From: Eublepharis macularius
Lineage: Eukaryota > Chordata > Lepidosauria > Squamata > Eublepharidae
Assembly (NCBI RefSeq): GCF_028583425.1
Contig: NC_072805.1
Coordinates: 14,146,001-14,210,000 of the forward strand
Direction of reading: 5' to 3'
Length of the DNA stretch: 64,000 bases
Of the stretch, positions 1 through 64,000 are shown piece after piece. Within the stretch, counting starts at the first letter, position 1. Each line of letters starts with the position of its first letter. Below the pieces are notes generated by a model that saw only the letters and a program-made list of their open reading frames with translations, was not told the DNA's origin and made no database searches. The position numbers and the translations under genes are program-made.

Positions 1-139
1 TACAGTGGGGGAGCTGGAGCTGAGAGAAGTGGCTCACCCAAGGCCATCTGCAGAGCTCATGGCAGTGCTGGGATTCAAACCAGCAGAGTGCTGATTTGCA
101 ACCCAACCACTTACCCACCATGCTACAGCAGCTCTCTTA
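1..139 (-). repeat. tRNA-derived CORE-type SINE, 3' truncated by window edge
   Basis: On the minus strand the sequence has a tRNA-like head (GGTGGGTAAGTGGTTGGG, then a degenerate B box before CAAATC) followed by the core phrase GCCTTGGGTGAGCCAC. The same layout recurs at several places in the window. It is diverged. Confidence 0.55.
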
Positions 140-229
140 AATGAATCTGTTAAATATTTTCATTATTATTTAAAAACCTTTGACAATATGTGATCATTAC
201 CTGAATCAGTCAACTGATTGTTATTGGTT

Positions 230-345
230 GTTGTGGATTTTCCGGGCTGTATAGCCGTGGTCTTGGCATTATAGTTCCTGATGTTTCGCCAGCAGCTGTG
301 ACTGGCATCTTCAGAGGTGTAGCACCAAAAGACAGAGATCTCTCA
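230..345 (-). repeat. Penelope-like repeat fragment with hammerhead-like core
   Basis: This repeat has the form seen in many reptile genomes: a phrase about a flashing conserved TTTCGCCAGCAG block followed by GGCATCTTCAGAGG. Read on the minus strand, 280-314 has CTGAAGA, a stem GCCAG/CTGGC around a 9-nt loop, then GAAAC and ATC, which resembles the minimal hammerhead ribozymes known from Penelope-like retroelements. One extra base lies between box 1 and the stem. Assignment to Penelope is inference. Confidence 0.45.
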
Positions 346-1152
346 GTGTCAGGGATTATTATTTGCTATCCAAAGCCCAGTAATAGAGTGTTGACCAGCA
401 GCAGAGGCAACTTATGCTAGCACTCTATCAGCTGGACTGGGAGAAGATTTTGGACGGCTACACCAAGATGAAACATACATACACCTTGGCCGCAGCGCCA
501 TATCATTGGATATTGTGCTATAGTAATTATTTGCAACTGGACTTTCCTATACAGAGAAGATAGCCTACCTCGCAAGGATGAAATGGAGAAGGAGATAATG
601 TTGTTGCAAGCTACTTTGCGGGTAAAAGGGTGTATGAATAAAGTAATCAATCAATAAATAATCCAGGCAGTGAAGAAGAGTTACAAGGCAATGATAACAC
701 AATGGCCTGTGAAGTCTGGATTCTGCTTAAACCAAGTAAGGTGAACCATGCTGCAGTGCAAGTTTGATCAGCTATGAATGCGAGTCCAGATCTGTTTGGC
801 TCTAATCAGAATTTACATGTCCTTTGTAAGGCACGGCCTGACAAGGAAGGAAAAGAAAACCTAGTCGCTCCTTTATTAGCAAAGCCCGAGATCTCAAAGG
901 GAGAGTTTCCGTCCGTCGCTTCTCTGTCCCAGCAAGTCTCTGGGTAATGTGGATCTTTCCCCTTCACCTTTTGCAGAAGGACCAAGCCTTAAGCTCACAG
1001 GTCTGCAGAAAGCACTGCCTTAAGACTTCAAACAAGGCTGAACATGTCTCCCTTTGGAGCCTTCTCTCCCACTCTCTACTCCACGTTGAATGTTTAATGC
1101 TTAACATCCACCCTGAAGAAGAGTTCTGTGTAATCTGAATGCTCACAAAATT
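346..1152. other. No gene or clear repeat seen
   Basis: Short unsupported reading frames only, with no splice-bounded exon, no known motif and no recognisable repeat end. Confidence 0.5.
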
Positions 1153-1245
1153 TCATTTATTTATTTGTTTGTTTGTTTGTTTGTTTAGATTTCTATTCCG
1201 CCCTCCCCACGAAGGGCTCAGGGCGGATTACAGCATATTAAAACA
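1153..1245 (-). repeat. LINE 3' tail, L2-like
   Basis: Read on the minus strand it gives a CCGCCCTGAGCCCTTCG phrase, AGGGCGGAATAGAAATCTAA and an (AAAC)/(AAAT) tail. This is the stem-and-tail pattern typical of L2/CR1-group 3' ends, and resembles the tail at 3820-3885. Confidence 0.55.
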
Positions 1246-2339
1246 CATTAAAGTTAATGTATACTGTTAAAGCCATAATAGATTGATAAAAAACGAATTG
1301 CAAACACATTTTTTAATGGGCCTGTTTGGATTCCTTAAGAATTCTAAATGTATCTGTAAAGACAACGAGTGGCACTATGGAATCGTGTTTAATAGTTCAT
1401 TGCCATGAAAGGTGTTGGGGGACTGGAGTTCTCTGTCTTCCCTTATTAGCAGATTTGCCAAATTCTCCACTTGAGGGTCCAGATGTATTGTTAACTTGGT
1501 CATTGCAAGCATCCTGACTTCCCCCGCTCCCTCAAACATAGTTACAAGCTTCAGCTAGAGTTATAGGGGATGTGCCTGTCTGCCAAGCTATGTCCCAGCT
1601 TAGATAGCCCCTGCAAATCCTATAAAATGATTCCATGGGGTCTGAGCCGTGTTTTCAGGAGTTCTGGCTTCCTTACAAAGAACATGCAGAACAACAACAG
1701 TGTCCTCCAGGACTCCTACATTAAAAATCCTTCATCTTATTTCCTGGAGCTGTTCTGTGGGATCACATTTTGCCCCATGAGCACAATAACCAATATGCCT
1801 ATTACAAATGTGAGCGCAATTGGGATTATGCTTTAGGGTGCCTTGTTTGCACTTCTGAACATTTGGCAAGTATGTGGGCACTACTCTAGGCAGAGGGCTG
1901 GATCCAGAGTAAATTGCTGATCTCCACTGATTCCCCCTCTGCAGATCCCCCTAAAGTCATTCCTTGGGGGAACCCTCTCTCTTAAGAGCAGAATTTCATG
2001 GAGATGAGTGGGCTGCAATGGGGTTAGGGAGGCAGGAAAGTTCCATTCTGCTCTCCTCTGCTCTTTCAGCACCATCTCTCCCGCAGTAAGCCAATGGCTT
2101 TGTCCCCTGGAGGCTAGACTACTGTGGCCCTTGTTACTTCTGGGTTACAGGCAGAAAACGCCACCGCCCAAGACCTGGGTTTGCACTGAAGGTCAGTTGT
2201 CCATAATCCATTCCTGTGCTGATTACAGGTTAGATTCTGTCATCTTTTCCACTGTTAAAAGGGACTGGGCCTGCTTTTCCCATTCAAAAAGGCTATGCCA
2301 GGTTCATGGGACCAGCATGCTCAGAAGCCACCTGGAATA
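1246..2339. other. No gene or clear repeat seen
   Basis: Mixed-composition sequence with only short random reading frames. Nothing recognised. Confidence 0.5.
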
Positions 2340-2545
2340 GGAGATCTGGGGGTGGAGCCTGGAGATCTCCTGAAATTGCAATTGATCTCTAGATGACAGA
2401 GATCAGTTCCCTTGCAGGAGACGACTGCTTTGAAGGGTAGACTTCACGGCATTCTACCCCTCTGAGGCCCCTCCCCTCTCCAAGCCCCTTCCTTCCGAGG
2501 CTCCACCCCCAGATCTCCAGGAATTTCTCAAACCAGGGTTTGCAA
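2340..2545 (+). repeat. GGGTTGCCA-family interspersed repeat, partial
   Basis: It contains the family phrases GGAGCCTGGAGATCTCC, CAGAGATCAGTTCCC, a GGGTAGACTTCACGGCATT segment and ATCTCCAGGAATTTC. Better-preserved copies (33303-33535) are bounded by GGGTTGCCAAC/GGCTGGCAACCC, which suggests a MITE. It is one of the commonest repeats in the window. Confidence 0.55.
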
Positions 2546-2816
2546 GGCATGTAGTGGGGAAGGAGGAGAAATGAAATTCAAAGCAAGGCTTGGATGTCTT
2601 TTCTTGCATGTATACATAATTAATGATGCAATCGTAAACAGAGTTGCTCCCTTCTAAATCCATGGAAGTCAGTGGTCTTAAAAGGTGTAACTCTGCTTAG
2701 GATTGCACTGTAAATTACACCCCCTCCCCACACACTCAAGTGTATCAAGAGCATTATTTGTTTACTTAATTTCTTGTACTGCTACTTTCTAATGCTTCAT
2801 AATAACTAGACATTAA

Positions 2817-3008
2817 GGCCGATTCCAGACGGCCCCCCGCCTCGCGAAACGTTGCACGTCGTCGAGCAGAAAATGCGAAATATCGCGTTTTCTCGCGCGA
2901 GTTTTGCGCGATGTCGCTCAAAACTTGCGCGAGAAAACGCGATATTTCGCGTTTTCTGCGCGACGACGCGCGACGTTTCGCGAGGCGGGGGGCCGTCTGG
3001 AATCGGCC
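2817..3008. mobile_element. 192-bp hairpin MITE, Harbinger-type (TAA duplication)
   Basis: The element is a near-perfect palindrome with termini GGCCGATTCCAGACGGCC and a direct TAA on both sides (2814-2816 and 3009-3011). A 3-bp TWA duplication is typical of PIF/Harbinger insertions. The arms are packed with CpG (GCGCGA, CGACG, CGTTTCGCG) that has hardly decayed, so the copy is probably young or unmethylated. It codes for nothing. Confidence 0.75.
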
Positions 3009-3097
3009 TAAGTCAAAATCAAATGTGGATAGAAATGCGTGACGGGGCTTTAGTCTTGGGCCATCCTGCTCTCCCGGTGTGGTATCCCCAGAATACA

Positions 3098-4002
3098 GGT
3101 CGTTTCTGCACGTCCTTAAAGAGACAGCCCATTCACCGAATGCAGGCAGCTTTTCCACTTCACTCCAAATGTTGACGTTTTCAAAACGGTTGCTGGCTGG
3201 GGAAAGTGCAGTTCCAGAAAAGGTAACTCACTCTACGCTGGGCTATCCCTGGGCCTGATCCGGAAACTACAACTGGTCCAGAATGCGGTGGCGCGGGTCC
3301 TGACTGGTGTATCTTACCAGTCACATATCACACCTGTCCTGCACCAGCTGGACTGGCTTCCGGTTGAATTCTGAATCAGGTTCAAAGTGTTGGTTCTTAC
3401 CTTTAAAGCCCTGAGCGGGTTGGGACCGGCATATCTTCGGGACCGCCTCTCCCTGTACGTTCCCCGGAGACCACTTTGATCAGCGGATAAATGTTTACTG
3501 GTGGTCCCCAGCCCTAAGGAAGCCCGCCTCGCTTCAACCAGGGCCAGGGCCTTTTCAGTCCTGGCCCCAGCCTGGTGGAACGCTCTGTCAATGGAGACCC
3601 GGGCCCGGCGGGACATATTATCGTTCCACCGGGCCTGTAAGACAGAGCTGTTCCGCCAGGCATTCGGTGGTTGAAGGGGACGGTGCCATGTCGGCCTCCC
3701 ACCTTCGGGGAGGGGGGGTTCTCCCCACCAATGCACTTGGTTAATTTATTTCATTATTGTTTTGTATATTGATTTTAGTCTTGTTGTTTTCTTGTTTTTA
3801 TTGATTTTATACTGTTCACCGCCCAGAGCCCCTGGGGATGGGCAGTATATAAATTGAAATATAAATAAAATAAATAAATTAAAAAAGCAGAAGCCAAAAA
3901 GCCGGCAACCGTTTTGGAAACACAGATGCCTGGAGTGAAGTGGAAAAGCTGCCCCCATTTGGTGAGTGGGCCGTCCCTTTAAGGACGTGCAGAAACGGCC
4001 AT
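3098..4002. mobile_element. Hairpin MITE split by a LINE insertion
   Basis: Two inverted arms of roughly 100 bp (about 3098-3205 and 3890-4002) share GTTTCTGCACGTCCTTAAAG, a CCAYTCACC segment, GCAGCTTTTCCACTTCACTC and AAAACGGTTG. The L2-like LINE tail lies between them. The target duplication is not clear. Confidence 0.6.
3230..3885 (+). mobile_element. L2-like LINE, 3' end with reverse transcriptase C-terminus (decayed)
   Basis: Conceptual translation on the plus strand gives the C-terminal LINE phrases LQLVQNAVARVLTG, HITPVLHQLDWLPV, FKVLVLTFKALSG and AFSVLAPAWWNAL. These match the conserved tail of L2/CR1-group ORF2 proteins. Stops interrupt the frame. The 3' end has the CCGCCCAGAGCCC stem and an AAATAA-rich tail. 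The 5' part is missing, as is usual for LINE copies. It lies inside the hairpin MITE at 3098-4002 and so is younger than it. Confidence 0.7.
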
Positions 4003-4545
4003 AGTCTTATGCATATGATCCAGTAAAGTGTACCGTAACCACATTTGCTCCCAAACATCTGTGTTATTATTGACCATTAAAACAGATAAAAACCACAGAG
4101 AAGCAAACAATTGCATCACAGGGACATTGTTTAAAAAGTGGAACAAGCAGAAATGAAAACAGAAAGCAGAGGAATGGTGGAGACAGTAATGCAAACTGCC
4201 TGTTCTTTATCACAGGACAGGATCGTCAGTGATGGGCAATCCCTGGCACAGGTCGGTGCCAACAGCAGCGCACCAGATCATTTTGCTTGGCAGCCAGGGC
4301 CAGTTCCCCACCCCAGCCACCGAGGCGCAGGCAGCGCAGCTCAGGCCAGAGGTGCAGGAGAAGGCAACAGACGTGACTTATGTCTCTTGCCGTTCCCTAG
4401 ACCTGCACAGCCAGCTAGCGAGTCCAAGGCAAATCCCTGAAGTGGTGGCAGCATCACGGGGGCGTGGCTTGCTCTGAGCGTGACTGGCCGAGTACAATCC
4501 TCATTCCCCCTTTTGTTTATGAGCACACCAACGTTAAAATTGACA
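4003..4545. other. No gene or clear repeat seen
   Basis: Only short unsupported reading frames. No recognisable exon or repeat. Confidence 0.5.
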
Positions 4546-4765
4546 GCCAGTGTGGTATAGTGGTTAGAATGTTGGACCCAGGTTCGAATCTCTGCTCTGC
4601 CATGAAAGCTTGCTGGGTGACCTTGGGCCAGTCTCACATTCTCAGCTGAACCTACCTCACAGGGTTGTTATTAGGATAAAATGGAGGAAAGGAGAACAAC
4701 GGAAGCTGCTTTGGGTCCCATTGGGGGAAAGGGGGGGGTGTATAAATCAACTAAATAAAATAGTT
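4546..4765 (+). repeat. tRNA-derived CORE-type SINE
   Basis: The head GTGTGGTATAGTGGTTAGA resembles an A box, and GGTTCGAATCTC is a near-consensus B box. The core TGGGTGACCTTGGGCCAGTC and ACCTCACAGGGTTGTT follow, then GGATAAAATGGAGG. The 3' part ends in an A-rich tail. Internal Pol III boxes and the CORE phrase define the class. Confidence 0.75.
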
Positions 4766-5190
4766 TCACAGATAAATGGTGCTTTTAAATTTTATTTTAT
4801 TTTAATTTTTGGCACTGAGGCCTCAAAGGTTGCCTACCCTGGGAATACATCAAAATGTCACGATTGTCTCTTGAAACAGCGTGATTGGGGTTTTTTTTCT
4901 TATTCAATAAAGGACGCTCATAAACATTCCTTCTTTCCCTCTCTTTCCACAGCCCCTCCTACAGGTCTGCATAGCAATATTATTTTCAGTCTAGTGGTAC
5001 CCAAGTTCAGGAAGAACAGCAAAGGGGGCGGAAGAGGTAAAGGCGGAATGCCCAGCTGCCGAGCGTTGTCAATTTGCCAGCAATGAAAAGCAAGACTTAA
5101 AAGAAGAAATATATCCCAAGGCCAGGTGTATTGGAGGATCGGGATTCCCTGCTGACTTACGTTGACTGTGAGGTGTTGATATAATTAGGG
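4766..5190. other. No gene or clear repeat seen
   Basis: A/T-rich patches and short frames. Nothing supported. Confidence 0.5.
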
Positions 5191-5194
5191 CATT

Positions 5195-5402
5195 TCTTTT
5201 AGAAATGCCTTTAAGACTAACTGACTTTATTGTAGCATAAGCTTTCGAGAACCACAGCTCTCTTCGTCAGATGCATCTGACAAAGAGAGCTGTGGTTCTC
5301 TAAAGATTATGCTACAATAAAGTTGGTTAGTCTTAAAGGTGCTACTGGACTCTTTACTAATTTGCAACTTCAGACTAACATGGCTAACTCCTCTGGACTT
5401 TT
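5195..5402. repeat. Penelope-like inverted repeat with hammerhead-like core
   Basis: Two inverted arms read CTTTAAGACTAAC...GCATAAGCTTTCGAGAACC and the reverse complement, followed by GTGCTACTGGACTCTTTACT. On the minus strand 5239-5270 reads CTGACGA, a 6-bp stem GAGAGC/GTTCTC with a UGUG loop, and GAAAGCTT. Related copies lie at 22775-23010 and 37206-37410. The class assignment is inference. Confidence 0.5.
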
Positions 5403-5651
5403 AGAAATGGTCGCTGTGGATTGTTTATAAGGTTTCGGTCGTTATCATTGCAAGCGACTCATAGACATACAAACCAACATCCACCCTCATCTCTTCTACT
5501 TTCAGGGTTTTCTCCTACCATGCACCTCTCAATCCGAACAGTGCTGTTCTGAATCTAAAGCATAGCCCGGAACAGGCAGATAAGTCACAAACAAATGTCT
5601 TTATCTGACAAAGATGTCGCAACACCCGGTGTTTGTTTTTTGGTTCTCCTG

Positions 5652-5771
5652 CTACCGTGATCCTTCCAGTATCATGAGCTTGGCTTTCCCGATGGCCTCG
5701 TCCTCAAAAGTGTTGTGTCCAACGTCAAAAATTACACCAAGTACGGTCTTGCCATCATCTTCACCACAACC
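5652..5771 (-). CDS. Candidate host terminal coding exon, protein unknown
   Basis: On the minus strand a 3' splice site (CTGGTCCTTACAG) precedes 39 codons in phase 0 and a TAG stop. The peptide begins GCGEDDGKTVLGVIF, continues DVGHNTFEDEAIGKAKLM and ends ILEGSR. It has the composition of a normal soluble protein: balanced charges, few prolines, no repeat phrases. I do not recognise the family. No clear AATAAA follows within the next few hundred bases, although AGATAAAG occurs about 65 bases downstream. Upstream on this strand the next feature is a hairpin MITE, which would then sit in an intron. It could be a real last exon, a pseudogene piece or chance. Confidence 0.35.
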   Translation of the reverse strand, partial: GCGEDDGKTVLGVIFDVGHNTFEDEAIGKAKLMILEGSR

Positions 5772-5808
5772 CTGTAAGGACCAGCAGCGTAATAATCTCT
5801 GCACTGCA

Positions 5809-5962
5809 GGGCCGTTTTCACACTGCTTACCGGCCACAGAACATCGTGCCAAGCTCCCAGAACGACAGCGTCTTCCTGGCGTGATTTCGCGCCAGGAAGA
5901 TGTTGTCATTCCGGGAGCTTGGCACGATGTTCTGTGGCCAGTAAGCAGTGTGAAAATGGCCC
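5809..5962. mobile_element. 154-bp hairpin MITE
   Basis: Termini GGGCCGTTTTCACACTGC and its inverse with one or two changes extend into arms of about 70 bp sharing CCACAGAACATCGTGCCAAG, around a short loop. No target duplication is obvious and no coding capacity is present. Confidence 0.65.
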
Positions 5963-6039
5963 AGATGTAGGCAGGAGGCTTGCCCAAATCCACCTGCAAT
6001 ACAATCCTAAGCAGAGTTATACCCGTCTAAGCAGTTTTG

Positions 6040-6240
6040 CCAACATTGGGTTGGGAAATTCCTGGAGATTTGGAGGTTGGAGCCTGGGGAGGGCAGGGTT
6101 TGGAAGGACGAGACCTCGGCAGGGTATAATGTCTTAGAGCCCACCCTCCAGGGCAGCCATTTTCTCCAGGGGAGCTGACCTCTGTTGGCTGGAGATCAGG
6201 ATTACAATTCTGGGAGATGCCCAAGTTCCACCTGGAGGAT
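6040..6240 (-). repeat. GGGTTGCCA-family interspersed repeat
   Basis: On the minus strand this copy carries CCACCTGG near its start, ATTTTCTCCAGGGGAGCTGA and AATTTCCCAACCC in its inverse form, the same order as the family copies at 12500-13110 and 33303-33535. Confidence 0.55.
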
Positions 6241-6278
6241 GATTGATGACCCTAAGTCTACTGAAGTCAATGGACTTA

Positions 6279-7387
6279 GAGTCTCTCTACACGAGTCGCC
6301 TTTGTGTGTGTTTGTCAAGTGTAGGGTGAGGCAATGTTAGCCAGGAAGCATAGTTTGAGAAAAACAGGGCGAGCTTCTCAGAGGGTTAGTTAATTTCATC
6401 TTCACCCAGGAGCATCCGAAGTCTCTTCCTTCTGGACTTATTCCTCAAGCTGTAGCAAACGGTTGCATTTGCCCCAATGATCTTCCACACTTGAATACAA
6501 TCTCCGAATCTGATTGACTATCTGACAGCTATGATCATCCCAGGAATCCGCAGAGAAAGATCCAGCTTATTTCCTGGAACATCGCAGGATGGGCTAATAA
6601 GTGGGGGGATTCTGACTTTTTGAATTTCTTGTCGACATTTGATATGATTTTTTTTCAGGAAACCTGGTCTTCAAGTAGTATTTATGTTAATGGTTTTTCT
6701 TCCTTTTCACTCCCTGCTAAGAGGTTAAATCGGAAGGGGCGTTATATGGGCGGGCTTTGTGGCCACCAAATTACCTGTCACCCAATTGGAGCCTTGCCCT
6801 CCCTTTGCCCAGGCTTTTCACATCCCTTTTAAAGATTTCCAGTTGATTATTGTTAATGTTTATATGCCCCCTTGTCAAGACAATAATATGCTCAGAGTTC
6901 ATTGGAATTCGCTGAAAGACTCTCTCTCCAGTTACGCTATTAAATTCCCCGAGGCCTCCTTCCTTCTTGTGGGAGACTTCAATGCTAGAATAGGCAGCGA
7001 CAATGAACAAATTGGCTCTGTGTTGCACTGGAATGATGATGAGCATACCCCTCTCCCTTTCCTTTTGCCCAGACAGTCAAGGGATTTCATCTTCACCCCT
7101 CAGGACTCTAAGGTTCTGTCAATTTCACCTCTCCAGTCTAAAATTGTGTGGGATGGTAACCAGAGGGCAGCGAGGAATGGAAATGAGCTGGAGCTGCCTG
7201 CCAGACCTGTGCTTGGACCTGGAGAGGTTATAATGGGCTAAAGTTTCCCTTCCGGCATTTCACAGCCCCTTCACACAGTCCCTGTGTATAGCAAAGCCTT
7301 TGCCCTGTCACTGGCTCTGTCTTTTTAAACTACCCTTCCCAGCTAACATTGCATCTCCCGACAAATGTTCTTCATGTAGAGAGACTC
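6279..7387. mobile_element. Harbinger-type MITE with LINE fragment inside
   Basis: Inverted termini GAGTCTCTCTACACGA and TTCATGTAGAGAGACTC are flanked by TTA on both sides (6276-6278 and 7388-7390). The arms share AATGTTAGC...GGAAG and a TAGTTT-A block. The middle holds an endonuclease-coding LINE fragment. The 3-bp TTA duplication supports PIF/Harbinger. Confidence 0.6.
6530..7140 (+). mobile_element. LINE fragment, apurinic endonuclease domain (decayed)
   Basis: Two overlapping plus-strand frames encode the order of APE endonuclease motifs of non-LTR retrotransposons: IQLISWNIAGW, FFQETW, LIIVNVYMPP and FLLVGDFNARIG. The frame changes between about 6740 and 6780, so the copy is broken. The clade could not be settled. 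No reverse transcriptase follows. Confidence 0.65.
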
Positions 7388-7520
7388 TTAGAAAGGTGTA
7401 AGTCTGGTTGGGACTGTACTGTTAATGAGTGTGCAGCAGGGGTGAGATTTAAACTGAAAATATCATCTGTAGTTTGGTCCCATAGCTACTGTGTGACATT
7501 AATTCTGGAAGAAGACTGAA

Positions 7521-7709
7521 GGCCAATCTAGAAGTGACGAATTACACTTAAATGGCAAGTGAACAGACTCACATGTATTCCTCCCTGTTCACTTGCACTC
7601 CACTTGATCATGTAGCGTGGATCGAGTGGAGTGCAAGTGAACAGGGAGGAATACATGTGAGTCTGTTCACTTGCCATTCAAGTGTAATTTGTCACTTCTA
7701 GCTTGGCCC
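7521..7709. mobile_element. MITE of the GGGCCAAGC family
   Basis: Termini GGCCAATCTAGAAGTGACGA and the inverse GTCACTTCTAGCTTGGCCC enclose arms of about 90 bp sharing ATGGCAAGTGAACAGACTCA and GTGGAGTGCAAGTGAACAGG. Sister copies lie at 24289, 31347, 32436 and 39225. The superfamily is unsettled because the flanking duplications differ between copies. Confidence 0.65.
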
Positions 7710-7919
7710 TTAGGCTGTAATGATACATTACACTCAGGGCCTTATCAAACCAGGTGGGTTGATGGGCTCCACAAACTTTCCTCAGGGGGACAAATAGAAG
7801 ATGTAGTCTGAAAATTACTTGGCATTCTGGGAGAATTCCAGTTGTACCTGGAAGCTGGCAACCCTACACCAAGCCCTGAACACACCCCACTTGTACCTGT
7901 ACACTGCAGGAGGGCAAAC

Positions 7920-8290
7920 TGGAGAGGCAGCATATTGTAATGGTTAGAGTGCTGGACTGGGATGTGGGAATCCCAGGTTCACATCCCCATTCTGCCACTG
8001 AAAACTAGCAGGCTCTCAGACTGACCTACATCGCAGGGTTGTTGTGAGGATAAAATGAAAGAGGGAAGAATGATGTAAAGAATTCCAAGTCTCTGTTTTT
8101 ATGGGGTGGCTGGATTTTTAATGCTGGATTTTATTAATAACTTTTAATGTTTTGTGTTTGTTATTTATTTTATTTCAAACGCCACCTTGGGTAGGTTCCT
8201 TGGACAGATGGCATAACATTTTTTCGAAATAAATAAACAAGCAAAGCCATTTTGGATCCCTATGGGGGAGAAAACTGGAGTACAAATATC
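7920..8290 (+). repeat. tRNA-derived SINE followed by LINE-like tail
   Basis: TTGTAATGGTTAGAGTGCTGG and CAGGTTCACATCCCC are the A- and B-box regions. CTCAGACTGACCTACATCGC and GGTTGTTGTGAGGATAAAAT follow. A second tail-like segment (GCCACCTTGGGTAGGTTCC, then AATAAATAAACAAG) completes it. Confidence 0.6.
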
Positions 8291-8359
8291 TTTATAAATA
8301 AAGTGCAGCAGGAGTGAGCAAGCTACCTTCCAAAGAAGCCTGCCTTGCGCTCTTGCTTG

Positions 8360-8720
8360 TCTTAGAGTTTCTCTACACAAGACATTTTGGAGTCTCTCTA
8401 AACGAGACGAATTTTACAAGAACGCTCAAGTGAAGAGAGGCACAATGTAAACTGGGAAGAGGAGGTCTAAAAGACAAGGTTGGGAAGGTTTCTCAATTTC
8501 CCCTCTCTACAGAGCTTGCAAATATCACTACTCAGGGGGGTTGTTTATTTCCATTTGGGCTCCCCTAAGGCTCTGTCTGTTTCATTTCCCCTTCAGGGGA
8601 TTCTCAAGAGTAGAGAGACACAATGTTAGCCAGGAAGCGTAGTTTTAAAAGATAGAGCCAAAGGCGCTCTCAAGTTCACCTCTCTACAGGATGGTAGTTT
8701 TAAAAAACAGAGCTGGTGGA
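8360..8720. repeat. Relative of the 6279-7387 MITE, rearranged
   Basis: TTAGAGTTTCTCTACACAAG and GGAGTCTCTCTAAACGAG at the left, and AATGTTAGCCAGGAAGCGTA with a TAGTTTTAAAA block at the right, match the arms of the Harbinger-type MITE upstream. The ends are not cleanly paired. Confidence 0.45.
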
Positions 8721-9384
8721 GATCGCTCCTCAACTTTGCCTCCCCAAAGGCTCTGTCAATTTCATTCCCCCTTTGGGAAGACTGAAGATGAAATCCCAGC
8801 TCAACTTCCAAGTGCAGTTTCCAAGCAGCTGCTTTAGCCAATGGGAGCACTGGTGGTGAAAAGAGCACACATCGCAGCCCAGCTAGTAACCCAATTCTCT
8901 GCAGGTTGACTTCTCACCCAGGCTCAGGCTCGACTTGACACTTCAGTATGGTATGAGGCAGGTGGAGCATTCTGTGTCCCAGGAATAGGTGGTGCTGTCA
9001 GGTCCAGACAAAGGAACGCCCTGGCTTAAAACAGGACACATCTCGCTGGGAAAAAATTGGCAGCAAAAGAGGTTAGGCAAGGTAGCTAGGACTGCCCGAG
9101 GCAACTGGAAATCGCAGGCTGCGCTACAGCTATTGGCAAGCAGTCAGGGAGAAAAAAGCCGGCGTTCGCACGACAGTCCACACAATAACACAACAGATTA
9201 GCACCACGGCTGCCAAGCAGAGGATAATCCTCAGCAATTTAGTGAAACAGGCGTGGAATTTCGTTTCGCGTCTCTTTAAGTGGTGTCACACATTTATTTC
9301 TTTGAATGTCTACATTCCCCTATTTGATTGTCCTCCTCTTGGGGACAAACAGACCGGCAGTAGAAGGGCCAGATTTGTGTCCAG
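8721..9384. other. No gene or clear repeat seen
   Basis: Only short unsupported frames. Confidence 0.5.
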
Positions 9385-9470
9385 CAGCACCTTAAAGGCC
9401 AATGAGATTTTCCAGGGTATAAACGTTCAAGACTTAAGCTCCCTTCATCAGACAATTGTTTTGTGTTATT
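9385..9470 (-). repeat. Penelope-like fragment
   Basis: CCAGCAGCACCTTAAAGGCC, then AACGTTCAAGACTTAAGCTCCC and TTCATCAGACA resemble the arm of the family at 5195-5402, decayed. Confidence 0.4.
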
Positions 9471-10154
9471 GTTATTTTTTTCAATGAACAGCAGCCTTGG
9501 AAAGCAGAAAAGCCACTTAAGGTGGGCTGTTCAACGCCCTCCTGCTGCTGGCAGCTAATAAGAGACACGTCTAAGCTGCTTTTCTCCCTGAAGAGGAGAA
9601 GATACAGGATCCGTATCATTCCCCATGCGGAAAAGCAGCAGGGAAGATTCTTACATGGCATCAGAAGTAAAAAGTTACGCTCATCACCAACGGTACTTCT
9701 CCACTTCTGATCACAGCCCCCAAAGCTGCTTTTCATTGAAAAATCAGCACTGGGAAAAAGTTGCCTAGAACTTCCTGTTGTGTCTGGCTTGGCCACCTCT
9801 GAGGATCTAAATTTATGTCTGGGCTGTACCACTTCAGACTGCCCACACGACGAAACATTTCCTCATGGTGGCAACCCTCCCCTCCCACCAAAACCCTTAT
9901 ATTTAGAAAATGATGGTGTTACAGAGGTTAGGCTACAACCCTTCCTAGGGGCATCTAATTCTTTCCAGAGGGAAGATGTCATGTATGCCTGCCTGCGTAC
10001 CTGCCATTAAGGTGTTTTGCATTTTGTGCTGATCATAACTATTTGCTAAAGTTTGTATTCTGTACACTGTATTAATCATCTGAGAGTGTGTAAACTGCTA
10101 ATATGAAATGTGCTGAGCCAGTGGGGGTTGTTTGTTATCTGGTAAAGGTATTTA
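9471..10154. other. No gene or clear repeat seen
   Basis: Short frames only. Nothing recognised. Confidence 0.5.
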
Positions 10155-10447
10155 AAAGGTAAAGGTAGTCCCCTGTGCAAGCACCGAGTCATTACTGACC
10201 CATGGGGGGACGTCGCATCACAACGTTTTCTTGGCAGACGTTTTACGGGGTGGTTTGCCATTGCCTACCCCAGTCCTCTACACTTTAGCCCCAGGAAACT
10301 GGGTACTCATTTTACCGACCTTGGAAGGATGGAAGGCTGAGTCAACCTTGAGCCGGCTACCTGAACCCAGCTTCCGCCAGGATCGAACTCAGGTCGTGAG
10401 CAGAGCTTGGGCTGCAGTACTGCAGCTTACCACTCTGTGCCACGGAT
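10155..10447 (-). repeat. Sauria-type SINE, well preserved
   Basis: On the minus strand the head has GTGGTAAGCTGCAGTA (A-box region) and GAGTTCGATCCTGG (B box). A middle part with GGTTGACTCAGCC and CATCCTTCCAAGGTCGGTAA follows, then a BovB-like tail with GGCAATGGCAAACCACC and ACTCGGTGCTTGCACAGGGG. This is the squamate-specific Sauria SINE layout. It is nearly full length, so relatively recent. Confidence 0.8.
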
Positions 10448-11375
10448 ATTTACTTTCACTTTTAGAGCAAAGTGTCCTTGGAGACGAGCTGCGGGCAGCG
10501 AGCGATGTGTCTTTTCTCAGAGACAGAGATAATTTCATTCTGTACTACGTTTAGCCTAAACTAATCAGTTCCGATGTAACTCTTTGGGGTTTTCGTGCCA
10601 GAATGTCAATGGACCCCCAAAGGGCGGGAAGTTTCCCTATAACTAAATCTACCCTTTTTTGAATAGTCACTTCTGCCAATGCATTCGTATAGATCACTTG
10701 GACTGTATCGATCTCTAATAAAAGTTACTTCAACCAATGCACCTGAGTGCTTGCTGTGAGGGACTTGGGGATTTACCTGCCAAGGGCTGACAGAAGATTT
10801 CTTATATGTGAGAACTCGAGGAGGTTCCATGGCTCAGCATAGGGTATGTGCTTGGCATGTAGATGCCCCCCATTCAAACCCTGGCATCTTCAGCTAAAAG
10901 GATCAGATAATAGATCAGGGATCCCCAAACTTTTTGAGCCTGTAGGCACCTTTGGAATTCTGATCACAAGATAAGGGACACAAGCCCAAAATGGCTGCCA
11001 TAGAAGGCAGAGCCAGACATAAAATGTCAGGGATGGAGGTTATGCATAATTCTAACAGTAACTCTTCAGAATTCCATACAGAAGCTCTAGCTAACAAGAC
11101 ACCTTTTTAAATGAATATATTGTTTAAACGTATTTTCTTGCATACGAAGAGCTTATCTTCAGTCACTGCTACTGAATTTCTAAAAAATCTGCATAGCTGA
11201 TCAGAAGCTCTGATGGGCAAAAGCTTCTACTTTCTAAAAACACTTGGCAGTTGCCTGGAAAGGTGTTGGCGGGTGTCACAGCACCCACAGGTACCACATC
11301 AGGGACCCCTGTAGTACATGATGTGAAAGACCTCTGCCTGAGCTCCTAGAGAGTCACTGGCAGTCTGAGTAGATG
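10448..11375. other. No gene or clear repeat seen
   Basis: Short frames. A decayed MITE-like phrase near 10910-11300 (GGGATCCCCAAACTTTTTGA ... GGGACCCCTGTAG) may be a DNA-transposon remnant but the ends do not pair convincingly. Confidence 0.4.
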
Positions 11376-11383
11376 GTACTGAC

Positions 11384-11763
11384 TAGCAATGGGCACGAAC
11401 CGAAATACGAACCAAAATTAAGCATGAACCAGTGGTTCGTAAGATCCCATTTCTGATGTACCACCACGAACTTTAGGCTGGTTCGTTTGGTTTGTTTTTT
11501 GGTTCATCACTGCAGACAGCCTGGTGCCAATCAATCTGTTTCCTAGGCAACTGGGGATGGACTTCCTGCAGACCTTCTGCTGGCCCGGAAGTGACCTTCT
11601 GCTAGCCTGGAAGTGATGATTTTCTGACCTGGATGTGACATTTTCACGAGCCAAATGAACCGGTTCGCAAACCAGGGCAGGTTTGTGAAAGTTCATGGTT
11701 CATGAAATGCAACAAACCACGAACCACATGGTTTGGGTTTTTTCTGGTTCGTGCCTATCTCTA
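11384..11763. mobile_element. hAT MITE, TAG-ATGGGCACGAAC family
   Basis: Termini TAGCAATGGGCACGAACC and the inverse GGTTCGTGCCTATCTCTA are flanked by a perfect 8-bp duplication GTACTGAC (11376-11383, 11764-11771), the hallmark of hAT elements. The body is rich in GGTTCG/CGAACC repeats. It is non-coding. Confidence 0.8.
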
Positions 11764-11771
11764 GTACTGAC

Positions 11772-12499
11772 GTTGATGGAACATTGGTTTGATCCAGTAT
11801 ATGGCAACTTCATGTGTGGGTCAACATTTACAAAACTGAAAACCGCCCACTTCATTCATTCATTTTGAATTTGCTCCTTGCTTTCACCGTACAGGTCACT
11901 AACAATCTGCTCCTAATCCACCACTGTGGATGTTCCCAGGTATTATGCAACTACAGGGGAATTCTGGGTATCTTCTAGTATAAGCAGAAGCATAACCAGC
12001 AGAACCAAGCACATGGATTCAGGAAAGGAAACGGCGAGTACACACGGAGGACTAAAGTCTCACCAAGACCTTCCCCTTTTTTAGAATGTAAACATGCTCA
12101 TCTCCTGCAGAGAAGCGCAATTGGGCTTGCATGGGAGCACACAACTTTTCTAGCCAGCCTGAACTTGATCTAGTTATGTTGAAGCCAGAAATTCTAAGAG
12201 GGTGGACCAGAGGGAGAAATTTTTGAGCAAGCAGGCAAATTATTACTGGAGGAATAAGAACAGCATACCTGTACATTTCAGGGGGCATCATCCAAGCATT
12301 TGGGGAATTCTGAGAAAGGACAGTGGGTGCCACCCCAAAATGCTGCCATGTGGCTGGGGCCAATCGCAAAATGCTGGGAAGGTCCAAGCCAGACATCTTT
12401 TTAGGATGGAGGCAGCAACTTCCGAATGGGTGCTTACTACAGAGGCAAAGATGTTGCCTCCTGCGCTCTTCTGAAGCACTTGTGCATCAAGGGGGCAGA
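11772..12499. other. No gene or clear repeat seen
   Basis: Nothing recognised apart from random frames. Confidence 0.5.
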
Positions 12500-13110
12500 G
12501 GAACACCAAGGTTCCCGACCACAAGATGGGACCTGGTGTTCTGGAATTATAACTCATCTCCAGACTACAGAGATCAGGTCCCGGGAAGAAATGGCAACTT
12601 CAGAGGGTGGACTCTATGGCATCACATCCCTGCTGAGCTCCACTCTCTCCAGGCACTGACACCAAATCTCCAGGAATTTCCCAAGCTGGACTGGGTTATG
12701 CTTCTGTTTACACTAAAGTGGAACCATATGGACATCCTGGTATAGGGTTGCCAACCTCCAGGTGAGGCCTGGCAATCTCCCAGAACTTCAACTGATCTCC
12801 AGAATATGACTGTTTTGGAGGGTGGACTCTGTGACATTGTACCCCACTGAGCTCTCTCCCCTCCCCAACCCCCACCTTCCCAGGCTCCACCCTAGGGTTG
12901 CTAACCTCCTGGTGAAGCCTGAAGAGCTTCTGCAATTGCAGAGGAATTGCAACAAAACTTCACACAACAGAGAGCAATTCCCCTGGAGAAATGGTTGCTT
13001 TGGAGAATGAACTTTATGGTATTATACCCCTCTGAGTTCCCTCCTCTCCCTAACCCTGCTGTCTCCAGGATCTACCCCTACCATGTCCAGAATTTCCAGA
13101 CCTGGATTTG
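12500..13110 (+). repeat. Cluster of GGGTTGCCA-family repeats
   Basis: Three successive partial copies start near 12500, 12745 and 12893. Each has the order ACCTCCTGGTGAAGCCTG or GGTTGCCAACCTCCAGG, GATCTCCAG, a GGGTGGACT segment, a CCCTCCCC stretch and CTCCAGGAATTTCC. Confidence 0.6.
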
Positions 13111-13288
13111 GCACCCCTACTCTGTGGTTACCTCTGGAAAGTCAGGTATACTTTTCACAGACATGGCCTTCTCGCTTGCCTTGATAATGAGGCCTAGCAA
13201 AGACAACTGCTGGGTCCAAAATTCCTGTTGGCTTCCACAAAGAACTAGGCAACCTGTTCTGGGGTTACCAGTCTTCAAGTGGAACTAG

Positions 13289-13297
13289 CTTTCTTTT

Positions 13298-13357
<60 letters not shown>

Positions 13358-13359
13358 TC
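13289..13359. repeat. (CTTT)n microsatellite
   Basis: About 18 nearly perfect TTTC units. Confidence 0.95.
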
Positions 13360-14263
13360 AAGAGCTCAGGGTAGGGATACCACTTACCTGCTGGAGGCAG
13401 GAGATCTCCCTAGCTCTCATTGACCACCCTTGCTCCTGCAGCCCGTGGAAGAAAAAAATTAAAATAGCTATTGGCATGAAGGTGTTTACCGTATGGTAAA
13501 ACCATAGAGTTTCCAGTAATTCCTAGTGCAAAGTGATGTCAATTCCCGATTTTCCCAGGAAGTGATATAATGCCATTTGCCATTGGTGCCCCCATGTCCC
13601 TGCCCGTTTCCAGCCACTGGCTGGCAATCCTAGCTTAAGGCCAAGTAGTATTATTTCTGGAATGATGTGAGCCACTTTGGGTCCCTTTTGCAGAGATTAA
13701 TAAATAAATTCTGCTCTTACAAAACTGTCCTTCATTTCAGTGGAATTTGCCTTGGAAGAATTTGCACTCTTTATTAGGCTAAAAATTCATGTCCGAATTC
13801 GACCGAAGGCACCATCACCAATGGGAACGGAGAGCGCAGGGGATGGGAGGGGGTGGATTACTGCGTTAGCAAATGTGGAACTTATCTCAAGCATCTTTAT
13901 TTGCGGCAAAGGGGCAGCTTTGTCTCAGCAGAATGATGGGTATGTAACTTGGGCTGTTGACAGATGGCAGGAAGGTCTATTTGCTCAAATGACAAGGAAG
14001 GTCAAGGCCCAGCCGAGGCCTGTGTTAATGAATAATTGCAACTTCAGGATAATTCCTCTTTACAGATGCGGCCTGCCCATCATGGCCAGAGTAGAATGCC
14101 ATGGTGGATTCTGTTTGTCTTCTCTTCAGTAGATCAAATTGAAAGTCTCAGGGTAGGAAAAACCCTTAGGGGCTTACTTTGAATCCCAGTGGGTAGCAAG
14201 CTAGTAAAAATATCACTGAAGATTTGGGTGGTTTCTTTTTAAAGTTCGCTTCATGGGAAGCAC
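13360..14263. other. No gene seen
   Basis: A decayed GGGTTGCCA-like piece (13372-13640) is followed by sequence without recognisable features. Confidence 0.4.
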
Positions 14264-14266
14264 TTA

Positions 14267-14624
14267 GAGCCAAAACACACGTTAAGAAATACCTAGGTTC
14301 AGCACGTGTTCTCTTACCTCAAGGTTTGCCGGGATCTGTAGGAGTCCTGGAAGCTTAAAGTTTAGCATTTACAGAGCAGCAAAAAGGGGAAGGGAAATAC
14401 AGGCGCCTGTATTTTAAGCTTTAAGCTTCCAGGACGCCTTTAAGCTTCCAGGACGCTTACAGATCCTTTAAGCTTCCAGGACTTTAAGCTTCCAGGACCC
14501 CTACAGATCTTTAAGCTTCCAGGACGCCTACTTTAAGCTTCCAGGACGCCTACAGATCCCGGCAAACCTTGAGGTAAGAGAACACGTGCTGAACCTAGGT
14601 ATTTCTTAACGTGTGTTTTGGCTC
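14267..14624. mobile_element. 358-bp Harbinger MITE sharing termini with the giant element
   Basis: The copy is bounded by GAGCCAAAACACACGTTAAG and its exact inverse, with TTA on both sides (14264-14266 and 14625-14627). The inverted arms run about 95 bp and include a CACGTG at offset 37. The first 20 bases are identical to the left end of the 20-kb element at 41070. The centre has six copies of TTTAAGCTTCCAGGAC with variable spacers. It codes for nothing and would need a transposase supplied in trans. The HARBI1-like enzyme at 50569-51894 is a plausible source, by inference from the shared termini. Confidence 0.85.
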
Positions 14625-14839
14625 TTAGAAGTTTTCCTATGCTTGACTCGTTGATTGATTGAACATCTCAAAATCAGCTGTCCTTGCCAAGAAAGAGGTG
14701 CCATCTGAGAGATGGCATAGTGGCTAATTAGGGAGATAGAGGAGGTGGGGAGGTGGGGAAGCAGGTGATCAGCATCTGGGGTGTGATGATGCCACTTCTA
14801 GCACAACCCAGAAGTGACATCATCGCACCAGGGAAGACA

Positions 14840-15660
14840 TTCTAACATTTGCTTAGAATTTAAAGAAAATTTCTATAAAATGATGTATTGGTGGTATATG
14901 TCTCCTGATAAATTATCAAAAATGAGCAAAAGTATGTCGAACAAATGTTGGAGATGTGAGCAACATGAACATTTTATCACCTTTGGTGGACTTGCTCTAA
15001 AGCAAAAAAATGTTGGTCACAAATTCATATGATAATACAAAAAATGTTGAAGATCAATATACAGTTTAAACCAGAAGCCTTTTTGTTGGGACTAATGGAC
15101 AAACAGTTGGAAAATAAACATGGTATCTTATTTCTATATATGACCACGGCAGCTAGGCTTTTATAGGCACATAAATGGAAAAGTACAGTATTGCCTTCAA
15201 TCGAGGACTAGATTGTGAAAATGATGCAGTTAGCAGAGATGGCTAAACTTACAGCTCTGATCAGAGATAAAACATTGTCTACCTTTAGGGTTAACTGGAA
15301 CCCCCTTATTGACTTTCTCATGAGACGAGGAAAAATGAGCTGATGATCTGTGGTTTTGATTTTTAAGAAGATACATTTGGGGAAAATAAATAAAAGGGGG
15401 AGTACTGAAAAGGTAAATGTTGGAGATATTAAAACTAAAAGTATAATGTTTGTTAAAATATGATAGGTGTTATAGAGAAAAATGGAAAATGAAACATTTA
15501 TTATTTTTCTTTGTTATTTTCAATCTTTGTTCTTCTTTTTCTCTCTTTGTATTCTTTTTTCTTTACTTTTTTCTTCTACTACACTGCCCTTTTTACTGGG
15601 CTTCTAATCTTATTAATAAAATAAGCATTTCTACCAAAAGGGGGGGAAAAAAGAATTCTA
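14840..15660 (+). mobile_element. L1 LINE fragment, ORF2 C-terminus and 3' UTR (decayed)
   Basis: The plus-strand frame at 14814-15032 has MMYWWYMSPDKLSKM and NKCWRCEQHEHFI, matching the cysteine-bearing C-terminal region of L1 ORF2. The frame is then broken. The rest is A-rich, as in L1 3' regions, and ends near AATAAAATAAGC. Confidence 0.65.
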
Positions 15661-16655
15661 TGGTGAATGCTGAAGTGTCATCTGACATGATGATGTCACT
15701 TCCTTTTTTTTTTTTCTTTTTTGACTGGGGGCACTGCTTGCCCGGCCTCCATTTGCCCACCACTTCTATCTCACCACCCAACTGCGTGGCAATGGACTAA
15801 GGCTGTAGGAGGTCTCCTGCGGCCAGCAGGTAATTGGTAACTCTATGGCTAATAAAATTGGAGTGTGTGTGTGGCAGGGTCTGATTTTAACATCGAAAGG
15901 TGCATGTGGGTGAGGGGAGTGGGTCCTTCCTCCATCTTAGCTCCTTGTACACTACTTCCCCCATGTGCTTTTGTCCCAGACTGACTCTTGCATTGAAAGC
16001 GATCCAGGTCTGAAGTGACAGAGGGCAGGCAGTGTAAAAATGTCTCAACAAATGAAACAGGCACTGAAGGGGGGGGGGGATGCGGTTGCAATGGTCACGT
16101 CCAATTTGGCCCTGAGCTTCCCCACTGCAGCCAGTCTCACTGACGTCTGTCGTGTACACAGATATCTGCATCACCTCTGAGGCTGACCTGCTGTCCGCAG
16201 TTAAAAGTCAAACATGGATGTTTGAGAGCCCCACTTATCTGTCAGGGGCACAGAGAGGGCAAGATTACAACATGAGGAGGCTCAAAGCTCTGTCAAGTTT
16301 AAAATGCCTCCTATCATTACCTCCCTCCCCCAACCCCAATGGTAATGTCGTCGTTTTTAGGGGATGGCAGGGGGTAATGATGCTTGTGCATCAATTCAGC
16401 TCTGAGCATGGATATTTCCCTCAGAACAATTTGAGTGCAAGAAATAACCATGGAGAAGGGACTCAGGAACAGAGAAAACTTGAAATGTGTTGTTTACAGA
16501 GCACAGGGAGTGTGTGTGGCGAGGCGGTGCTGAGCCCAGTAACATCAAGTTCTGCCTTCAAGCAGGGTTCAGCCAGGGCTGCTGAGAGCTGTTCAGGGGT
16601 CTGCATGCAAAGATTCCCCCCCCCACACCACACACACACAGTCAGAGAAACACAC
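15661..16655. other. No gene or clear repeat seen
   Basis: A poly-T run near 15703 and a poly-G near 16071. No supported feature. Confidence 0.45.
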
Positions 16656-16659
16656 CCTA

Positions 16660-16825
16660 AGTGCTTGATTGCTGGTGGTTAAAGTGTCGGACTGGGATCC
16701 TGAAGACCCAGGTGCAAATACTGACTTGTTGGATGACTTTGGGCCAGCCAACCCCTCTCAGCTTTACCTACCTCACAGGACTGTTATTGTGAGGATAAAA
16801 TGGAAGCAGGAAAAACCGTGTAGGT
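16660..16825 (+). repeat. tRNA-derived CORE-type SINE
   Basis: GGTGGTTAAAGTGTCGGACTGG, AGACCCAGGTGCAAATAC, TTGGGCCAGCCAACCC and TACCTCACAGGACTGTT follow in order, then GAGGATAAAATGGAAGCAGG. Confidence 0.65.
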
Positions 16826-17652
16826 GGGGTTCTTAGATGCCCATTGGTGATGGGCAATCTCTCGGGGATTCCTGCTTCTGCCTGCTGATCACTGCTGATT
16901 GGTGGGAAGAGGCAGGGCCTCTGAGGTTGCCTGCCATTGGCAGGCAGGCCAGGGAAATGGCCACATGGACTCTCCTATGCACCAGCTGATGATGTCACTT
17001 CCGGTGAGACTAGAAGCAACGGCATCACTCCAGGGCCAGAATTGGCCCAAAGCATAGCGAAAATGTTATGTTTAGGGCTGATTCTTAAAGAATCATCACT
17101 AGCACAATGACATCACTTCCAGTGGTTGCCAGGTCCCCTTACCCTCCCAACAGGAAGGGGAAGACTGGGTTCTTACCTCCCTCTTTCCTTCTTACTTTTG
17201 TATCTGTGCATGTGCAGCATGCTTGGGTCCGTGGATGCGCAATGATGTCATTTCCAGTGACATCACCGCGCAGGCACAGGAGTGCATGTGTGCTTCACAG
17301 CGGGCCAATTGGGGCCTCAAACAGACCCAATTTGGCCTGTTTGGGGCCCAAATTAGCCCGCTGTGAAGGGAGGGAGTGCTCTCGGGGTGGAACGATGATG
17401 TCAGTGATGTCATCGCACCGCCCTGGGAGTGCGCCTGGGAGGCCCATTCCCGTGCCTTCCTCCCCCGCTGGCCAGGCAAGTGGAGACGGAGGGCAGAGAC
17501 TGAAAGCGTGGGATCCCCCCACCCCCACCAGGGGAATGGGATCCCTAAGTCACACTGCAAATGATGTAATTAGGGAGCACCATGGGAGAGCACAACCCCT
17601 CCCCCACTCCACCTCCCATCTGTTCCCAGGGGGGACCTGGCAACTCTACCTG
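16826..17652. other. Unclassified, with recurrent TGATGTCACTTCC motifs
   Basis: Several copies of GATGATGTCAC and CACTTCC(A/G)GTG occur in both orientations, together with GGGCCCAAATTAG and GGCCAATTGGGGCC palindromes. Repeat-derived origin is likely but I cannot name it. No exon seen. Confidence 0.4.
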
Positions 17653-18098
17653 CAGGGCTCATTTTGAGGGGGAACGCACAAGAATGCAGTTCCGGCAGTT
17701 CCCCAAATAGGTCATATGTCAGGTAGCCCCGCCCACCTGACTCGGCCATTTTGGGCCTGTTTCAGCCTAAATTGGGGCTGAAATGGCCTGAATCAGGCCT
17801 CTGACGGGTGGTGGATCACTCTCCCATTCATCAGCGGCCCAATCCTGACCATTTTGGGCCCCTTTACAGCCATTTTCAGCCCCTTTTTGCCATTTTGGGC
17901 CCAATTTCGGCCCTGAATGGCCAGGATTGGGTCCAAAACAGCCAGAATAGGTGATGTCATGGGGTGTGGCATATGCAAATCAGTTATACTAATAACACAC
18001 TTCCGGTGATGGAAAGAGGCATGGCATATGCTAATGAGTTATGCTAATGAGTTATGGTAATGAGTTCCTCCAGCTCTTTTTCTATGAAATGACCCCTG
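17653..18098 (-). mobile_element. hAT MITE, CAGGG(C/G)TCATTT family
   Basis: Ends CAGGGCTCATTTTGAGGGGG and the inverse of CAGGGGTCATTTCATAG are flanked by TCTACCTG and CCTACCTG (7 of 8 bases), as expected for a hAT insertion. The interior is made of GGGCC/GGCCC blocks such as GGCCATTTTGGGCC. The orientation is opposite to the copies at 20994 and 34626. Confidence 0.75.
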
Positions 18099-18239
18099 CC
18101 TACCTGTATGTTATGCTAAGCTAGGGTCTACAGCACGAGGCTGGCAACTGGCAGGAGACTCTCATTGGGGTGGGAACCTTGCGGGCGATGTAATAATTCA
18201 CTAGCAATGCTCCAGCATTTGGCCCCAAACTCTAATGTT

Positions 18240-19108
18240 TAACCGTAGAGTTTGTGGCCAATTGCTAGAGCACTGCGGGCGATGTGCTGAAATCACCACC
18301 CCTATTTCCTCCCATATTTTTCTCCCATCACCCCACTGAGTGGTGGTGCAAGGATCTACAGAGGGCAGATGACCTGCCCCCAGCAGCAGCCTAGTAGTAA
18401 TATGAAGAGAGAATCACGGAAAAAGCAACCAGAAAACCAGCTCGAAGAGCACCACAACCATCTAACTACAACATCAATGAAAGGAGAAATGAATAAATTA
18501 ATTCAAAGAAGTATACACAGTCTCATGTCTTCATTATATACAGTTCTACTACATAGCACTATGGTAGCTGCCAGAAAGCCCTCTAAGGTGCAAGAGGTCA
18601 TCAAACATCAAAATGTCAAAGGGACGCAGTAGGCAACAATGAAGTCCTTATATATACCATAACATGCACAATGCAAATGACAGTAAATAACAATAAAAAA
18701 CCGTTTCAATATGACCATAGCAATGTTTAAAGTGACCGTGCCTAGAGCAGCAAAATATATATAATGCAATCAATAGAGGAAATGTCCATCAGACCCAAAT
18801 CTTAATGTGAGCGGAGTTCCACGGAGGAGTAACTGTAGAATTCCATTGAAGAGTAACTGCGACGGAGGTACCAGTATGTCCACGCGTTTCCGTCTTCCTT
18901 CTTCCTGGCAGTTACCACATTCCAGCAGCAGTAGGTTCAGTTTTGAAGCACAGGACAGGCTGGTTTAACCATAGAGTTTGTGGCCAATTGCTAGAGCATT
19001 GCGTGCGATGTGCTGAAATCACCACCCCTATTTCCTCCCATATTTTTCTCCCATCACCCCACTGATGGGCTACAGAGGGCAGATGACCTGCCCCCAGCAG
19101 CAACCCAG
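18240..19108. repeat. Direct duplication (~145 bp) flanking a Penelope-like segment
   Basis: A segment beginning ACC(G/A)TAGAGTTTGTGGCC and ending CTGCCCCCAGCAGCA occurs at 18240-18391 and again at 18965-19108. Between them is ~570 bp of A-rich sequence sharing AAAGTGACCGTGCC and a TTCTTCCTGGCAGTTAC-type end with 63230-63970. The layout suggests insertion with a long duplication, or local tandem duplication. Confidence 0.45.
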
Positions 19109-19174
19109 CAAGCCTAGCCTAACCTCCTTGGAGAAAAGGCAGGATAATAAATATGCCATTGCGAACCCATTTTA

Positions 19175-19640
19175 AGGAACTAGTGTGGTGTAGTGGTTGA
19201 CTAGCATATGGAAAACTTGAGTTCAAATCCGCACAAGGCTCACTGGTTTTGCTTTGGGCAAATCCCACTCCCAGCCCAATTTGCTGCACAGGTTGTTGTC
19301 GGGGTAAGATCAGGTCAGCCCACATATACCTCCCCGAACCCAGGGCTTTTTTTCAGAGGGAACGCGGGGGAACGGAGTTCCGCAACCTCTTGAAAATGGT
19401 CACATGGCTGGTGGCCCCGCCCCCTGATCTCCAGACAGAGGGGAGTTGAGATTGACCTCTGCGCCGCTCGGCGGCACGGAGGGCAATCTAAACTCCCCTC
19501 TGTCTGGAGGTTAAGGGGTGGGGCCACCAGCCATGTGACCATTTTCTCTGAGGGCAACCCACTGAGTTCCACCACCTCTTTTCCCAGAAAAAAAGCCCTG
19601 CCCGAACCCCTTGGAGGAAGGGAGGGATACAGTTGCAAAC
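19175..19640 (+). repeat. tRNA-derived SINE split by a hAT MITE
   Basis: TAGTGTGGTGTAGTGGTTGA and GAGTTCAAATCCG are the head. GCTTTGGGCAAATCCCA and GCACAGGTTGTTGTCGGGGT follow. The 3' part (CCCGAACCCCTTGGAGGAAG) resumes after the MITE at 19341-19600. Confidence 0.65.
19341..19600. mobile_element. hAT MITE, CAGGGCTTTTTT family, copy 1
   Basis: Ends CAGGGCTTTTTTTC and GAAAAAAAGCCCTG are flanked by a perfect 8-bp duplication CCCGAACC. Inverted arms share CACATGGCTGGTGGCCCC and CTCCAGACAGAGGGGAGTT. Inserted in a SINE. Confidence 0.9.
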
Positions 19641-20109
19641 ACGATCAGTCAAAGGTGTAGCATTGTGAAGCAGGTTCGCGACTGCACGTAACTTTCTTCA
19701 CAGCTAGGGCCGTGGTACAGTGCCAGAGTCTGTTACTTTCGTACAGTATTGTTTCACTGAAGGGGGAGGCACAAGGCAGCATTTTGCTCTTGGGATATTT
19801 TCACGGCACAAACAGCCACGAACACTTTGAGGCAAATACTTTGCACAGGCCTTCGAACTGCAACAGTGTTATTAATATACTCCAGACAATCAGCCCTTTG
19901 TTTAAGAAAGGGATTTGTGCCTTTGGTCTGCAGAACTAATTAGTGTAGAAGATGCAATTCATGGTTCATAGCAAAGTGTAAAAGCAGTAAGGAAGACAGA
20001 GACACAGGAGTTGTCAGGAGTAAGGAATATAGGCTCTAAAATGCAAGGAGGAAGGTTTGCCCTTAGAAAACGGGGCTTCTTCAGGCCCCAATATGACCCT
20101 CTACCCACT
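19641..20109. other. No gene or clear repeat seen
   Basis: Short frames only. Confidence 0.5.
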
Positions 20110-20320
20110 CTAGCTTGAGAAATTTCTGGAGATGAGGAGGCGGTGTCTAAGGAGGGTGGAGTCTGAGGAGAATAGAGTGCTCAGCAGGGATATGACACCA
20201 TACAATCCATGCTCGGAAGCTGCCATTTTCTCCAAGGGAAATGATATCTGTAGTGTGGAGGTGAATTGTTAATACAGGAGAATTCTAGGACCAACCTGGA
20301 GAACTCCATGCCCCACCCTT
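20110..20320 (-). repeat. GGGTTGCCA-family interspersed repeat
   Basis: Has GAAATTTCTGGAGATGAGGA, a GGTGGAGTCTGAGGA segment and GCCATTTTCTCCAAGGGAAA in family order, on the minus strand. Confidence 0.5.
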
Positions 20321-20321
20321 C

Positions 20322-20796
20322 AGGGTCGTCTTGGTTAGTGCTTGGATGAGAGACCACCAATAAGTCTAGGCAGGGCTTTTTTTCAGCTGGAACACGGTGG
20401 AACAGAGTTCTGGCACCTCTTGGAAATGGTCACATGGCCGGTGGCCCCGCCCCCTGATCTCCAGACAGAGGGGAGTTGAGATTGCCCTCCGTGCTGCTCA
20501 GCAGCAAGGAGGGCAATCTCAACTCCCCTCTGTCTGGAGATCAGGGGGCGGGGCCACCAGCCATGTGACCATTTTCTCCAAGGGCGCACATGCATGTGGT
20601 ACCAGGGGCACCACCTCCTGCCAAGAGTTGCCCCCTGTGCTGGGCACCTACTGAGTTCCACCACCTCTTTCTCCAGAAAAAAAGCCCTGAGTCTAGGATC
20701 ACTACATGGAAGAAGGCAATAGCAAACCACTTCTGAAGTTCTCTTGCCTTGGAAACCCCATTGAGTTGCCATGAACTGGCTGTGACTTGATGGCAA
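20322..20796 (+). repeat. 5S-headed Sauria-type SINE split by a hAT MITE
   Basis: TCTTGGTTAGTGCTTGGATG and AGAGACCACC match the 3' part of 5S rRNA. After the MITE, GAAGGCAATAGCAAACCACT and GTTGCCATGAACTGGCTGTG plus TGACTTGATGGCA form the BovB-like tail shared with Sauria SINEs. Confidence 0.75.
20371..20689. mobile_element. hAT MITE, CAGGGCTTTTTT family, copy 2
   Basis: Perfect 8-bp duplication AGTCTAGG on both sides and the family termini. It is somewhat longer than copy 1 through extra sequence near 20581-20640. Confidence 0.9.
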
Positions 20797-20993
20797 AAAA
20801 GAAAAATCAGAGACAAGAGAGATCTAGTCTGTTTCCAAGGCAGAGTTTGATGTTATGTGGCCTTTGTCCTTTTTCAGTAAAAGCCCATGGCCTGGCAGGT
20901 GCAGGCCACAGTGTCTATGGTTTTGTATTGCTCATTGGGGTGGTAGCTTTATCATTTCTCTTGCAAATGAACTCTCCTGAATCCAGGGGTCAT

Positions 20994-22328
20994 TTCATAG
21001 AAAAAGAACTGGAGGAACTCATTAGCATATGCCACGCCCCTTGACATCACCAGAAGTGGTTCATTAGCATAACTGATTTGCATATGCCGCCCCCCCTGAC
21101 ATCATCTATCCTGGCTGTTTTGGACCCAATCCTGGCCATTCAGGGCCGAAACTGGGCCCAAAATGGCAAAAAGGGGCTGAAAATGGCCGAAAAGGGGCCC
21201 AAAATGGTCAGGATCATAAAATCATAGAATCATAGAACTGGAAGGAGCCATACAGACCATCTAGTCCAACCCCCTGCCCAGTGCAGGATCAGCCTAAAGC
21301 ATTTCTGACAAATATTCATCCAGCCTCTTCTTGAAAACTGTCAGTGAAGGGGAGCTCACCACCTCCCTAGGCAGCTGGTTCCACTTTTGAACTACTCTGA
21401 CTGTGAAAAAGTTCTTCCTAATATCCAGCCGGTACCTTTGTGCATGTAATTTATGCCCATTGTTTCGGGTCCTACCCGCTGCTGCCAACTGGAACAGCTC
21501 CTTGCCCTCCTCCAAATGACAGCCTTTCAAATACTTAAAGAGAGCAATCATGTCCCGCCTCAATCTCTTTTTCTCCAAACAAAACATTCCCAAGGCCCTC
21601 AGCCTTTCCTCGTAGGGCTCAGTCTCCAGACCCCTGATCATCCTCGTCGCTCTCTTCTGCACCCTCTCGATTTTGTCCACATTATTTTTGAAGTGAGGCC
21701 TCCAGAACTGCACACAATACTCCAGGTGCGGCCTGACCAAGGCAGTATAGAGAGGGGCTATGACCTCCTGCGATTTCGATGCTATGGCCCCTTTGATACA
21801 ACCCAGGATTGAATTGGCCTTTTTTGCCACCGCATCACACTGACTGCTCATATTTAGTTTAGTCCACTCTTACCCCAAGATCTCTTTCACATATACTACT
21901 GCCCAGAAGTGTATCCCCCATCCAGTATTTGTGCTTCCCATTTTTGTGACCCAGATGTAATACTGTGCACTTGTCTTTGTTGAATTGCATCCTATTCACA
22001 GCTGCCCACTTCTCCAAAGTATTCAGGGCTTGGTGAATGTTAATTCTATCTTCTTGGGTGTTTGCTACTCCTCCCAATTTGGTATCATCAGCCAATTTAA
22101 TGAGCAGCCCTTCCACTCCTTCATCCAGATCATTGATCAGGCCGCTGCTGAGTGGGAGCGTGATCCACCACCCGTCAGAGGCCCGATCCAGGCCGTTTCG
22201 GCCCCAATCCAAGCTGAAACAAGCCCAAAGTGGCCAAGAGTCAGGTGGGTGGGGCCACCTGTCATGTGACCTCTTTGGGGAACTGCCAGATCTGCGTTCC
22301 TGCCCGTTCCCCCTCGAAATGAGCCCTG
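20994..22328 (+). mobile_element. hAT MITE, CAGGG(C/G)TCATTT family, carrying a CR1 insertion
   Basis: Starts CAGGGGTCATTTCATAGAAA and ends AAATGAGCCCTG, with flanks CCTGAATC and CCTGAAAC (7 of 8). Comparison with the uninterrupted copy at 34626-35073 shows that the CR1 LINE fell into its GGTCAGGATCAGGCC phrase. Confidence 0.75.
21217..22134 (-). mobile_element. CR1 LINE, 5'-truncated, reverse transcriptase C-terminus
   Basis: Minus-strand translation gives DLDEGVEGLLIKLADDTKLG (the A/Y-x-DD catalytic region of the reverse transcriptase), then AVNRMQFNKDKC, and after a frame change near 21855, ALVRPHLEYCVQFW, RVQKRATRMIRGLE and VVQKWNQLPREVV, all classic CR1/L2 ORF2 phrases. The 3' end has the CR1 repeat ATTCTATGATTTTATG. 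The 5' part of ORF2 and all of ORF1 are missing. GATCA is repeated at both junctions (21212-21216, 22135-22139). The copy is dead, but its coding sequence is well conserved, so it is fairly young. Confidence 0.9.
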
Positions 22329-22624
22329 CCTGAAACTATTCCTCGGAATCATAAAAATGTCCGTTGTTCTGTAAACAAGGTGAACGTTTTAGCCAGCAGC
22401 TTTGCAAGCAAGTGCTGTGGTTCTGAGGGCCGGGCGAGCCGTGCTCTAGTTGCTCCTGTTTCTTTGCTGTGCTGCAAAACCTTCCCCTTGGCAGATGGAT
22501 TCACACAAGCCAAATGTCTGCCTCTGATATACTCAGGGGTTGTTGTTTCGCACATTTCCCTGAACTGGGGGAGTCTCAGTATAGCAGCAGCTCTTGTAAT
22601 TTACTGGAAGGATTTGGGTGGATC

Positions 22625-22725
22625 TAGGGGTTGCCAGCCTCCAGCTGAGGCCTGGAGATCTTCCAGAATTACAATTAGTCTCCAGGCTATACAGATCAGT
22701 TTCCTTGGAGAACATGGTTGCTTCG
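22625..22725 (+). repeat. GGGTTGCCA-family repeat, partial
   Basis: GGGTTGCCAGCCTCCAGCTG, AGGCCTGGAGATCTTCC and CAGATCAGTTTCCTTGGAG. Confidence 0.6.
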
Positions 22726-22774
22726 AAAGACGTTTTTGCATGGCTTCCTTGGGAAGCATGACCAATCACACAAT

Positions 22775-23010
22775 AGTAGAAGGTTTAGAAAAGCACGAGT
22801 CCAGTAGCACCTATAAGACTAACAAAATTTGGAGTAGGGGATGAACTTTCACGACTCACCGCTCACTTCTTCACATACCTGCTAGTGACATAGGTATCTG
22901 AAGAAGTGAGCTGTGACTCATGCATACCCTACCACCAATGTTGTTAGTCTTAAAGGTGCTACTGGACTCTTGCTCTTTTCTACTGCTACAGACAAAGACA
23001 ACTACACATC
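22775..23010. repeat. Penelope-like inverted repeat
   Basis: Arms with GAGTCCAGTAGCACCTATAA and its inverse GTCTTAAAGGTGCTACTGGA flank a centre containing TCTGAAGAAGTGAGCTGTGA, again a hammerhead-like box 1 plus stem, with the GAAA box lost. Confidence 0.5.
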
Positions 23011-23384
23011 TTGATCTATCTCTAGTTGAAGTTTGAAAGCCAAAGGTCCTCTTATGTCAGGATGTTCAAACACCCACTGGCTCTGCTCACATCCCATTCA
23101 CTAGGCAGTTGATTTTTTTGGAATGAATTCTTTGTCTGTTCATTGACCCGTTTCTGACTGGCTTTACCATACTCCTTCCTAACAACTGGCTTTTTATGCA
23201 AACATGTTGTCATTGGGCCCAACTGAGTTCTACACCCACCTTGGTCCACCGTTGCATCGATCATCAGGAAATAGTTTAATAGACAGTTCAACCCGTCACA
23301 AATCATATTGAAGAAGAAGAAGGTGCCAAGTTGTAGCTTACTCATGCTGGCCGCTTCCCTGGGTTGTAGGCACCAGGCAAAAAG
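23011..23384. other. No gene or clear repeat seen
   Basis: Nothing supported. Confidence 0.5.
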
Positions 23385-23515
23385 AGGTGGTTTGCCGTAG
23401 CCTTCCTCTGGATAGCAACCCTAGATTTCCTTGGTGGTCTCCCATCCACATACTGACCATGGTTGACCCTGCTTAGCTCCCAAGCTTGATGAGCCTGGGC
23501 CAAACTGAGTTAATC
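23385..23515 (-). repeat. 5S-headed Sauria-type SINE
   Basis: On the minus strand: GGGAGCTAAGCAGGGTCAAC and GTGGATGGGAGACCACCAAG (5S rRNA-like head), then GGCTACGGCAAACCACCTCT (tail). Confidence 0.75.
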
Positions 23516-23874
23516 AGACTGTTCACAAATCATATGCTGGTTTTTTTTAATTAAAAAAATCTACCATTTAGTGCTCATCAAAGTAGCCTTTCATGACATT
23601 AATGGTTGCTGATCTGATCTGATCAGCAGTACTTTCATGCATGTACAATTAAAACAAAAACCGATGCAAACCTGCTTGGCAGGTGATTGAGTCATTTGGG
23701 GTGAACCAAAGAGACCGGGTAATCAATCCACATCTAAGCGTCCTGGTCAAACATGGTACATTTGACTGCTAAAGACTATTTGAAGGATGGAGGTAGCTGT
23801 TTCCAAATAAGTTCTCCCTACAAGCACCAAAGTTATGTTTCCTGTGTTCTTCTGAACCTCTTCTCCATATTGTT

Positions 23875-24045
23875 TTCAAGGCAAGAAATGAACAGAGATG
23901 GTTTGCCATTCCCTGCCTCTGCATAACAGTCCTTGACTTCCTTGGTGATCTCCAGGTGATAACCAGGGCTTACTCTTATGAGATGGGGCTAGTCTGGGCC
24001 ATCCAGGTCAGGGCAGGTTAGCTGTACAGGTAACCAAGTCAGACA
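23875..24045 (-). repeat. 5S-headed Sauria-type SINE
   Basis: On the minus strand it reads ACCTGGATGGCCCAGACTAG, CACCTGGAGATCACCAAGGA and GGCAATGGCAAACCATCTCT with one change. It closely resembles the copy at 26465-26692 in the opposite orientation. Confidence 0.7.
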
Positions 24046-24288
24046 TCTGAAAAAGAAAACCATGCGCTGCAACAAATCTTGCAATTGGCGCTGGGAGCAC
24101 TTTAATCCCCCCACTTGCTCCAGGACCTGGAAGTAGTACCACGGACCGATGGACCACAAACCCACGAACCTGTCCACAGGTCGTGAAAAGTTCATGGTCC
24201 GTGGTCCATGAAACTCTGCAGACCACAGACTGTCAGGCTGGGGTGTTTTCCCAGTCTGTGCCCACCGCTACTGGCAATCACTAACAAA
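24046..24288. other. Possible decayed hAT-like piece
   Basis: Repeated GGACCGATGGACCAC / GTGGTCCATG and CGTGGTCCATGAAAC phrases resemble a relative of the 11384 hAT family with altered body repeats. The ends are not clear. Confidence 0.3.
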
Positions 24289-24522
24289 GGGCCAAGCTAC
24301 AAGTGACGCCTGACACAGGTTGGACACATGTCAGCTTCCCTCAAGTTTTGATGGGAAATGTAGGCGTCCTGGTCTTGCAGCTTGGCTCTCTGACTGCTGT
24401 CCAATGGACTTTTTAACTGTCACTTGTCCAACATTCCGCCAAGCTGCCTACATTTCCCATCAAAACTTGAGGGAAGCTGACGAGTGTCCAACCTGTGTCA
24501 TTCGTCACTTGTAGTTTGGCCC
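24289..24522. mobile_element. MITE of the GGGCCAAGC family, long form
   Basis: Termini GGGCCAAGCTACAAGTGACG and CACTTGTAGTTTGGCCC. The inner arms share CAGCTTCCCTCAAGTTTTGA and GGGAAATGTAGGCG. It is almost identical to the copy at 32436-32671. Confidence 0.75.
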
Positions 24523-24918
24523 ATAGACTGCCCTGCACCAGCGTACTTAACAGACCACAACAGTTGCATGTTTGGTCTGTCACACAACGGGTCTAGTTAT
24601 GCTTGGTGCTAGAATAGGTGTGACTGGGACAGGCTGAGCAATGTTCACATTGGAACACTTCCACTGGACACAGTGGAATGGTGTGCAAGGGAAAGAAGCT
24701 GGTGCATCCTGGCACATACTAGGGCAATGAACCTCTCCACAATCTCACAAAAGACAGCTTTACTAAGAGTCCAGGAACCAGCAAATAAGATCAGTCTCCA
24801 GTCAAAAGGACACTTGGGCAGCATGGCATGTATGTGATCCTCTTTTCACAGCCATTGCTCAGTTATGTGTCAAAGGCTGTTTTTTTTAAAAACATCCTTT
24901 GCCACAAGAGCTTGACAA
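24523..24918. other. No gene or clear repeat seen
   Basis: Nothing supported. Confidence 0.5.
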
Positions 24919-25690
24919 AAGGGTTACCATAGAATTGCCTTCTATAAGGCGAGTGGTAGGTGGGTTTCCAGAGCATACTTGGGTTATATCAGAAGAGAAG
25001 GTACTAATGTTGTTTGATCTAGTTGCAGACATGGTGTCCCCCTGGGAACGATGGTGGACGGCTGGTGGCAACATCTGGACAAGCGAAGAAACATGAGTAG
25101 TGGTTCAGGGGGACGTGGTTGGGCCTCCTGGGGGTCCCGGCAGAGATCCCCAGGGCCAGTTGTGCTGGTCGCCTGTGGGGGCCAGGAAGGAATTTTTCCC
25201 ACAAGGGGCCAGATTGGCCAGGGCTCCCTTGGGGTTTTTTCATCTTCCTCTGGGCATCGAAGTTGGAAACCTTGGGGGGTGGCTCCAACTTTGGCTCCAG
25301 CTGTTGGAGCGTTGGCGGGAGTCGGGCCTTTCGCCTGCCTCCTGTGGTGGGTTTGAGGCATTGGGCCAGATCGTAAAAGGGTGAGTGGGCACTTGGGCAG
25401 CTCACCCCGACAGATTGGGAGGCAATGGCTGTCCAGCATGGCTGGCGGCGGAAGAATGCTTGACGTGGTGCACCAGCATGGGGCTGGAGTGTTATGCATT
25501 GGACAGCGAGTGGGCCTTCCGATGCCAACATGGATCCGTGCCCATATGCCTGGCCAATGCTCCATCTAGCTGTAATCAATAAAGTTGTGGCCATTCCAAC
25601 CAAAGGATGGTATCTGTGTGTTATTACCAGAACTCAGACTGATGTAGCACATAGGTGACAAAAAAGTTACCACTGAATTGCCTTCTATAT
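24919..25690 (+). repeat. Unclassified ~745-bp unit, possible solo LTR fossil
   Basis: Near-direct repeats of about 26 bp ending GAATTGCCTTCTATA occur at 24919-24946 and 25664-25690. The enclosed sequence is GC-rich and has a polyadenylation signal AATAAA at 25578-25583 with a GT-rich stretch after it, as LTRs do. Long overlapping frames exist in both directions but none looks like a known protein. LTR identity is inference. Confidence 0.35.
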
Positions 25691-26464
25691 TTCAACACTT
25701 ACAGATGCTTCCCACAAACAACTGTACTTAAGCTAGAAGAAGTCAGGAAATGACTACTCACATCAATGTTTATTTCTCTGGGATCCTGTTCCCTAAAGCT
25801 CCTCTTGTTCAGAGTTGTGAAAATCTAAAATGCTTTGCAGGAGACCTACAGTCAGTCTGTGATCAGTCTGTGATCAGTCCTGTCTTCTGTCACAGGGACT
25901 GTCTATGGAAAAGTTACACCCTATCTAGCTAGGGTGTGCAGTTCGGTATTCCTGTACCAAATATAAACCCAAATAATACCTTACTGGGATTGCATGTTTC
26001 TCTGGAAAAAACACCCTCACATCTCAAAGCCCCCCACCTTCATCACTGATGTGTGAAGATTCAGAGATCAGAAATTGTGGGATCTGCACTTTCTTCTAGA
26101 CATTTTTTTTTTTGCATTCTTGCATTCAGAGAATCAGATCCCTGTGTTGAAGTCAGAGGCAGGAGCCGAATCCTGGTGATCCAGGCGCAAATCAGCCTGC
26201 GATTCTGCCAAAACTTTTTAAAAATATTAACCTTTAAACAATCTATTTTCTTACCTCCCAGAATCCACATTGTCACATTTCGCAGTCGAGAAACAGTTTT
26301 GCTATCACATCACATCTGATCCCACAAACACAAAATATCCCTATGCCCCAAATATAGTCAACATTACAGAAATTCCATTAGAGCATCCATGTTAATCTGT
26401 TGCCTCAAAAACCATGAAGAGCATTGAGAAACCAGAAAGATTTGTTGCAGCGCATGGTTTTCTT
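25691..26464. other. No gene or clear repeat seen
   Basis: Nothing supported. Confidence 0.5.
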
Positions 26465-26692
26465 TTTCAGATGTCTGACTTGGTCACCTGTACAGCTAAC
26501 CTGCCCTGACCTGGATGGCCCAGACTAGCCCCATCTCATCAGCGTAGGCCCTGGTTATCACCTGGAGATCACCAAGGAAGTCAAGGATTGTTATGCAGAG
26601 GCAGGTAATGGCAAACCATCTCTGTTCACTTCTTGCCTTGAAAACCCTGTGGGGGTTGCCATAAGTCAGTTGTGACTTGATGGCACCTTCCA
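26465..26692 (+). repeat. 5S-headed Sauria-type SINE
   Basis: CCTGGATGGCCCAGACTAGC and TCACCTGGAGATCACCAAGG form the head. GGTAATGGCAAACCATCTCT and GTTGCCATAAGTCAGTTGTG plus ACTTGATGGCACC form the tail. Confidence 0.75.
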
Positions 26693-27055
26693 TCACTACA
26701 TGTTTTTAAAAACCCCACTAATCTTTCTGAGTATTTCTGGTATATGTTCTTATCTATCCAACTCCTATGCTGAAAATTTCATGCATCTGATGAAGTGAAC
26801 TCGGACCCATGATATCTTCAGCCGCAACTGAAGAAGTTAGGCTTTATGGAACCATAAAATTCTGGATTTTTTTTTACTACAAAACTTGAGAATCCCACTC
26901 ACTGGTAATTCCCCCGGCTATGAAAAGAACATGTGGCAGAAACATATCTTAAGGCAATCGATAGCGTTCCCAGAAATGTCACGTGAAGGGCTACTGAGAG
27001 TCACTATGGAGCCCTAGTCAAAGATTCCTTCTGCACCCCCTCCCTATACTTACAG
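26693..27055. other. Mostly unrecognised, one Penelope-like scrap
   Basis: GCATCTGATGAAGTGAACTC near 26784 resembles box 1 and stem of the Penelope-like family. Nothing else seen. Confidence 0.35.
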
Positions 27056-27190
27056 CCGGTGTGGTTTGGTGGTTGGAGGGTCAGACTAGAACCCACAAAA
27101 TCCTGGTTCAGATCCCCACTCAGCCATGGAATCTTGCTGGGTCACCTTGGGCCTGTCTCTGTTCCTCGCCTATCCCACAAAGTTCTTATG
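27056..27190 (+). repeat. tRNA-derived CORE-type SINE, truncated by a hAT insertion
   Basis: GCCGGTGTGGTTTGGTGGTT, TGGTTCAGATCCCC and GCTGGGTCACCTTGGGCC. The 3' part continues after 27902 with ATAAAATGGAGAGGATAACC. Confidence 0.65.
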
Positions 27191-27192
27191 AC

Positions 27193-27902
27193 TAGAGATG
27201 GGCACGAACAGCAGTACGAACTAAAAAAAGCCACAAACAGCCAAATCTGGTGTTCGAGAACAAGCTGTTCGTGAGGCCCCATTCTAAATGAACAGGGGGT
27301 CGTTGCAAGCCTCGTTCGTTGCTGTTCGTCAAGCTAGTCTGGCACCTGCAATCAATTCCCATGGCAACTCAGGCAAGGATTGTCTGAATTCTGTCTGAAC
27401 TCCTGCTGTTGCCCTGGAAACCCCAATCTAAGCCCAAGTTAGCTTGATAGGCAGGTCTTCCTTTCAAGTGTGGAGCTCCAAATTTGTTACAAGGAAGCAA
27501 ACAGCAGGGGGGAGGGGGCTCCCAGCTCTGACTTTGCAGACAGTGGAGAGGGAGAGAGACAGTTGCTGCTGGCATTTTGATAGAGAGAGTGCTTTGGAGC
27601 TTGAATTTTCTTTGTGTGTGGTGGGATGGGGATCTACCTCTTTAAGTTCCAGGGCTGCTGCCAGGCTCTGGGCCAAGCTATTATTTATTACTGGTACCTT
27701 TCCTGCTGCCTGCTCAGGTAGGGTTTCTGGGAGTGGTGTGGTAGGGATCTTGATGGCTGGAGGAGGGCCTGCTGGCCTCCACGAACAACAAACATGTTCG
27801 TGAACAGGTCATGTTTGTCAATGTTCGTTGTTCGTTGTTCGTGGATGGCAACGAACAACAAACACCATGTTCGTGTTTTTTTCTCTTCGTGCTCATGTCT
27901 CG
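27193..27902. mobile_element. ~710-bp non-autonomous hAT, TAG-ATGGGCACGAAC family
   Basis: Begins TAGAGATGGGCACGAACAGC and ends with a matching inverted CGTGCTCATGTCTC. Flanks CTTATGAC and TTATGAGT agree in part. GTTCGT/ACGAAC repeats fill both terminal regions and the middle is non-coding. A closely similar copy is at 62507-63224, so this is a family rather than a chance unit. It splits a SINE. Confidence 0.7.
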
Positions 27903-28559
27903 TTATGAGTATAAAATGGAGAGGATAACCCCCATTCTCCCATGAAACTCTTTGATGACCGTGAGCCAGTCAATCTGAATGGTCAGCACAGCACCCTAAG
28001 CTCCTTGAAGAAATTGAAAGAATTAAAATGTACCATACAAGCAAACAAACCTGTTTCTGTAGCAAATTTTGGCTACTGTGTGAACACAAAGCTGCCCAGT
28101 CCAACATTTGAGATGAATTTTGACGTGATCGAATGAGGAACTCAACTCACAAGGGAGTTGGATGGATCACAGCACTGTTGCCTGGCGATGCATTTGCACT
28201 GAAATTCTCGACATCCGCAATGTATACGGCGCAGAAGAAAAGCATCGTCAACGACCACAGTGGAAATGAGGCAAGTTGAAAGAATTGAAAATGACAGCCT
28301 AGGAAATCAAAAAACGATGACTCTTCCCTAGTGAAGACCCAAATGTCCACAGCGATGGCCAAAGACTATTGGAAGAGGTAACTGCTGTCTGGAGGAGGAG
28401 AATGTTGTCTGTCAGGGCTGGAAGAACGACAGTCAGATTGCTCAGGACTTTTGGACAGCTAATAATGGTGCTTCGGTTTGTTGCCAGAATTCCGTTTGTT
28501 GTTTGTAACGATGATCACTTGTTGTAAGCTTCAGGTGATCAATGTAAAAATGCCTCTTT
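27903..28559. other. SINE remainder, then unrecognised
   Basis: About 50 bp completes the split SINE. The rest has only short frames. Confidence 0.4.
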
Positions 28560-28660
28560 TTTCTCAGAAAAGTGTATACCCTGGAATTCTTGTTGGTCCT
28601 AAGGTGCAACTGGACTCAGATCTTGCTCTTCTACTGCAGACCCACACAGCCACCCACCCA
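28560..28660 (+). repeat. Penelope-like fragment
   Basis: AGTGTATACCCTGGAATTCTT, GTTGGTCCTAAGGTGCAACT and GGACTCAGATCTTGCTCTTC match the tail phrases of the family at 22775-23010. Confidence 0.45.
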
Positions 28661-29606
28661 AAACTCCCTTTTCTTAGTTTGATTGGACTTATTTTGGTCT
28701 GGGCATTGTGGTTTTTTAAATATCGAAAAAGTATAATACATTGTAAATCAATTGCATAACAATTTTGCTAACTTGCAAAACAGACTTATTCTTCATGAAC
28801 ACTCGCACCTCTGTTAGGTCATGAACTTATTGAGAGAGGGAGAGAGGGAGAGAAAGAGAGATTTGAAAACCTGTTGTGATCTAAACCCACTTGCACAGCA
28901 AGGTCACAGATACCTGGCAGGTGAGCAAAGCAAACAGCTCACCCCATATCAGCTGCTGAGCAAGCACTCTTCCCTGGGGACTCCCAGTGCTGGAGGCTGG
29001 TCCCAGAGTCAGCAGCCTGGAGGGTCACAGTCATTCCAGTGCCTCATACTCCAACTAACCCCTTCCACCTACAGGGTCATTAAACAGCACCGACAAGGTG
29101 CCAGGTGCCATTACGACACTGACACAGTGTGTCATAGAGTCACGTGACCGTCGATGTGCAGAGACAAGTTCACGGTGGCCGTTCCATGACTGAAGAACTT
29201 TCTCTTCCTGGAGATGACGTCAGGGCCCAAAAGCTGCTTTGCCTGTTGCACAGAAGTCTGATGGCACGAAGGGCAAAGGAGTGAACATCGCCTTTCTCTT
29301 GTGCATTTTGGGTACTTGTGCCGATTCTTGTTTTCTCACACCAAATCACCTTCCCCTAAACGTACGTGTTCTTGATATAATTTTTTAGATCAACAATCCA
29401 GCATCATAGGCTAAATGTGTATGATACACATAAATTATATGCATTATATGTTAGAGAGGGGCTGTGATTCAGTGGCAGAGCACTAGCACGGCACTCAAAA
29501 GTTCCCACTCTAATTAGTCCCTGACCACTCTAATTTGAAGAGGTTAGTTGGTGACATGAAAGACTTCCACTTAAGGCCCTGGAGACTCCAGTCGGACTCC
29601 ATATAA
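28661..29606. other. No gene seen
   Basis: A short GA-rich run (28835-28862). Nothing else recognised. Confidence 0.45.
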
Positions 29607-29614
29607 GGCAGCTT

Positions 29615-29841
29615 CAGGGCTTTTTTCAGGGGGAATGCGGGGGAACGGAGTTCCGGAACCTCTTGAAAATGGTCACATGGCTGGTGGCCCCGCCCCCTGA
29701 TCTCCAGACAGAGGGGAGTTTAGATTGCCCTCACAGAGATCTGTCTGGAGATCAGGAGGCGGGGCCACCAGCCATGTGACCATTTTCTCTGAGGGCAACC
29801 CACTGAGTTCCACCACCTCTTTTCCCAGAAAAAAAGCCCTG
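29615..29841. mobile_element. hAT MITE, CAGGGCTTTTTT family, copy 3
   Basis: Perfect 8-bp duplication GGCAGCTT (29607-29614 and 29842-29849). This is the shortest copy, with a reduced loop. Confidence 0.9.
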
Positions 29842-30019
29842 GGCAGCTTTATCAGTTTATGTGTACATATAAATATTGTATAAATAAATATTGTATAAAA
29901 ACCAGATGTCATGAGCAAGCCATACAAACAAACCTGCTACAGCAAACAGTGGAGAACAGAAGCCAACTTTAACAAAAATATACAGGGAAACAAAACATTT
30001 TATTATTTTTATTTTAGAT

Positions 30020-30133
30020 ATTTGTAGCTCCACCAGTGGGGACTCAAAGTGGCTTGCAACATTTTTCGGGCCTTCTCTAGTTTATCCTCACAACAACCTT
30101 GTGAGGTGGGTTCGGTTGAAAGAGAGAGCGAGA

Positions 30134-30172
<39 letters not shown>

Positions 30173-30250
30173 CCCTAAGGTGACCAAGCAAGTTCCCATG
30201 GCAGAATAAGGATTTGAGACTAGTCTCTAATGGCTGCACCCTGGTGAATG
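30020..30250 (-). repeat. SINE with expanded (GA)n tract
   Basis: On the minus strand a SINE head with AGAGACTAGTCTCAAATCC and GCCATGGGAACTTGCTTGGT is followed by a GA/CT microsatellite (30119-30170) and ACCCACCTCACAAGGTTGTT. Confidence 0.6.
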
Positions 30251-30312
30251 TTCATTTGTCTCTAAATTGTGAAGAGAATCACAGGAAAGTACATTATCAG
30301 GGTGATAGGTTG

Positions 30313-30630
30313 CAGGGCTTTTTTTCAGCTGGAACGCGGTGGAACGGAGTTCTGGCACCTCTTTAAAATGGTCACATGGGCGGTGGCCCCACCCCCTGAT
30401 CTCCAGACAGAGGGGAGTTTAGATCGCCCTCCGCGCATGGCGCATGGCGCGGAGGGCGATCTAAACTCCCCTCTGTCTGGAGATCAGGGGGTGGGGCCAC
30501 CGCCCATGTGACCATTTTCGCTGAGGGCAATTTAAACTTTTGAAAACTCCCCCCTTATTCCAGCTGACCCAAAGTGACGTCATTGTGCGATCCTGAGTTC
30601 CACCACCTCTTTCCCCAGAAAAAAGCCCTG
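30313..30630. mobile_element. hAT MITE, CAGGGCTTTTTT family, copy 4
   Basis: Flanks ATAGGTTG and GTAGGTTG (7 of 8). Contains an extra segment near 30525-30595 (AAGTGACGTCATTG) absent from shorter copies. Confidence 0.85.
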
Positions 30631-31346
30631 GTAGGTTGTAAGTTGTAATTCAGAAACAAACAGAGATAATGATCTGAACTTGACAGGTTGTTGCAACATC
30701 ATCCTTGATATGTTTGGGGGGGACGGTATATGTGATTGCACATACCAAGAGAGGGAGGATTGAGAAGAAGGCCGTGGTGCTTGAGTCCCCCTTTGGACAT
30801 AATGTCTCCTGGCCTTTGGAAAAGTATGTCATAATGGTGCACTACACAAAGTGGGGCTAATATTTTAATGCCTCTTCACTAGGATAATCTTCCCTTAGGG
30901 GTCAATAACCTACTTCCGTGTTATTAAAGCACCTGCAATTTCCCTGCTTAGGTTATGGGGGCTGCTGTTTCGGCACCGGTTGGTTTCGATCTCAGTGCTG
31001 CTGCAGGAATAATTAGATGATGTAATCATTGGCACTAATTAATAAGAAAAGGAGCCTGCCAGCTCAGATGAGAGTTCTCAAGGCGAAACAATTGTCTCCC
31101 CTCATTGTGACTCATAGATATTGTTGACTGGATAGAGAAGCGATTGACTCAGTTTCAGAACTTGTTTTGAGCACAGGTTGTGGGGGCATGTTGCCAAGTT
31201 TCATTCTTCCAGCAGGTTGATTCTCCCCTCTTTTCCTTGGCCATTGATATTCCTGAGGGGAAAGAGCCTAAGATTGAAGAAATGGGGGTGGGTGGGGGTG
31301 CAATGCATTTAGAATTTGGCTTGTGCAGCCATCCACTGGTGTCTAT
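30631..31346. other. No gene or clear repeat seen
   Basis: Nothing supported. Confidence 0.5.
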
Positions 31347-31464
31347 GGGCCAAGCTACACATGACGAATGACACTTGAATGGCAAGTGTATTTCTCCCTG
31401 TTCACTTGCCCTCCACTCAATCCACTTGCCGTTCAAGTGTCATTCGTCATGTGTAGCTTGGCCC
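31347..31464. mobile_element. MITE of the GGGCCAAGC family, short form
   Basis: Only 118 bp: termini GGGCCAAGCTACACATGACG and its inverse, with arms including AATGACACTTGAATGGCAAG. Confidence 0.75.
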
Positions 31465-32124
31465 TGTGACACAATTTCCCCTCAACTGAGCAATCCTTAT
31501 GCACAAAAGTTGTTGCCGGATTGCTCTCTTCTGAGCAAAACCTTCCCTTAAATGGCATCATGAAAAGATCGTGCTGTATTGGCAAATGGTTTAAGGGGAC
31601 TTTCAGGTATTACATCTGTCAAGAATGGTAGCACGTCACCAAGACGTACCTCCTAGAAGGGCTTCCTGTGAGTTCAGCTGAGGCATGACAGTCCGATTTT
31701 CTTAACAACTGCAAGGTTTATTTCTTTCTCTGCCCAAGTAATTCTTACAATAAAAAAGAGTGCATTTGATCAAACATTATCAGAAAACGTATTGTTCTAG
31801 AATATAACAAACAGTGACCTTCGTTACAAAACTATTTTCAAGAACACAGCCTTCACCCACAATAAGTCAGTTTCATTAACAGGAGATCTTGCAGAACAAT
31901 GCCAAAATTATGAGGGAAATTCATTTTTAATAGGAGAAAATCATTATTTTAGCCTCTGCCAATAAAGGCACCCCTGGTTCTTACAGTGTTAACTGAAGCC
32001 TCCTTTCCTGGGAGTAAACTCCACTGAATAGACCAGTGTATTCTGAGGAGACCTGCTTAGGATTGCCCTGTTAATCTTCCATTCCCTCCGTTATTCAAAG
32101 TTCTCAGGGAATCATCTTCGCACA
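31465..32124. other. No gene or clear repeat seen
   Basis: Nothing supported. Confidence 0.5.
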
Positions 32125-32375
32125 TTTTGGTGAAGTGGTTAAAAGTGACAGGAGTCTAATCTGGAGAACCAGGTTCGATTCCCCACTCCTCCCCTTGAAG
32201 CCAGCTGGGTGACCCTGAGTCAGCCACAGCTTCCTGGCGCTCTCTCAGCCCCACCCACCACACAGGGGGATTATTGTGAGGATAATAATAACACATTTTG
32301 TAAACCGCTCCGAGTGGGTGTTAAGTTGTTCTGAAGGGTGGTATACAAATCGAAAGTCATTATTAATGTTATTAT
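32125..32375 (+). repeat. tRNA-derived CORE-type SINE
   Basis: TTTGGTGAAGTGGTTAAAAG, ACCAGGTTCGATTCCCC, AGCCAGCTGGGTGACCCTG and GTAAACCGCTCCGAGTGG in order. A fragment of the same subfamily lies inside the giant element near 42499-42610. Confidence 0.75.
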
Positions 32376-32399
32376 ATTATCAATCTACTGATCAGTGAA

Positions 32400-32800
32400 G
32401 TTCCACAGAAGTGTAGTGATCAGAGTGTCAAACTAGGGACCAAGCTACAAGTGACGCCTGACACTAGGTGGGATACTTGTCAGCTTCCCTCAAGTTTTGA
32501 TGGGAAATGTAGGTGTCCTGGTCTTGCAGCTTGGCTCTCCGACTGCTGTCCAATGGACTTTTTAACTGTCACTGGTCCAACATTCCGCCAAGCTGCCTAC
32601 ATTTCCCATCAAAACTTGAGGGAAGCTGACAAGTGTCCAACCTGTGTCATTCGTCACTTGTAGTTTGGCCCTAGGATCTGGGAGACCCAGGCTCGAGTCC
32701 CAGTTCTGTTGTGGAAGCTTACCGGGTGACCCTGGGCCAGGATAAAATGTGGGAGGGAAGAACCATATTTGCCACCCTGAACTCTTTGGAAGGAGGGTGG
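32400..32800 (+). repeat. tRNA-derived CORE-type SINE split by a MITE
   Basis: AGTGTAGTGATCAGAGTGTC, then after the MITE TAGGATCTGGGAGACCCAGG, CTCGAGTCCCAG, GGTGACCCTGGGCCAGG and GGATAAAATGTGGGAGGG. Confidence 0.7.
32436..32671. mobile_element. MITE of the GGGCCAAGC family, long form
   Basis: Nearly identical to 24289-24522. Because it sits in a SINE the empty site can be inferred as AAACTAGGATC, which fits a 2-bp TA duplication at this copy, though other copies do not all show TA. Confidence 0.75.
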
Positions 32801-33235
32801 GATGAAAATGCACCAAATAAATCATAAATCCACCCCCTCCCCTTGTATTTCATTCAATTATTTATCCAGTACCGTTTTGACATCCTCTTTAACTTTACTG
32901 CTGGTTTTGAATTAGAACGTTTGTTTTATTTCTGCTGGCTTTTCTGGTGTTTTATTGTTGGGGGGCAGGGAACCGAATTTTGCAAATGCTCAAGGAATCA
33001 CTGGACTGAAACAATTTCAAAAGAGCAGCTGTGTGATTCTGCTGTAGCAAAGGAAAAGAGAAACCAGCCAGCACTTTGAAGACTAACAGTTTATTCTGCC
33101 GTAAGGTTTCATGAATCAGATCTGAGTTCTTCAAATGCACACAAAAGTGATCTTTTACACACATTTTATAACCCAAACCACAGAACCTTTTGAGAATACA
33201 TGAAAGCAGTTCTTTCGCACCCCCCCCCTTGGGTT
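32801..33235. other. Unrecognised, with a Penelope-like scrap near 33060-33150
   Basis: CAGCACTTTGAAGACTAACAG and GGTTTCATGAATCAGATCTG resemble decayed arms of the Penelope-like family. No gene seen. Confidence 0.4.
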
Positions 33236-33302
33236 CCCAAGCACTAGGCAGGGCCTGGAGATTACCTGGAAATAGAACTGCTCTCTAGATCAGTTCACCT
33301 TA

Positions 33303-33535
33303 GGGTTGCCAACTCCAAGTGGGGAAATTCCTGCAGATCTGGGGGGTGAAACGGGGAGAAACCTGGAGGAAGTGGGATTTGGAGAGGGAAAGGACCTTGG
33401 CATGGCATAATTCCATAGAGTCCACCACCCAAAGTAGCCCTTTTCTCCAGGGGAACTGATCTCTGTGGCCTGGAGACCAGTTGTAATTCCGGGAGATCTC
33501 CAGCCACTACCTGGAGGCTGGCAACCCTAGTTCAC
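33303..33535 (-). repeat. GGGTTGCCA-family element, apparently complete
   Basis: Bounded by AGGGTTGCCAACTCC and GGAGGCTGGCAACCCTA, so inverted termini are visible. The internal order matches the other copies. A second partial copy in the opposite orientation follows directly (33534-33670). Confidence 0.65.
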
Positions 33536-33679
33536 CTGGAGAAAATGGCAGCTTTGGAGGGTGGACTCTATGGCATCACATCTGTTCTGAGCTCCCTCCC
33601 TTCCCCAAACGTCATCCTCCCAAAGCTCTGCCCCCAAATCTCCAGGAATTTCCCAACCCAGAGGTGGCGACCCCCACCC

Positions 33680-34449
33680 TCCATAGGACTTATAGTATCT
33701 TGAGTAGAAGGGAGGTTAGGCTGGGAAATGACAGGAAGAAAAGTTTTTTTAAAAAAAGCTTTCCTATGTCACTTTCTGATCAAACACCCGTAAGCAAAAA
33801 TACCAACTGAAAAATTGAATTATTAACACAGATATCTACTATGGACATTGGGAATTATCCTGTCTCGATACAAAACCTCTTCTTTAGCCAACTCTTCTAC
33901 GATTACTACATTTTGTACAGAAACAGCAACCAAAGTTATCTAGATACAAATCTTCCAGTAAACTTTATAAAAGAAGAACCCTGCATAGCCACCAAGGAAG
34001 CACAGTTACTCCAGTCTAGGGTGATTTTTAGTGCATTTAGGATTGTACTGCGAGAGCCTCCATTGAATTGTTAAACCTAAACTCCCCCTCCCACACACTT
34101 CTTGTGATCAGCTGCAAAATGCATTTGTAAATTTGTTGAGAGAAGTAATTAAGGTTGCGATTTTGGAGGTGCTGACATATGATTGAAAGGATCCAACTGA
34201 CTGTATGCTTGGCCAAAAGAGAAACCCTAGAGTCATCAAAACAACCTGTGCAAGTTTAGGCTTAAAGCTAAGATAGAGGCTTTAATTGCTTTGATTTTGT
34301 TGGACTTGATTGGCGGATTTGTATCTGGGAGACTGTTGTGTGGTTTTAAATGCAGACATTTTTCTCTGGTTGATATAAGTATGATATTTTATATTTGTAA
34401 AAATCAGTCATCCATTAGTCAGTGTTAACACCTGTTAGCAAATTTTACA
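33680..34449. other. No gene or clear repeat seen
   Basis: A/T-rich. Nothing supported. Confidence 0.5.
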
Positions 34450-35115
34450 TTTATGTATTTATTTATACCCTTTTTTTCTTCCCAATAGGAACCCAAAGCA
34501 GTTTACAACATGGTTCTTCTGTCCTTCATTTCATCCTCACCACAACAACCCTGTAAGGTAGGTTAGGATGAGCGAGAGTAACAGGTCCAAGATCATCCAG
34601 CAGATTTCCATGACATAGTGGAGATCAGGGGTCATTTCATAGAAAAAGAGCTGGAGGAACTCATTAGCATACCTCATTAGCATAACTCACTAGCATATGC
34701 CACGCCCCTTGCCATCACCGGAAGTGTGTTATTAGTATAACTTATTTGCCTATGACATACCCCCTGACATCACCTATCCTGGCTGTTTTGGACCCAATCT
34801 TGGCCATTCACGGCCAAAATTGGGCCCAAAATGCCAAAAAGGGGCTGAAAACGGCCCAAAAGGGGCCCAAAATGGTCAGGATCAGGCCACTGCTGAGTGG
34901 GAGAGTGATCCACCACCCATCAGAAGCCTGATCTGGGCCGTTTCAGCCCCAATCCAGGCTGAAACGGGCCCAAAATGGCCGAGAGTCAGGTAGGCGGGGC
35001 CACCTGACATGTGACCTCTTTGGAGAACTGCCGGAACTGCGTTCCTCTGCATTCCCCCTCAAAATGAGCCCTGGTGGAGATTCACACTTGGGTCTCCCAG
35101 ATCCTATCAAACAAG
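34450..35115 (-). repeat. SINE split by a hAT MITE
   Basis: Minus-strand SINE phrases (ACCTACCTTACAGGGTTGTT; GGATCTGGGAGACCCAAGTG) lie on either side of the MITE at 34626-35073. Confidence 0.65.
34626..35073 (+). mobile_element. hAT MITE, CAGGG(C/G)TCATTT family, uninterrupted copy
   Basis: Perfect 8-bp duplication GTGGAGAT (34618-34625 and 35074-35081), ends CAGGGGTCATTTCATAG and AAAATGAGCCCTG. It serves as the empty-site reference for the CR1-bearing copy at 20994. Confidence 0.9.
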
Positions 35116-35149
35116 GAAGGCAGTCACGGGATGCTAACGCTCAAAGAAA

Positions 35150-35661
35150 GAGGAGAGAGTCCCTTCCCGTGAACAACAATCAATGCAATCAGTAAAGCTG
35201 TTTCTACAAAATATATAAAGTGTATATTTAAAGTGCAACATGCCAAAGTCATGAACTAAAAATAAATTATTAAACAACTCTACAGAATAAATAATTATAC
35301 AGATGCGACATCCAATGCAATACAAAACGGGCTCAAAATACATAGTAATACATAATGCTGCTGAACTGTCTCCAAATGCTATTCCTACCAGAAAATACCC
35401 AATGGATGTTCCCGAGCTGAGGTAAGTGTACAGTTTCTGTGTTGCTCCTGCCAAGAATATTGTCCCTTCTTTCTTACAGGCAGCAACCACAGGAAAGTCC
35501 AAAAATCAAACGCATCCCACTGAAGGTAGAGTTGTTCAATAATTTATTTCTAGTTCATGACTTTGGCACGTTGCACTTTAAATATACACTTTATATATTT
35601 TGTAGAAACAGCTTTACTGATCACATTGATTGTTGTTCATGGGAAGGGATTCCGCTCTCTC
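35150..35661. repeat. Large inverted repeat with ~135-bp arms
   Basis: Arms 35150-35288 and 35525-35661 share AACAACAATCAATG, AGTAAAGCTGTTTCTACAAA, ATATATAAAGTGTATATTTA and AAAGTCATGAACTA with few differences. The 236-bp spacer is not symmetric. It may be a Penelope-like inverted pair or a foldback element. Confidence 0.55.
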
Positions 35662-35740
35662 CCAGATCGTCGTCTGACACAACACTGGCTCTTGTATGTA
35701 ACTTACCTTTATGCAATTTGATGTAATGTATCATTATGGA

Positions 35741-36000
35741 CAGGGCTTTTTTTCAGCTGGAATGCGGTGGAACGGAGTTCCGGAACCTCTTGAAAATGGT
35801 CACGTGGCTGGTGGCCCCGCCCCCTGATCTCCAGACAGAGGGGAGTTGAGATTGCCCTCTGCACCGCTGGAATGGCATGGAGGGCAATCTAAACACCCTC
35901 TGTCTGGAGATCAGGGGGCGGGGCCACCAGCCACGTGACCATTTTCTCCGAGGGCAACCCACTGAGTTCCACCACCTCTTTTCCCAGAAAAAAAGCCCTG
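35741..36000. mobile_element. hAT MITE, CAGGGCTTTTTT family, copy 5
   Basis: Perfect 8-bp duplication ATTATGGA on both sides. Family termini and arms. Confidence 0.9.
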
Positions 36001-36119
36001 ATTATGGATAATGATAATGCACTTGACATGGTTATGGATATTGCACTTATATGGGTCTTGTATCAAATAATAAAGAATTTTATTTGAAAATTGTATTTTT
36101 AAAAAGGTGCTGTGAGAAA

Positions 36120-36540
36120 ATTACTCCCTTATGAACCTCTACAACCACTGTAGTGCTCTGTAAAGCCTGCTTTGGGTGCCCCTTCTAAAACTAGGAGTGG
36201 GAGAACACTGGAAAGGGACTTCTCGACAGTAGCACCAAAACTCTAGAACTGTCTTCCCAGGGAGATCTGCCTGCCCCCTTCTGTTACTGTCTTCTGCCAG
36301 CGAGTCTTGCTTGGTGCTCTCTCGGTGCTCTTCCCTCCCCAATGTTTTAACTATTGCTTTTATATTTTGTTTTTATTTTAAGCTCCAGTTTTAAACTGCT
36401 TTAATTATGTATTTGTGTGTTGGTTTTTATATTTTTTAAGATGAGATTTTAATGGGTATGTTTTAATTTATTAGCTTCCTTGGTGGCCGTATGAGGGCAG
36501 AAAGGTGGAGTAAAAATCTTGTTAATACACAAACGAAGTT
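36120..36540 (+). mobile_element. L2-like LINE 3' fragment (decayed)
   Basis: Plus-strand reading gives TTCTCGACAGTAGCACC (FSTVAPK-type) and LWNCLPREICLPP, the usual C-terminal LINE phrase, followed by an A/T-rich 3' UTR with TTCCTTGGTGGCCGTATGAG. Confidence 0.5.
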
Positions 36541-37205
36541 CCAAGGCTGTTTCCAAGCTTGGCTTCCAAACTGGAGCACTTTTGTTTTGGAACATCCATG
36601 TGACGTTGTGCTCTAATTGCCCTCTGATCTAGTAGGAAACAATGCTGTCCAAGTGCATTAGCACATCACATGGAAGGAATGGCACATTTGCACCATTTTC
36701 TTACCCAAAACCCTTTGCAGATGCCATTTTCTCAGTAGTTGCCCCCCCTACTGTGCCACTACAGGGGTTTTTTACAATTAAACTTCCCCCCCCACCGCCA
36801 AAAAAACCCAATGGCTGTTGCTATTGTGCTATAGCACTAGACACCTTGGGCCCTTTTTGTTGCAGAGATATAAAGGGAAAGGTAGGGCAGTTTTTGTCCT
36901 GATTGCCTGGAAAGGAATGGGAAGAGGATACTATTTATATGTTAGTATTCCACTGTACTGGATGTGTGAAGAAAAATGGGGGGCCAGTGAGTGGCTATGG
37001 CAGACACATTCTCTGAGATCCAATGTGCAGTTGTTGAGGAGCACATGTGGAAGGGAAAAGTCAGGGAGAAAGATGGAGGTAAGTGTGCAGAAAACTCCCC
37101 ATGTAGAAGCTCCATTGTCAATTTGCACCCCTCTGCATTTGCAACTATGAAGAAAACAAAATCAAAGAATCTTTGCCGCACAGAATCAGCCTAAGTGTAT
37201 TAATT
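36541..37205. other. No gene or clear repeat seen
   Basis: Overlapping short frames, none supported. Confidence 0.45.
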
Positions 37206-37410
37206 GCAGTGGCAAAGAGTCCAGTAGCAGCTTTAAGACTAGCCCACTTTATTGTAGTATAAGCTTTCGAGAACCACAGCTCTCTTCATCATATGTCAGA
37301 TGTGGTTCTCAAAAGCTTACGCTACAATAAAGTTGGTTAGTCTTAAGGGTGCTACTGGACTCTTTACTATTTTGCAACTACAGACTAACACGGCTAACTC
37401 CTTTGCATCT
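37206..37410. repeat. Penelope-like inverted repeat
   Basis: AGAGTCCAGTAGCAGCTTTA, TATAAGCTTTCGAGAACCAC and the inverse arm ACAATAAAGTTGGTTAGTCT match the copy at 5195-5402. Confidence 0.5.
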
Positions 37411-37599
37411 AATTGCAGTGGGGCATTCTAGAAATTGGCAGGGTTTCAGATTTATAAATGACTGCTATTCTTTGTATTTCGAGGCCAAAAAAACTGCTAT
37501 TCTTTGCATTTTGTATTTTGAGGTATGATATTTTTCTCATTTACAATCTAGCTTCAGCCCTAGTTTTGGGGTGGAGACAGCATTGGGTGACCCTGGTAT

Positions 37600-37815
37600 T
37601 TTTATTTATTTAGATATTTATTCCCTGCTTTCCTCCCCAATAAGGACTCAAAAAAAGTTTATAATATCATTCTCCCTGCCTACATTTAATCCTCACAACA
37701 ATCTTATGAGGTAGGCAAGGCTGAGAGAGAGTAACCGGCCCATGGTCACCCAACGTACTTCCATGGGAGAGTGGAGGATTTGAACTAGGGTCTCCCAGAT
37801 CCTAATGTGGCACTC
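37600..37815 (-). repeat. SINE/LINE-tail composite, minus strand
   Basis: ATTTATTCCCTGCTTTCCTC, TTTAATCCTCACAACAATCT and TTTGAACTAGGGTCTCCCAG are reverse-complement SINE tail, core and B-box regions. Confidence 0.6.
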
Positions 37816-38199
37816 TATAGTCTCTGTATGATGATGCTCTAATAAGAAAAAGGGATTTCTCTGCTTTATGTGCAGGTGTTAAGAAAGCATTTCTCAAATG
37901 GAATTTTAGGGCACATTTGTTTCTTCAAACCTGAGATGAATTGCTAAAAATGGCTTATGAACTTTGTTCTTTTCCCCAATAACCTAGAAAGTTGTTTCTT
38001 TATTCTTACTTTGATATACATCTCAATGATTTACATCTACAGATCGGGGAAGAATTCAGGTATTTGACTCAGTTTCTATATTGGGACTGTAGAGATAAGC
38101 CTCCTCCCAATTCTGATCCACACTGAGCCCCCCCGAACCTGAAAATCAGCCCCCCCCATTTTTTGCTCTCTTTGACAGGCTTCATAATTCTAACAGATC
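37816..38199. other. No gene or clear repeat seen
   Basis: Nothing supported. Confidence 0.5.
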
Positions 38200-38890
38200 A
38201 AGGTCTAAATAAGCCAACCTAGCTTGGTTCTTTACCCAGTCTCTCAGTTAAACACTTAGTAATATTTCTCTGTGTAGATTACTAACGTTATTGTTCCAAT
38301 ATTTAATAAACAGTTGCTGTTGATGTAAAAATGTCTCATGTTTGTAAATCTCCTCCCTCCTCCCTCCAATGTATTTACAGAGAGAAAAAATTTTCATCAG
38401 CATCTCATGCCGAAGTTCCCCAATCCATTCCTGGACACACGGGAGCATACTTGCTTTCCACAACTGTGTGATTAAAATCCTAGCAGCTATCATCCTATTT
38501 AAGACTAAACCATAAAACTTGCTACCTAGATCTCTTAGCATAATAGAAATCAAAGCAAGCCCTGTGTCAGTGCCAATAAGTGGTGCCCCCACAATCTGAG
38601 AGCCCAGGTGAGCCTGATTTCGTCAGATCTCAGAAGCTAAGCAGGGTCTGCCTTGGTTAGTAATTGGATAGGAGACCTCCAGCGAAGACCTCCAATGAAG
38701 ACCAGAGGCAGGCAATGGCAAACCGTCTCTGTTAGTCTCTTGCCATGAAAACCCCACCAGGGGTCGCCATAAGTCAGCTATGACTTGACAGCACTCTCCA
38801 CCACCACCACCACCACCACCACAGTCCGAGAAACAACAGCAAATATCTTGCTTCAAAATTTTTAAAAGACAAAAATCAAACTTCAAAAAT
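38200..38890 (-). mobile_element. L1 LINE fragment (decayed), split by a SINE
   Basis: Minus-strand translation has MIAARILITQLWKAS and VQEWIGELRHEMLMKIFSL, the near-terminal helix region of L1 ORF2. CACAATCTGAG and CACAGTCCGAG flank the SINE at 38605-38800. Confidence 0.6.
38605..38800 (+). repeat. 5S-headed Sauria-type SINE, good copy
   Basis: GATCTCAGAAGCTAAGCAGG and GTAATTGGATAGGAGACC are strongly 5S rRNA-like. GCAATGGCAAACCGTCTCTG and GGTCGCCATAAGTCAGCTAT plus GACTTGACAGCAC form the tail, followed by (CAC)n. This is the best evidence that the host is a squamate. Confidence 0.85.
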
Positions 38891-38903
38891 TGCAGGGAGC
38901 TCC

Positions 38904-39593
38904 TCATCATTTTTAGTAGCTGCTAAAACATGTATTGTGTCTCGCTGGAAATCTCCTCAATCACCCAATATAAATACATGGTATAATAAAGTATGGGAGC
39001 ACATGGCAATGGAAAAAATAATGAACAGTATACAACATTCAGCAGACTATGCTAAGGTGATAAATTTCACAGAAAAACGGCAAACATTTATAGACTACCT
39101 TTCCACTAAAGACTCACAAGATACAATAACGTCATATCAAAAAATTTTGAAACTAGAATTTTGAAATAACAAAAAAGTCTATACCAAATAGATGTATAGC
39201 TTCCTCCAAGCTCAATATGCTCTAGGGGCCAAGCTACAAGTGACGAATGACACTTGAATGGCAAGTGAACAGACTCACATGCATTCCTTCCTGTTCACTT
39301 GTGCACCACTTGCACTCCACTCGATCATGGCAAGTGGAGCGCAAGTGAACAGGGAGGAATGCATGCGAGTTTGTTCACTTGCCGTTCAAGTGTCATTCGT
39401 CACTTGTAGCTTGGCCCCTAGACTCACATTGCTAAGGGGACATAAAAACCGTCACAGTCATGTACTAAACATACTGTAAACGGATGATTATGTTGATTGT
39501 ATAAGATGTTGAAATTGTGCTTTGTTACTGTTTATGTGTTTAATTGTTTGTTGGTTAAAGTTTAACTTCAAATTTAAAAAATCAAAAAAAATA
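38904..39593 (+). mobile_element. L1 LINE, 5'-truncated copy with intact target duplication
   Basis: Flanked by a perfect 14-bp duplication TTGCAGGGAGCTCC (38890-38903 and 39594-39607). Plus-strand translation gives AAKTCIVSRWKSPQSP, TWYNKVWEHMAMEKIMNSI and TFIDYLSTKDSQDTI, the L1 ORF2 C-terminus, ending at a stop near 39166. An A-rich 3' end follows. A GGGCCAAGC-family MITE has inserted into its 3' UTR. Severely truncated, so not mobile. Confidence 0.85.
39225..39418. mobile_element. MITE of the GGGCCAAGC family, inside L1
   Basis: Termini GGGGCCAAGCTACAAGTGAC and its inverse. Arms of about 95 bp include CACTTGAATGGCAAGTGAAC and GGAATGCATG. Flanked by CTA/TAG. Confidence 0.75.
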
Positions 39594-39607
39594 TTGCAGG
39601 GAGCTCC

Positions 39608-40709
39608 AAGCATGGAACTCCGTCCTCGCACATCGTCTGGATCCAATATCATGTGTCAGCGAAGGCTCCTTGAGAGCAACGTTCTGGCACTGGGCTTGGA
39701 CAGCATTGCCAAATGAGACCGGGTGATTTGCTCTCCAAGGCAAAACTGAAGGAACCGGAACACCGCGCCAGACTGAAAGAAGGCGTCACTGGATGGAAAT
39801 TTGGGGAGGAAGACAAAACATCTCTGTGCTGCCCTGGAGCAAGCGACGAACCAGTGAGTGCTGCCTGAAAACGCCCCTTGGGTAATTGCGAGCTTGTGAA
39901 TCAGGAGGTGCAGCTTTGTGTCAGCTGAAGACAGAGCCCCGGCCTGGTCTTTTCCTGGAGACACTTTTCTCTCTTTCCCCCACCTCTTCTGACACCTACC
40001 AGTGCCAGCTCATGGGGGAATCATGCAAAGACTCCTGCCTGCTTTGCATCTCACACCCAAGTGAGTTTCAGCTTGGCCCAGTCCCCAACCCTCAGCCCCA
40101 AATGCTGAGGTCGGCTTGTTGGAGACAAGGTCCCGGAGAGGGCAGGTGCAGCTGCCTGTGGACCAGCATTCAGCCCAAGCCTGGCTTCACTGAGCTGACA
40201 CCCCAAATGTTGTCCGACCAATTCGTTCCATGATCAAAGTGTCACATCAGCCCTGCAGGGTTGGACGAGGGATCATATAAAATTAGATGGCAACAAAAAG
40301 AAACAAAAAGCCATCTGGGGTTGCTTCCAGCAGAGGCTTGGGTCAGTTGAGCATTTAAACTGGAACCTGTTTTGTTTTTAAGCTTCCGTGTAATGTTGTC
40401 CACTTAATTATCCACTATCCAGAATTTCCCAAACCTGGTTTGATAGGATCATTTTAGGAAAGATTGCAATAGAAGTGTGTCGCATGGATGGAAATGTGCC
40501 CTTTTTTGCAGGTCCCGCCCAAATCGGTGTCATTTTTCTTGTCCCAATACCCGCTCCCAGGGCTGTCATCTGCCCTTCCTCCCCCGACCCGAGGACTTTT
40601 CCTCGCTTTTAAAAACAAATCAGTAATTGACATACCACTATGCCCAATTTTAAAGCTATACCAATATATCAGTTACTAAAACTGGTAATTGATATATCAC
40701 TAGAGCTTT
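39608..40709. other. No gene or clear repeat seen
   Basis: A 115-codon plus frame (39886-40233) has no recognisable features. Nothing else supported. Confidence 0.45.
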
Positions 40710-40717
40710 ACTATAGA

Positions 40718-40978
40718 CAGGGCTTTTTTTCAGTTGGAACGTGGGGGAACGGAGTTCCGGAACCTCTTGAAAATGGTCACATGGCTGGTGGCCCCGCCCC
40801 CTGATCTCCAGACAGAGGGGAGTTGAGATTGCCCTCCGTGCCACTGGAGTGGCGTGGAGGGCAATCTCAACTCCCCTCTGTCTGGAGATCAGGGGGTGGG
40901 GCCACCAGCCGTGTGACCATTTTCTCCTAGGGCAACCCACTGAGTTCCACCACCTCTTTTCCCAGAAAAAAAGCCCTG
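40718..40978. mobile_element. hAT MITE, CAGGGCTTTTTT family, copy 6
   Basis: Perfect 8-bp duplication ACTATAGA (40710-40717 and 40979-40986). It lies 91 bp left of the giant element. Confidence 0.9.
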
Positions 40979-41069
40979 ACTATAGATACTATATCACTGT
41001 ACTATAGTGAAGTGATACTATAGTAGAGTGATACTATATCACTTTACTATATCACTATAGTAATACATA

Positions 41070-41100
41070 GAGCCAAAACACACGTTAAGAACTACACGTG
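41070..41100 (+). repeat. Left terminal inverted repeat of the giant element
   Basis: GAGCCAAAACACACGTTAAG opens the element, CACGTG follows at 41095-41100, and further CACGTG copies occur at 41107-41112 and 41209-41214. Confidence 0.75.
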
Positions 41101-41986
41101 GTTGCGCACGTGTCCGCGCTCCCGTCTGTTTCGGCCCGCCCGTGGCTGTTTCAGAATTTCGGCGCGTGTCCTGCCCGCACCAGACCTGTGATTGTGTGTC
41201 CGCGTCTGCACGTGCCCCTCCTGACGACCAGCGAGTTCCCAGAACAGAGCGGCTATTTTTACCATCCCGGGGGCTGTGGACCTCTCAATGACTGCTAGAT
41301 GGCGCTATTGCCTGCAGCTTGCGAGCGAGCAGGTGACGCGCAATGGACTGGTCCGGGGGCCTCCAACGCGGGCCTCAAAAGATTGGATGACTGTTTGGCT
41401 TCGTGTCAGAGATGGCCCCCCTGGCTCCCCCCCGCACTCCGGGATCTTGCCCGGCTGCCTGAGGGCTTCGAAGCGGGGCGGGGGGCCCTGTCCGTTGGTT
41501 GGTGCTTGTCCACTGGGGGAGGGCATGCCTTTGACAAACACAGGCAAACACAGACATGTCTTCACTTGGGGAGGGGGGAACATTTTTGTGAGAAACACAC
41601 ACGGGACTGTCCGAAATCCCAGGGCCCGCCCAGGGCTTGGGGGGAGTGCACGGGCGAGGTCTAAGACATGTCTGTCAAAAAAAATTTTCTTGCCAAAAAT
41701 CCAGGGGCGCACTGCCCCTGGTGCCTCCGGGTGGACCCCATCACGGCTGCGTCTGGTTTTCCGTTCAGAGGCCCCAGGAATTAGGGGGGGCTTGATCAGC
41801 TCTTGACCTGCCGCATTGACCCGGTCGGTGTCTCCGATTCCCGCTTTTTCGGCTACGACCAACCAGCTTTCGGCCTCCGCGTGGTGCAACGCAATTGGCT
41901 GTGCAGTTGGTTTGCCCGCGCAAACCCCCGCAAACTCGTGAGGCTTCCCCTGCCGACCAGACGTGCCTCCGCCATCGTCGCAAAGC
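41101..41986. other. Left subterminal region and leader of the unknown gene
   Basis: CpG-rich with frames open on both strands. None has motif, splice or homology support. An inverted CCAAT (ATTGG) lies near 41891 about 95 bp before the start codon of the first gene, so part of this is probably promoter. Confidence 0.4.
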
Positions 41987-44506
41987 ATGGCGGAGTGGGT
42001 GCCAAGCAACTGGCGTGAGGAGTGGGCGGAGCAGGCGGCCGCGGCCATGGAGGAAAAGGGGCTGACGGAGCACGAGCGGGAGGCGGCGGAGGAGACCATG
42101 GTGCCGTTCCGCCTGGAGTCGCTGTTCCCTGACCGTGTCGATCTCGCCCACACGGTCCGCAGGAACTTGACCGCTGTTGTGGAGGACATCGAGGTCGACA
42201 TGGTGGAGAAGGAGTTTCTGGGCGAGCGACCACGAAGTAAGTCTTGTCAAGAAACGAGTGGGCGGCGGCCCCCGGAAGCTGTTCCTCGATGGGTGCAGTG
42301 TTCTGCAGCGGGCCCAGGAATGTTCCACCTTTGAACTCCAGGAGCTTGGGCAGCCCAAACTATATTCTCTGTTGGGCGGCCCAAGCTCTATTGCTCTATT
42401 CTCCTCTGAGGCCTAGCCTAGCGGCTTGCAAGCCGGCTCTGTTCTCCTCTGACGCCTAGCTGGCCAAAGGGGGACATTGGCCTGCGGCCGCAAAGCGCGG
42501 TTAGGAGCCACGGGATTCTAATCTGGAGAACCAGGTTTGAATCCCCACCCCTCCACTTGAAGCCAGCTGCATGGCCTTGGGTCAGTCACAGCTCTACCAG
42601 CTGGTATTTGGCTGGTCAGCACTCCAAAGTTAGGTTCTCCTCTGAGTTCTAGAAATCCTGTCTGCACCCAAGTGTCCCACAACCTAGAAAAGCATTTCTA
42701 TTGATTTCAGTAGAAGCCGGGCTCAGTGCACAGTACATTGCCTGCATGGTTCTACCTCCTGAAGCAAGATAGAGAGCTTCCAGTGTTAAACCTTTTGTGT
42801 GCATTTTGCTATATAGGAAGTTCTGGAGTGTGGCATGCTATTTTAGCATCTACCATCTGAAGAATGTGATTGAGATCACAAGATTCTGCACTTTGGAAAG
42901 AGGTTAGGTAAAGGACTATGCAGCAGTACCAATGCAGGTTTTATATGTTTTTTATACACCCAACCTCCAAAAGGAGAACTTTTAAAGAGCTGATTTTTTT
43001 GTGCTTGCTCTTAACAGGATTGAATAAACTGTGAAATATTAAAATGATATCTAATGGTTATAATGATTATGGTCAGCAATTGATGGTGATACAGAAGTGA
43101 ACATAAACAAAAGGTTGCAGCTCTGCTTGTCAGAGGCAATATTACATCAACAAACCGACTGTACAGCCGATTGTGTGGCGCCAGGCGCAGGCCGAGCTGC
43201 CAGAGATCTGGGAAACACAGCGCTCATGTTTGAGGATGGTACGCACAGCTGGAAGGCTTGCTCTGTTCTCCACTGAGGCCTAGCTGGCCAAAGGGGGACA
43301 TTGGCCTGCGGCCTCGCAGCGTGCCCGGGCAAGTTCCACTTTTATACTCTGGGTGCTGGGGATAGGTCAACAAAAGGTGCTGGCGAAGGCTACTGGTGGC
43401 TCTTGCCAGGGAGAAGGGACACACGGCTCACATGTTTGGGGAGGGGCCGCACAGCTTGCGGGCTTGCTCCCTTCTCCTTTGAGGCCTAGCTGGCTAAAGG
43501 GGAGCATGGGCTGGGCCAGCAGCGTGCGCGGACACGTCCCAATATGACCAACAAGAGTCCAGCGGATATGCACGCTGTGTGTCCTGGTGCAGCCTGGAGC
43601 GGGGAACTGTCAGGGAGATGGGACGCACATAGCACTCATGGTTGGGGAGGGTCCACATAGCTTGCAGGCTTGCTCCTTTCTCCTCTCTAGGCCTAGCTGG
43701 CTAAAGCGGAGCATGGGCTTGGCCGGCAGCATGCCCGGGCAAGTTCCACTTTTGCACTCGGCATAGGTCGGGCGAGAAGCGTGTCCAGACAATTTTACGG
43801 TCAGTAGAGAAGCGGGCCCGGTCATCCCCCAATATGACAGAAGAGGTGCTGGGGAAGGCTGGGGGTGGCGATTGCCAGGGAGAAGGGACACACGGCTTGC
43901 AGGTTGGGGGATGGGCATCACCAATCGATTGAAATTCCTTAATCGTTACACCGCCTGTCTTTCAGCCAGTGACACCGAGCGACGGATGGAGGCTGTGGGG
44001 TTGGCCCATGAGAGAATCCAGGCACGCCGGGACCAGTTTTGGAGTAAGTGGCTAATGGCGGCCCACTGGGCGCTGCGAGGTCACTGTTGGGTCGACAGAG
44101 GGCGCCTAGATGGGGGCTTTGGTCGGTGTTTCCACAATGCTCAGTAGTATGGTTGGTCGGGGCAAAGACTGCTTATTGCATTCCAATTGGTTTCCCGCCA
44201 GCAGGCCCCACTGCGGGGAAGGAAGAGGAGGAGGAGGAGGAGGAGATTGACCTGCTGGATGGTGGGATGTCTCCTGCCGCCTTTCTCACGGCAACTCAGC
44301 GTGGAAGACCGCACGCACCCGAGCAACTCCGCGAAGAGCCTGGGACTTCGACCCCGCGTCCACCCTCGCCAAAAAGAGTGAGGGCATTCTCGCGTGTCCC
44401 GAGCTTTGCCCAGGTGCTTGGCCGTCGAAGGGGGGGGGGCGTCTGGCTCGATGGACAGTTGAGTGAATGGACACAGGGGGCCTGGGGTTCCCGCCTGCCA
44501 TGGTGA
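41987..44506 (+). CDS. Spliced gene of unknown function (209 aa, 3 exons)
   Basis: Exons are 41987-42236, 43966-44043 and 44205-44506, all joined in frame. The first donor is GAA|GTAAGT, the second GGA|GTAAGT. Acceptors are CTGTCTTTCAG and the NAGNAG site CGCCAGCAG, which allows a 1-residue variant. The ATG has a good context (AAGCATGG). The protein opens MAEWVPSNWREEWAEQ, is rich in charged helices (EKGLTEHEREAAEETM; DTERRMEAVGLAHERIQ), then has eight glutamates before IDLLDGG, and a basic proline-rich tail (PPSPKRVRAFSRV). AATAAA lies 18 bases after the stop. I do not recognise the family. The acidic stretch and lysine/arginine clusters would fit a nuclear or adaptor protein, but no function is shown. 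Intron 1 is long and repeat-filled. Confidence 0.65.
42340..42491 (-). repeat. Diverged monomers related to the 248-bp array
   Basis: CTCTGAGGCCTAGCCTAGCG and GACGCCTAGCTGGCCAAAGG occur here and resemble the reverse complement of the 248-bp unit's TAGGCCTCAAAGGAGAAG block. Confidence 0.5.
42492..43140. other. AT-rich host-like block with a SINE piece inside intron 1
   Basis: 42499-42610 has TCTAATCTGGAGAACCAGGT, GAATCCCCACCCCTCCACTT and GAAGCCAGCTGCATGGCCTT, matching the SINE at 32125-32375. The following 500 bp is AT-rich and unlike the rest of the element. The GGCCTAGCTGGCCAAAGGGG phrase occurs on both sides (about 42457 and 43277), so the block looks inserted or captured. Confidence 0.6.
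43240..43920 (-). repeat. Diverged, inverted relatives of the 248-bp array
   Basis: GGTGGCTCTTGCCAGG, GGCTTGCTCCCTTCTCCTTT and GAGGCCTAGCTGGC repeat about three times. Their reverse complements are the core of the unit at 54944-59418. This puts related subterminal repeats in opposite orientation at the two sides of the element. Confidence 0.65.
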
Positions 44507-44523
44507 GCCCTGTCTGTCGGCAA

Positions 44524-44529
44524 AATAAA
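44524..44529 (+). promoter_or_regulatory. Polyadenylation signal of the unknown gene
   Basis: AATAAA 18 bases after the stop, followed by a T-rich stretch (GCTTTGTTTAAAC). Confidence 0.75.
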
Positions 44530-44739
44530 GCTTTGTTTAAACTTAACAGGCTCCGCACACTGAATACACATGTCCTGGATCCGGAAACGGGTTGCGCTTT
44601 GAGCATGTCTGCATGTTTTGGGAACCCATTTTCTGGGATAGTCTTTAAACAGAAGGTGCTGGGGAAGCCTGGAGGGTGCTCTTGCCGGGGGGCTGGAACA
44701 CACACACAACTTGGATTTGGGGGGAAGGGAGGCTGAGGT

Positions 44740-47150
44740 ATAACGTTTTCTGGCTCAATATTGACACATGAGGTCCAGGGCACACCTGGGGGGTGATCTG
44801 GCCAAAGGGCCTGGAACCAGCACCCTGGATTTGGGCGGGGGGGGGGAAGGAACACAGATCTGGCAGGGCTGCTCCTTTCTCCGCTGGGCCATGGCTGGGA
44901 AGAGCCATGCACGGCCCTGCCGTGTCTCCACAGGCAGGGGAGGCCTGGAGCAAACCCTTTTCTGGCTCAATATTGACACATGAGGGGGGGCAGGGGGGTT
45001 TGGGGACTCCTTAGCCAAGTCTCCCCGAAGTGGCCTGTGTCCTCCATGTTGAGATCGGGGGGGGGGGGCAGGGAGGGAGAAGCAGGACAGGACACAAGGA
45101 AGATTTGGAGAACAGAGGCCGCGGCTGGCCAGTCGTGCAAATTCAATGAGAGGCTAGTGTTTTCTCGCAGGAGTGATCTGAAGGACAAAAGAGAGGTCCC
45201 CAGGGCGCGGCCAGGGCATGCCTGTCGCGGAAACGTGTGCAAATCTGGCCAAAGGGCCTGGAACCAGCACCCTGGATTTGGGCGGGGGGTGGGAAGGAAC
45301 ACAGATCTGGCAGGGTTGCTCCTTTCTCCTCCGGCCCATGGCTGGGAAGAGCCATGCAAGGCCCTGCCGTGTCTCCCCAGGCAGGGGAGGCCTGGAGCAA
45401 ACCCCTTTCTGGCTCAATATTGACACATGAGGTCCAGGGCACACCTGGGGGGTGATCTGGCCAAAGGGCCTGGAACCAGCACCCTGGATTTGGGCGGGGG
45501 GGGGGGGAAGGAACACAGATCTGGCAGGGCTGCTCCTTTCTCCGCTGGGCCATGGCTGGGAAGAGCCATGCACGGCCCTGCCGTGTCTCCACAGGCAGGG
45601 GAGGCCTGGAGCAAACCCTTTTCTGGCTCAATATTGACACATGAGGGGGGGCAGGGGGGTTTGGGGACTCCTTAGCCAAGTCTCCCCGAAGTGGCCTGTG
45701 TCCTCCATGTTGAGATCGGGGGGGGGCAGGGAGGGAGAAGCAGGACAGGACACAAGGAAGATTTGGAGAACAGAGGCCGCGGCTGGCCAGTCGTGCAAAT
45801 TCAATGAGAGGCTAGTGTTTTCTCGCAGGAGTGATCTGAAGGACAAAAGAGAGGTCCCCAGGGCGCGGCCAGGGCATGCCTGTCGCGGAAACATGTGCAA
45901 ATCTGGCCAAAGGGCCTGGAACCAGCACCCTGGATTTGGGCGGGGGGTGGGAAGGAACACAGATCTGGCAGGGTTGCTCCTTTCTCCTCCGGCCCATGGC
46001 TGGGAAGAGCCATGCAAGGCCCTGCCGTGTCTCCCCAGGCAGGGGAGGCCTGGAGCAAACCCCTTTCTGGCTCAATATTGACACATGAGGTCCAGGGCAC
46101 ACCTGGGGGGTGATCTGGCCAAAGGGCCTGGAACCAGCACCCTGGATTTGGGCGGGGGGGGGGGGAAGGAACACAGATCTGGCAGGGCTGCTCCTTTCTC
46201 CGCTGGGCCATGGCTGGGAAGAGCCATGCACGGCCCTGCCGTGTCTCCACAGGCAGGGGAGGCCTGGAGCAAACCCTTTTCTGGCTCAATATTGACACAT
46301 GAGGGGGGGCAGGGGGGTTTGGGGACTCCTTAGCCAAGTCTCCCCGAAGTGGCCTGTGTCCTCCATGTTGAGATCGGGGGGGGGGCAGGGAGGGAGAAGC
46401 AGGACAGGACACAAGGAAGATTTGGAGAACAGAGGCCGCGGCTGGCCAGTCGTGCAAATTCAATGAGAGGCTAGTGTTTTCTCGCAGGAGTGATCTGAAG
46501 GACAAAAGAGAGGTCCCCAGGGCGCGGCCAGGGCATGCCTGTCGCGGAAACATGTGCAAATCTGGCCAAAGGGCCTGGAACCAGCACCCTGGATTTGGGC
46601 GGGGGGTGGGAAGGAACACAGATCTGGCAGGGTTGCTCCTTTCTCCTCCGGCCCATGGCTGGGAAGAGCCATGCAAGGCCCTGCCGTGTCTCCCCAGGCA
46701 GGGGAGGCCTGGAGCAAACCCCTTTCTGGCTCAATATTGACACATGAGGTCCAGGGCACACCTGGGGGGTGATCTGGCCAAAGGGCCTGGAACCAGCACC
46801 CTGGATTTGGGCGGGGGGGGGAAGGAACACAGATCTGGCAGGGCTGCTCCTTTCTCCGCTGGGCCATGGCTGGGAAGAGCCATGCACGGCCCTGCCGTGT
46901 CTCCACAGGCAGGGGAGGCCTGGAGCAAACCCTTTTCTGGCTCAATATTGACACATGAGGGGGGGCAGGGGGGTTTGGGGACTCCTTAGCCAAGTCTCCC
47001 CGAAGTGGCCTGTGTCCTCCATGTTGAGATCGGGGGGGGGGGCAGGGAGGGAGAAGCAGGACAGGACACAAGGAAGATTTGGAGAACAGAGGCCGCGGCT
47101 GGCCAGTCGTACAAATTCAATGAGAGGCTAGTGTTTTCTCGCAGGAGTGA
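44740..47150. repeat. Tandem array, ~658-bp unit, about 3.7 copies
   Basis: The phrase CTCAATATTGACACATGAGG followed by TCCAGGGCACACC recurs at 44754, 45413, 46071 and 46730. Each unit itself holds two diverged halves (CTGGAACCAGCACCCTGGAT to AATATTGACACATGAGG). Copies are nearly identical except in poly-G length. All long frames here are periodic in both strands and are repeat artefacts. Confidence 0.95.
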
Positions 47151-47789
47151 TCTCGCAGGTCGCGCCCCCCCCCCCCGGTCGGTGAAAAATTCATGGGGAC
47201 ACCGGCGGCCGCCAGCGCGGTTCCCACCCGTCGGTCTCAGCAGACGCGAAAAAGGGAGGCGGGCCGGGCGGGCGGCGATGCGGGGCTCGAACAAGGAGTC
47301 CCAGGGCACTAAGCAGGCCTTCCTGCTTGTTGCTCTACGGGACTCCTGTGCGGCAGCCCCCTCTGATAGCATGCATATTTCGGCTGCGACCTTCGGGGAG
47401 GGAATTCAGGGGGGGGGAGGCAGAGCGCATCTTAACATCGGATGACTTCACCCTTGCATCGCACAAAAGGGAAATATGAAGGACAAAGGAGTGGCGCTTG
47501 GGGCGCGTCGAATACATGCCTGTCGCGCAAACATGTGCAAATAAAACGGCCCGCAAACCAACTTGGGGCCCTGAGAGGAGAACATGCAAAACCTGCCCCC
47601 ACGGGGCCTGCCGCGCGCCCATTGAATCCCACAAACGAAACCTGCTCTGTTGGAACCAGGTGCCAGGTCGCTTATTCAGGGTGGAGCCCCGTGGCAGGCC
47701 TCACCGGAAACCCTCCGCCACTCTTGGCACAAGGCAAATCTCTCCTGCAAGTCCTATAATTGTGCCTCAAACACAAAGTCAGGAGAACA
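47151..47789. other. CpG-rich spacer, no gene seen
   Basis: Unique CpG-rich sequence with a GCGCGCCCATTGAATCCCAC...GAAACCTGCTC block that recurs, modified, at about 48160-48200. No supported coding exon. Confidence 0.45.
47278..47346 (-). other. tRNA-like module
   Basis: On the minus strand GTAGAGCAACAAGCAGG (A-box position) and TTGTTCGAGCCCC (B box) are spaced as in tRNA genes. Arms do not fold into a convincing full cloverleaf, so I do not call a tRNA gene. Confidence 0.35.
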
Positions 47790-48050
47790 GAAACGGCAGG
47801 GGGGTTTGGGGAGTCCTTCGCCAAGTCTCCCCGAAGTGGCCTGTGTCCTCCATGTTGAGATCGGGGGGGGGGGGCAGGGAGGGAGAAGCAGGACAGGACA
47901 CAAGGAAGATTTGGAGAACAGAGGCCGCGGCTGGCCAGTCGTTCAAATTCAATGAGAGGCTAGTGTTTTCTCGCAGGAGTGATCTGAAGGACAAAAGAGA
48001 GGTCCCCGGGGCGCGGCCAGGGCATGCCTGTCGCGGAAACATGTGCAAAT
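47790..48050. repeat. Isolated partial copy of the 658-bp unit
   Basis: GGGGGGTTTGGGGAGTCCTT through GGAAACATGTGCAAATC repeats the second half of the array unit, separated from it by ~640 bp of unique sequence. Confidence 0.85.
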
Positions 48051-48489
48051 CACACTGCCTGCACAGCAACTTGGGCCCCAGAAAAAAAGAAGTAGGCAAC
48101 GCGGGCCAGGCAAGGATCGAACGGGGATCACAATGGACTCAAAGCCATCCCTCTTGCCGCGCGCCCATTTGATCCCCCGAACGAAACCTGCTCCGTTGGA
48201 ACAGTGGTGGGGAAAGTCCTCCCCCTGCCCCGAGAAACGGCAGGCTGGGAAGGAATATGCAGATTTTTCCTATTGTGCACGCCTATCCGCCCGGTACTGC
48301 CGGTATTTAACCGGTGTGCGCCCCGAAAAGTAAGGCTTTTCAGCCCATAACCGACCAAGCACCATCCCCTCGTCTTCGCCCGATGCTGAAACTTGGCATC
48401 CGCCACGCAGCGTCGAGCACCCGTGACCTGACCGCAAGAGGGCTGGGATGGAGCCTGTGGGCGATAAAACCGGGAATATGAGGGCGACT
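48051..48489. other. CpG-rich spacer with a second tRNA-like module
   Basis: At 48108-48165, minus strand, TTTGAGTCCATTGTGATCCC and CGTTCGATCC resemble the anticodon-arm and B-box region of a tRNA. No gene supported. Confidence 0.35.
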
Positions 48490-49208
48490 TCTTTATTCAG
48501 AGCCAAGTTCGACCGCCGCGCAATGTGGCGGTTTGGTGAGAGCCCCGTTTCCACGTGGAGCAGGGTTTCTCGCGAGCTCGAAAAATGCTTGCGGTCATAT
48601 GCCCACCCATGAACTCAGCTTCTGCTGAGACGATACAACACTTAGGGCCCCCGCGGGGGCCCGACAAAACAGTGACAAAAGGAAGGGCGCAGACAATGGG
48701 CAAGCCATCACCATGAGTAGGCCTGGGTGGGGAAGTCCTGTGGGTGGAGCGGAGCCTGGATGACTGGCTGGCCAACCCGCTTATTCGTATGTAAATTGAG
48801 AGCAGAGAGCATGGGAGCAGAGTAGCTGCAATGGTTGGGCGGGCGCCGGGCAGGAGCAGGCACAGTCAGCACATTCTTTCCCCGCTGCAAGCACACCTGG
48901 GCTTTCGCAAGGCTGCGGAGAGGCTGGATTGCGGTTTGCCTTGGCGCCCACCATGACTGAAACGTCACGATCGCTGCGTGGTGTGCTGGCGGCGTAGTCG
49001 CCACATCTCCATGGGCGCCGCCGAAATCCCACATGGCCCTGCTGCCACACTGTGGCCGGCAGGGTGGTGGAGGGCCCCGATTCCACGTGGAACCGGGACT
49101 CTCACCATTGCACTCCTTTGTGGTTAAATTTTGTGCGGCAATGCCCGGACCAGGCCGGATTAGACTAAAGATCCAATAGCCTGGCCTTCGAATTTGGCTC
49201 TGAATAAG
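48490..49208. repeat. Inverted repeat with long spacer
   Basis: TTATTCAGAGCCAAGTTCGA at 48490 and its inverse TCGAATTTGGCTCTGAATAA at 49189 are followed inward by matching GGTGAGAG(C/T)CCCG and TTCCACGTGGA blocks. CACGTGGA includes the same CACGTG palindrome found at the termini. Confidence 0.6.
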
Positions 49209-49624
49209 GGAGGGCCCTCACGCAACCCTCCCGATCTCTTGGTAAAGGACATTAGCAGAGCACCAGGCATCCTGAAAGGCGCACACAAAGCGAAGCCCAG
49301 TAGGCTGTATGTGCCACCCCCAGTAATCCCAGCTCTGTGTCCCTGCTCCCAGGCCTGCCAACCAGGGTCCCCTCTGTATTATTCCCCGGAAAATATCCCA
49401 GGCGTGTGCTCCCGCTCCCGGCCCAGAGCACAGTCAAGGCTCCCCCCGGGCCCTTCCTGTGAAAACTCTCCCTGCAAGCAGCTTCCAGATTTGCCTTTAG
49501 TGAGGAGTCTGCTGGTTTTCCATGTCACCAAATGTGGGAGATTCTGCCCAAAGAAAATATGATTTCCTCATGCAGTTGAGCCAATTCTTTATAGTTGTTT
49601 TATTAAACCAAAATGTCACATGCA

Positions 49625-49661
<37 letters not shown>

Positions 49662-50550
49662 CAGTTTGCCGCAACCCTATGAGGGGGTCATGTTTAATTC
49701 AGGTGACCAAACAGCGCAATGAACTCATTAGGTGTTATAAAGAGTGACTGCTAGATATTTATCAATGGTATATAAAGTTTCAGGAAATTGTTGGAATCTA
49801 GTGAAAGCCAGACTAGAAGCAATTTTGGGGTGGGGTAATTTTAAGAACGGCTACCCAGGAGCTGGACTTTGCTTAGCAAGAGACGATTTTAAACATCATT
49901 ATAGGTTGAGACACATTTTGGGGTGAAGTCTTCCATGATGGTTTTTTTTTTTGTGTGCCTCTTTCCATTTGTATGCACCGGTCGGAATGGGACCTGGGGA
50001 TAGGGAACACACAGCAAACCAAACCCGGGGTATGCCGTGTGAGCCCCAACTCGAAGCGGTTCCCGCCCCCAGGCCAGAGCAACCGCCAGGCTGCAACAGC
50101 ACGATCTCTTGAAAAATAAAAGTCAGAGCATGTAGAGGGTTGCCCTAACTCCGGTCAGGCGGGCGGTCCAAGCACCAGCCAAGCCTCTAGAGGCCCCTCC
50201 CCGGCAATAAACAAAAAAACCGCGAACGTGATGGGTCGCCCAGGATCGAGCGAGGATCCCCATGAGCACAAAACCGTCGTTCTATCCTCGTGCCCATGGG
50301 GTCCTCTGCCTAAAACGGCACCGAACGGCACCAAAGAGCAGTCCTTCGACCCGGCCACCCTCCCCCGTGCTCGCCCAAACACACAGATGCTGTTCCTCCG
50401 CCCGCCCGCCCCCCGCCCACCACCACCTTCGACGCGGCCCCCCTCCCCCGTGCTCGCCCAAACACACAGATGCTGTCCCTCCGCCCGCCTCACCACCATC
50501 CCACCCCCCCCGCCCTGGATAGAGACACACAGTCTGAAACCGGCTGTACC
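49209..50550. other. Spacer with (CA)n and AT-rich patch, no gene seen
   Basis: A (CA)n run lies at 49628-49661. 49540-49930 is AT-rich, unlike the rest of the element. At 50225-50290 a third minus-strand tRNA-like module reads TTTTGTGCTCATGGGGATCC and CGCTCGATCC. 50340-50520 is a C-rich duplication (CCCCCTCCCCCGTGCTCGCC twice). Confidence 0.4.
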
Positions 50551-50559
50551 GGTCACAGC

Positions 50560-50565
50560 TTTATT
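50560..50565 (-). promoter_or_regulatory. Polyadenylation signal of the transposase gene
   Basis: AATAAA on the minus strand only 3 bases after the TAA stop, an extremely compact 3' end. Confidence 0.8.
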
Positions 50566-50568
50566 GGA

Positions 50569-51894
50569 TTATCGGCCATGCTGGAAGTGCGCACTTATGG
50601 CGGCACGAATCGATACTGCCCGCGCGGTAAGAGCGGCCTCGGACCAGGGAATCTGCGGCCGCTCATCCGCGGGCTCCATCAGCGGCTCGCGCGGGAACGG
50701 CCCGTAAACGATGTCCCCGCGCGAGAGGCAAATGTTGTGAAGGATGCAGCAGGTGGTGATTACCGCGACCATGAGGCGCTCGCTGACAAGTAGGGGCCGC
50801 TGTAAATAAAGCCAGCGATTTTTCAGAATTCCGAACGAGCGTTCCACACTCATGCGCGCCCGGCTCAGTCTGTAGTTAAAGCGCTCCTGGGCGCGCGTTG
50901 ATGGCGCCGGATAGGGCTTCATGAGCCAGGGCCGAAGAGGATAGGCGGGGTCCCCGATGATTACCGGGTCGAATGTGACCCCCTCCAGAGTGACCGGCCG
51001 CTTCGGGCGACGGGCGCCATCCTCGAGTCTCTTGAAAAGGGGCGAGTTACGGAGCACACGCGCGTCGTGCGCCCTTCCCGGGAAGCCCACAAAAATGTCC
51101 AGGAATCGTGCATCGCTGTCCACCACCGCCTGGAGAATCATGGAGCAGTATCCCTTGCGGTTGATGTACTTGTCCCCAGAGAAAGGCGGAGAACGGATCT
51201 CGATGTGTGTCCCGTCCACGGCGCCCCAGGCATTGGGGAATCCCCTCTCCTCGAACCCGGAGATAATGTCCTCGAGGTAATCGATGCAGATCCACTTCTC
51301 GGTCAGCTTTGCAGCGATGAGCTCGCAGACCTCGTCGAATATCCCGCAGACGGTAGAGACGCCACGGCCAAATGCGGGCAGTGTCGCGGAGTTTGTGGTT
51401 CCCGTGGCAAGCTTCCAGATGGTGATGGCGATCATCTCCTCGGGAGGGACTGGGTCGCGCATGTGGGTCGTCTCGCGGACGAGATCTTCGCGAAGCTCCC
51501 CAACAATGTACTCGAACGTGGCACGTCGCATTCTGAACTGCTGCAGCCACTGCCCGTCACTGAACTCGTAGCGCTCCCACCACGGCCACCAGTGAGGGCA
51601 TGCCCGGGGAAGCACCCATGCCTTCCTCGGCGGGAAAGCAACAATGAAGCACTGCGCCATCTCCTCCACGGACGCAAGTGTTGCCACCAACTGCCGCAGT
51701 CTTCTTCTTTGTCGCGCGCGGCGGCCGTTAACTTCCTCTCCCAGCCGCCTCCCGAGCAGGGCCACAGTGTCAGCTGTGGCAGCCGTAGAGCGGATGACCG
51801 ACCGCGCGAACAAGGAGAGCGCGACCGCAAAGGCACGGAGTGTTTCTCTCGGCGGCTGGCCCCTGCTGCTCCTCTTCCCGTGAGCGGGCGCCAT
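50569..51894 (-). CDS. HARBI1-like PIF/Harbinger transposase, intact
   Basis: This 441-residue intronless protein is a DDE-superfamily nuclease that would cut and join Harbinger termini in the nucleus. From the start codon, an arginine-rich N-terminus (RRARQRRRLRQL) precedes a helix-turn-helix region (about residues 125-200, ATFEYIVGELREDL to GRGVSTVCGIFDEV). The catalytic core follows: D227 in GAVDGTHIEI, D315 in IGDPAYPLRPW and E351 in MSVERSFGILKNRW, with GRAHDARVLRNS between the first two. The D315-E351 spacing and PLRPW phrase are typical of HARBI1. I chose the ATG at 51892-51894 (GCCATGG context) because the longer open frame has no upstream ATG. No stops or frame breaks. Length is near the family norm, with an N-terminal extension. 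It is divergent from the SANT gene at 52202 and antisense to long spurious frames. Confidence 0.95.
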   Translation of the reverse strand: MAPAHGKRSSRGQPPRETLRAFAVALSLFARSVIRSTAATADTVALLGRRLGEEVNGRRARQRRRLRQLVATLASVEEMAQCFIVAFPPRKAWVLPRACPHWWPWWERYEFSDGQWLQQFRMRRATFEYIVGELREDLVRETTHMRDPVPPEEMIAITIWKLATGTTNSATLPAFGRGVSTVCGIFDEVCELIAAKLTEKWICIDYLEDIISGFEERGFPNAWGAVDGTHIEIRSPPFSGDKYINRKGYCSMILQAVVDSDARFLDIFVGFPGRAHDARVLRNSPLFKRLEDGARRPKRPVTLEGVTFDPVIIGDPAYPLRPWLMKPYPAPSTRAQERFNYRLSRARMSVERSFGILKNRWLYLQRPLLVSERLMVAVITTCCILHNICLSRGDIVYGPFPREPLMEPADERPQIPWSEAALTARAVSIRAAISAHFQHGR

Positions 51895-52201
51895 GGCGTG
51901 ACGGCGACCGCAACGGTTCCCGCCCCACAACGGCCCCTTCTCCTTAGACGTCCGCCCCCCCGCCCCCTCGTGACGTGGCCGACACTGTCCAATGCCGCGC
52001 GAGTGTGACGCCCAGACGCTCTCGAGCAGCCGTCTCTTGCAGCGAGTCGACAGGCGATTGGTCCCCTGCCGGCCACGTCAGCGTCGCGCCCCCCTCCAAC
52101 TTACTGTAAAGGCAGCCCGAAACTGACCGCGAAGACCGCCGTTGACGATCGTTTGTTGCTCCCGAGCCCAGCAAAGGACACCCAGAACGGCCAACCGCAA
52201 C
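51895..52201. promoter_or_regulatory. Shared divergent promoter of transposase and SANT gene
   Basis: The 307-bp gap is CpG-rich and TATA-less. It contains mirror-image modules: TGACGTGGCCGACACTGT with CCAAT (51971-51993) and ATTGG followed by CCGGCCACGTCA (52057-52080). Each is a CRE-like TGACGTGG plus a CCAAT box at the same spacing, pointing towards the other. This symmetry suits balanced transcription in both directions. Confidence 0.6.
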
Positions 52202-53518
52202 ATGGACTCCACCGCGCCTCCCGAACCCGCAAGCAGTCTGCCTCTCTTGATCACCCTCAGCACCAGCCCCACGTCCTGCACCGGTGCCGGACTCTCGGTG
52301 GTCCCGGCGGCCCGAGGCAAGAAGGCAAAGGCCGCCCCCTGGTCTGACGAGGAAACGAGAGCCCTCATCCAGATTTGGGGGGACGACGCTGTGCAGAGCA
52401 GGCTTTCCGCAAGCTACAGGAATGTGAGCCAGTTCCAGTGGATCGCGAACGAGATGGCGGCCAGGGGTTTCCCCAGGGACTGGGAGCAGTGTCGTGAGCG
52501 GGCGAAGACTCTGAGAAGGGGCTACAAGGAGTGTGTGGACGGGAACAGTCGTTCGGGACACGGGCGGAGGGTTTGGCCCTTCTTTGAGGAACTGAACCGG
52601 TTCCTGCGGCTGGAGCAGGATCTGGTGGTGCCACGGGTGATGGGCACTGGCGTCCCCCCAACCGTCGTTGACCGGCGTCGACGTTCGGCCAGAGCCACTG
52701 AGGGGGAACCGGAGGGGGATACCGACAATGTGGCCGGCGTTGGAACGGAGGACACCGAGGACACCTTCGAGGAGCCCGCCGGCGATTGCCTCCCAGATCG
52801 ATCTGTGGCAGCAGCGGCCGGCGACCACTCCGCGGCAGAGACCGTCGGTGAGTAATGTCCCGTGGGCAGTTGTGCGGTCGGGAATGCGGGGTGCCTGCGG
52901 GAGGGAGGCCCCCATCTAACACCGTCTCCCTCGTTCTTCACACGCTACCCAGCCGACACCACGGCCGCCGGGACACGCCGTCTGTCTCCGGCGGAGCGAA
53001 TGTCGAACCTCCGACTTCGGCGCCGGGAGCGCCCGCGCAACGAGGCGATCGTGTGCATGGAGGCGACTCGGCGTGCGGTGGAGAAAATATCGTCGGAGCT
53101 GACCGACTCCTGCGCAGTGGAGAAGGAGGCGCGGCAGAGTGAGGCTGCTGACCGAGGCGAGCAAAAAGAACTGTTTAGCCGGGCGGTTGAAGCGGCAGAG
53201 CGCCAAGCAGCCACGGCAGAAAGCTGCATGCGCGACATGGTGCGCCTCCTGGAGAGGATGGTCTCCGCGGTTGAGGCCCCCGCTGCCCCACCATCAAGCA
53301 CTGCCGGCCCCAGGGACTCCGCAGACGGTGAGGCCCCCACAGCCGACGCTCCCGACCACGCTCCCACGGCGGATCCCGCCGCAGATGAGAACCGGCCGCC
53401 GGAGCCGCCCGCTCCACGCCCAAAGAGGTTCCGTGTCCGGGCCGACCCCGAACCCCTTCCTAGGGGCTACCTGTTTGCAAAAAGGCAGCGCTGCCCACCA
53501 CGACGCTACCGGCTGTAG
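52202..53518 (+). CDS. Harbinger Myb/SANT (trihelix) partner protein, 403 aa, 2 exons
   Basis: Exons 52202-52847 and 52953-53518 join in frame (donor GTCG|GTGAGT, acceptor CGCTACCCAG). Residues ~45-135 form a Myb/SANT-like trihelix domain: APWSDEETRALIQIWGD, NVSQFQWIANEMAARGF, EQCRERAKTLRRGYKE and WPFFEELNRFL. This is the fold used by Harbinger-encoded Myb-like proteins and by vertebrate MSANTD/ZSCAN20/29-type genes to bind DNA. An acidic linker follows, then a long charged helix (NEAIVCMEATRRAVEKI ... AERQAATAESCMRDMV, likely coiled coil), and a basic tail RPKRFRVRADPEPLPRG with a nuclear-signal look. In known Harbingers the partner brings the transposase to the nucleus and to the termini, and that role is inferred here. 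AATAAA is at 53851. Confidence 0.85.
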
Positions 53519-53850
53519 GGTGTATGAGGCCCCTCTGCACCGGGGTCTAATCGTCTGATCGGGCATTCCTATTAATGTGTTTTCCCAATGTTGGGGGGGT
53601 TACTTTTTGTTTCTAACCGGTGGCGGCTGTGGGGCGGATTTCGGACGCATAAGGGTGGGAGCTTGGGCGGTGGGAGACGCCGGCCTTTCGAGAGATCCGG
53701 CCGGGGAGGGGTGGCGGCCAGTTGTGCCGGTCACGGTCCACGGGGGTTGGTTGGGGGGCGGTTGCTTGTTATCCAGCACCACCCTCGTTGACTTGTGCTC
53801 CAGCACTTCTAATGTTCGCTTGAATTGAGTGCACCATGTTTTTTTTCCTG

Positions 53851-53856
53851 AATAAA
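53851..53856 (+). promoter_or_regulatory. Polyadenylation signal of the first SANT gene
   Basis: AATAAA 332 bases after the stop, followed by GACACTTTCACG and a T-rich stretch. Confidence 0.75.
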
Positions 53857-54095
53857 GACACTTTCACGACCGCTTTGCTTGTCTTTTTAGCAAACACTGG
53901 GGATTGGTAAAGGGGAACAAGTTTTTCCTCCCTTTTACATTCACTTCGCCCCACCCCAAACTACGCTGCCTCACCTCCTTCTGCAAGGAAGCGCGCCCTC
54001 CCCCCCCCATTCCCTGCCCATTTTATCAGAAAACAATACATGTAAAGTTATGTTTCCTACTTCGCCGAGGGAACGGCCCCCTTCCCGGCCATGAC

Positions 54096-54244
54096 ATAAG
54101 CCCGAATAGACCCGTTGCCCTTGGCGGGGCACCGCGGCCAGTGAACAAGTCGCCCGCTCACTGTCATCGGTGCTCCGCGTTCGAATCCGCAGTGCACACA
54201 CGTGGATGATCGCAACATTCAAGCAGTCATCCACGCGTGTGCAC
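54096..54244 (+). repeat. tRNA-like module 1 with terminal hairpin
   Basis: ATAAGCCCGAATAGACC opens it. CGCTCACTGTCATCGGTGC and a B box GCGTTCGAATCC (54177-54188) follow. It ends in a strong hairpin whose arms are GTGCACACACGTGGATGA (54192-54209) and TCATCCACGCGTGTGCAC (54227-54244). A similar module lies ~525 bp downstream. Confidence 0.5.
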
Positions 54245-54620
54245 TTTTATCAGTCGCCACCCTGCACCGTGACGGCCCCCCCCCCCCGGGCCAGTGAGGG
54301 AACGCGGTTGGGAGAATAAAGAGCAAGCACACACACCGACCCCCAAAAGCCCCATCACGGGGTGATGTGATGGCTTCCTCGGGCTCATTGCCCATTGGCT
54401 CCTTTCCCGTTTATTTGCCCAATGGTTGCCACTTTTAAGCTGCAGGAAACATTTTTGGTTCACTTCATTCCCGCCCCCAAATTCCCGGCAATCCAAACAA
54501 ATGTTTTGCAGACCCTCCCACCCCCCCAAACCGATTGGACCTTTCCCCCCGAGGCCACGCCCCCCCCATTCCCCGGGGTCTCTGTTGGCCGAGGCCGCCC
54601 CCCCCTTACAGGGCGAGAGA
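54245..54620. other. GC-rich spacer, no gene seen
   Basis: C-runs and short frames only. Confidence 0.45.
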
Positions 54621-54765
54621 TAAGCCCGAATAGCACCAGCTACCCTTAGCGGGGCCCCACGGGCAGTGCGCACGGCGCTCGCCCACTGCCTATGGCGCCC
54701 CGCGTTCGAACCCGGTGTGCGCATACGTGGGCGATTGGAGTACTGATCAACCGACCGCGCATGCG
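54621..54765 (+). repeat. tRNA-like module 2
   Basis: TAAGCCCGAATAGCACC, TTAGCGGGGCCCCACGGGCA, CGCCCACTGCCTATGGCG and the B box GCGTTCGAACCCGG (54702-54715), then CGCATACGTGGGCGATTG. Same order as module 1 with about 30 per cent difference. Box positions fit a tRNA-derived sequence, but the acceptor stem is not clear. Confidence 0.5.
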
Positions 54766-54943
54766 CATTTTGTCCTTTTCCCCACCCAGGCACCCACCCA
54801 GTCCCACGAGCCCCCCCTTTCCTGACGGAGGTCCACCCATGCCCCCCCCCTGGTGCCCAGCTTGGCCCTAGAGGAGAAAAGAGCAAGCTTGCAAGCCGCG
54901 TGTCCCGTTCCACAAACATGCAGGCTGCATTGCCGCACCCCTC

Positions 54944-57900
54944 GCTATGGGTGCTATGTGTGCCCCCTCTGCCAGGCACCCACCCAGTAGGCCTCAAAGG
55001 AGAAGGGAGCAAGCCTGCATGCCAAAGATGGGTGCCATGTGTGCCCTCTCTGCCTGGCAAGAGCCAGTAGGCCTCAAAGGAGAAGGGAGCAAGCCTGCAT
55101 GCCAAAGATGGGTGCTATGTGTGCCCCCTCTGCCTGGCAAGAGCCACCTGAAGGCTTCCCCAGCCCCTTGTCCCTCTCAGCTTGGGACATGTCCAGGCAC
55201 GCTTCTCGCCCGTCCCACGCCAGGCACCCACCCAGTAGGCCTCAAAGGAGAAGGGAGCAAGCCTGCATGCCAAAGATGGGTGCCATGTGTGCCCTCTCTG
55301 CCTGGCAAGAGCCAGTAGGCCTCAAAGGAGAAGGGAGCAAGCCTGCATGCCAAAGATGGGTGCTATGTGTGCCCCCTCTGCCTGGCAAGAGCCACCTGAA
55401 GGCTTCCCCAGCCCCTTGTCCCTCTCAGCTTGGGACATGTCCAGGCACGCTTCTCGCCCGTCCCACGCCAGGCACCCACCCAGTAGGCCTCAAAGGAGAA
55501 GGGAGCAAGCCTGCATGCCAAAGATGGGTGCCATGTGTGCCCTCTCTGCCTGGCAAGAGCCAGTAGGCCTCAAAGGAGAAGGGAGCAAGCCTGCATGCCA
55601 AAGATGGGTGCTATGTGTGCCCCCTCTGCCTGGCAAGAGCCACCTGAAGGCTTCCCCAGCCCCTTGTCCCTCTCAGCTCGGGACATGTCCAGGCACGCTT
55701 CTCGCCCGTCCCACGCCAGGCACCCACCCAGTAGGCCTCAAAGGAGAAGGGAGCAAGCCTGCATGCCAAAGATGGGTGCTATGTGTGCCCTCTCTGCCTG
55801 GCAAGAGCCAGTAGGCCTCAAAGGAGAAGGGAGCAAGCCTGCATGCCAAAGATGGGTGCTATGTGTGCCCCCTCTGCCTGGCAAGAGCCACCTGAAGGCT
55901 TCCCCAGCCCCTTGTCCCTCTCAGCTTGGGACATGTCCAGGCACGCTTCTCGCCCGTCCCACGCCAGGCACCCACCCAGTAGGCCTCAAAGGAGAAGGGA
56001 GCAAGCCTGCATGCCAAAGATGGGTGCCATGTGTGCCCTCTCTGCCTGGCAAGAGCCAGTAGGCCTCAAAGGAGAAGGGAGCAAGCCTGCATGCCAAAGA
56101 TGGGTGCTATGTGTGCCCCCTCTGCCTGGCAAGAGCCACCTGAAGGCTTCCCCAGCCCCTTGTCCCTCTCAGCTCGGGACATGTCCAGGCACGCTTCTCG
56201 CCCGTCCCACGCCAGGCACCCACCCAGTAGGCCTCAAAGGAGAAGGGAGCAAGCCTGCATGCCAAAGATGGGTGCCATGTGTGCCCTCTCTGCCTGGCAA
56301 GAGCCAGTAGGCCTCAAAGGAGAAGGGAGCAAGCCTGCACGCCAAAGATGGGTGCTATGTGTGCCCCCTCTGCCTGGCAAGAGCCACCTGAAGGCTTCCC
56401 CAGCCCCTTGTCCCTCTCAGCTTGGGACATGTCCAGGCACGCTTCTCGCCCGTCCCACGCCAGGCACCCACCCAGTAGGCCTCAAAGGAGAAGGGAGCAA
56501 GCCTGCATGCCAAAGATGGGTGCCATGTGTGCCCTCTCTGCCTGGCAAGAGCCAGTAGGCCTCAAAGGAGAAGGGAGCAAGCCTGCATGCCAAAGATGGG
56601 TGCTATGTGTGCCCCCTCTGCCTGGCAAGAGCCACCTGAAGGCTTCCCCAGCCCCTTGTCCCTCTCAGCTCGGGACATGTCCAGGCACGCTTCTCGCCCG
56701 TCCCACGCCAGGCACCCACCCAGTAGGCCTCAAAGGAGAAGGGAGCAAGCCTGCATGCCAAAGATGGGTGCTATGTGTGCCCTCTCTGCCTGGCAAGAGC
56801 CAGTAGGCCTCAAAGGAGAAGGGAGCAAGCCTGCATGCCAAAGATGGGTGCTATGTGTGCCCCCTCTGCCTGGCAAGAGCCACCTGAAGGCTTCCCCAGC
56901 CCCTTGTCCCTCTCAGCTTGGGACATGTCCAGGCACGCTTCTCGCCCGTCCCACGCCAGGCACCCACCCAGTAGGCCTCAAAGGAGAAGGGAGCAAGCCT
57001 GCATGCCAAAGATGGGTGCCATGTGTGCCCTCTCTGCCTGGCAAGAGCCAGTAGGCCTCAAAGGAGAAGGGAGCAAGCCTGCATGCCAAAGATGGGTGCT
57101 ATGTGTGCCCCCTCTGCCTGGCAAGAGCCACCTGAAGGCTTCCCCAGCCCCTTGTCCCTCTCAGCTCGGGACATGTCCAGGCACGCTTCTCGCCCGTCCC
57201 ACGCCAGGCACCCACCCAGTAGGCCTCAAAGGAGAAGGGAGCAAGCCTGCATGCCAAAGATGGGTGCCATGTGTGCCCTCTCTGCCTGGCAAGAGCCAGT
57301 AGGCCTCAAAGGAGAAGGGAGCAAGCCTGCATGCCAAAGATGGGTGCCATGTGTGCCCTCTCTGCCTGGCAAGAGCCAGTAGGCCTCAAAGGAGAAGGGA
57401 GCAAGCCTGCATGCCAAAGATGGGTGCTATGTGTGCCCCCTCTGCCTGGCAAGAGCCACCTGAAGGCTTCCCCAGCCCCTTGTCCCTCTCAGCTCGGGAC
57501 ATGTCCAGGCACGCTTCTCGCCCGTCCCACGCCAGGCACCCACCCAGTAGGCCTCAAAGGAGAAGGGAGCAAGCCTGCATGCCAAAGATGGGTGCTATGT
57601 GTGCCCTCTCTGCCTGGCAAGAGCCACCTGAAGGCTTCCCCAGCCCCTTGTCCCTCTCAGCTTGGGACATGTCCAGGCACGCTTCTCGCCCGTCCCACGC
57701 CAGGCACCCACCCAGTAGGCCTCAAAGGAGAAGGGAGCAAGCCTGCATGCCAAAGATGGGTGCCATGTGTGCCCTCTCTGCCTGGCAAGAGCCAGTAGGC
57801 CTCAAAGGAGAAGGGAGCAAGCCTGCATGCCAAAGATGGGTGCTATGTGTGCCCCCTCTGCCTGGCAAGAGCCACCTGAAGGCTTCCCCAGCCCCTTGTC

Positions 57901-59418
57901 CCTCTCAGCTTGGGACATGTCCAGGCACGCTTCTCGCCCGTCCCACGCCAGGCACCCACCCAGTAGGCCTCAAAGGAGAAGGGAGCAAGCCTGCATGCCA
58001 AAGATGGGTGCCATGTGTGCCCTCTCTGCCTGGCAAGAGCCAGTAGGCCTCAAAGGAGAAGGGAGCAAGCCTGCATGCCAAAGATGGGTGCTATGTGTGC
58101 CCCCTCTGCCTGGCAAGAGCCACCTGAAGGCTTCCCCAGCCCCTTGTCCCTCTCAGCTCGGGACATGTCCAGGCACGCTTCTCGCCCGTCCCACGCCAGG
58201 CACCCACCCAGTAGGCCTCAAAGGAGAAGGGAGCAAGCCTGCATGCCAAAGATGGGTGCTATGTGTGCCCTCTCTGCCTGGCAAGAGCCAGTAGGCCTCA
58301 AAGGAGAAGGGAGCAAGCCTGCATGCCAAAGATGGGTGCTATGTGTGCCCCCTCTGCCTGGCAAGAGCCACCTGAAGGCTTCCCCAGCCCCTTGTCCCTC
58401 TCAGCTCGGGACATGTCCAGGCACGCTTCTCGCCCGTCCCACGCCAGGCACCCACCCAGTAGGCCTCAAAGGAGAAGGGAGCAAGCCTGCATGCCAAAGA
58501 TGGGTGCTATGTGTGCCCTCTCTGCCTGGCAAGAGCCAGTAGGCCTCAAAGGAGAAGGGAGCAAGCCTGCATGCCAAAGATGGGTGCTATGTGTGCCCCC
58601 TCTGCCTGGCAAGAGCCACCTGAAGGCTTCCCCAGCCCCTTGTCCCTCTCAGCTTGGGACATGTCCAGGCACGCTTCTCGCCCGTCCCACGCCAGGCACC
58701 CACCCAGTAGGCCTCAAAGGAGAAGGGAGCAAGCCTGCATGCCAAAGATGGGTGCCATGTGTGCCCTCTCTGCCTGGCAAGAGCCAGTAGGCCTCAAAGG
58801 AGAAGGGAGCAAGCCTGCATGCCAAAGATGGGTGCTATGTGTGCCCCCTCTGCCTGGCAAGAGCCACCTGAAGGCTTCCCCAGCCCCTTGTCCCTCTCAG
58901 CTCGGGACATGTCCAGGCACGCTTCTCGCCCGTCCCACGCCAGGCACCCACCCAGTAGGCCTCAAAGGAGAAGGGAGCAAGCCTGCATGCCAAAGATGGG
59001 TGCCATGTGTGCCCTCTCTGCCTGGCAAGAGCCAGTAGGCCTCAAAGGAGAAGGGAGCAAGCCTGCACGCCAAAGATGGGTGCTATGTGTGCCCCCTCTG
59101 CCTGGCAAGAGCCACCTGAAGGCTTCCCCAGCCCCTTGTCCCTCTCAGCTTGGGACATGTCCAGGCACGCTTCTCGCCCGTCCCACGCCAGGCACCCACC
59201 CAGTAGGCCTCAAAGGAGAAGGGAGCAAGCCTGCATGCCAAAGATGGGTGCCATGTGTGCCCTCTCTGCCTGGCAAGAGCCAGTAGGCCTCAAAGGAGAA
59301 GGGAGCAAGCCTGCATGCCAAAGATGGGTGCTATGTGTGCCCCCTCTGCCTGGCAAGAGCCACCTGAAGGCTTCCCCAGCCCCTTGTCCCTCTCAGCTCG
59401 GGACATGTCCAGGCACGC
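54944..59418 (+). repeat. Tandem array, 248-bp unit, about 18 copies
   Basis: Each unit is an 80-bp part (CAGTAGGCCTCAAAGGAGAA to CTGCCTGGCAAGAGC) plus a 168-bp part that starts with a second copy of that block and continues CACCTGAAGGCTTCCCCAGC, CAGCT(T/C)GGGACATG and CAGGCACGCTTCTCGCCC. Copies differ at only a few positions (GGGTGCCATG/GGGTGCTATG, CTTGGG/CTCGGG, GCATGCC/GCACGCC). One extra 80-bp part occurs near 57300-57380, and one unit lacks it (57430-57620). The repeated 175-codon frames are artefacts of a stop-poor unit, because 248 is not a multiple of three. Confidence 0.97.
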
Positions 59419-59498
59419 GCAGGGTAGTGTGGCCCCTGGAGGTGGGGGGTGGGGGGGGTCTCCTCACGAAACGACTGCAAACAGGGATACAAGAAACA

Positions 59499-59504
59499 TT
59501 TATT
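59499..59504 (-). promoter_or_regulatory. Polyadenylation signal of the second SANT gene
   Basis: AATAAA on the minus strand (GTAAATAAATG) 48 bases after the stop, followed by GTTTCTTG. Confidence 0.75.
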
Positions 59505-59551
59505 TACAACGCAACCGTGCTTGAACAAACCCCAATCACAGCAGGCTCTCT

Positions 59552-60847
59552 TTATGAGTGTGCACCGTCACCCGCCCCCCCCCTCCCCAGCAGTGTGGCC
59601 ATGTCCCGGCGCATGTCCTGGACCGCTTGACCAATAGCCGTGATCTCCTCCGCCATCCTGGTCACCGCCGCCTCGGTTCGGTTCACTGCAGGAGAGAGCA
59701 CAATGAGAGCCACGCACCCGCCATCCCGGCAGCTCACCCCATCTCCAGTAATGGGTTCCCTCCCCCCCCACCTGTCTCCATTGGGGAAACATAGGACAAT
59801 GGATCTTGCCGGCACGGTGATCAATACCGCGGCCACCACATAGCCACAGATCTTCGCCGTCGCCAGTGGCCCAAAACCCTGATGGCCCACCCGCCTCTCG
59901 AAGCAGAAATGGCACCCCGCTTACACACTCTGAGGCAGGCCTCCACCGCGACCTGCCCACGCACTGCTATGGGCACAGCCTCCCGCTCCAGCTCTGCCCT
60001 GCGCCCCTCCTCCCGCGAAGTCCCCGCGCTGGAACCGGATGAGTCTGTGCCGGTACAAAACGTTATGTGTTCAGGGATTTCAAGGGCGGGCAAAAGATTC
60101 ACTTCTGCCAACGCCAGGCCCATCAAGCGCCCTGGCCGCGGCAGGGGGGGAGCCCTCCCCCGCCCTCATCCGCACATCCGTGTCACACCTGCAGACCCAC
60201 CTTGCTCCATGGTTGTGGCGGACTCAGGGCGGATCGGGCTATCCGCCACCACTCCGGTGGGCGATGATGGCGGCGCACGGAGGACAACCGCGCCCGGCAC
60301 CTCCTCCGCCTCCTCTCCACTGGTCACGGATATGATCTCTGCCCCGTGCTCCTCCCCTGCAGAAGAGCAAACAGTCAAGACACAGAGCTCCAGCGCCGCG
60401 CTCCCCTGGCCCGCCAAGCCGGCGCACCGCGCACTTTTTTGTCCCCCACCGGCAAAGGGGGCGTGCGAAGAAAGTCAGGGCCGGCGCAAAGCGCGCAAAG
60501 CGGAAAAGCTGCTCACCTCTCGGCTGCTGTCCCGCCGCCGCCAACCGTTCAGACTCCTCCTGAAGGCGCTCCATTGCGCGGTGGTGTGGCGGTGGTCGGA
60601 GCTGACCCCCCTGGCGCCAGCGCAGGAAGCGGTCCCGGAGCTGGCGGAACTTCCCACGGCATTCCTGTGGCGAGCGCGCGACGCCCGACACCGCCAGGCC
60701 GCGGGAGAGCGCCTCCCAGGCGTGCGGTGCACGTGCCCGCGCCCCGCGCATGAGCTCCCCCGCGTAGCCCATGCGCAGGATCGCTGTGAGCAGCATGTGG
60801 ACCTCGAACCGACGCCAGGGGCTGCGCGCTCGGACACGAGGCGGCAT
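59552..60847 (-). CDS. Second Harbinger SANT/trihelix-like protein, 246 aa, 4 exons
   Basis: Minus-strand exons are 60847-60517, 60356-60201, 60044-59925 and 59685-59552. They keep one frame through donors AGAG|GTGAGC, CAAG|GTGGGT and GTGT|GTAAGC and acceptors CTTCTGCAG, CCGGCACAG and CTCCTGCAG. Exon 3 could start at 60114 instead, also in frame. Residues ~8-85 resemble a divergent trihelix domain: SPWRRFEVHMLLTAILRMG, HAWEALSRGLAVSGV, SPQECRGKFRQLRDRFLRW. An acidic middle (SGEEAEEVPGAVV) follows, then a C-terminal heptad-like helix (AAVTRMAEEITAIGQAVQDM, RRDMATLL), probably for dimerisation. It is clearly different from the protein at 52202. A TATA-like GATATAAC lies about 45 bases before the ATG. 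Role inferred: terminal DNA binding or transposase partnering. A 482-codon frame on the other strand is a GC-driven shadow. Confidence 0.75.
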
Positions 60848-61591
60848 CGCTCCACGCTGTGCGGCGCGCTCGCGTCTGGAAGGACTGTTATATCCCCTCG
60901 GCGAACGGTCCACAGCCACACTCCACGCACCCCGAGGGGATGCGGAACACATCAATCATCACGAGGCGCCCCGATTCGGCAACCCCAAGATCCGCCCCCA
61001 CCACAAAGAAAGGTGGATTGGACCATCCAGGGAATTGAATGTCAGCAAAATGTTCATTGGGCGGACATGCAGGCGGGGAGCCGGCCCTCAAGACGTAACA
61101 GAATCGGCGGGCACAGGACCGGGGAGCCCAGTCCTTCAGGCCAGAGACGCCAACAGGTGTCTGCACAGCCGTGGGTCCTGCACACATGCGGCCAGTCAGC
61201 GTGTGGCGGGCTCTGGTCATGCCGGGTGCAGGACCTGCCCGCTGCTCTTGGGGCTGGCACCCCGCGTCACTTCGAACAGCCCTTTCAGCAAACCCCAACA
61301 AGCGTCGGCAAACCCGGACAGCGCGCATAGAGTGCTATGACGCGATGCCAACTTATAGTGACGATCAATGCATGACGCCACCTGCCGGCCACTTCAGGTG
61401 CAGCAACTGATGGCCTATTTCTCGGCCATTTTCCTGTGAGCATGCGCCAAGGGAAGCGCGTCACAGAAGTACAGCCGAGAACCCGTGGACGGTCGACCGC
61501 GAACGCGTGTAGGGGGGGTGCCGAAACACACGGGCAGCACGTGAACAGCAAAACCCGCTGGAGACACGTGTAAGTGCAATCGCGTGGACGG
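60848..61591. other. Right subterminal region, no gene seen
   Basis: Probably holds the promoter of the second SANT gene: an inverted CCAAT (CATTGGGCGG) lies at about 61046. CACGTG copies occur at 61538-61543 and 61565-61570. Confidence 0.45.
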
Positions 61592-61622
61592 CACGTGAAA
61601 TGCGTCACGTCTGTTTCGGCTC
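61592..61622 (-). repeat. Right terminal inverted repeat of the giant element
   Basis: Read inwards it starts GAGCCGAAACAGACGTGACG and has CACGTG at positions 26-31 (61592-61597), the same offset as on the left. Right flank is TTA. Confidence 0.75.
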
Positions 61623-61874
61623 TTAGATTACTGATTTTTTAAAAAAGCCATTTGATGACAGGAGGATCGAATGGCTGACATGAGGCATTGTAGGCAATGT
61701 GGCCACAATGAGAGCTCCATGGAGAATCCCTTGTATGGAAACAACATAGATGTCTTTTGCAGATGAGTTGGTCAGTATGTGTGCGCACTCAGCCACTGCA
61801 AACAGAGCTTACATGATGAAAAACTTATTCTTGGGAGATAGAAAACTAGCACATTGGAGTCTATCGGTCGGTCG

Positions 61875-61972
61875 GGTCCGTGTCCGTGTCCGTGTCCGTG
61901 TCCGTGTCCGTGTCCGTGTCCGGGTCCGGGTCCGTGTCCGGGTCCGGGTCCGGGTCCGGGTCTGGTCCAGTC
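61875..61972. repeat. (GTGTCC)n hexanucleotide microsatellite
   Basis: Perfect CCGTGT units grade into CCGGGT units. Frames through it give VRVRVR, GPGPGP or RTRTRT and are artefacts. Confidence 0.95.
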
Positions 61973-62498
61973 CGTCCGTCCGTCTAAACACACACACACC
62001 ACCTTTCCTCATGGTACAAGGCAGCTTACAATAATGGTTAAAAACAATCCAAATTAAAGCCAAGAAAAAATAACCTATCCCCTCCAATCACAGGAGCCCC
62101 CAGATGCGTTCTGAACTGATACAAGCATACCACCTCCTACCTGTGCAGTTTCTGGAAACTATGCCTTGTTTTAGCTCTTGGGGTTTGAAGCAGGCAGATA
62201 CAATCAAGTGGTCTGTAGCTTGTGAAGGTGCAATCAAAAAGCTGGGCTGTTCCCCACATGGCCAGCTTGGGCTACCGAAGTGTCATTTGAATAGCATGCT
62301 TCATTAAGGAGACTGAAAAATGGTAAAATAATCTGGTGGACCTTGAAAGACTCACAGGGCACCAGGGCAAATACCAGCATAATGCAATCTCCATCTTATG
62401 CACCCTCAGTGGTCAACTATTGTAAAAACACAGCCCACCCTTTTGTTCAATGGACTCTGTGGTGGAGTGAGTTCTGAAAGCGATGCAGTGGGGGGCGG
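61973..62498. other. No gene or clear repeat seen
   Basis: Nothing supported. Confidence 0.5.
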
Positions 62499-62506
62499 GT
62501 TGTGAC

Positions 62507-63224
62507 TAGACATGGGCAGGAACAGCAATACGAACTTAAAAAAGCCACGAACAGCCCAATCAGCTGTTCACGAACAAGGCCCCATTCTAAACGAACTCTA
62601 AATAAACAGGTGATTGTTGCAAGCCTCGTTTGTTGCTGTTCGTCAAGCCAGACAGTCTGGCACCTGCAATCAATTCCCTTGGCAACTTAGGCAGGGACTG
62701 CCTGAACTCTGTCTGAACTCCTGCTGTTGCCCTGGAAACCCCAATCTAAGCCCAAGTTAGCTTGATAGGCAGGTCTTCCTTTCAAGTGTGGTGCCCCAAA
62801 TTTGTTACAGGGAAGGAAACAGCAGGGGGGAGGGGGCTCCCAGCTCTGACTTTGCAGACAGTGAGGGAGAGACAGTTGCTGTTGGCATTTTGAGAGAGAG
62901 ACGGGGAGAGTGCATTGGAGCTTGAATTTTCTTTGTGTGTGGTGGGATAGGGATCTATCCCTTCAACTTCCAGGGCTGCTGCCAGGCTCTGGGGCCAAGC
63001 TATTATTTATTATTGGCACATTTCCTGCTGCCTGCTCAGGTAGGGTTTCTGGGAGTGGTGTGGTAGGGATCTGGATCGCTGGAGGAGAGCCTCTTGGCCC
63101 CCACGGACAACGAACATGTTCATGAACAGGTCATGTACATCAATGTTCATTGTTCATTGTTCTTGGACGGCAAAAAACAATGAACACCATGTTCGGGTTT
63201 TTTTTCTGTTCATGCCCATGTCTA
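62507..63224. mobile_element. ~718-bp non-autonomous hAT, second copy
   Basis: Begins TAGACATGGGCAGGAACAGC and ends CATGCCCATGTCTA, with partial 8-bp duplication (GTTGTGAC/GTTGTGTG). The body matches 27193-27902 throughout (CACCTGCAATCAATTCCC, GCCTGCTCAGGTAGGGTTTC, GGAGTGGTGTGGTAGGGATC). Confidence 0.8.
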
Positions 63225-63229
63225 GTTGT

Positions 63230-63970
63230 GTGACTCTTCTGTTCTTGCAGAGTTCTTGCACAAAAAAGCAGCAAAGGGGAAGAGAGAGTCACGGTAAAAT
63301 GGCAAGAAAAAGAGAAACACCATGACCACCTAACTAAGCCCGAGTAACAAGAAAATACAATATGGAGCAATGAAATGAATCAATGAAATAAATATATATC
63401 TAAATAAACTCCAATTATCATTTAATGCACGCAGGGGGATATGGTATAGAGGGCAACAAGGTCTTACAGAAAGCAGGCAATCAAAGTATATCACACACAA
63501 TTCAGAAGTCAATTTAAAAGTGCAAGGTGCTCATAAACAATTAATCACTGGTTCCTATGGCAATATACGAAGTGCTGCTAACACTTGTTCATAAAGTGAC
63601 CGTGCCTTCTCAATATACTAAAAGTTCCATACAATGTACAGTAGATCAGAACAGTTCACAAACAGACATGAATGAAATTATAAATGTGACCAAGTATAAT
63701 CCAGCCAAACAATGAAACAATCACATAATTGAATATAAATTTATGCAATCAAGGTATATAAAAGAGAAGTTCAATATCCATTGTCATGAAAGTTCTTCAC
63801 GGCGCTTCCAGATGTAACCACTACGGGCCAGCTAGCAAAATCCTCCCGTTTCAATATTTCTTCATCATGGCAGTTACATGATACAAGTAATAATAATCTA
63901 GCCACAAATAATTCCATTGCACAAGACAAAGAAGGGAGCAGAAAAACAACAGGGGCAACGTTCCCCATTG
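63230..63970 (-). repeat. Penelope-like A/T-rich fragment
   Basis: On the minus strand it carries GATGAAGAAATATTGAAACG, which has the box order of Penelope-type hammerhead cores. GAGAGAGTCACGGTAAAAT and AAAGTGACCGTGCC are shared with 18391-18965. No protein-coding part. Confidence 0.4.
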
Positions 63971-64000
63971 CTACACCCCAATATTGGGTATCACAGCACA

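Follow-up and report, generated by a model that had tools for sequence, protein, structure and literature searches.

The element and its genes

The window analysed here, a 64-kb stretch of DNA from Eublepharis macularius, contains at positions 41070-61622 one copy of a mobile element. Its four genes are arranged in the order gene 1 (plus strand), transposase (minus), Myb1 (plus) and gene 4 (minus). Three of them have in-frame GT-AG introns, the transposase gene consists of a single exon, and an AATAAA signal is found near the end of each.

Gene 1 has three exons on the plus strand, at 41987-42236, 43966-44043 (with in-frame splice sites) and 44205-44506 (containing the stop codon, with AATAAA at 44524), and its product is short and acidic. 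Remote relatives of the gene are abundant. Exon 1 encodes a conserved domain of 83 aa without a Pfam family; neither a Pfam scan, run on gene 1 together with three homologs that are remote or older, nor a search of PDB sequences with an alignment of exon 1 gave anything significant.

The transposase gene (50569-51894, minus strand; AATAAA at 50560) encodes 441 aa from its ATG in one open reading frame and matches the Pfam family PF13359 (DDE_Tnp_4) with an E-value of 6.6e-35 over the entire model, positions 1-158 of 158. A PDB search with this protein returned nothing at E 0.01. Its dN/dS is 0.11-0.20 in four comparisons with divergent genomic copies. Myb1 (plus strand; AATAAA at 53851) has two exons, at 52202-52847, where the Myb/SANT domain is located, and at 52953-53518, placed by splice position. 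Gene 4, on the minus strand, encodes a second Myb/SANT protein in four exons, at 60517-60847, 60201-60356 (with in-frame splice sites), 59925-60044 and 59552-59685, the last with the stop codon and followed by AATAAA at 59499. Both proteins match PF13837 (Myb_DNA-bind_4), Myb1 at 4.6e-22 and gene 4 at 1.7e-10.

The element begins with GAGCC in a left terminal inverted repeat (41070-41101, plus strand), part of a 40-bp terminus common to eight left-end loci, and ends with GGCTC in the right repeat (61591-61622, minus strand). When the first 32 bases of both ends are compared, 24 positions agree, including 14 of the 16 at the start, a level of agreement reached by none of 50,000 shuffles. The motif CACGTG starts at base 26 counted from either end. 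It occurs 10 times in the element, and six of these occurrences lie <150 bp from an end: at 41095, 41107 and 41209 on the left (41095-41214), and at 61538, 61565 and 61592 on the right (61538-61597). The GC content is 0.61 within the element compared with 0.43 and 0.45 in its flanks, and the observed/expected CpG ratio is 0.59 compared with 0.30 and 0.40. Tandem repeats with units of ~0.2 and 0.66 kb occupy 45243-46960, and a 248-bp unit is repeated ~18 times at 54971-59418. An Rfam scan of the element gave no match, and a tRNA scan of the 64-kb window found none.

These results bear out a preliminary description of the locus, which had noted an intact DDE transposase, two distinct SANT proteins, frame-preserving splice sites and AATAAA signals throughout four genes, imperfect paired termini with CACGTG at an equal offset, and a sharp shift in GC and CpG at those termini.

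Copies and insertion sites in the genome

The same description had called the locus a ~20.5-kb, four-gene Harbinger transposon and suggested looking for other loci with both ends and the same genes between them. Such loci are numerous, and they support a PIF/Harbinger-like unit through their paired ends, common interiors and target duplications. Of the 40 left ends with a score among the matches listed, 32 can be paired with a scored right end in the same orientation, at a distance of 4.8-33 kb (median 18.0 kb). Copies defined in this way measure 16-24 kb in 24 of 32 cases, and 30 of the 32 end pairs contain one transposase match with 96-100% identity. Chance pairing of short elements was rejected on the basis of the 32 paired left ends.

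When the gene matches were clustered by position, the order seen in the window recurred in 41 clusters and, in addition, in a single tail-to-tail pair; genes 1 and 4 were found alone in 13 clusters, and the transposase and Myb1 alone in 14. The input comprised 88 of 95 matches to the transposase, 83 of 150 to Myb1, 93 of 152 to gene 4 and 96 of 148 to gene 1, the others being second fragments or weak repetitive matches.

The copies are strikingly similar to one another. We compared two of them over their whole length, and the second (on C8) is colinear with the window copy from end to end at 99.5-99.7% identity, apart from the length of the tandem arrays: copy number is unequal in the ~0.2- and 0.66-kb repeats, and the C8 copy has fewer of the 248-bp units. 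Copy numbers from DNA matches are lower bounds; a 511-base segment from intron 1 of gene 1 has at least 40 matches (from 52 candidates), and the 40 scored all show 97-100% identity. Two groups take in 28 of 30 loci, with mean distances from the majority of 0.14% and 0.07% over ~4.4 kb. Near-full-length matches to the transposase with 95-100% identity number 46, and 44 of them lack an internal stop. Dozens of near-identical copies imply that large pieces of DNA have moved within a vertebrate genome very recently.

Two kinds of unusual copy were also seen. The 6.4-kb deletion copy (C14:14.9) has lost internal sequence and is flanked by TGT at both ends; its left end starts at the same base as at the eight left-end loci, and it keeps gene 4 and exon 1 of gene 1 without the transposase or Myb1. 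At the other extreme are two 33-kb copies, at C9:23.8 Mb and C9:94.8 Mb, of which the former was sampled. In one 600-base sample there is an integrase-like frame (by reading of the frame), and the sample has 783 candidate relatives; a second sample recurs with 100% identity at a distance of 14,086 bp in the same element and has 3188 candidates. The identical internal copy and the abundance of relatives indicate a nested LTR retroelement within an ordinary copy, so extra cargo was rejected as the source of the additional length.

The flanks of 8 left and 30 right ends differ among themselves, and identity extends up to GAGCC or GGCTC; the same unit, with its ends, gene order and interior, is thus shown to be present at many sites with unlike surroundings. 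For 24 end pairs the right triplet is known. The left triplet could be read exactly in 15 of these and is identical to the right one in 13, the exceptions being the window copy (ATA on the left, TTA on the right) and a copy on C19 (TGA and ATA). For seven of the nine other pairs, the pair's own right triplet was searched for at the left end and gave no exact match, so that either the two triplets differ or the 32-base terminus carries a base change; two pairs were outside this search. A test based on alignment extent found 21 of the 24 pairs consistent (shuffle mean 10.2; none of 20,000 shuffles as high). Among pairs with a left triplet not exactly read, the one at C9:92 is inconsistent by this test, and the one at C14:51 looks like ATA/TTA.

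The matching duplications are TTA or TAA in six cases, TGA in three, ATA in two, and CTA and TGT in one each; four of the 13 are therefore not TNA. A TWA duplication had been predicted: the 3-bp length holds for the family, while TWA accounts for only six of the 13 duplications and 15 of 30 right flanks, and the window copy itself has unequal triplets. In flanks ranked against that of the window copy and hence biased, the 30 right flanks have T as first base in 25 cases, A as third base in 26 and G directly after the triplet in 20, and C precedes the triplet in seven of nine left flanks. The target is looser than TWA and tends toward C|TNA|G.

Relation to known transposons

Taken together, we are confident that this is a giant, apparently autonomous, four-gene cut-and-paste DNA transposon of the PIF/Harbinger-ISL2EU-Spy (PHIS) superfamily, and that it has been active very recently. 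As is characteristic of PHIS, it has an IS5-like DDE transposase, a second open reading frame with a Myb/SANT domain, short terminal inverted repeats with an A/G start (GAGCC) and, in the family though not in the window copy, a 3-bp duplication. Two-gene PIF/Harbinger elements such as Harbinger3_DR, Ping/Pong and Harbinger-Snek likewise combine a DDE_Tnp_4-type transposase with an adjoining Myb/SANT gene, a short terminal inverted repeat beginning with G, and a 3-bp duplication. The gecko element differs from PIF/Harbinger in the narrow sense in that its duplication is not strictly TWA, and further in having two additional genes and large tandem arrays. It is also much larger: published consensus sequences of autonomous PIF/Harbinger elements have a mean length of ~4.1 kb (PMC4482050), as against 16-24 kb in most paired copies here, and most of them have two genes. 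The C|TNA|G tendency in these rank-biased flanks resembles the published target of the NuwaII group of PHIS, from which the four non-TNA duplications depart; the same paper gives the autonomous consensus sequences of NuwaII an average of ~4.7 kb and mostly GG at the start of the terminal inverted repeat, whereas the gecko element is larger and begins with GAGCC.

In size class and in having extra genes, the element resembles Polintons/Mavericks, Terminons and Starships, whose enzymes are different. No Polinton/Maverick family (protein-primed DNA polymerase B, packaging ATPase, protease) scored above the Pfam cut-off in six ORF translations. Neither Harbinger nor PIF appears in the main text of a 2019 review of giant transposons (PMC6431247), and our literature search found no giant or four-gene Harbinger.

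Possible roles of the outer genes

By analogy with two-gene Harbingers, Myb1 would bring the DDE transposase into the nucleus and onto the element ends. Gene 4 may recognize the subterminal CACGTG clusters, and gene 1 is a putative co-factor that could help to pair or bridge ends 16-24 kb apart; excision would then be followed by re-integration at C|TNA|G-like targets, generating the 3-bp duplication. On a bolder reading, which we hold somewhat less likely than not, the element would represent a distinct four-component reptile Harbinger lineage, in which gene 1 and the second Myb protein belong to the transposition machinery and let units of 16-24 kb move.

It is also conceivable, if somewhat doubtful, that genes 1 and 4 are passengers, with the transposase and Myb1 sufficient and the outer genes persisting as neighbors of the ends. 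Both genes do adjoin the ends, they are what the deletion copy retains (in the case of gene 1, its first exon), clusters exist with either pair of genes alone, and two-gene Harbingers need only ORF1 and the transposase (PMC2836001). Selection argues the other way. Of 20 divergent genomic homologs of gene 1 exon 1, the 17 closer ones give a dN/dS of 0.15-0.34, and the aligned part is stop-free in all 20; three remote homologs with 35-37% identity share the position of the first-intron donor. Moreover, a transposase match is found no more than 10 kb from eight of 60 weak gene 1 homologs, compared with 0.05 expected (a count covering 60 of 61 weak rows, the other being a fragment of a stronger match, and 88 of 95 transposase matches). 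For gene 4, dN/dS is 0.13-0.68 in 15 divergent genomic homologs, with three at 0.54-0.68. Given such low values against divergent copies, genes 1 and 4 look like conserved, long-kept genes of the element itself, selected within its lineage. Recent capture of host cargo was rejected for both, considering that their homologs are old and that most comparisons give a dN/dS far below 1; the cargo-bearing larger element of the preliminary description thus stands as to its several-fold size, not as to host cargo.

Such selection, on genes missing from two-gene Harbingers, would also fit an unlikely role of gene 1 or gene 4 in counteracting host silencing without a part in transposition, and the high identity of the copies could reflect recent escape from repression. 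Against this, neither Pfam nor the PDB sequence search with exon 1 gives a domain hint for gene 1, and gene 4 bears a Myb/SANT DNA-binding domain. That the 20-kb unit was spread by segmental duplication, or arose by chance pairing of two short elements, is highly improbable: the unequal triplets of the window copy would agree with duplication, and a related '1+ 4-' element forms a 0.6-Mb cluster on C10 (86.5-87.1 Mb) that perhaps arose in this way, but the unlike flanks and the identical triplets described above speak against it for the main family.

If the four-component reading is true, the element would be a natural large-capacity vertebrate transposon. Its presence would also mean that big multi-gene DNA transposons are active in a pet and laboratory lizard. 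With dozens of near-identical, apparently intact copies of a 16-24 kb vertebrate element, the length tolerance of transposition becomes directly testable; genes 1 and 4 are candidate accessory proteins, and the element could become a large-capacity gene-transfer tool. Our guess is that repeat libraries may have broken such elements into several unrelated repeats.

A large element with paired ends and a shared interior

The preliminary description placed a Harbinger transposon of ~20.5 kb at positions 41070–61622 of the window, and this reading is supported: the ends are paired, the copies share their interior, and the flanks differ from site to site. As had been described, the termini are paired and imperfect (GAGCC at either end; the first 32 bases match at 24 of 32), CACGTG starts at base 26 counted from each end, and GC and CpG are both higher within the element. 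Two AT-rich stretches, at 42500–43000 and 49500–49999, interrupt this GC-rich element in both of the copies compared; the former resembles a captured reptile SINE.

A search with both ends in the same genome (2.24 Gb, 72 contigs), proposed earlier as a check, bears the reading out. The best 40 of 156 candidates for the left-end query and the best 40 of 136 for the right-end query are all 99–100% identical; left-end matches other than the window begin at query bases 63–71, and the element itself starts at base 71. When strand and distance are used to pair the best 40 matches of each end, a right end lies 4.8–33 kb (median 18.0 kb) from 32 of the left ends, leaving eight left and eight right ends without a partner. 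Lengths fall at 15–27 kb in 27 of the 32 pairs, and 30 of them enclose exactly one transposase match (96–100% identity, antisense to the element). The alternative that the ends exist only as separate short elements is rejected, since they are paired with a common interior.

A second full copy, near 56.2 Mb of contig C8 and 18.0 kb long, was read in adjacent slices and aligned: three blocks at 99.5–99.7% span the window copy end to end, with gaps confined to two tandem arrays. An AT-rich 511-base piece of the gene 1 first intron recurs at 97–100% in all 40 scored matches (best 40 of 52 candidates). Thus, the interior is part of the mobile unit. Size variants also occur. The 6.4-kb copy near 14.9 Mb of C14 has an internal deletion of window positions 42315–53688, which takes the transposase, Myb1 and gene 1 exons 2 and 3. 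One of two 33-kb copies (C9, 23.8 Mb) holds a nested LTR retroelement (G000:C9:23768914-23783599): a sample from its gene 1–transposase interval has an integrase-like frame with many relatives, and its two repeats, sampled over 600 bp and separated by 14,086 bp within the one element copy, are 100% identical, so the retroelement is very young.

Insertion sites

Both flanks are available for seven pairs, and the flanking triplets are identical in six; the exception is the window copy (ATA/TTA). The 6.4-kb C14 copy adds a further matching pair, TGT/TGT. Exact searches in which TTA, TGA or TAA was placed before the 32-base left terminus added three TGA and three TAA matching pairs and one mismatch on C19 (TGA/ATA). 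Triplets are therefore identical in 13 of the 15 pairs read exactly, among 24 with a known right triplet, but this is a favourable sample, because seven pairs (C4:67, C9:23, C6:114, C6:83, C3:166, C9:92 and C14:51) gave no exact left-end match using their own right triplet, so that in each either the two triplets differ or the terminus carries a substitution. The left triplets of C14:61 and C9:94, also among the nine unread pairs, lay outside the exact searches. Of the 3-bp TWA duplication expected earlier, the identical triplets stand; the window copy departs from it, as do TGA and TGT among the matching triplets.

A less strict test, which asks how far the alignments of the left end extend into the flank, agrees for 21 of the 24 pairs (shuffle mean 10.2; none of 20,000 shuffles reached 21). 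It fails at C2:211, C9:92 and C19. At C2:211, where the two triplets are the same, the failure stems from the alignment; C14:51 passes the test but, as in the window copy, its triplets are likely ATA/TTA. The transposon reading stands despite the nine unread pairs because it is carried by the ends, interiors and flanks.

Among 30 right flanks, T opens the triplet in 25, A closes it in 26 and G follows it in 20, and C precedes the left triplet in seven of nine left flanks, in a sample biased by ranking loci partly on likeness to the window's own flank. These bases point to a putative target C|TNA|G, which the available text of an 836-genome survey (PMC4482050) gives for the NuwaII group; the likeness to that group is this tendency, in biased flanks.

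Four genes and their history

The element carries gene 1 (plus strand, three exons, 209 aa), the transposase (minus, one exon, 441 aa), Myb1 (plus, two exons) and gene 4 (minus, four exons, 246 aa). In keeping with the preliminary description, GT–AG introns join in frame, AATAAA lies near the end of all four genes, and Pfam recognises the transposase and two distinct Myb/SANT proteins, Myb1 and gene 4. A Pfam scan of gene 1 gave no significant family. Pairwise BLASTP of gene 4 against Myb1 gives E 0.43; gene 4 therefore did not arise by recent duplication of Myb1.

Among clusters drawn from selected protein matches of the four genes, all four occur together in 43, and 41 of these have the exact order 1+ T- M+ 4-. 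One is a tail-to-tail pair (G000:C11:19091856-19130360), possibly a compound unit, with two four-gene elements in ~39 kb ordered 1+ T- M+ 4- 4+ M- T+ 1-. Incomplete clusters comprise 13 with 1+ 4- only and 14 with transposase and Myb1 only (identities 43–74%). A related '1+ 4-' element forms eight clusters within 0.6 Mb at G000:C10:86493676-87060421, none of them with a scored transposase match; these are possibly segmental duplications. Three older four-gene elements, near C1:77.2, C2:109.9 and C12:54.2 Mb, have identities for gene 1, transposase, Myb1 and gene 4 of 89, 90, 81 and 58%, 88, 87, 86 and 67%, and 69, 81, 69 and 48%, respectively; gene 4 is the most diverged in each.

The dN/dS ratios were computed against the window copy for fetched homologs in the same genome. 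For gene 1 exon 1 they are 0.15–0.34 in 17 of 20 homologs (amino acid identity 59–91%); of the remote three, one gives 0.44 at a dS of 1.4 and the others show synonymous saturation. The aligned portion is free of stops in all 20. Gene 4 exon 1 gives 0.13–0.68 in 15 homologs, three with one stop, and the transposase 0.11–0.20 in four, two with stops. The first-intron donor of gene 1 keeps its place in three remote homologs (35–37% identity), and a GGTGAG donor closes gene 4 exon 1 near the same place in 11 of 15. A transposase match lies within 10 kb of eight of 60 weak gene 1 relatives (expected 0.05). From the dN/dS, the shared donor and these neighbouring transposases we conclude that gene 1 has long belonged to a broader Harbinger lineage and is not recent cargo. 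Among the 52 relatives lacking a nearby transposase, the one locus retrieved (G000:C1:41635300-41636300) has the same exon end as gene 1; it and similar loci form an abundant family whose product is remotely related to gene 1 (37% identity over 67 aa).

In a region of ~4.4 kb around the transposase, two groups account for 28 of 30 loci, at mean distances of 0.14% and 0.07% from the group majority; the other two loci, compared over their whole length, differ from the window copy by 3.3% and 23%. Assuming a lizard substitution rate of roughly 1e-9 per site per year, divergence within the groups implies an age on the scale of a million years. No internal stop occurs in 44 of 46 near-full-length transposase matches (95–100% identity); one additional C9 copy is split in two.

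Comparison with known Harbingers

The usual content cited earlier, one transposase and one Myb-like protein in a few kb, agrees with the available text of three accounts: the mean length of autonomous PIF/Harbinger consensus sequences is about 4,124 bp, and most have two ORFs (PMC4482050), and two proteins are given for teleost Harbingers (PMC9179366) and for Harbinger-Snek of sea kraits (PMC8437027). In contrast, the gecko element is 16–24 kb long in 24 of 32 pairs and has four genes; the transposase and Myb pair is common to both, and genes 1 and 4 are extra. The accessible portion of an account of the newt Pleurodeles (PMC5741667) describes a Harbinger expansion with Myb-like genes and no giant element. 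Neither Harbinger nor PIF is mentioned in the main text of a giant-transposon review (PMC6431247), and a literature search over titles and abstract openings, with few subscription papers, found neither a giant Harbinger nor one with four genes; Repbase or Dfam may contain a described consensus.

In two-gene Harbingers, according to the available text of PMC2836001, the Myb protein (ORF1) binds the TIRs and carries the transposase into the nucleus. By analogy, Myb1 would bring the transposase into the nucleus and to the TIRs, the clustered CACGTG might be read by the gene 4 protein, and the gene 1 protein could help to bridge the distant ends.

Outside the element, a 6-bp tandem repeat (GTCCGT, 61876–61962) lies directly to its right and yields an arginine/valine repeat ORF. 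At 21294–21851 of the window, a minus-strand ORF of 185 aa resembles what we take to be a LINE reverse-transcriptase tail.
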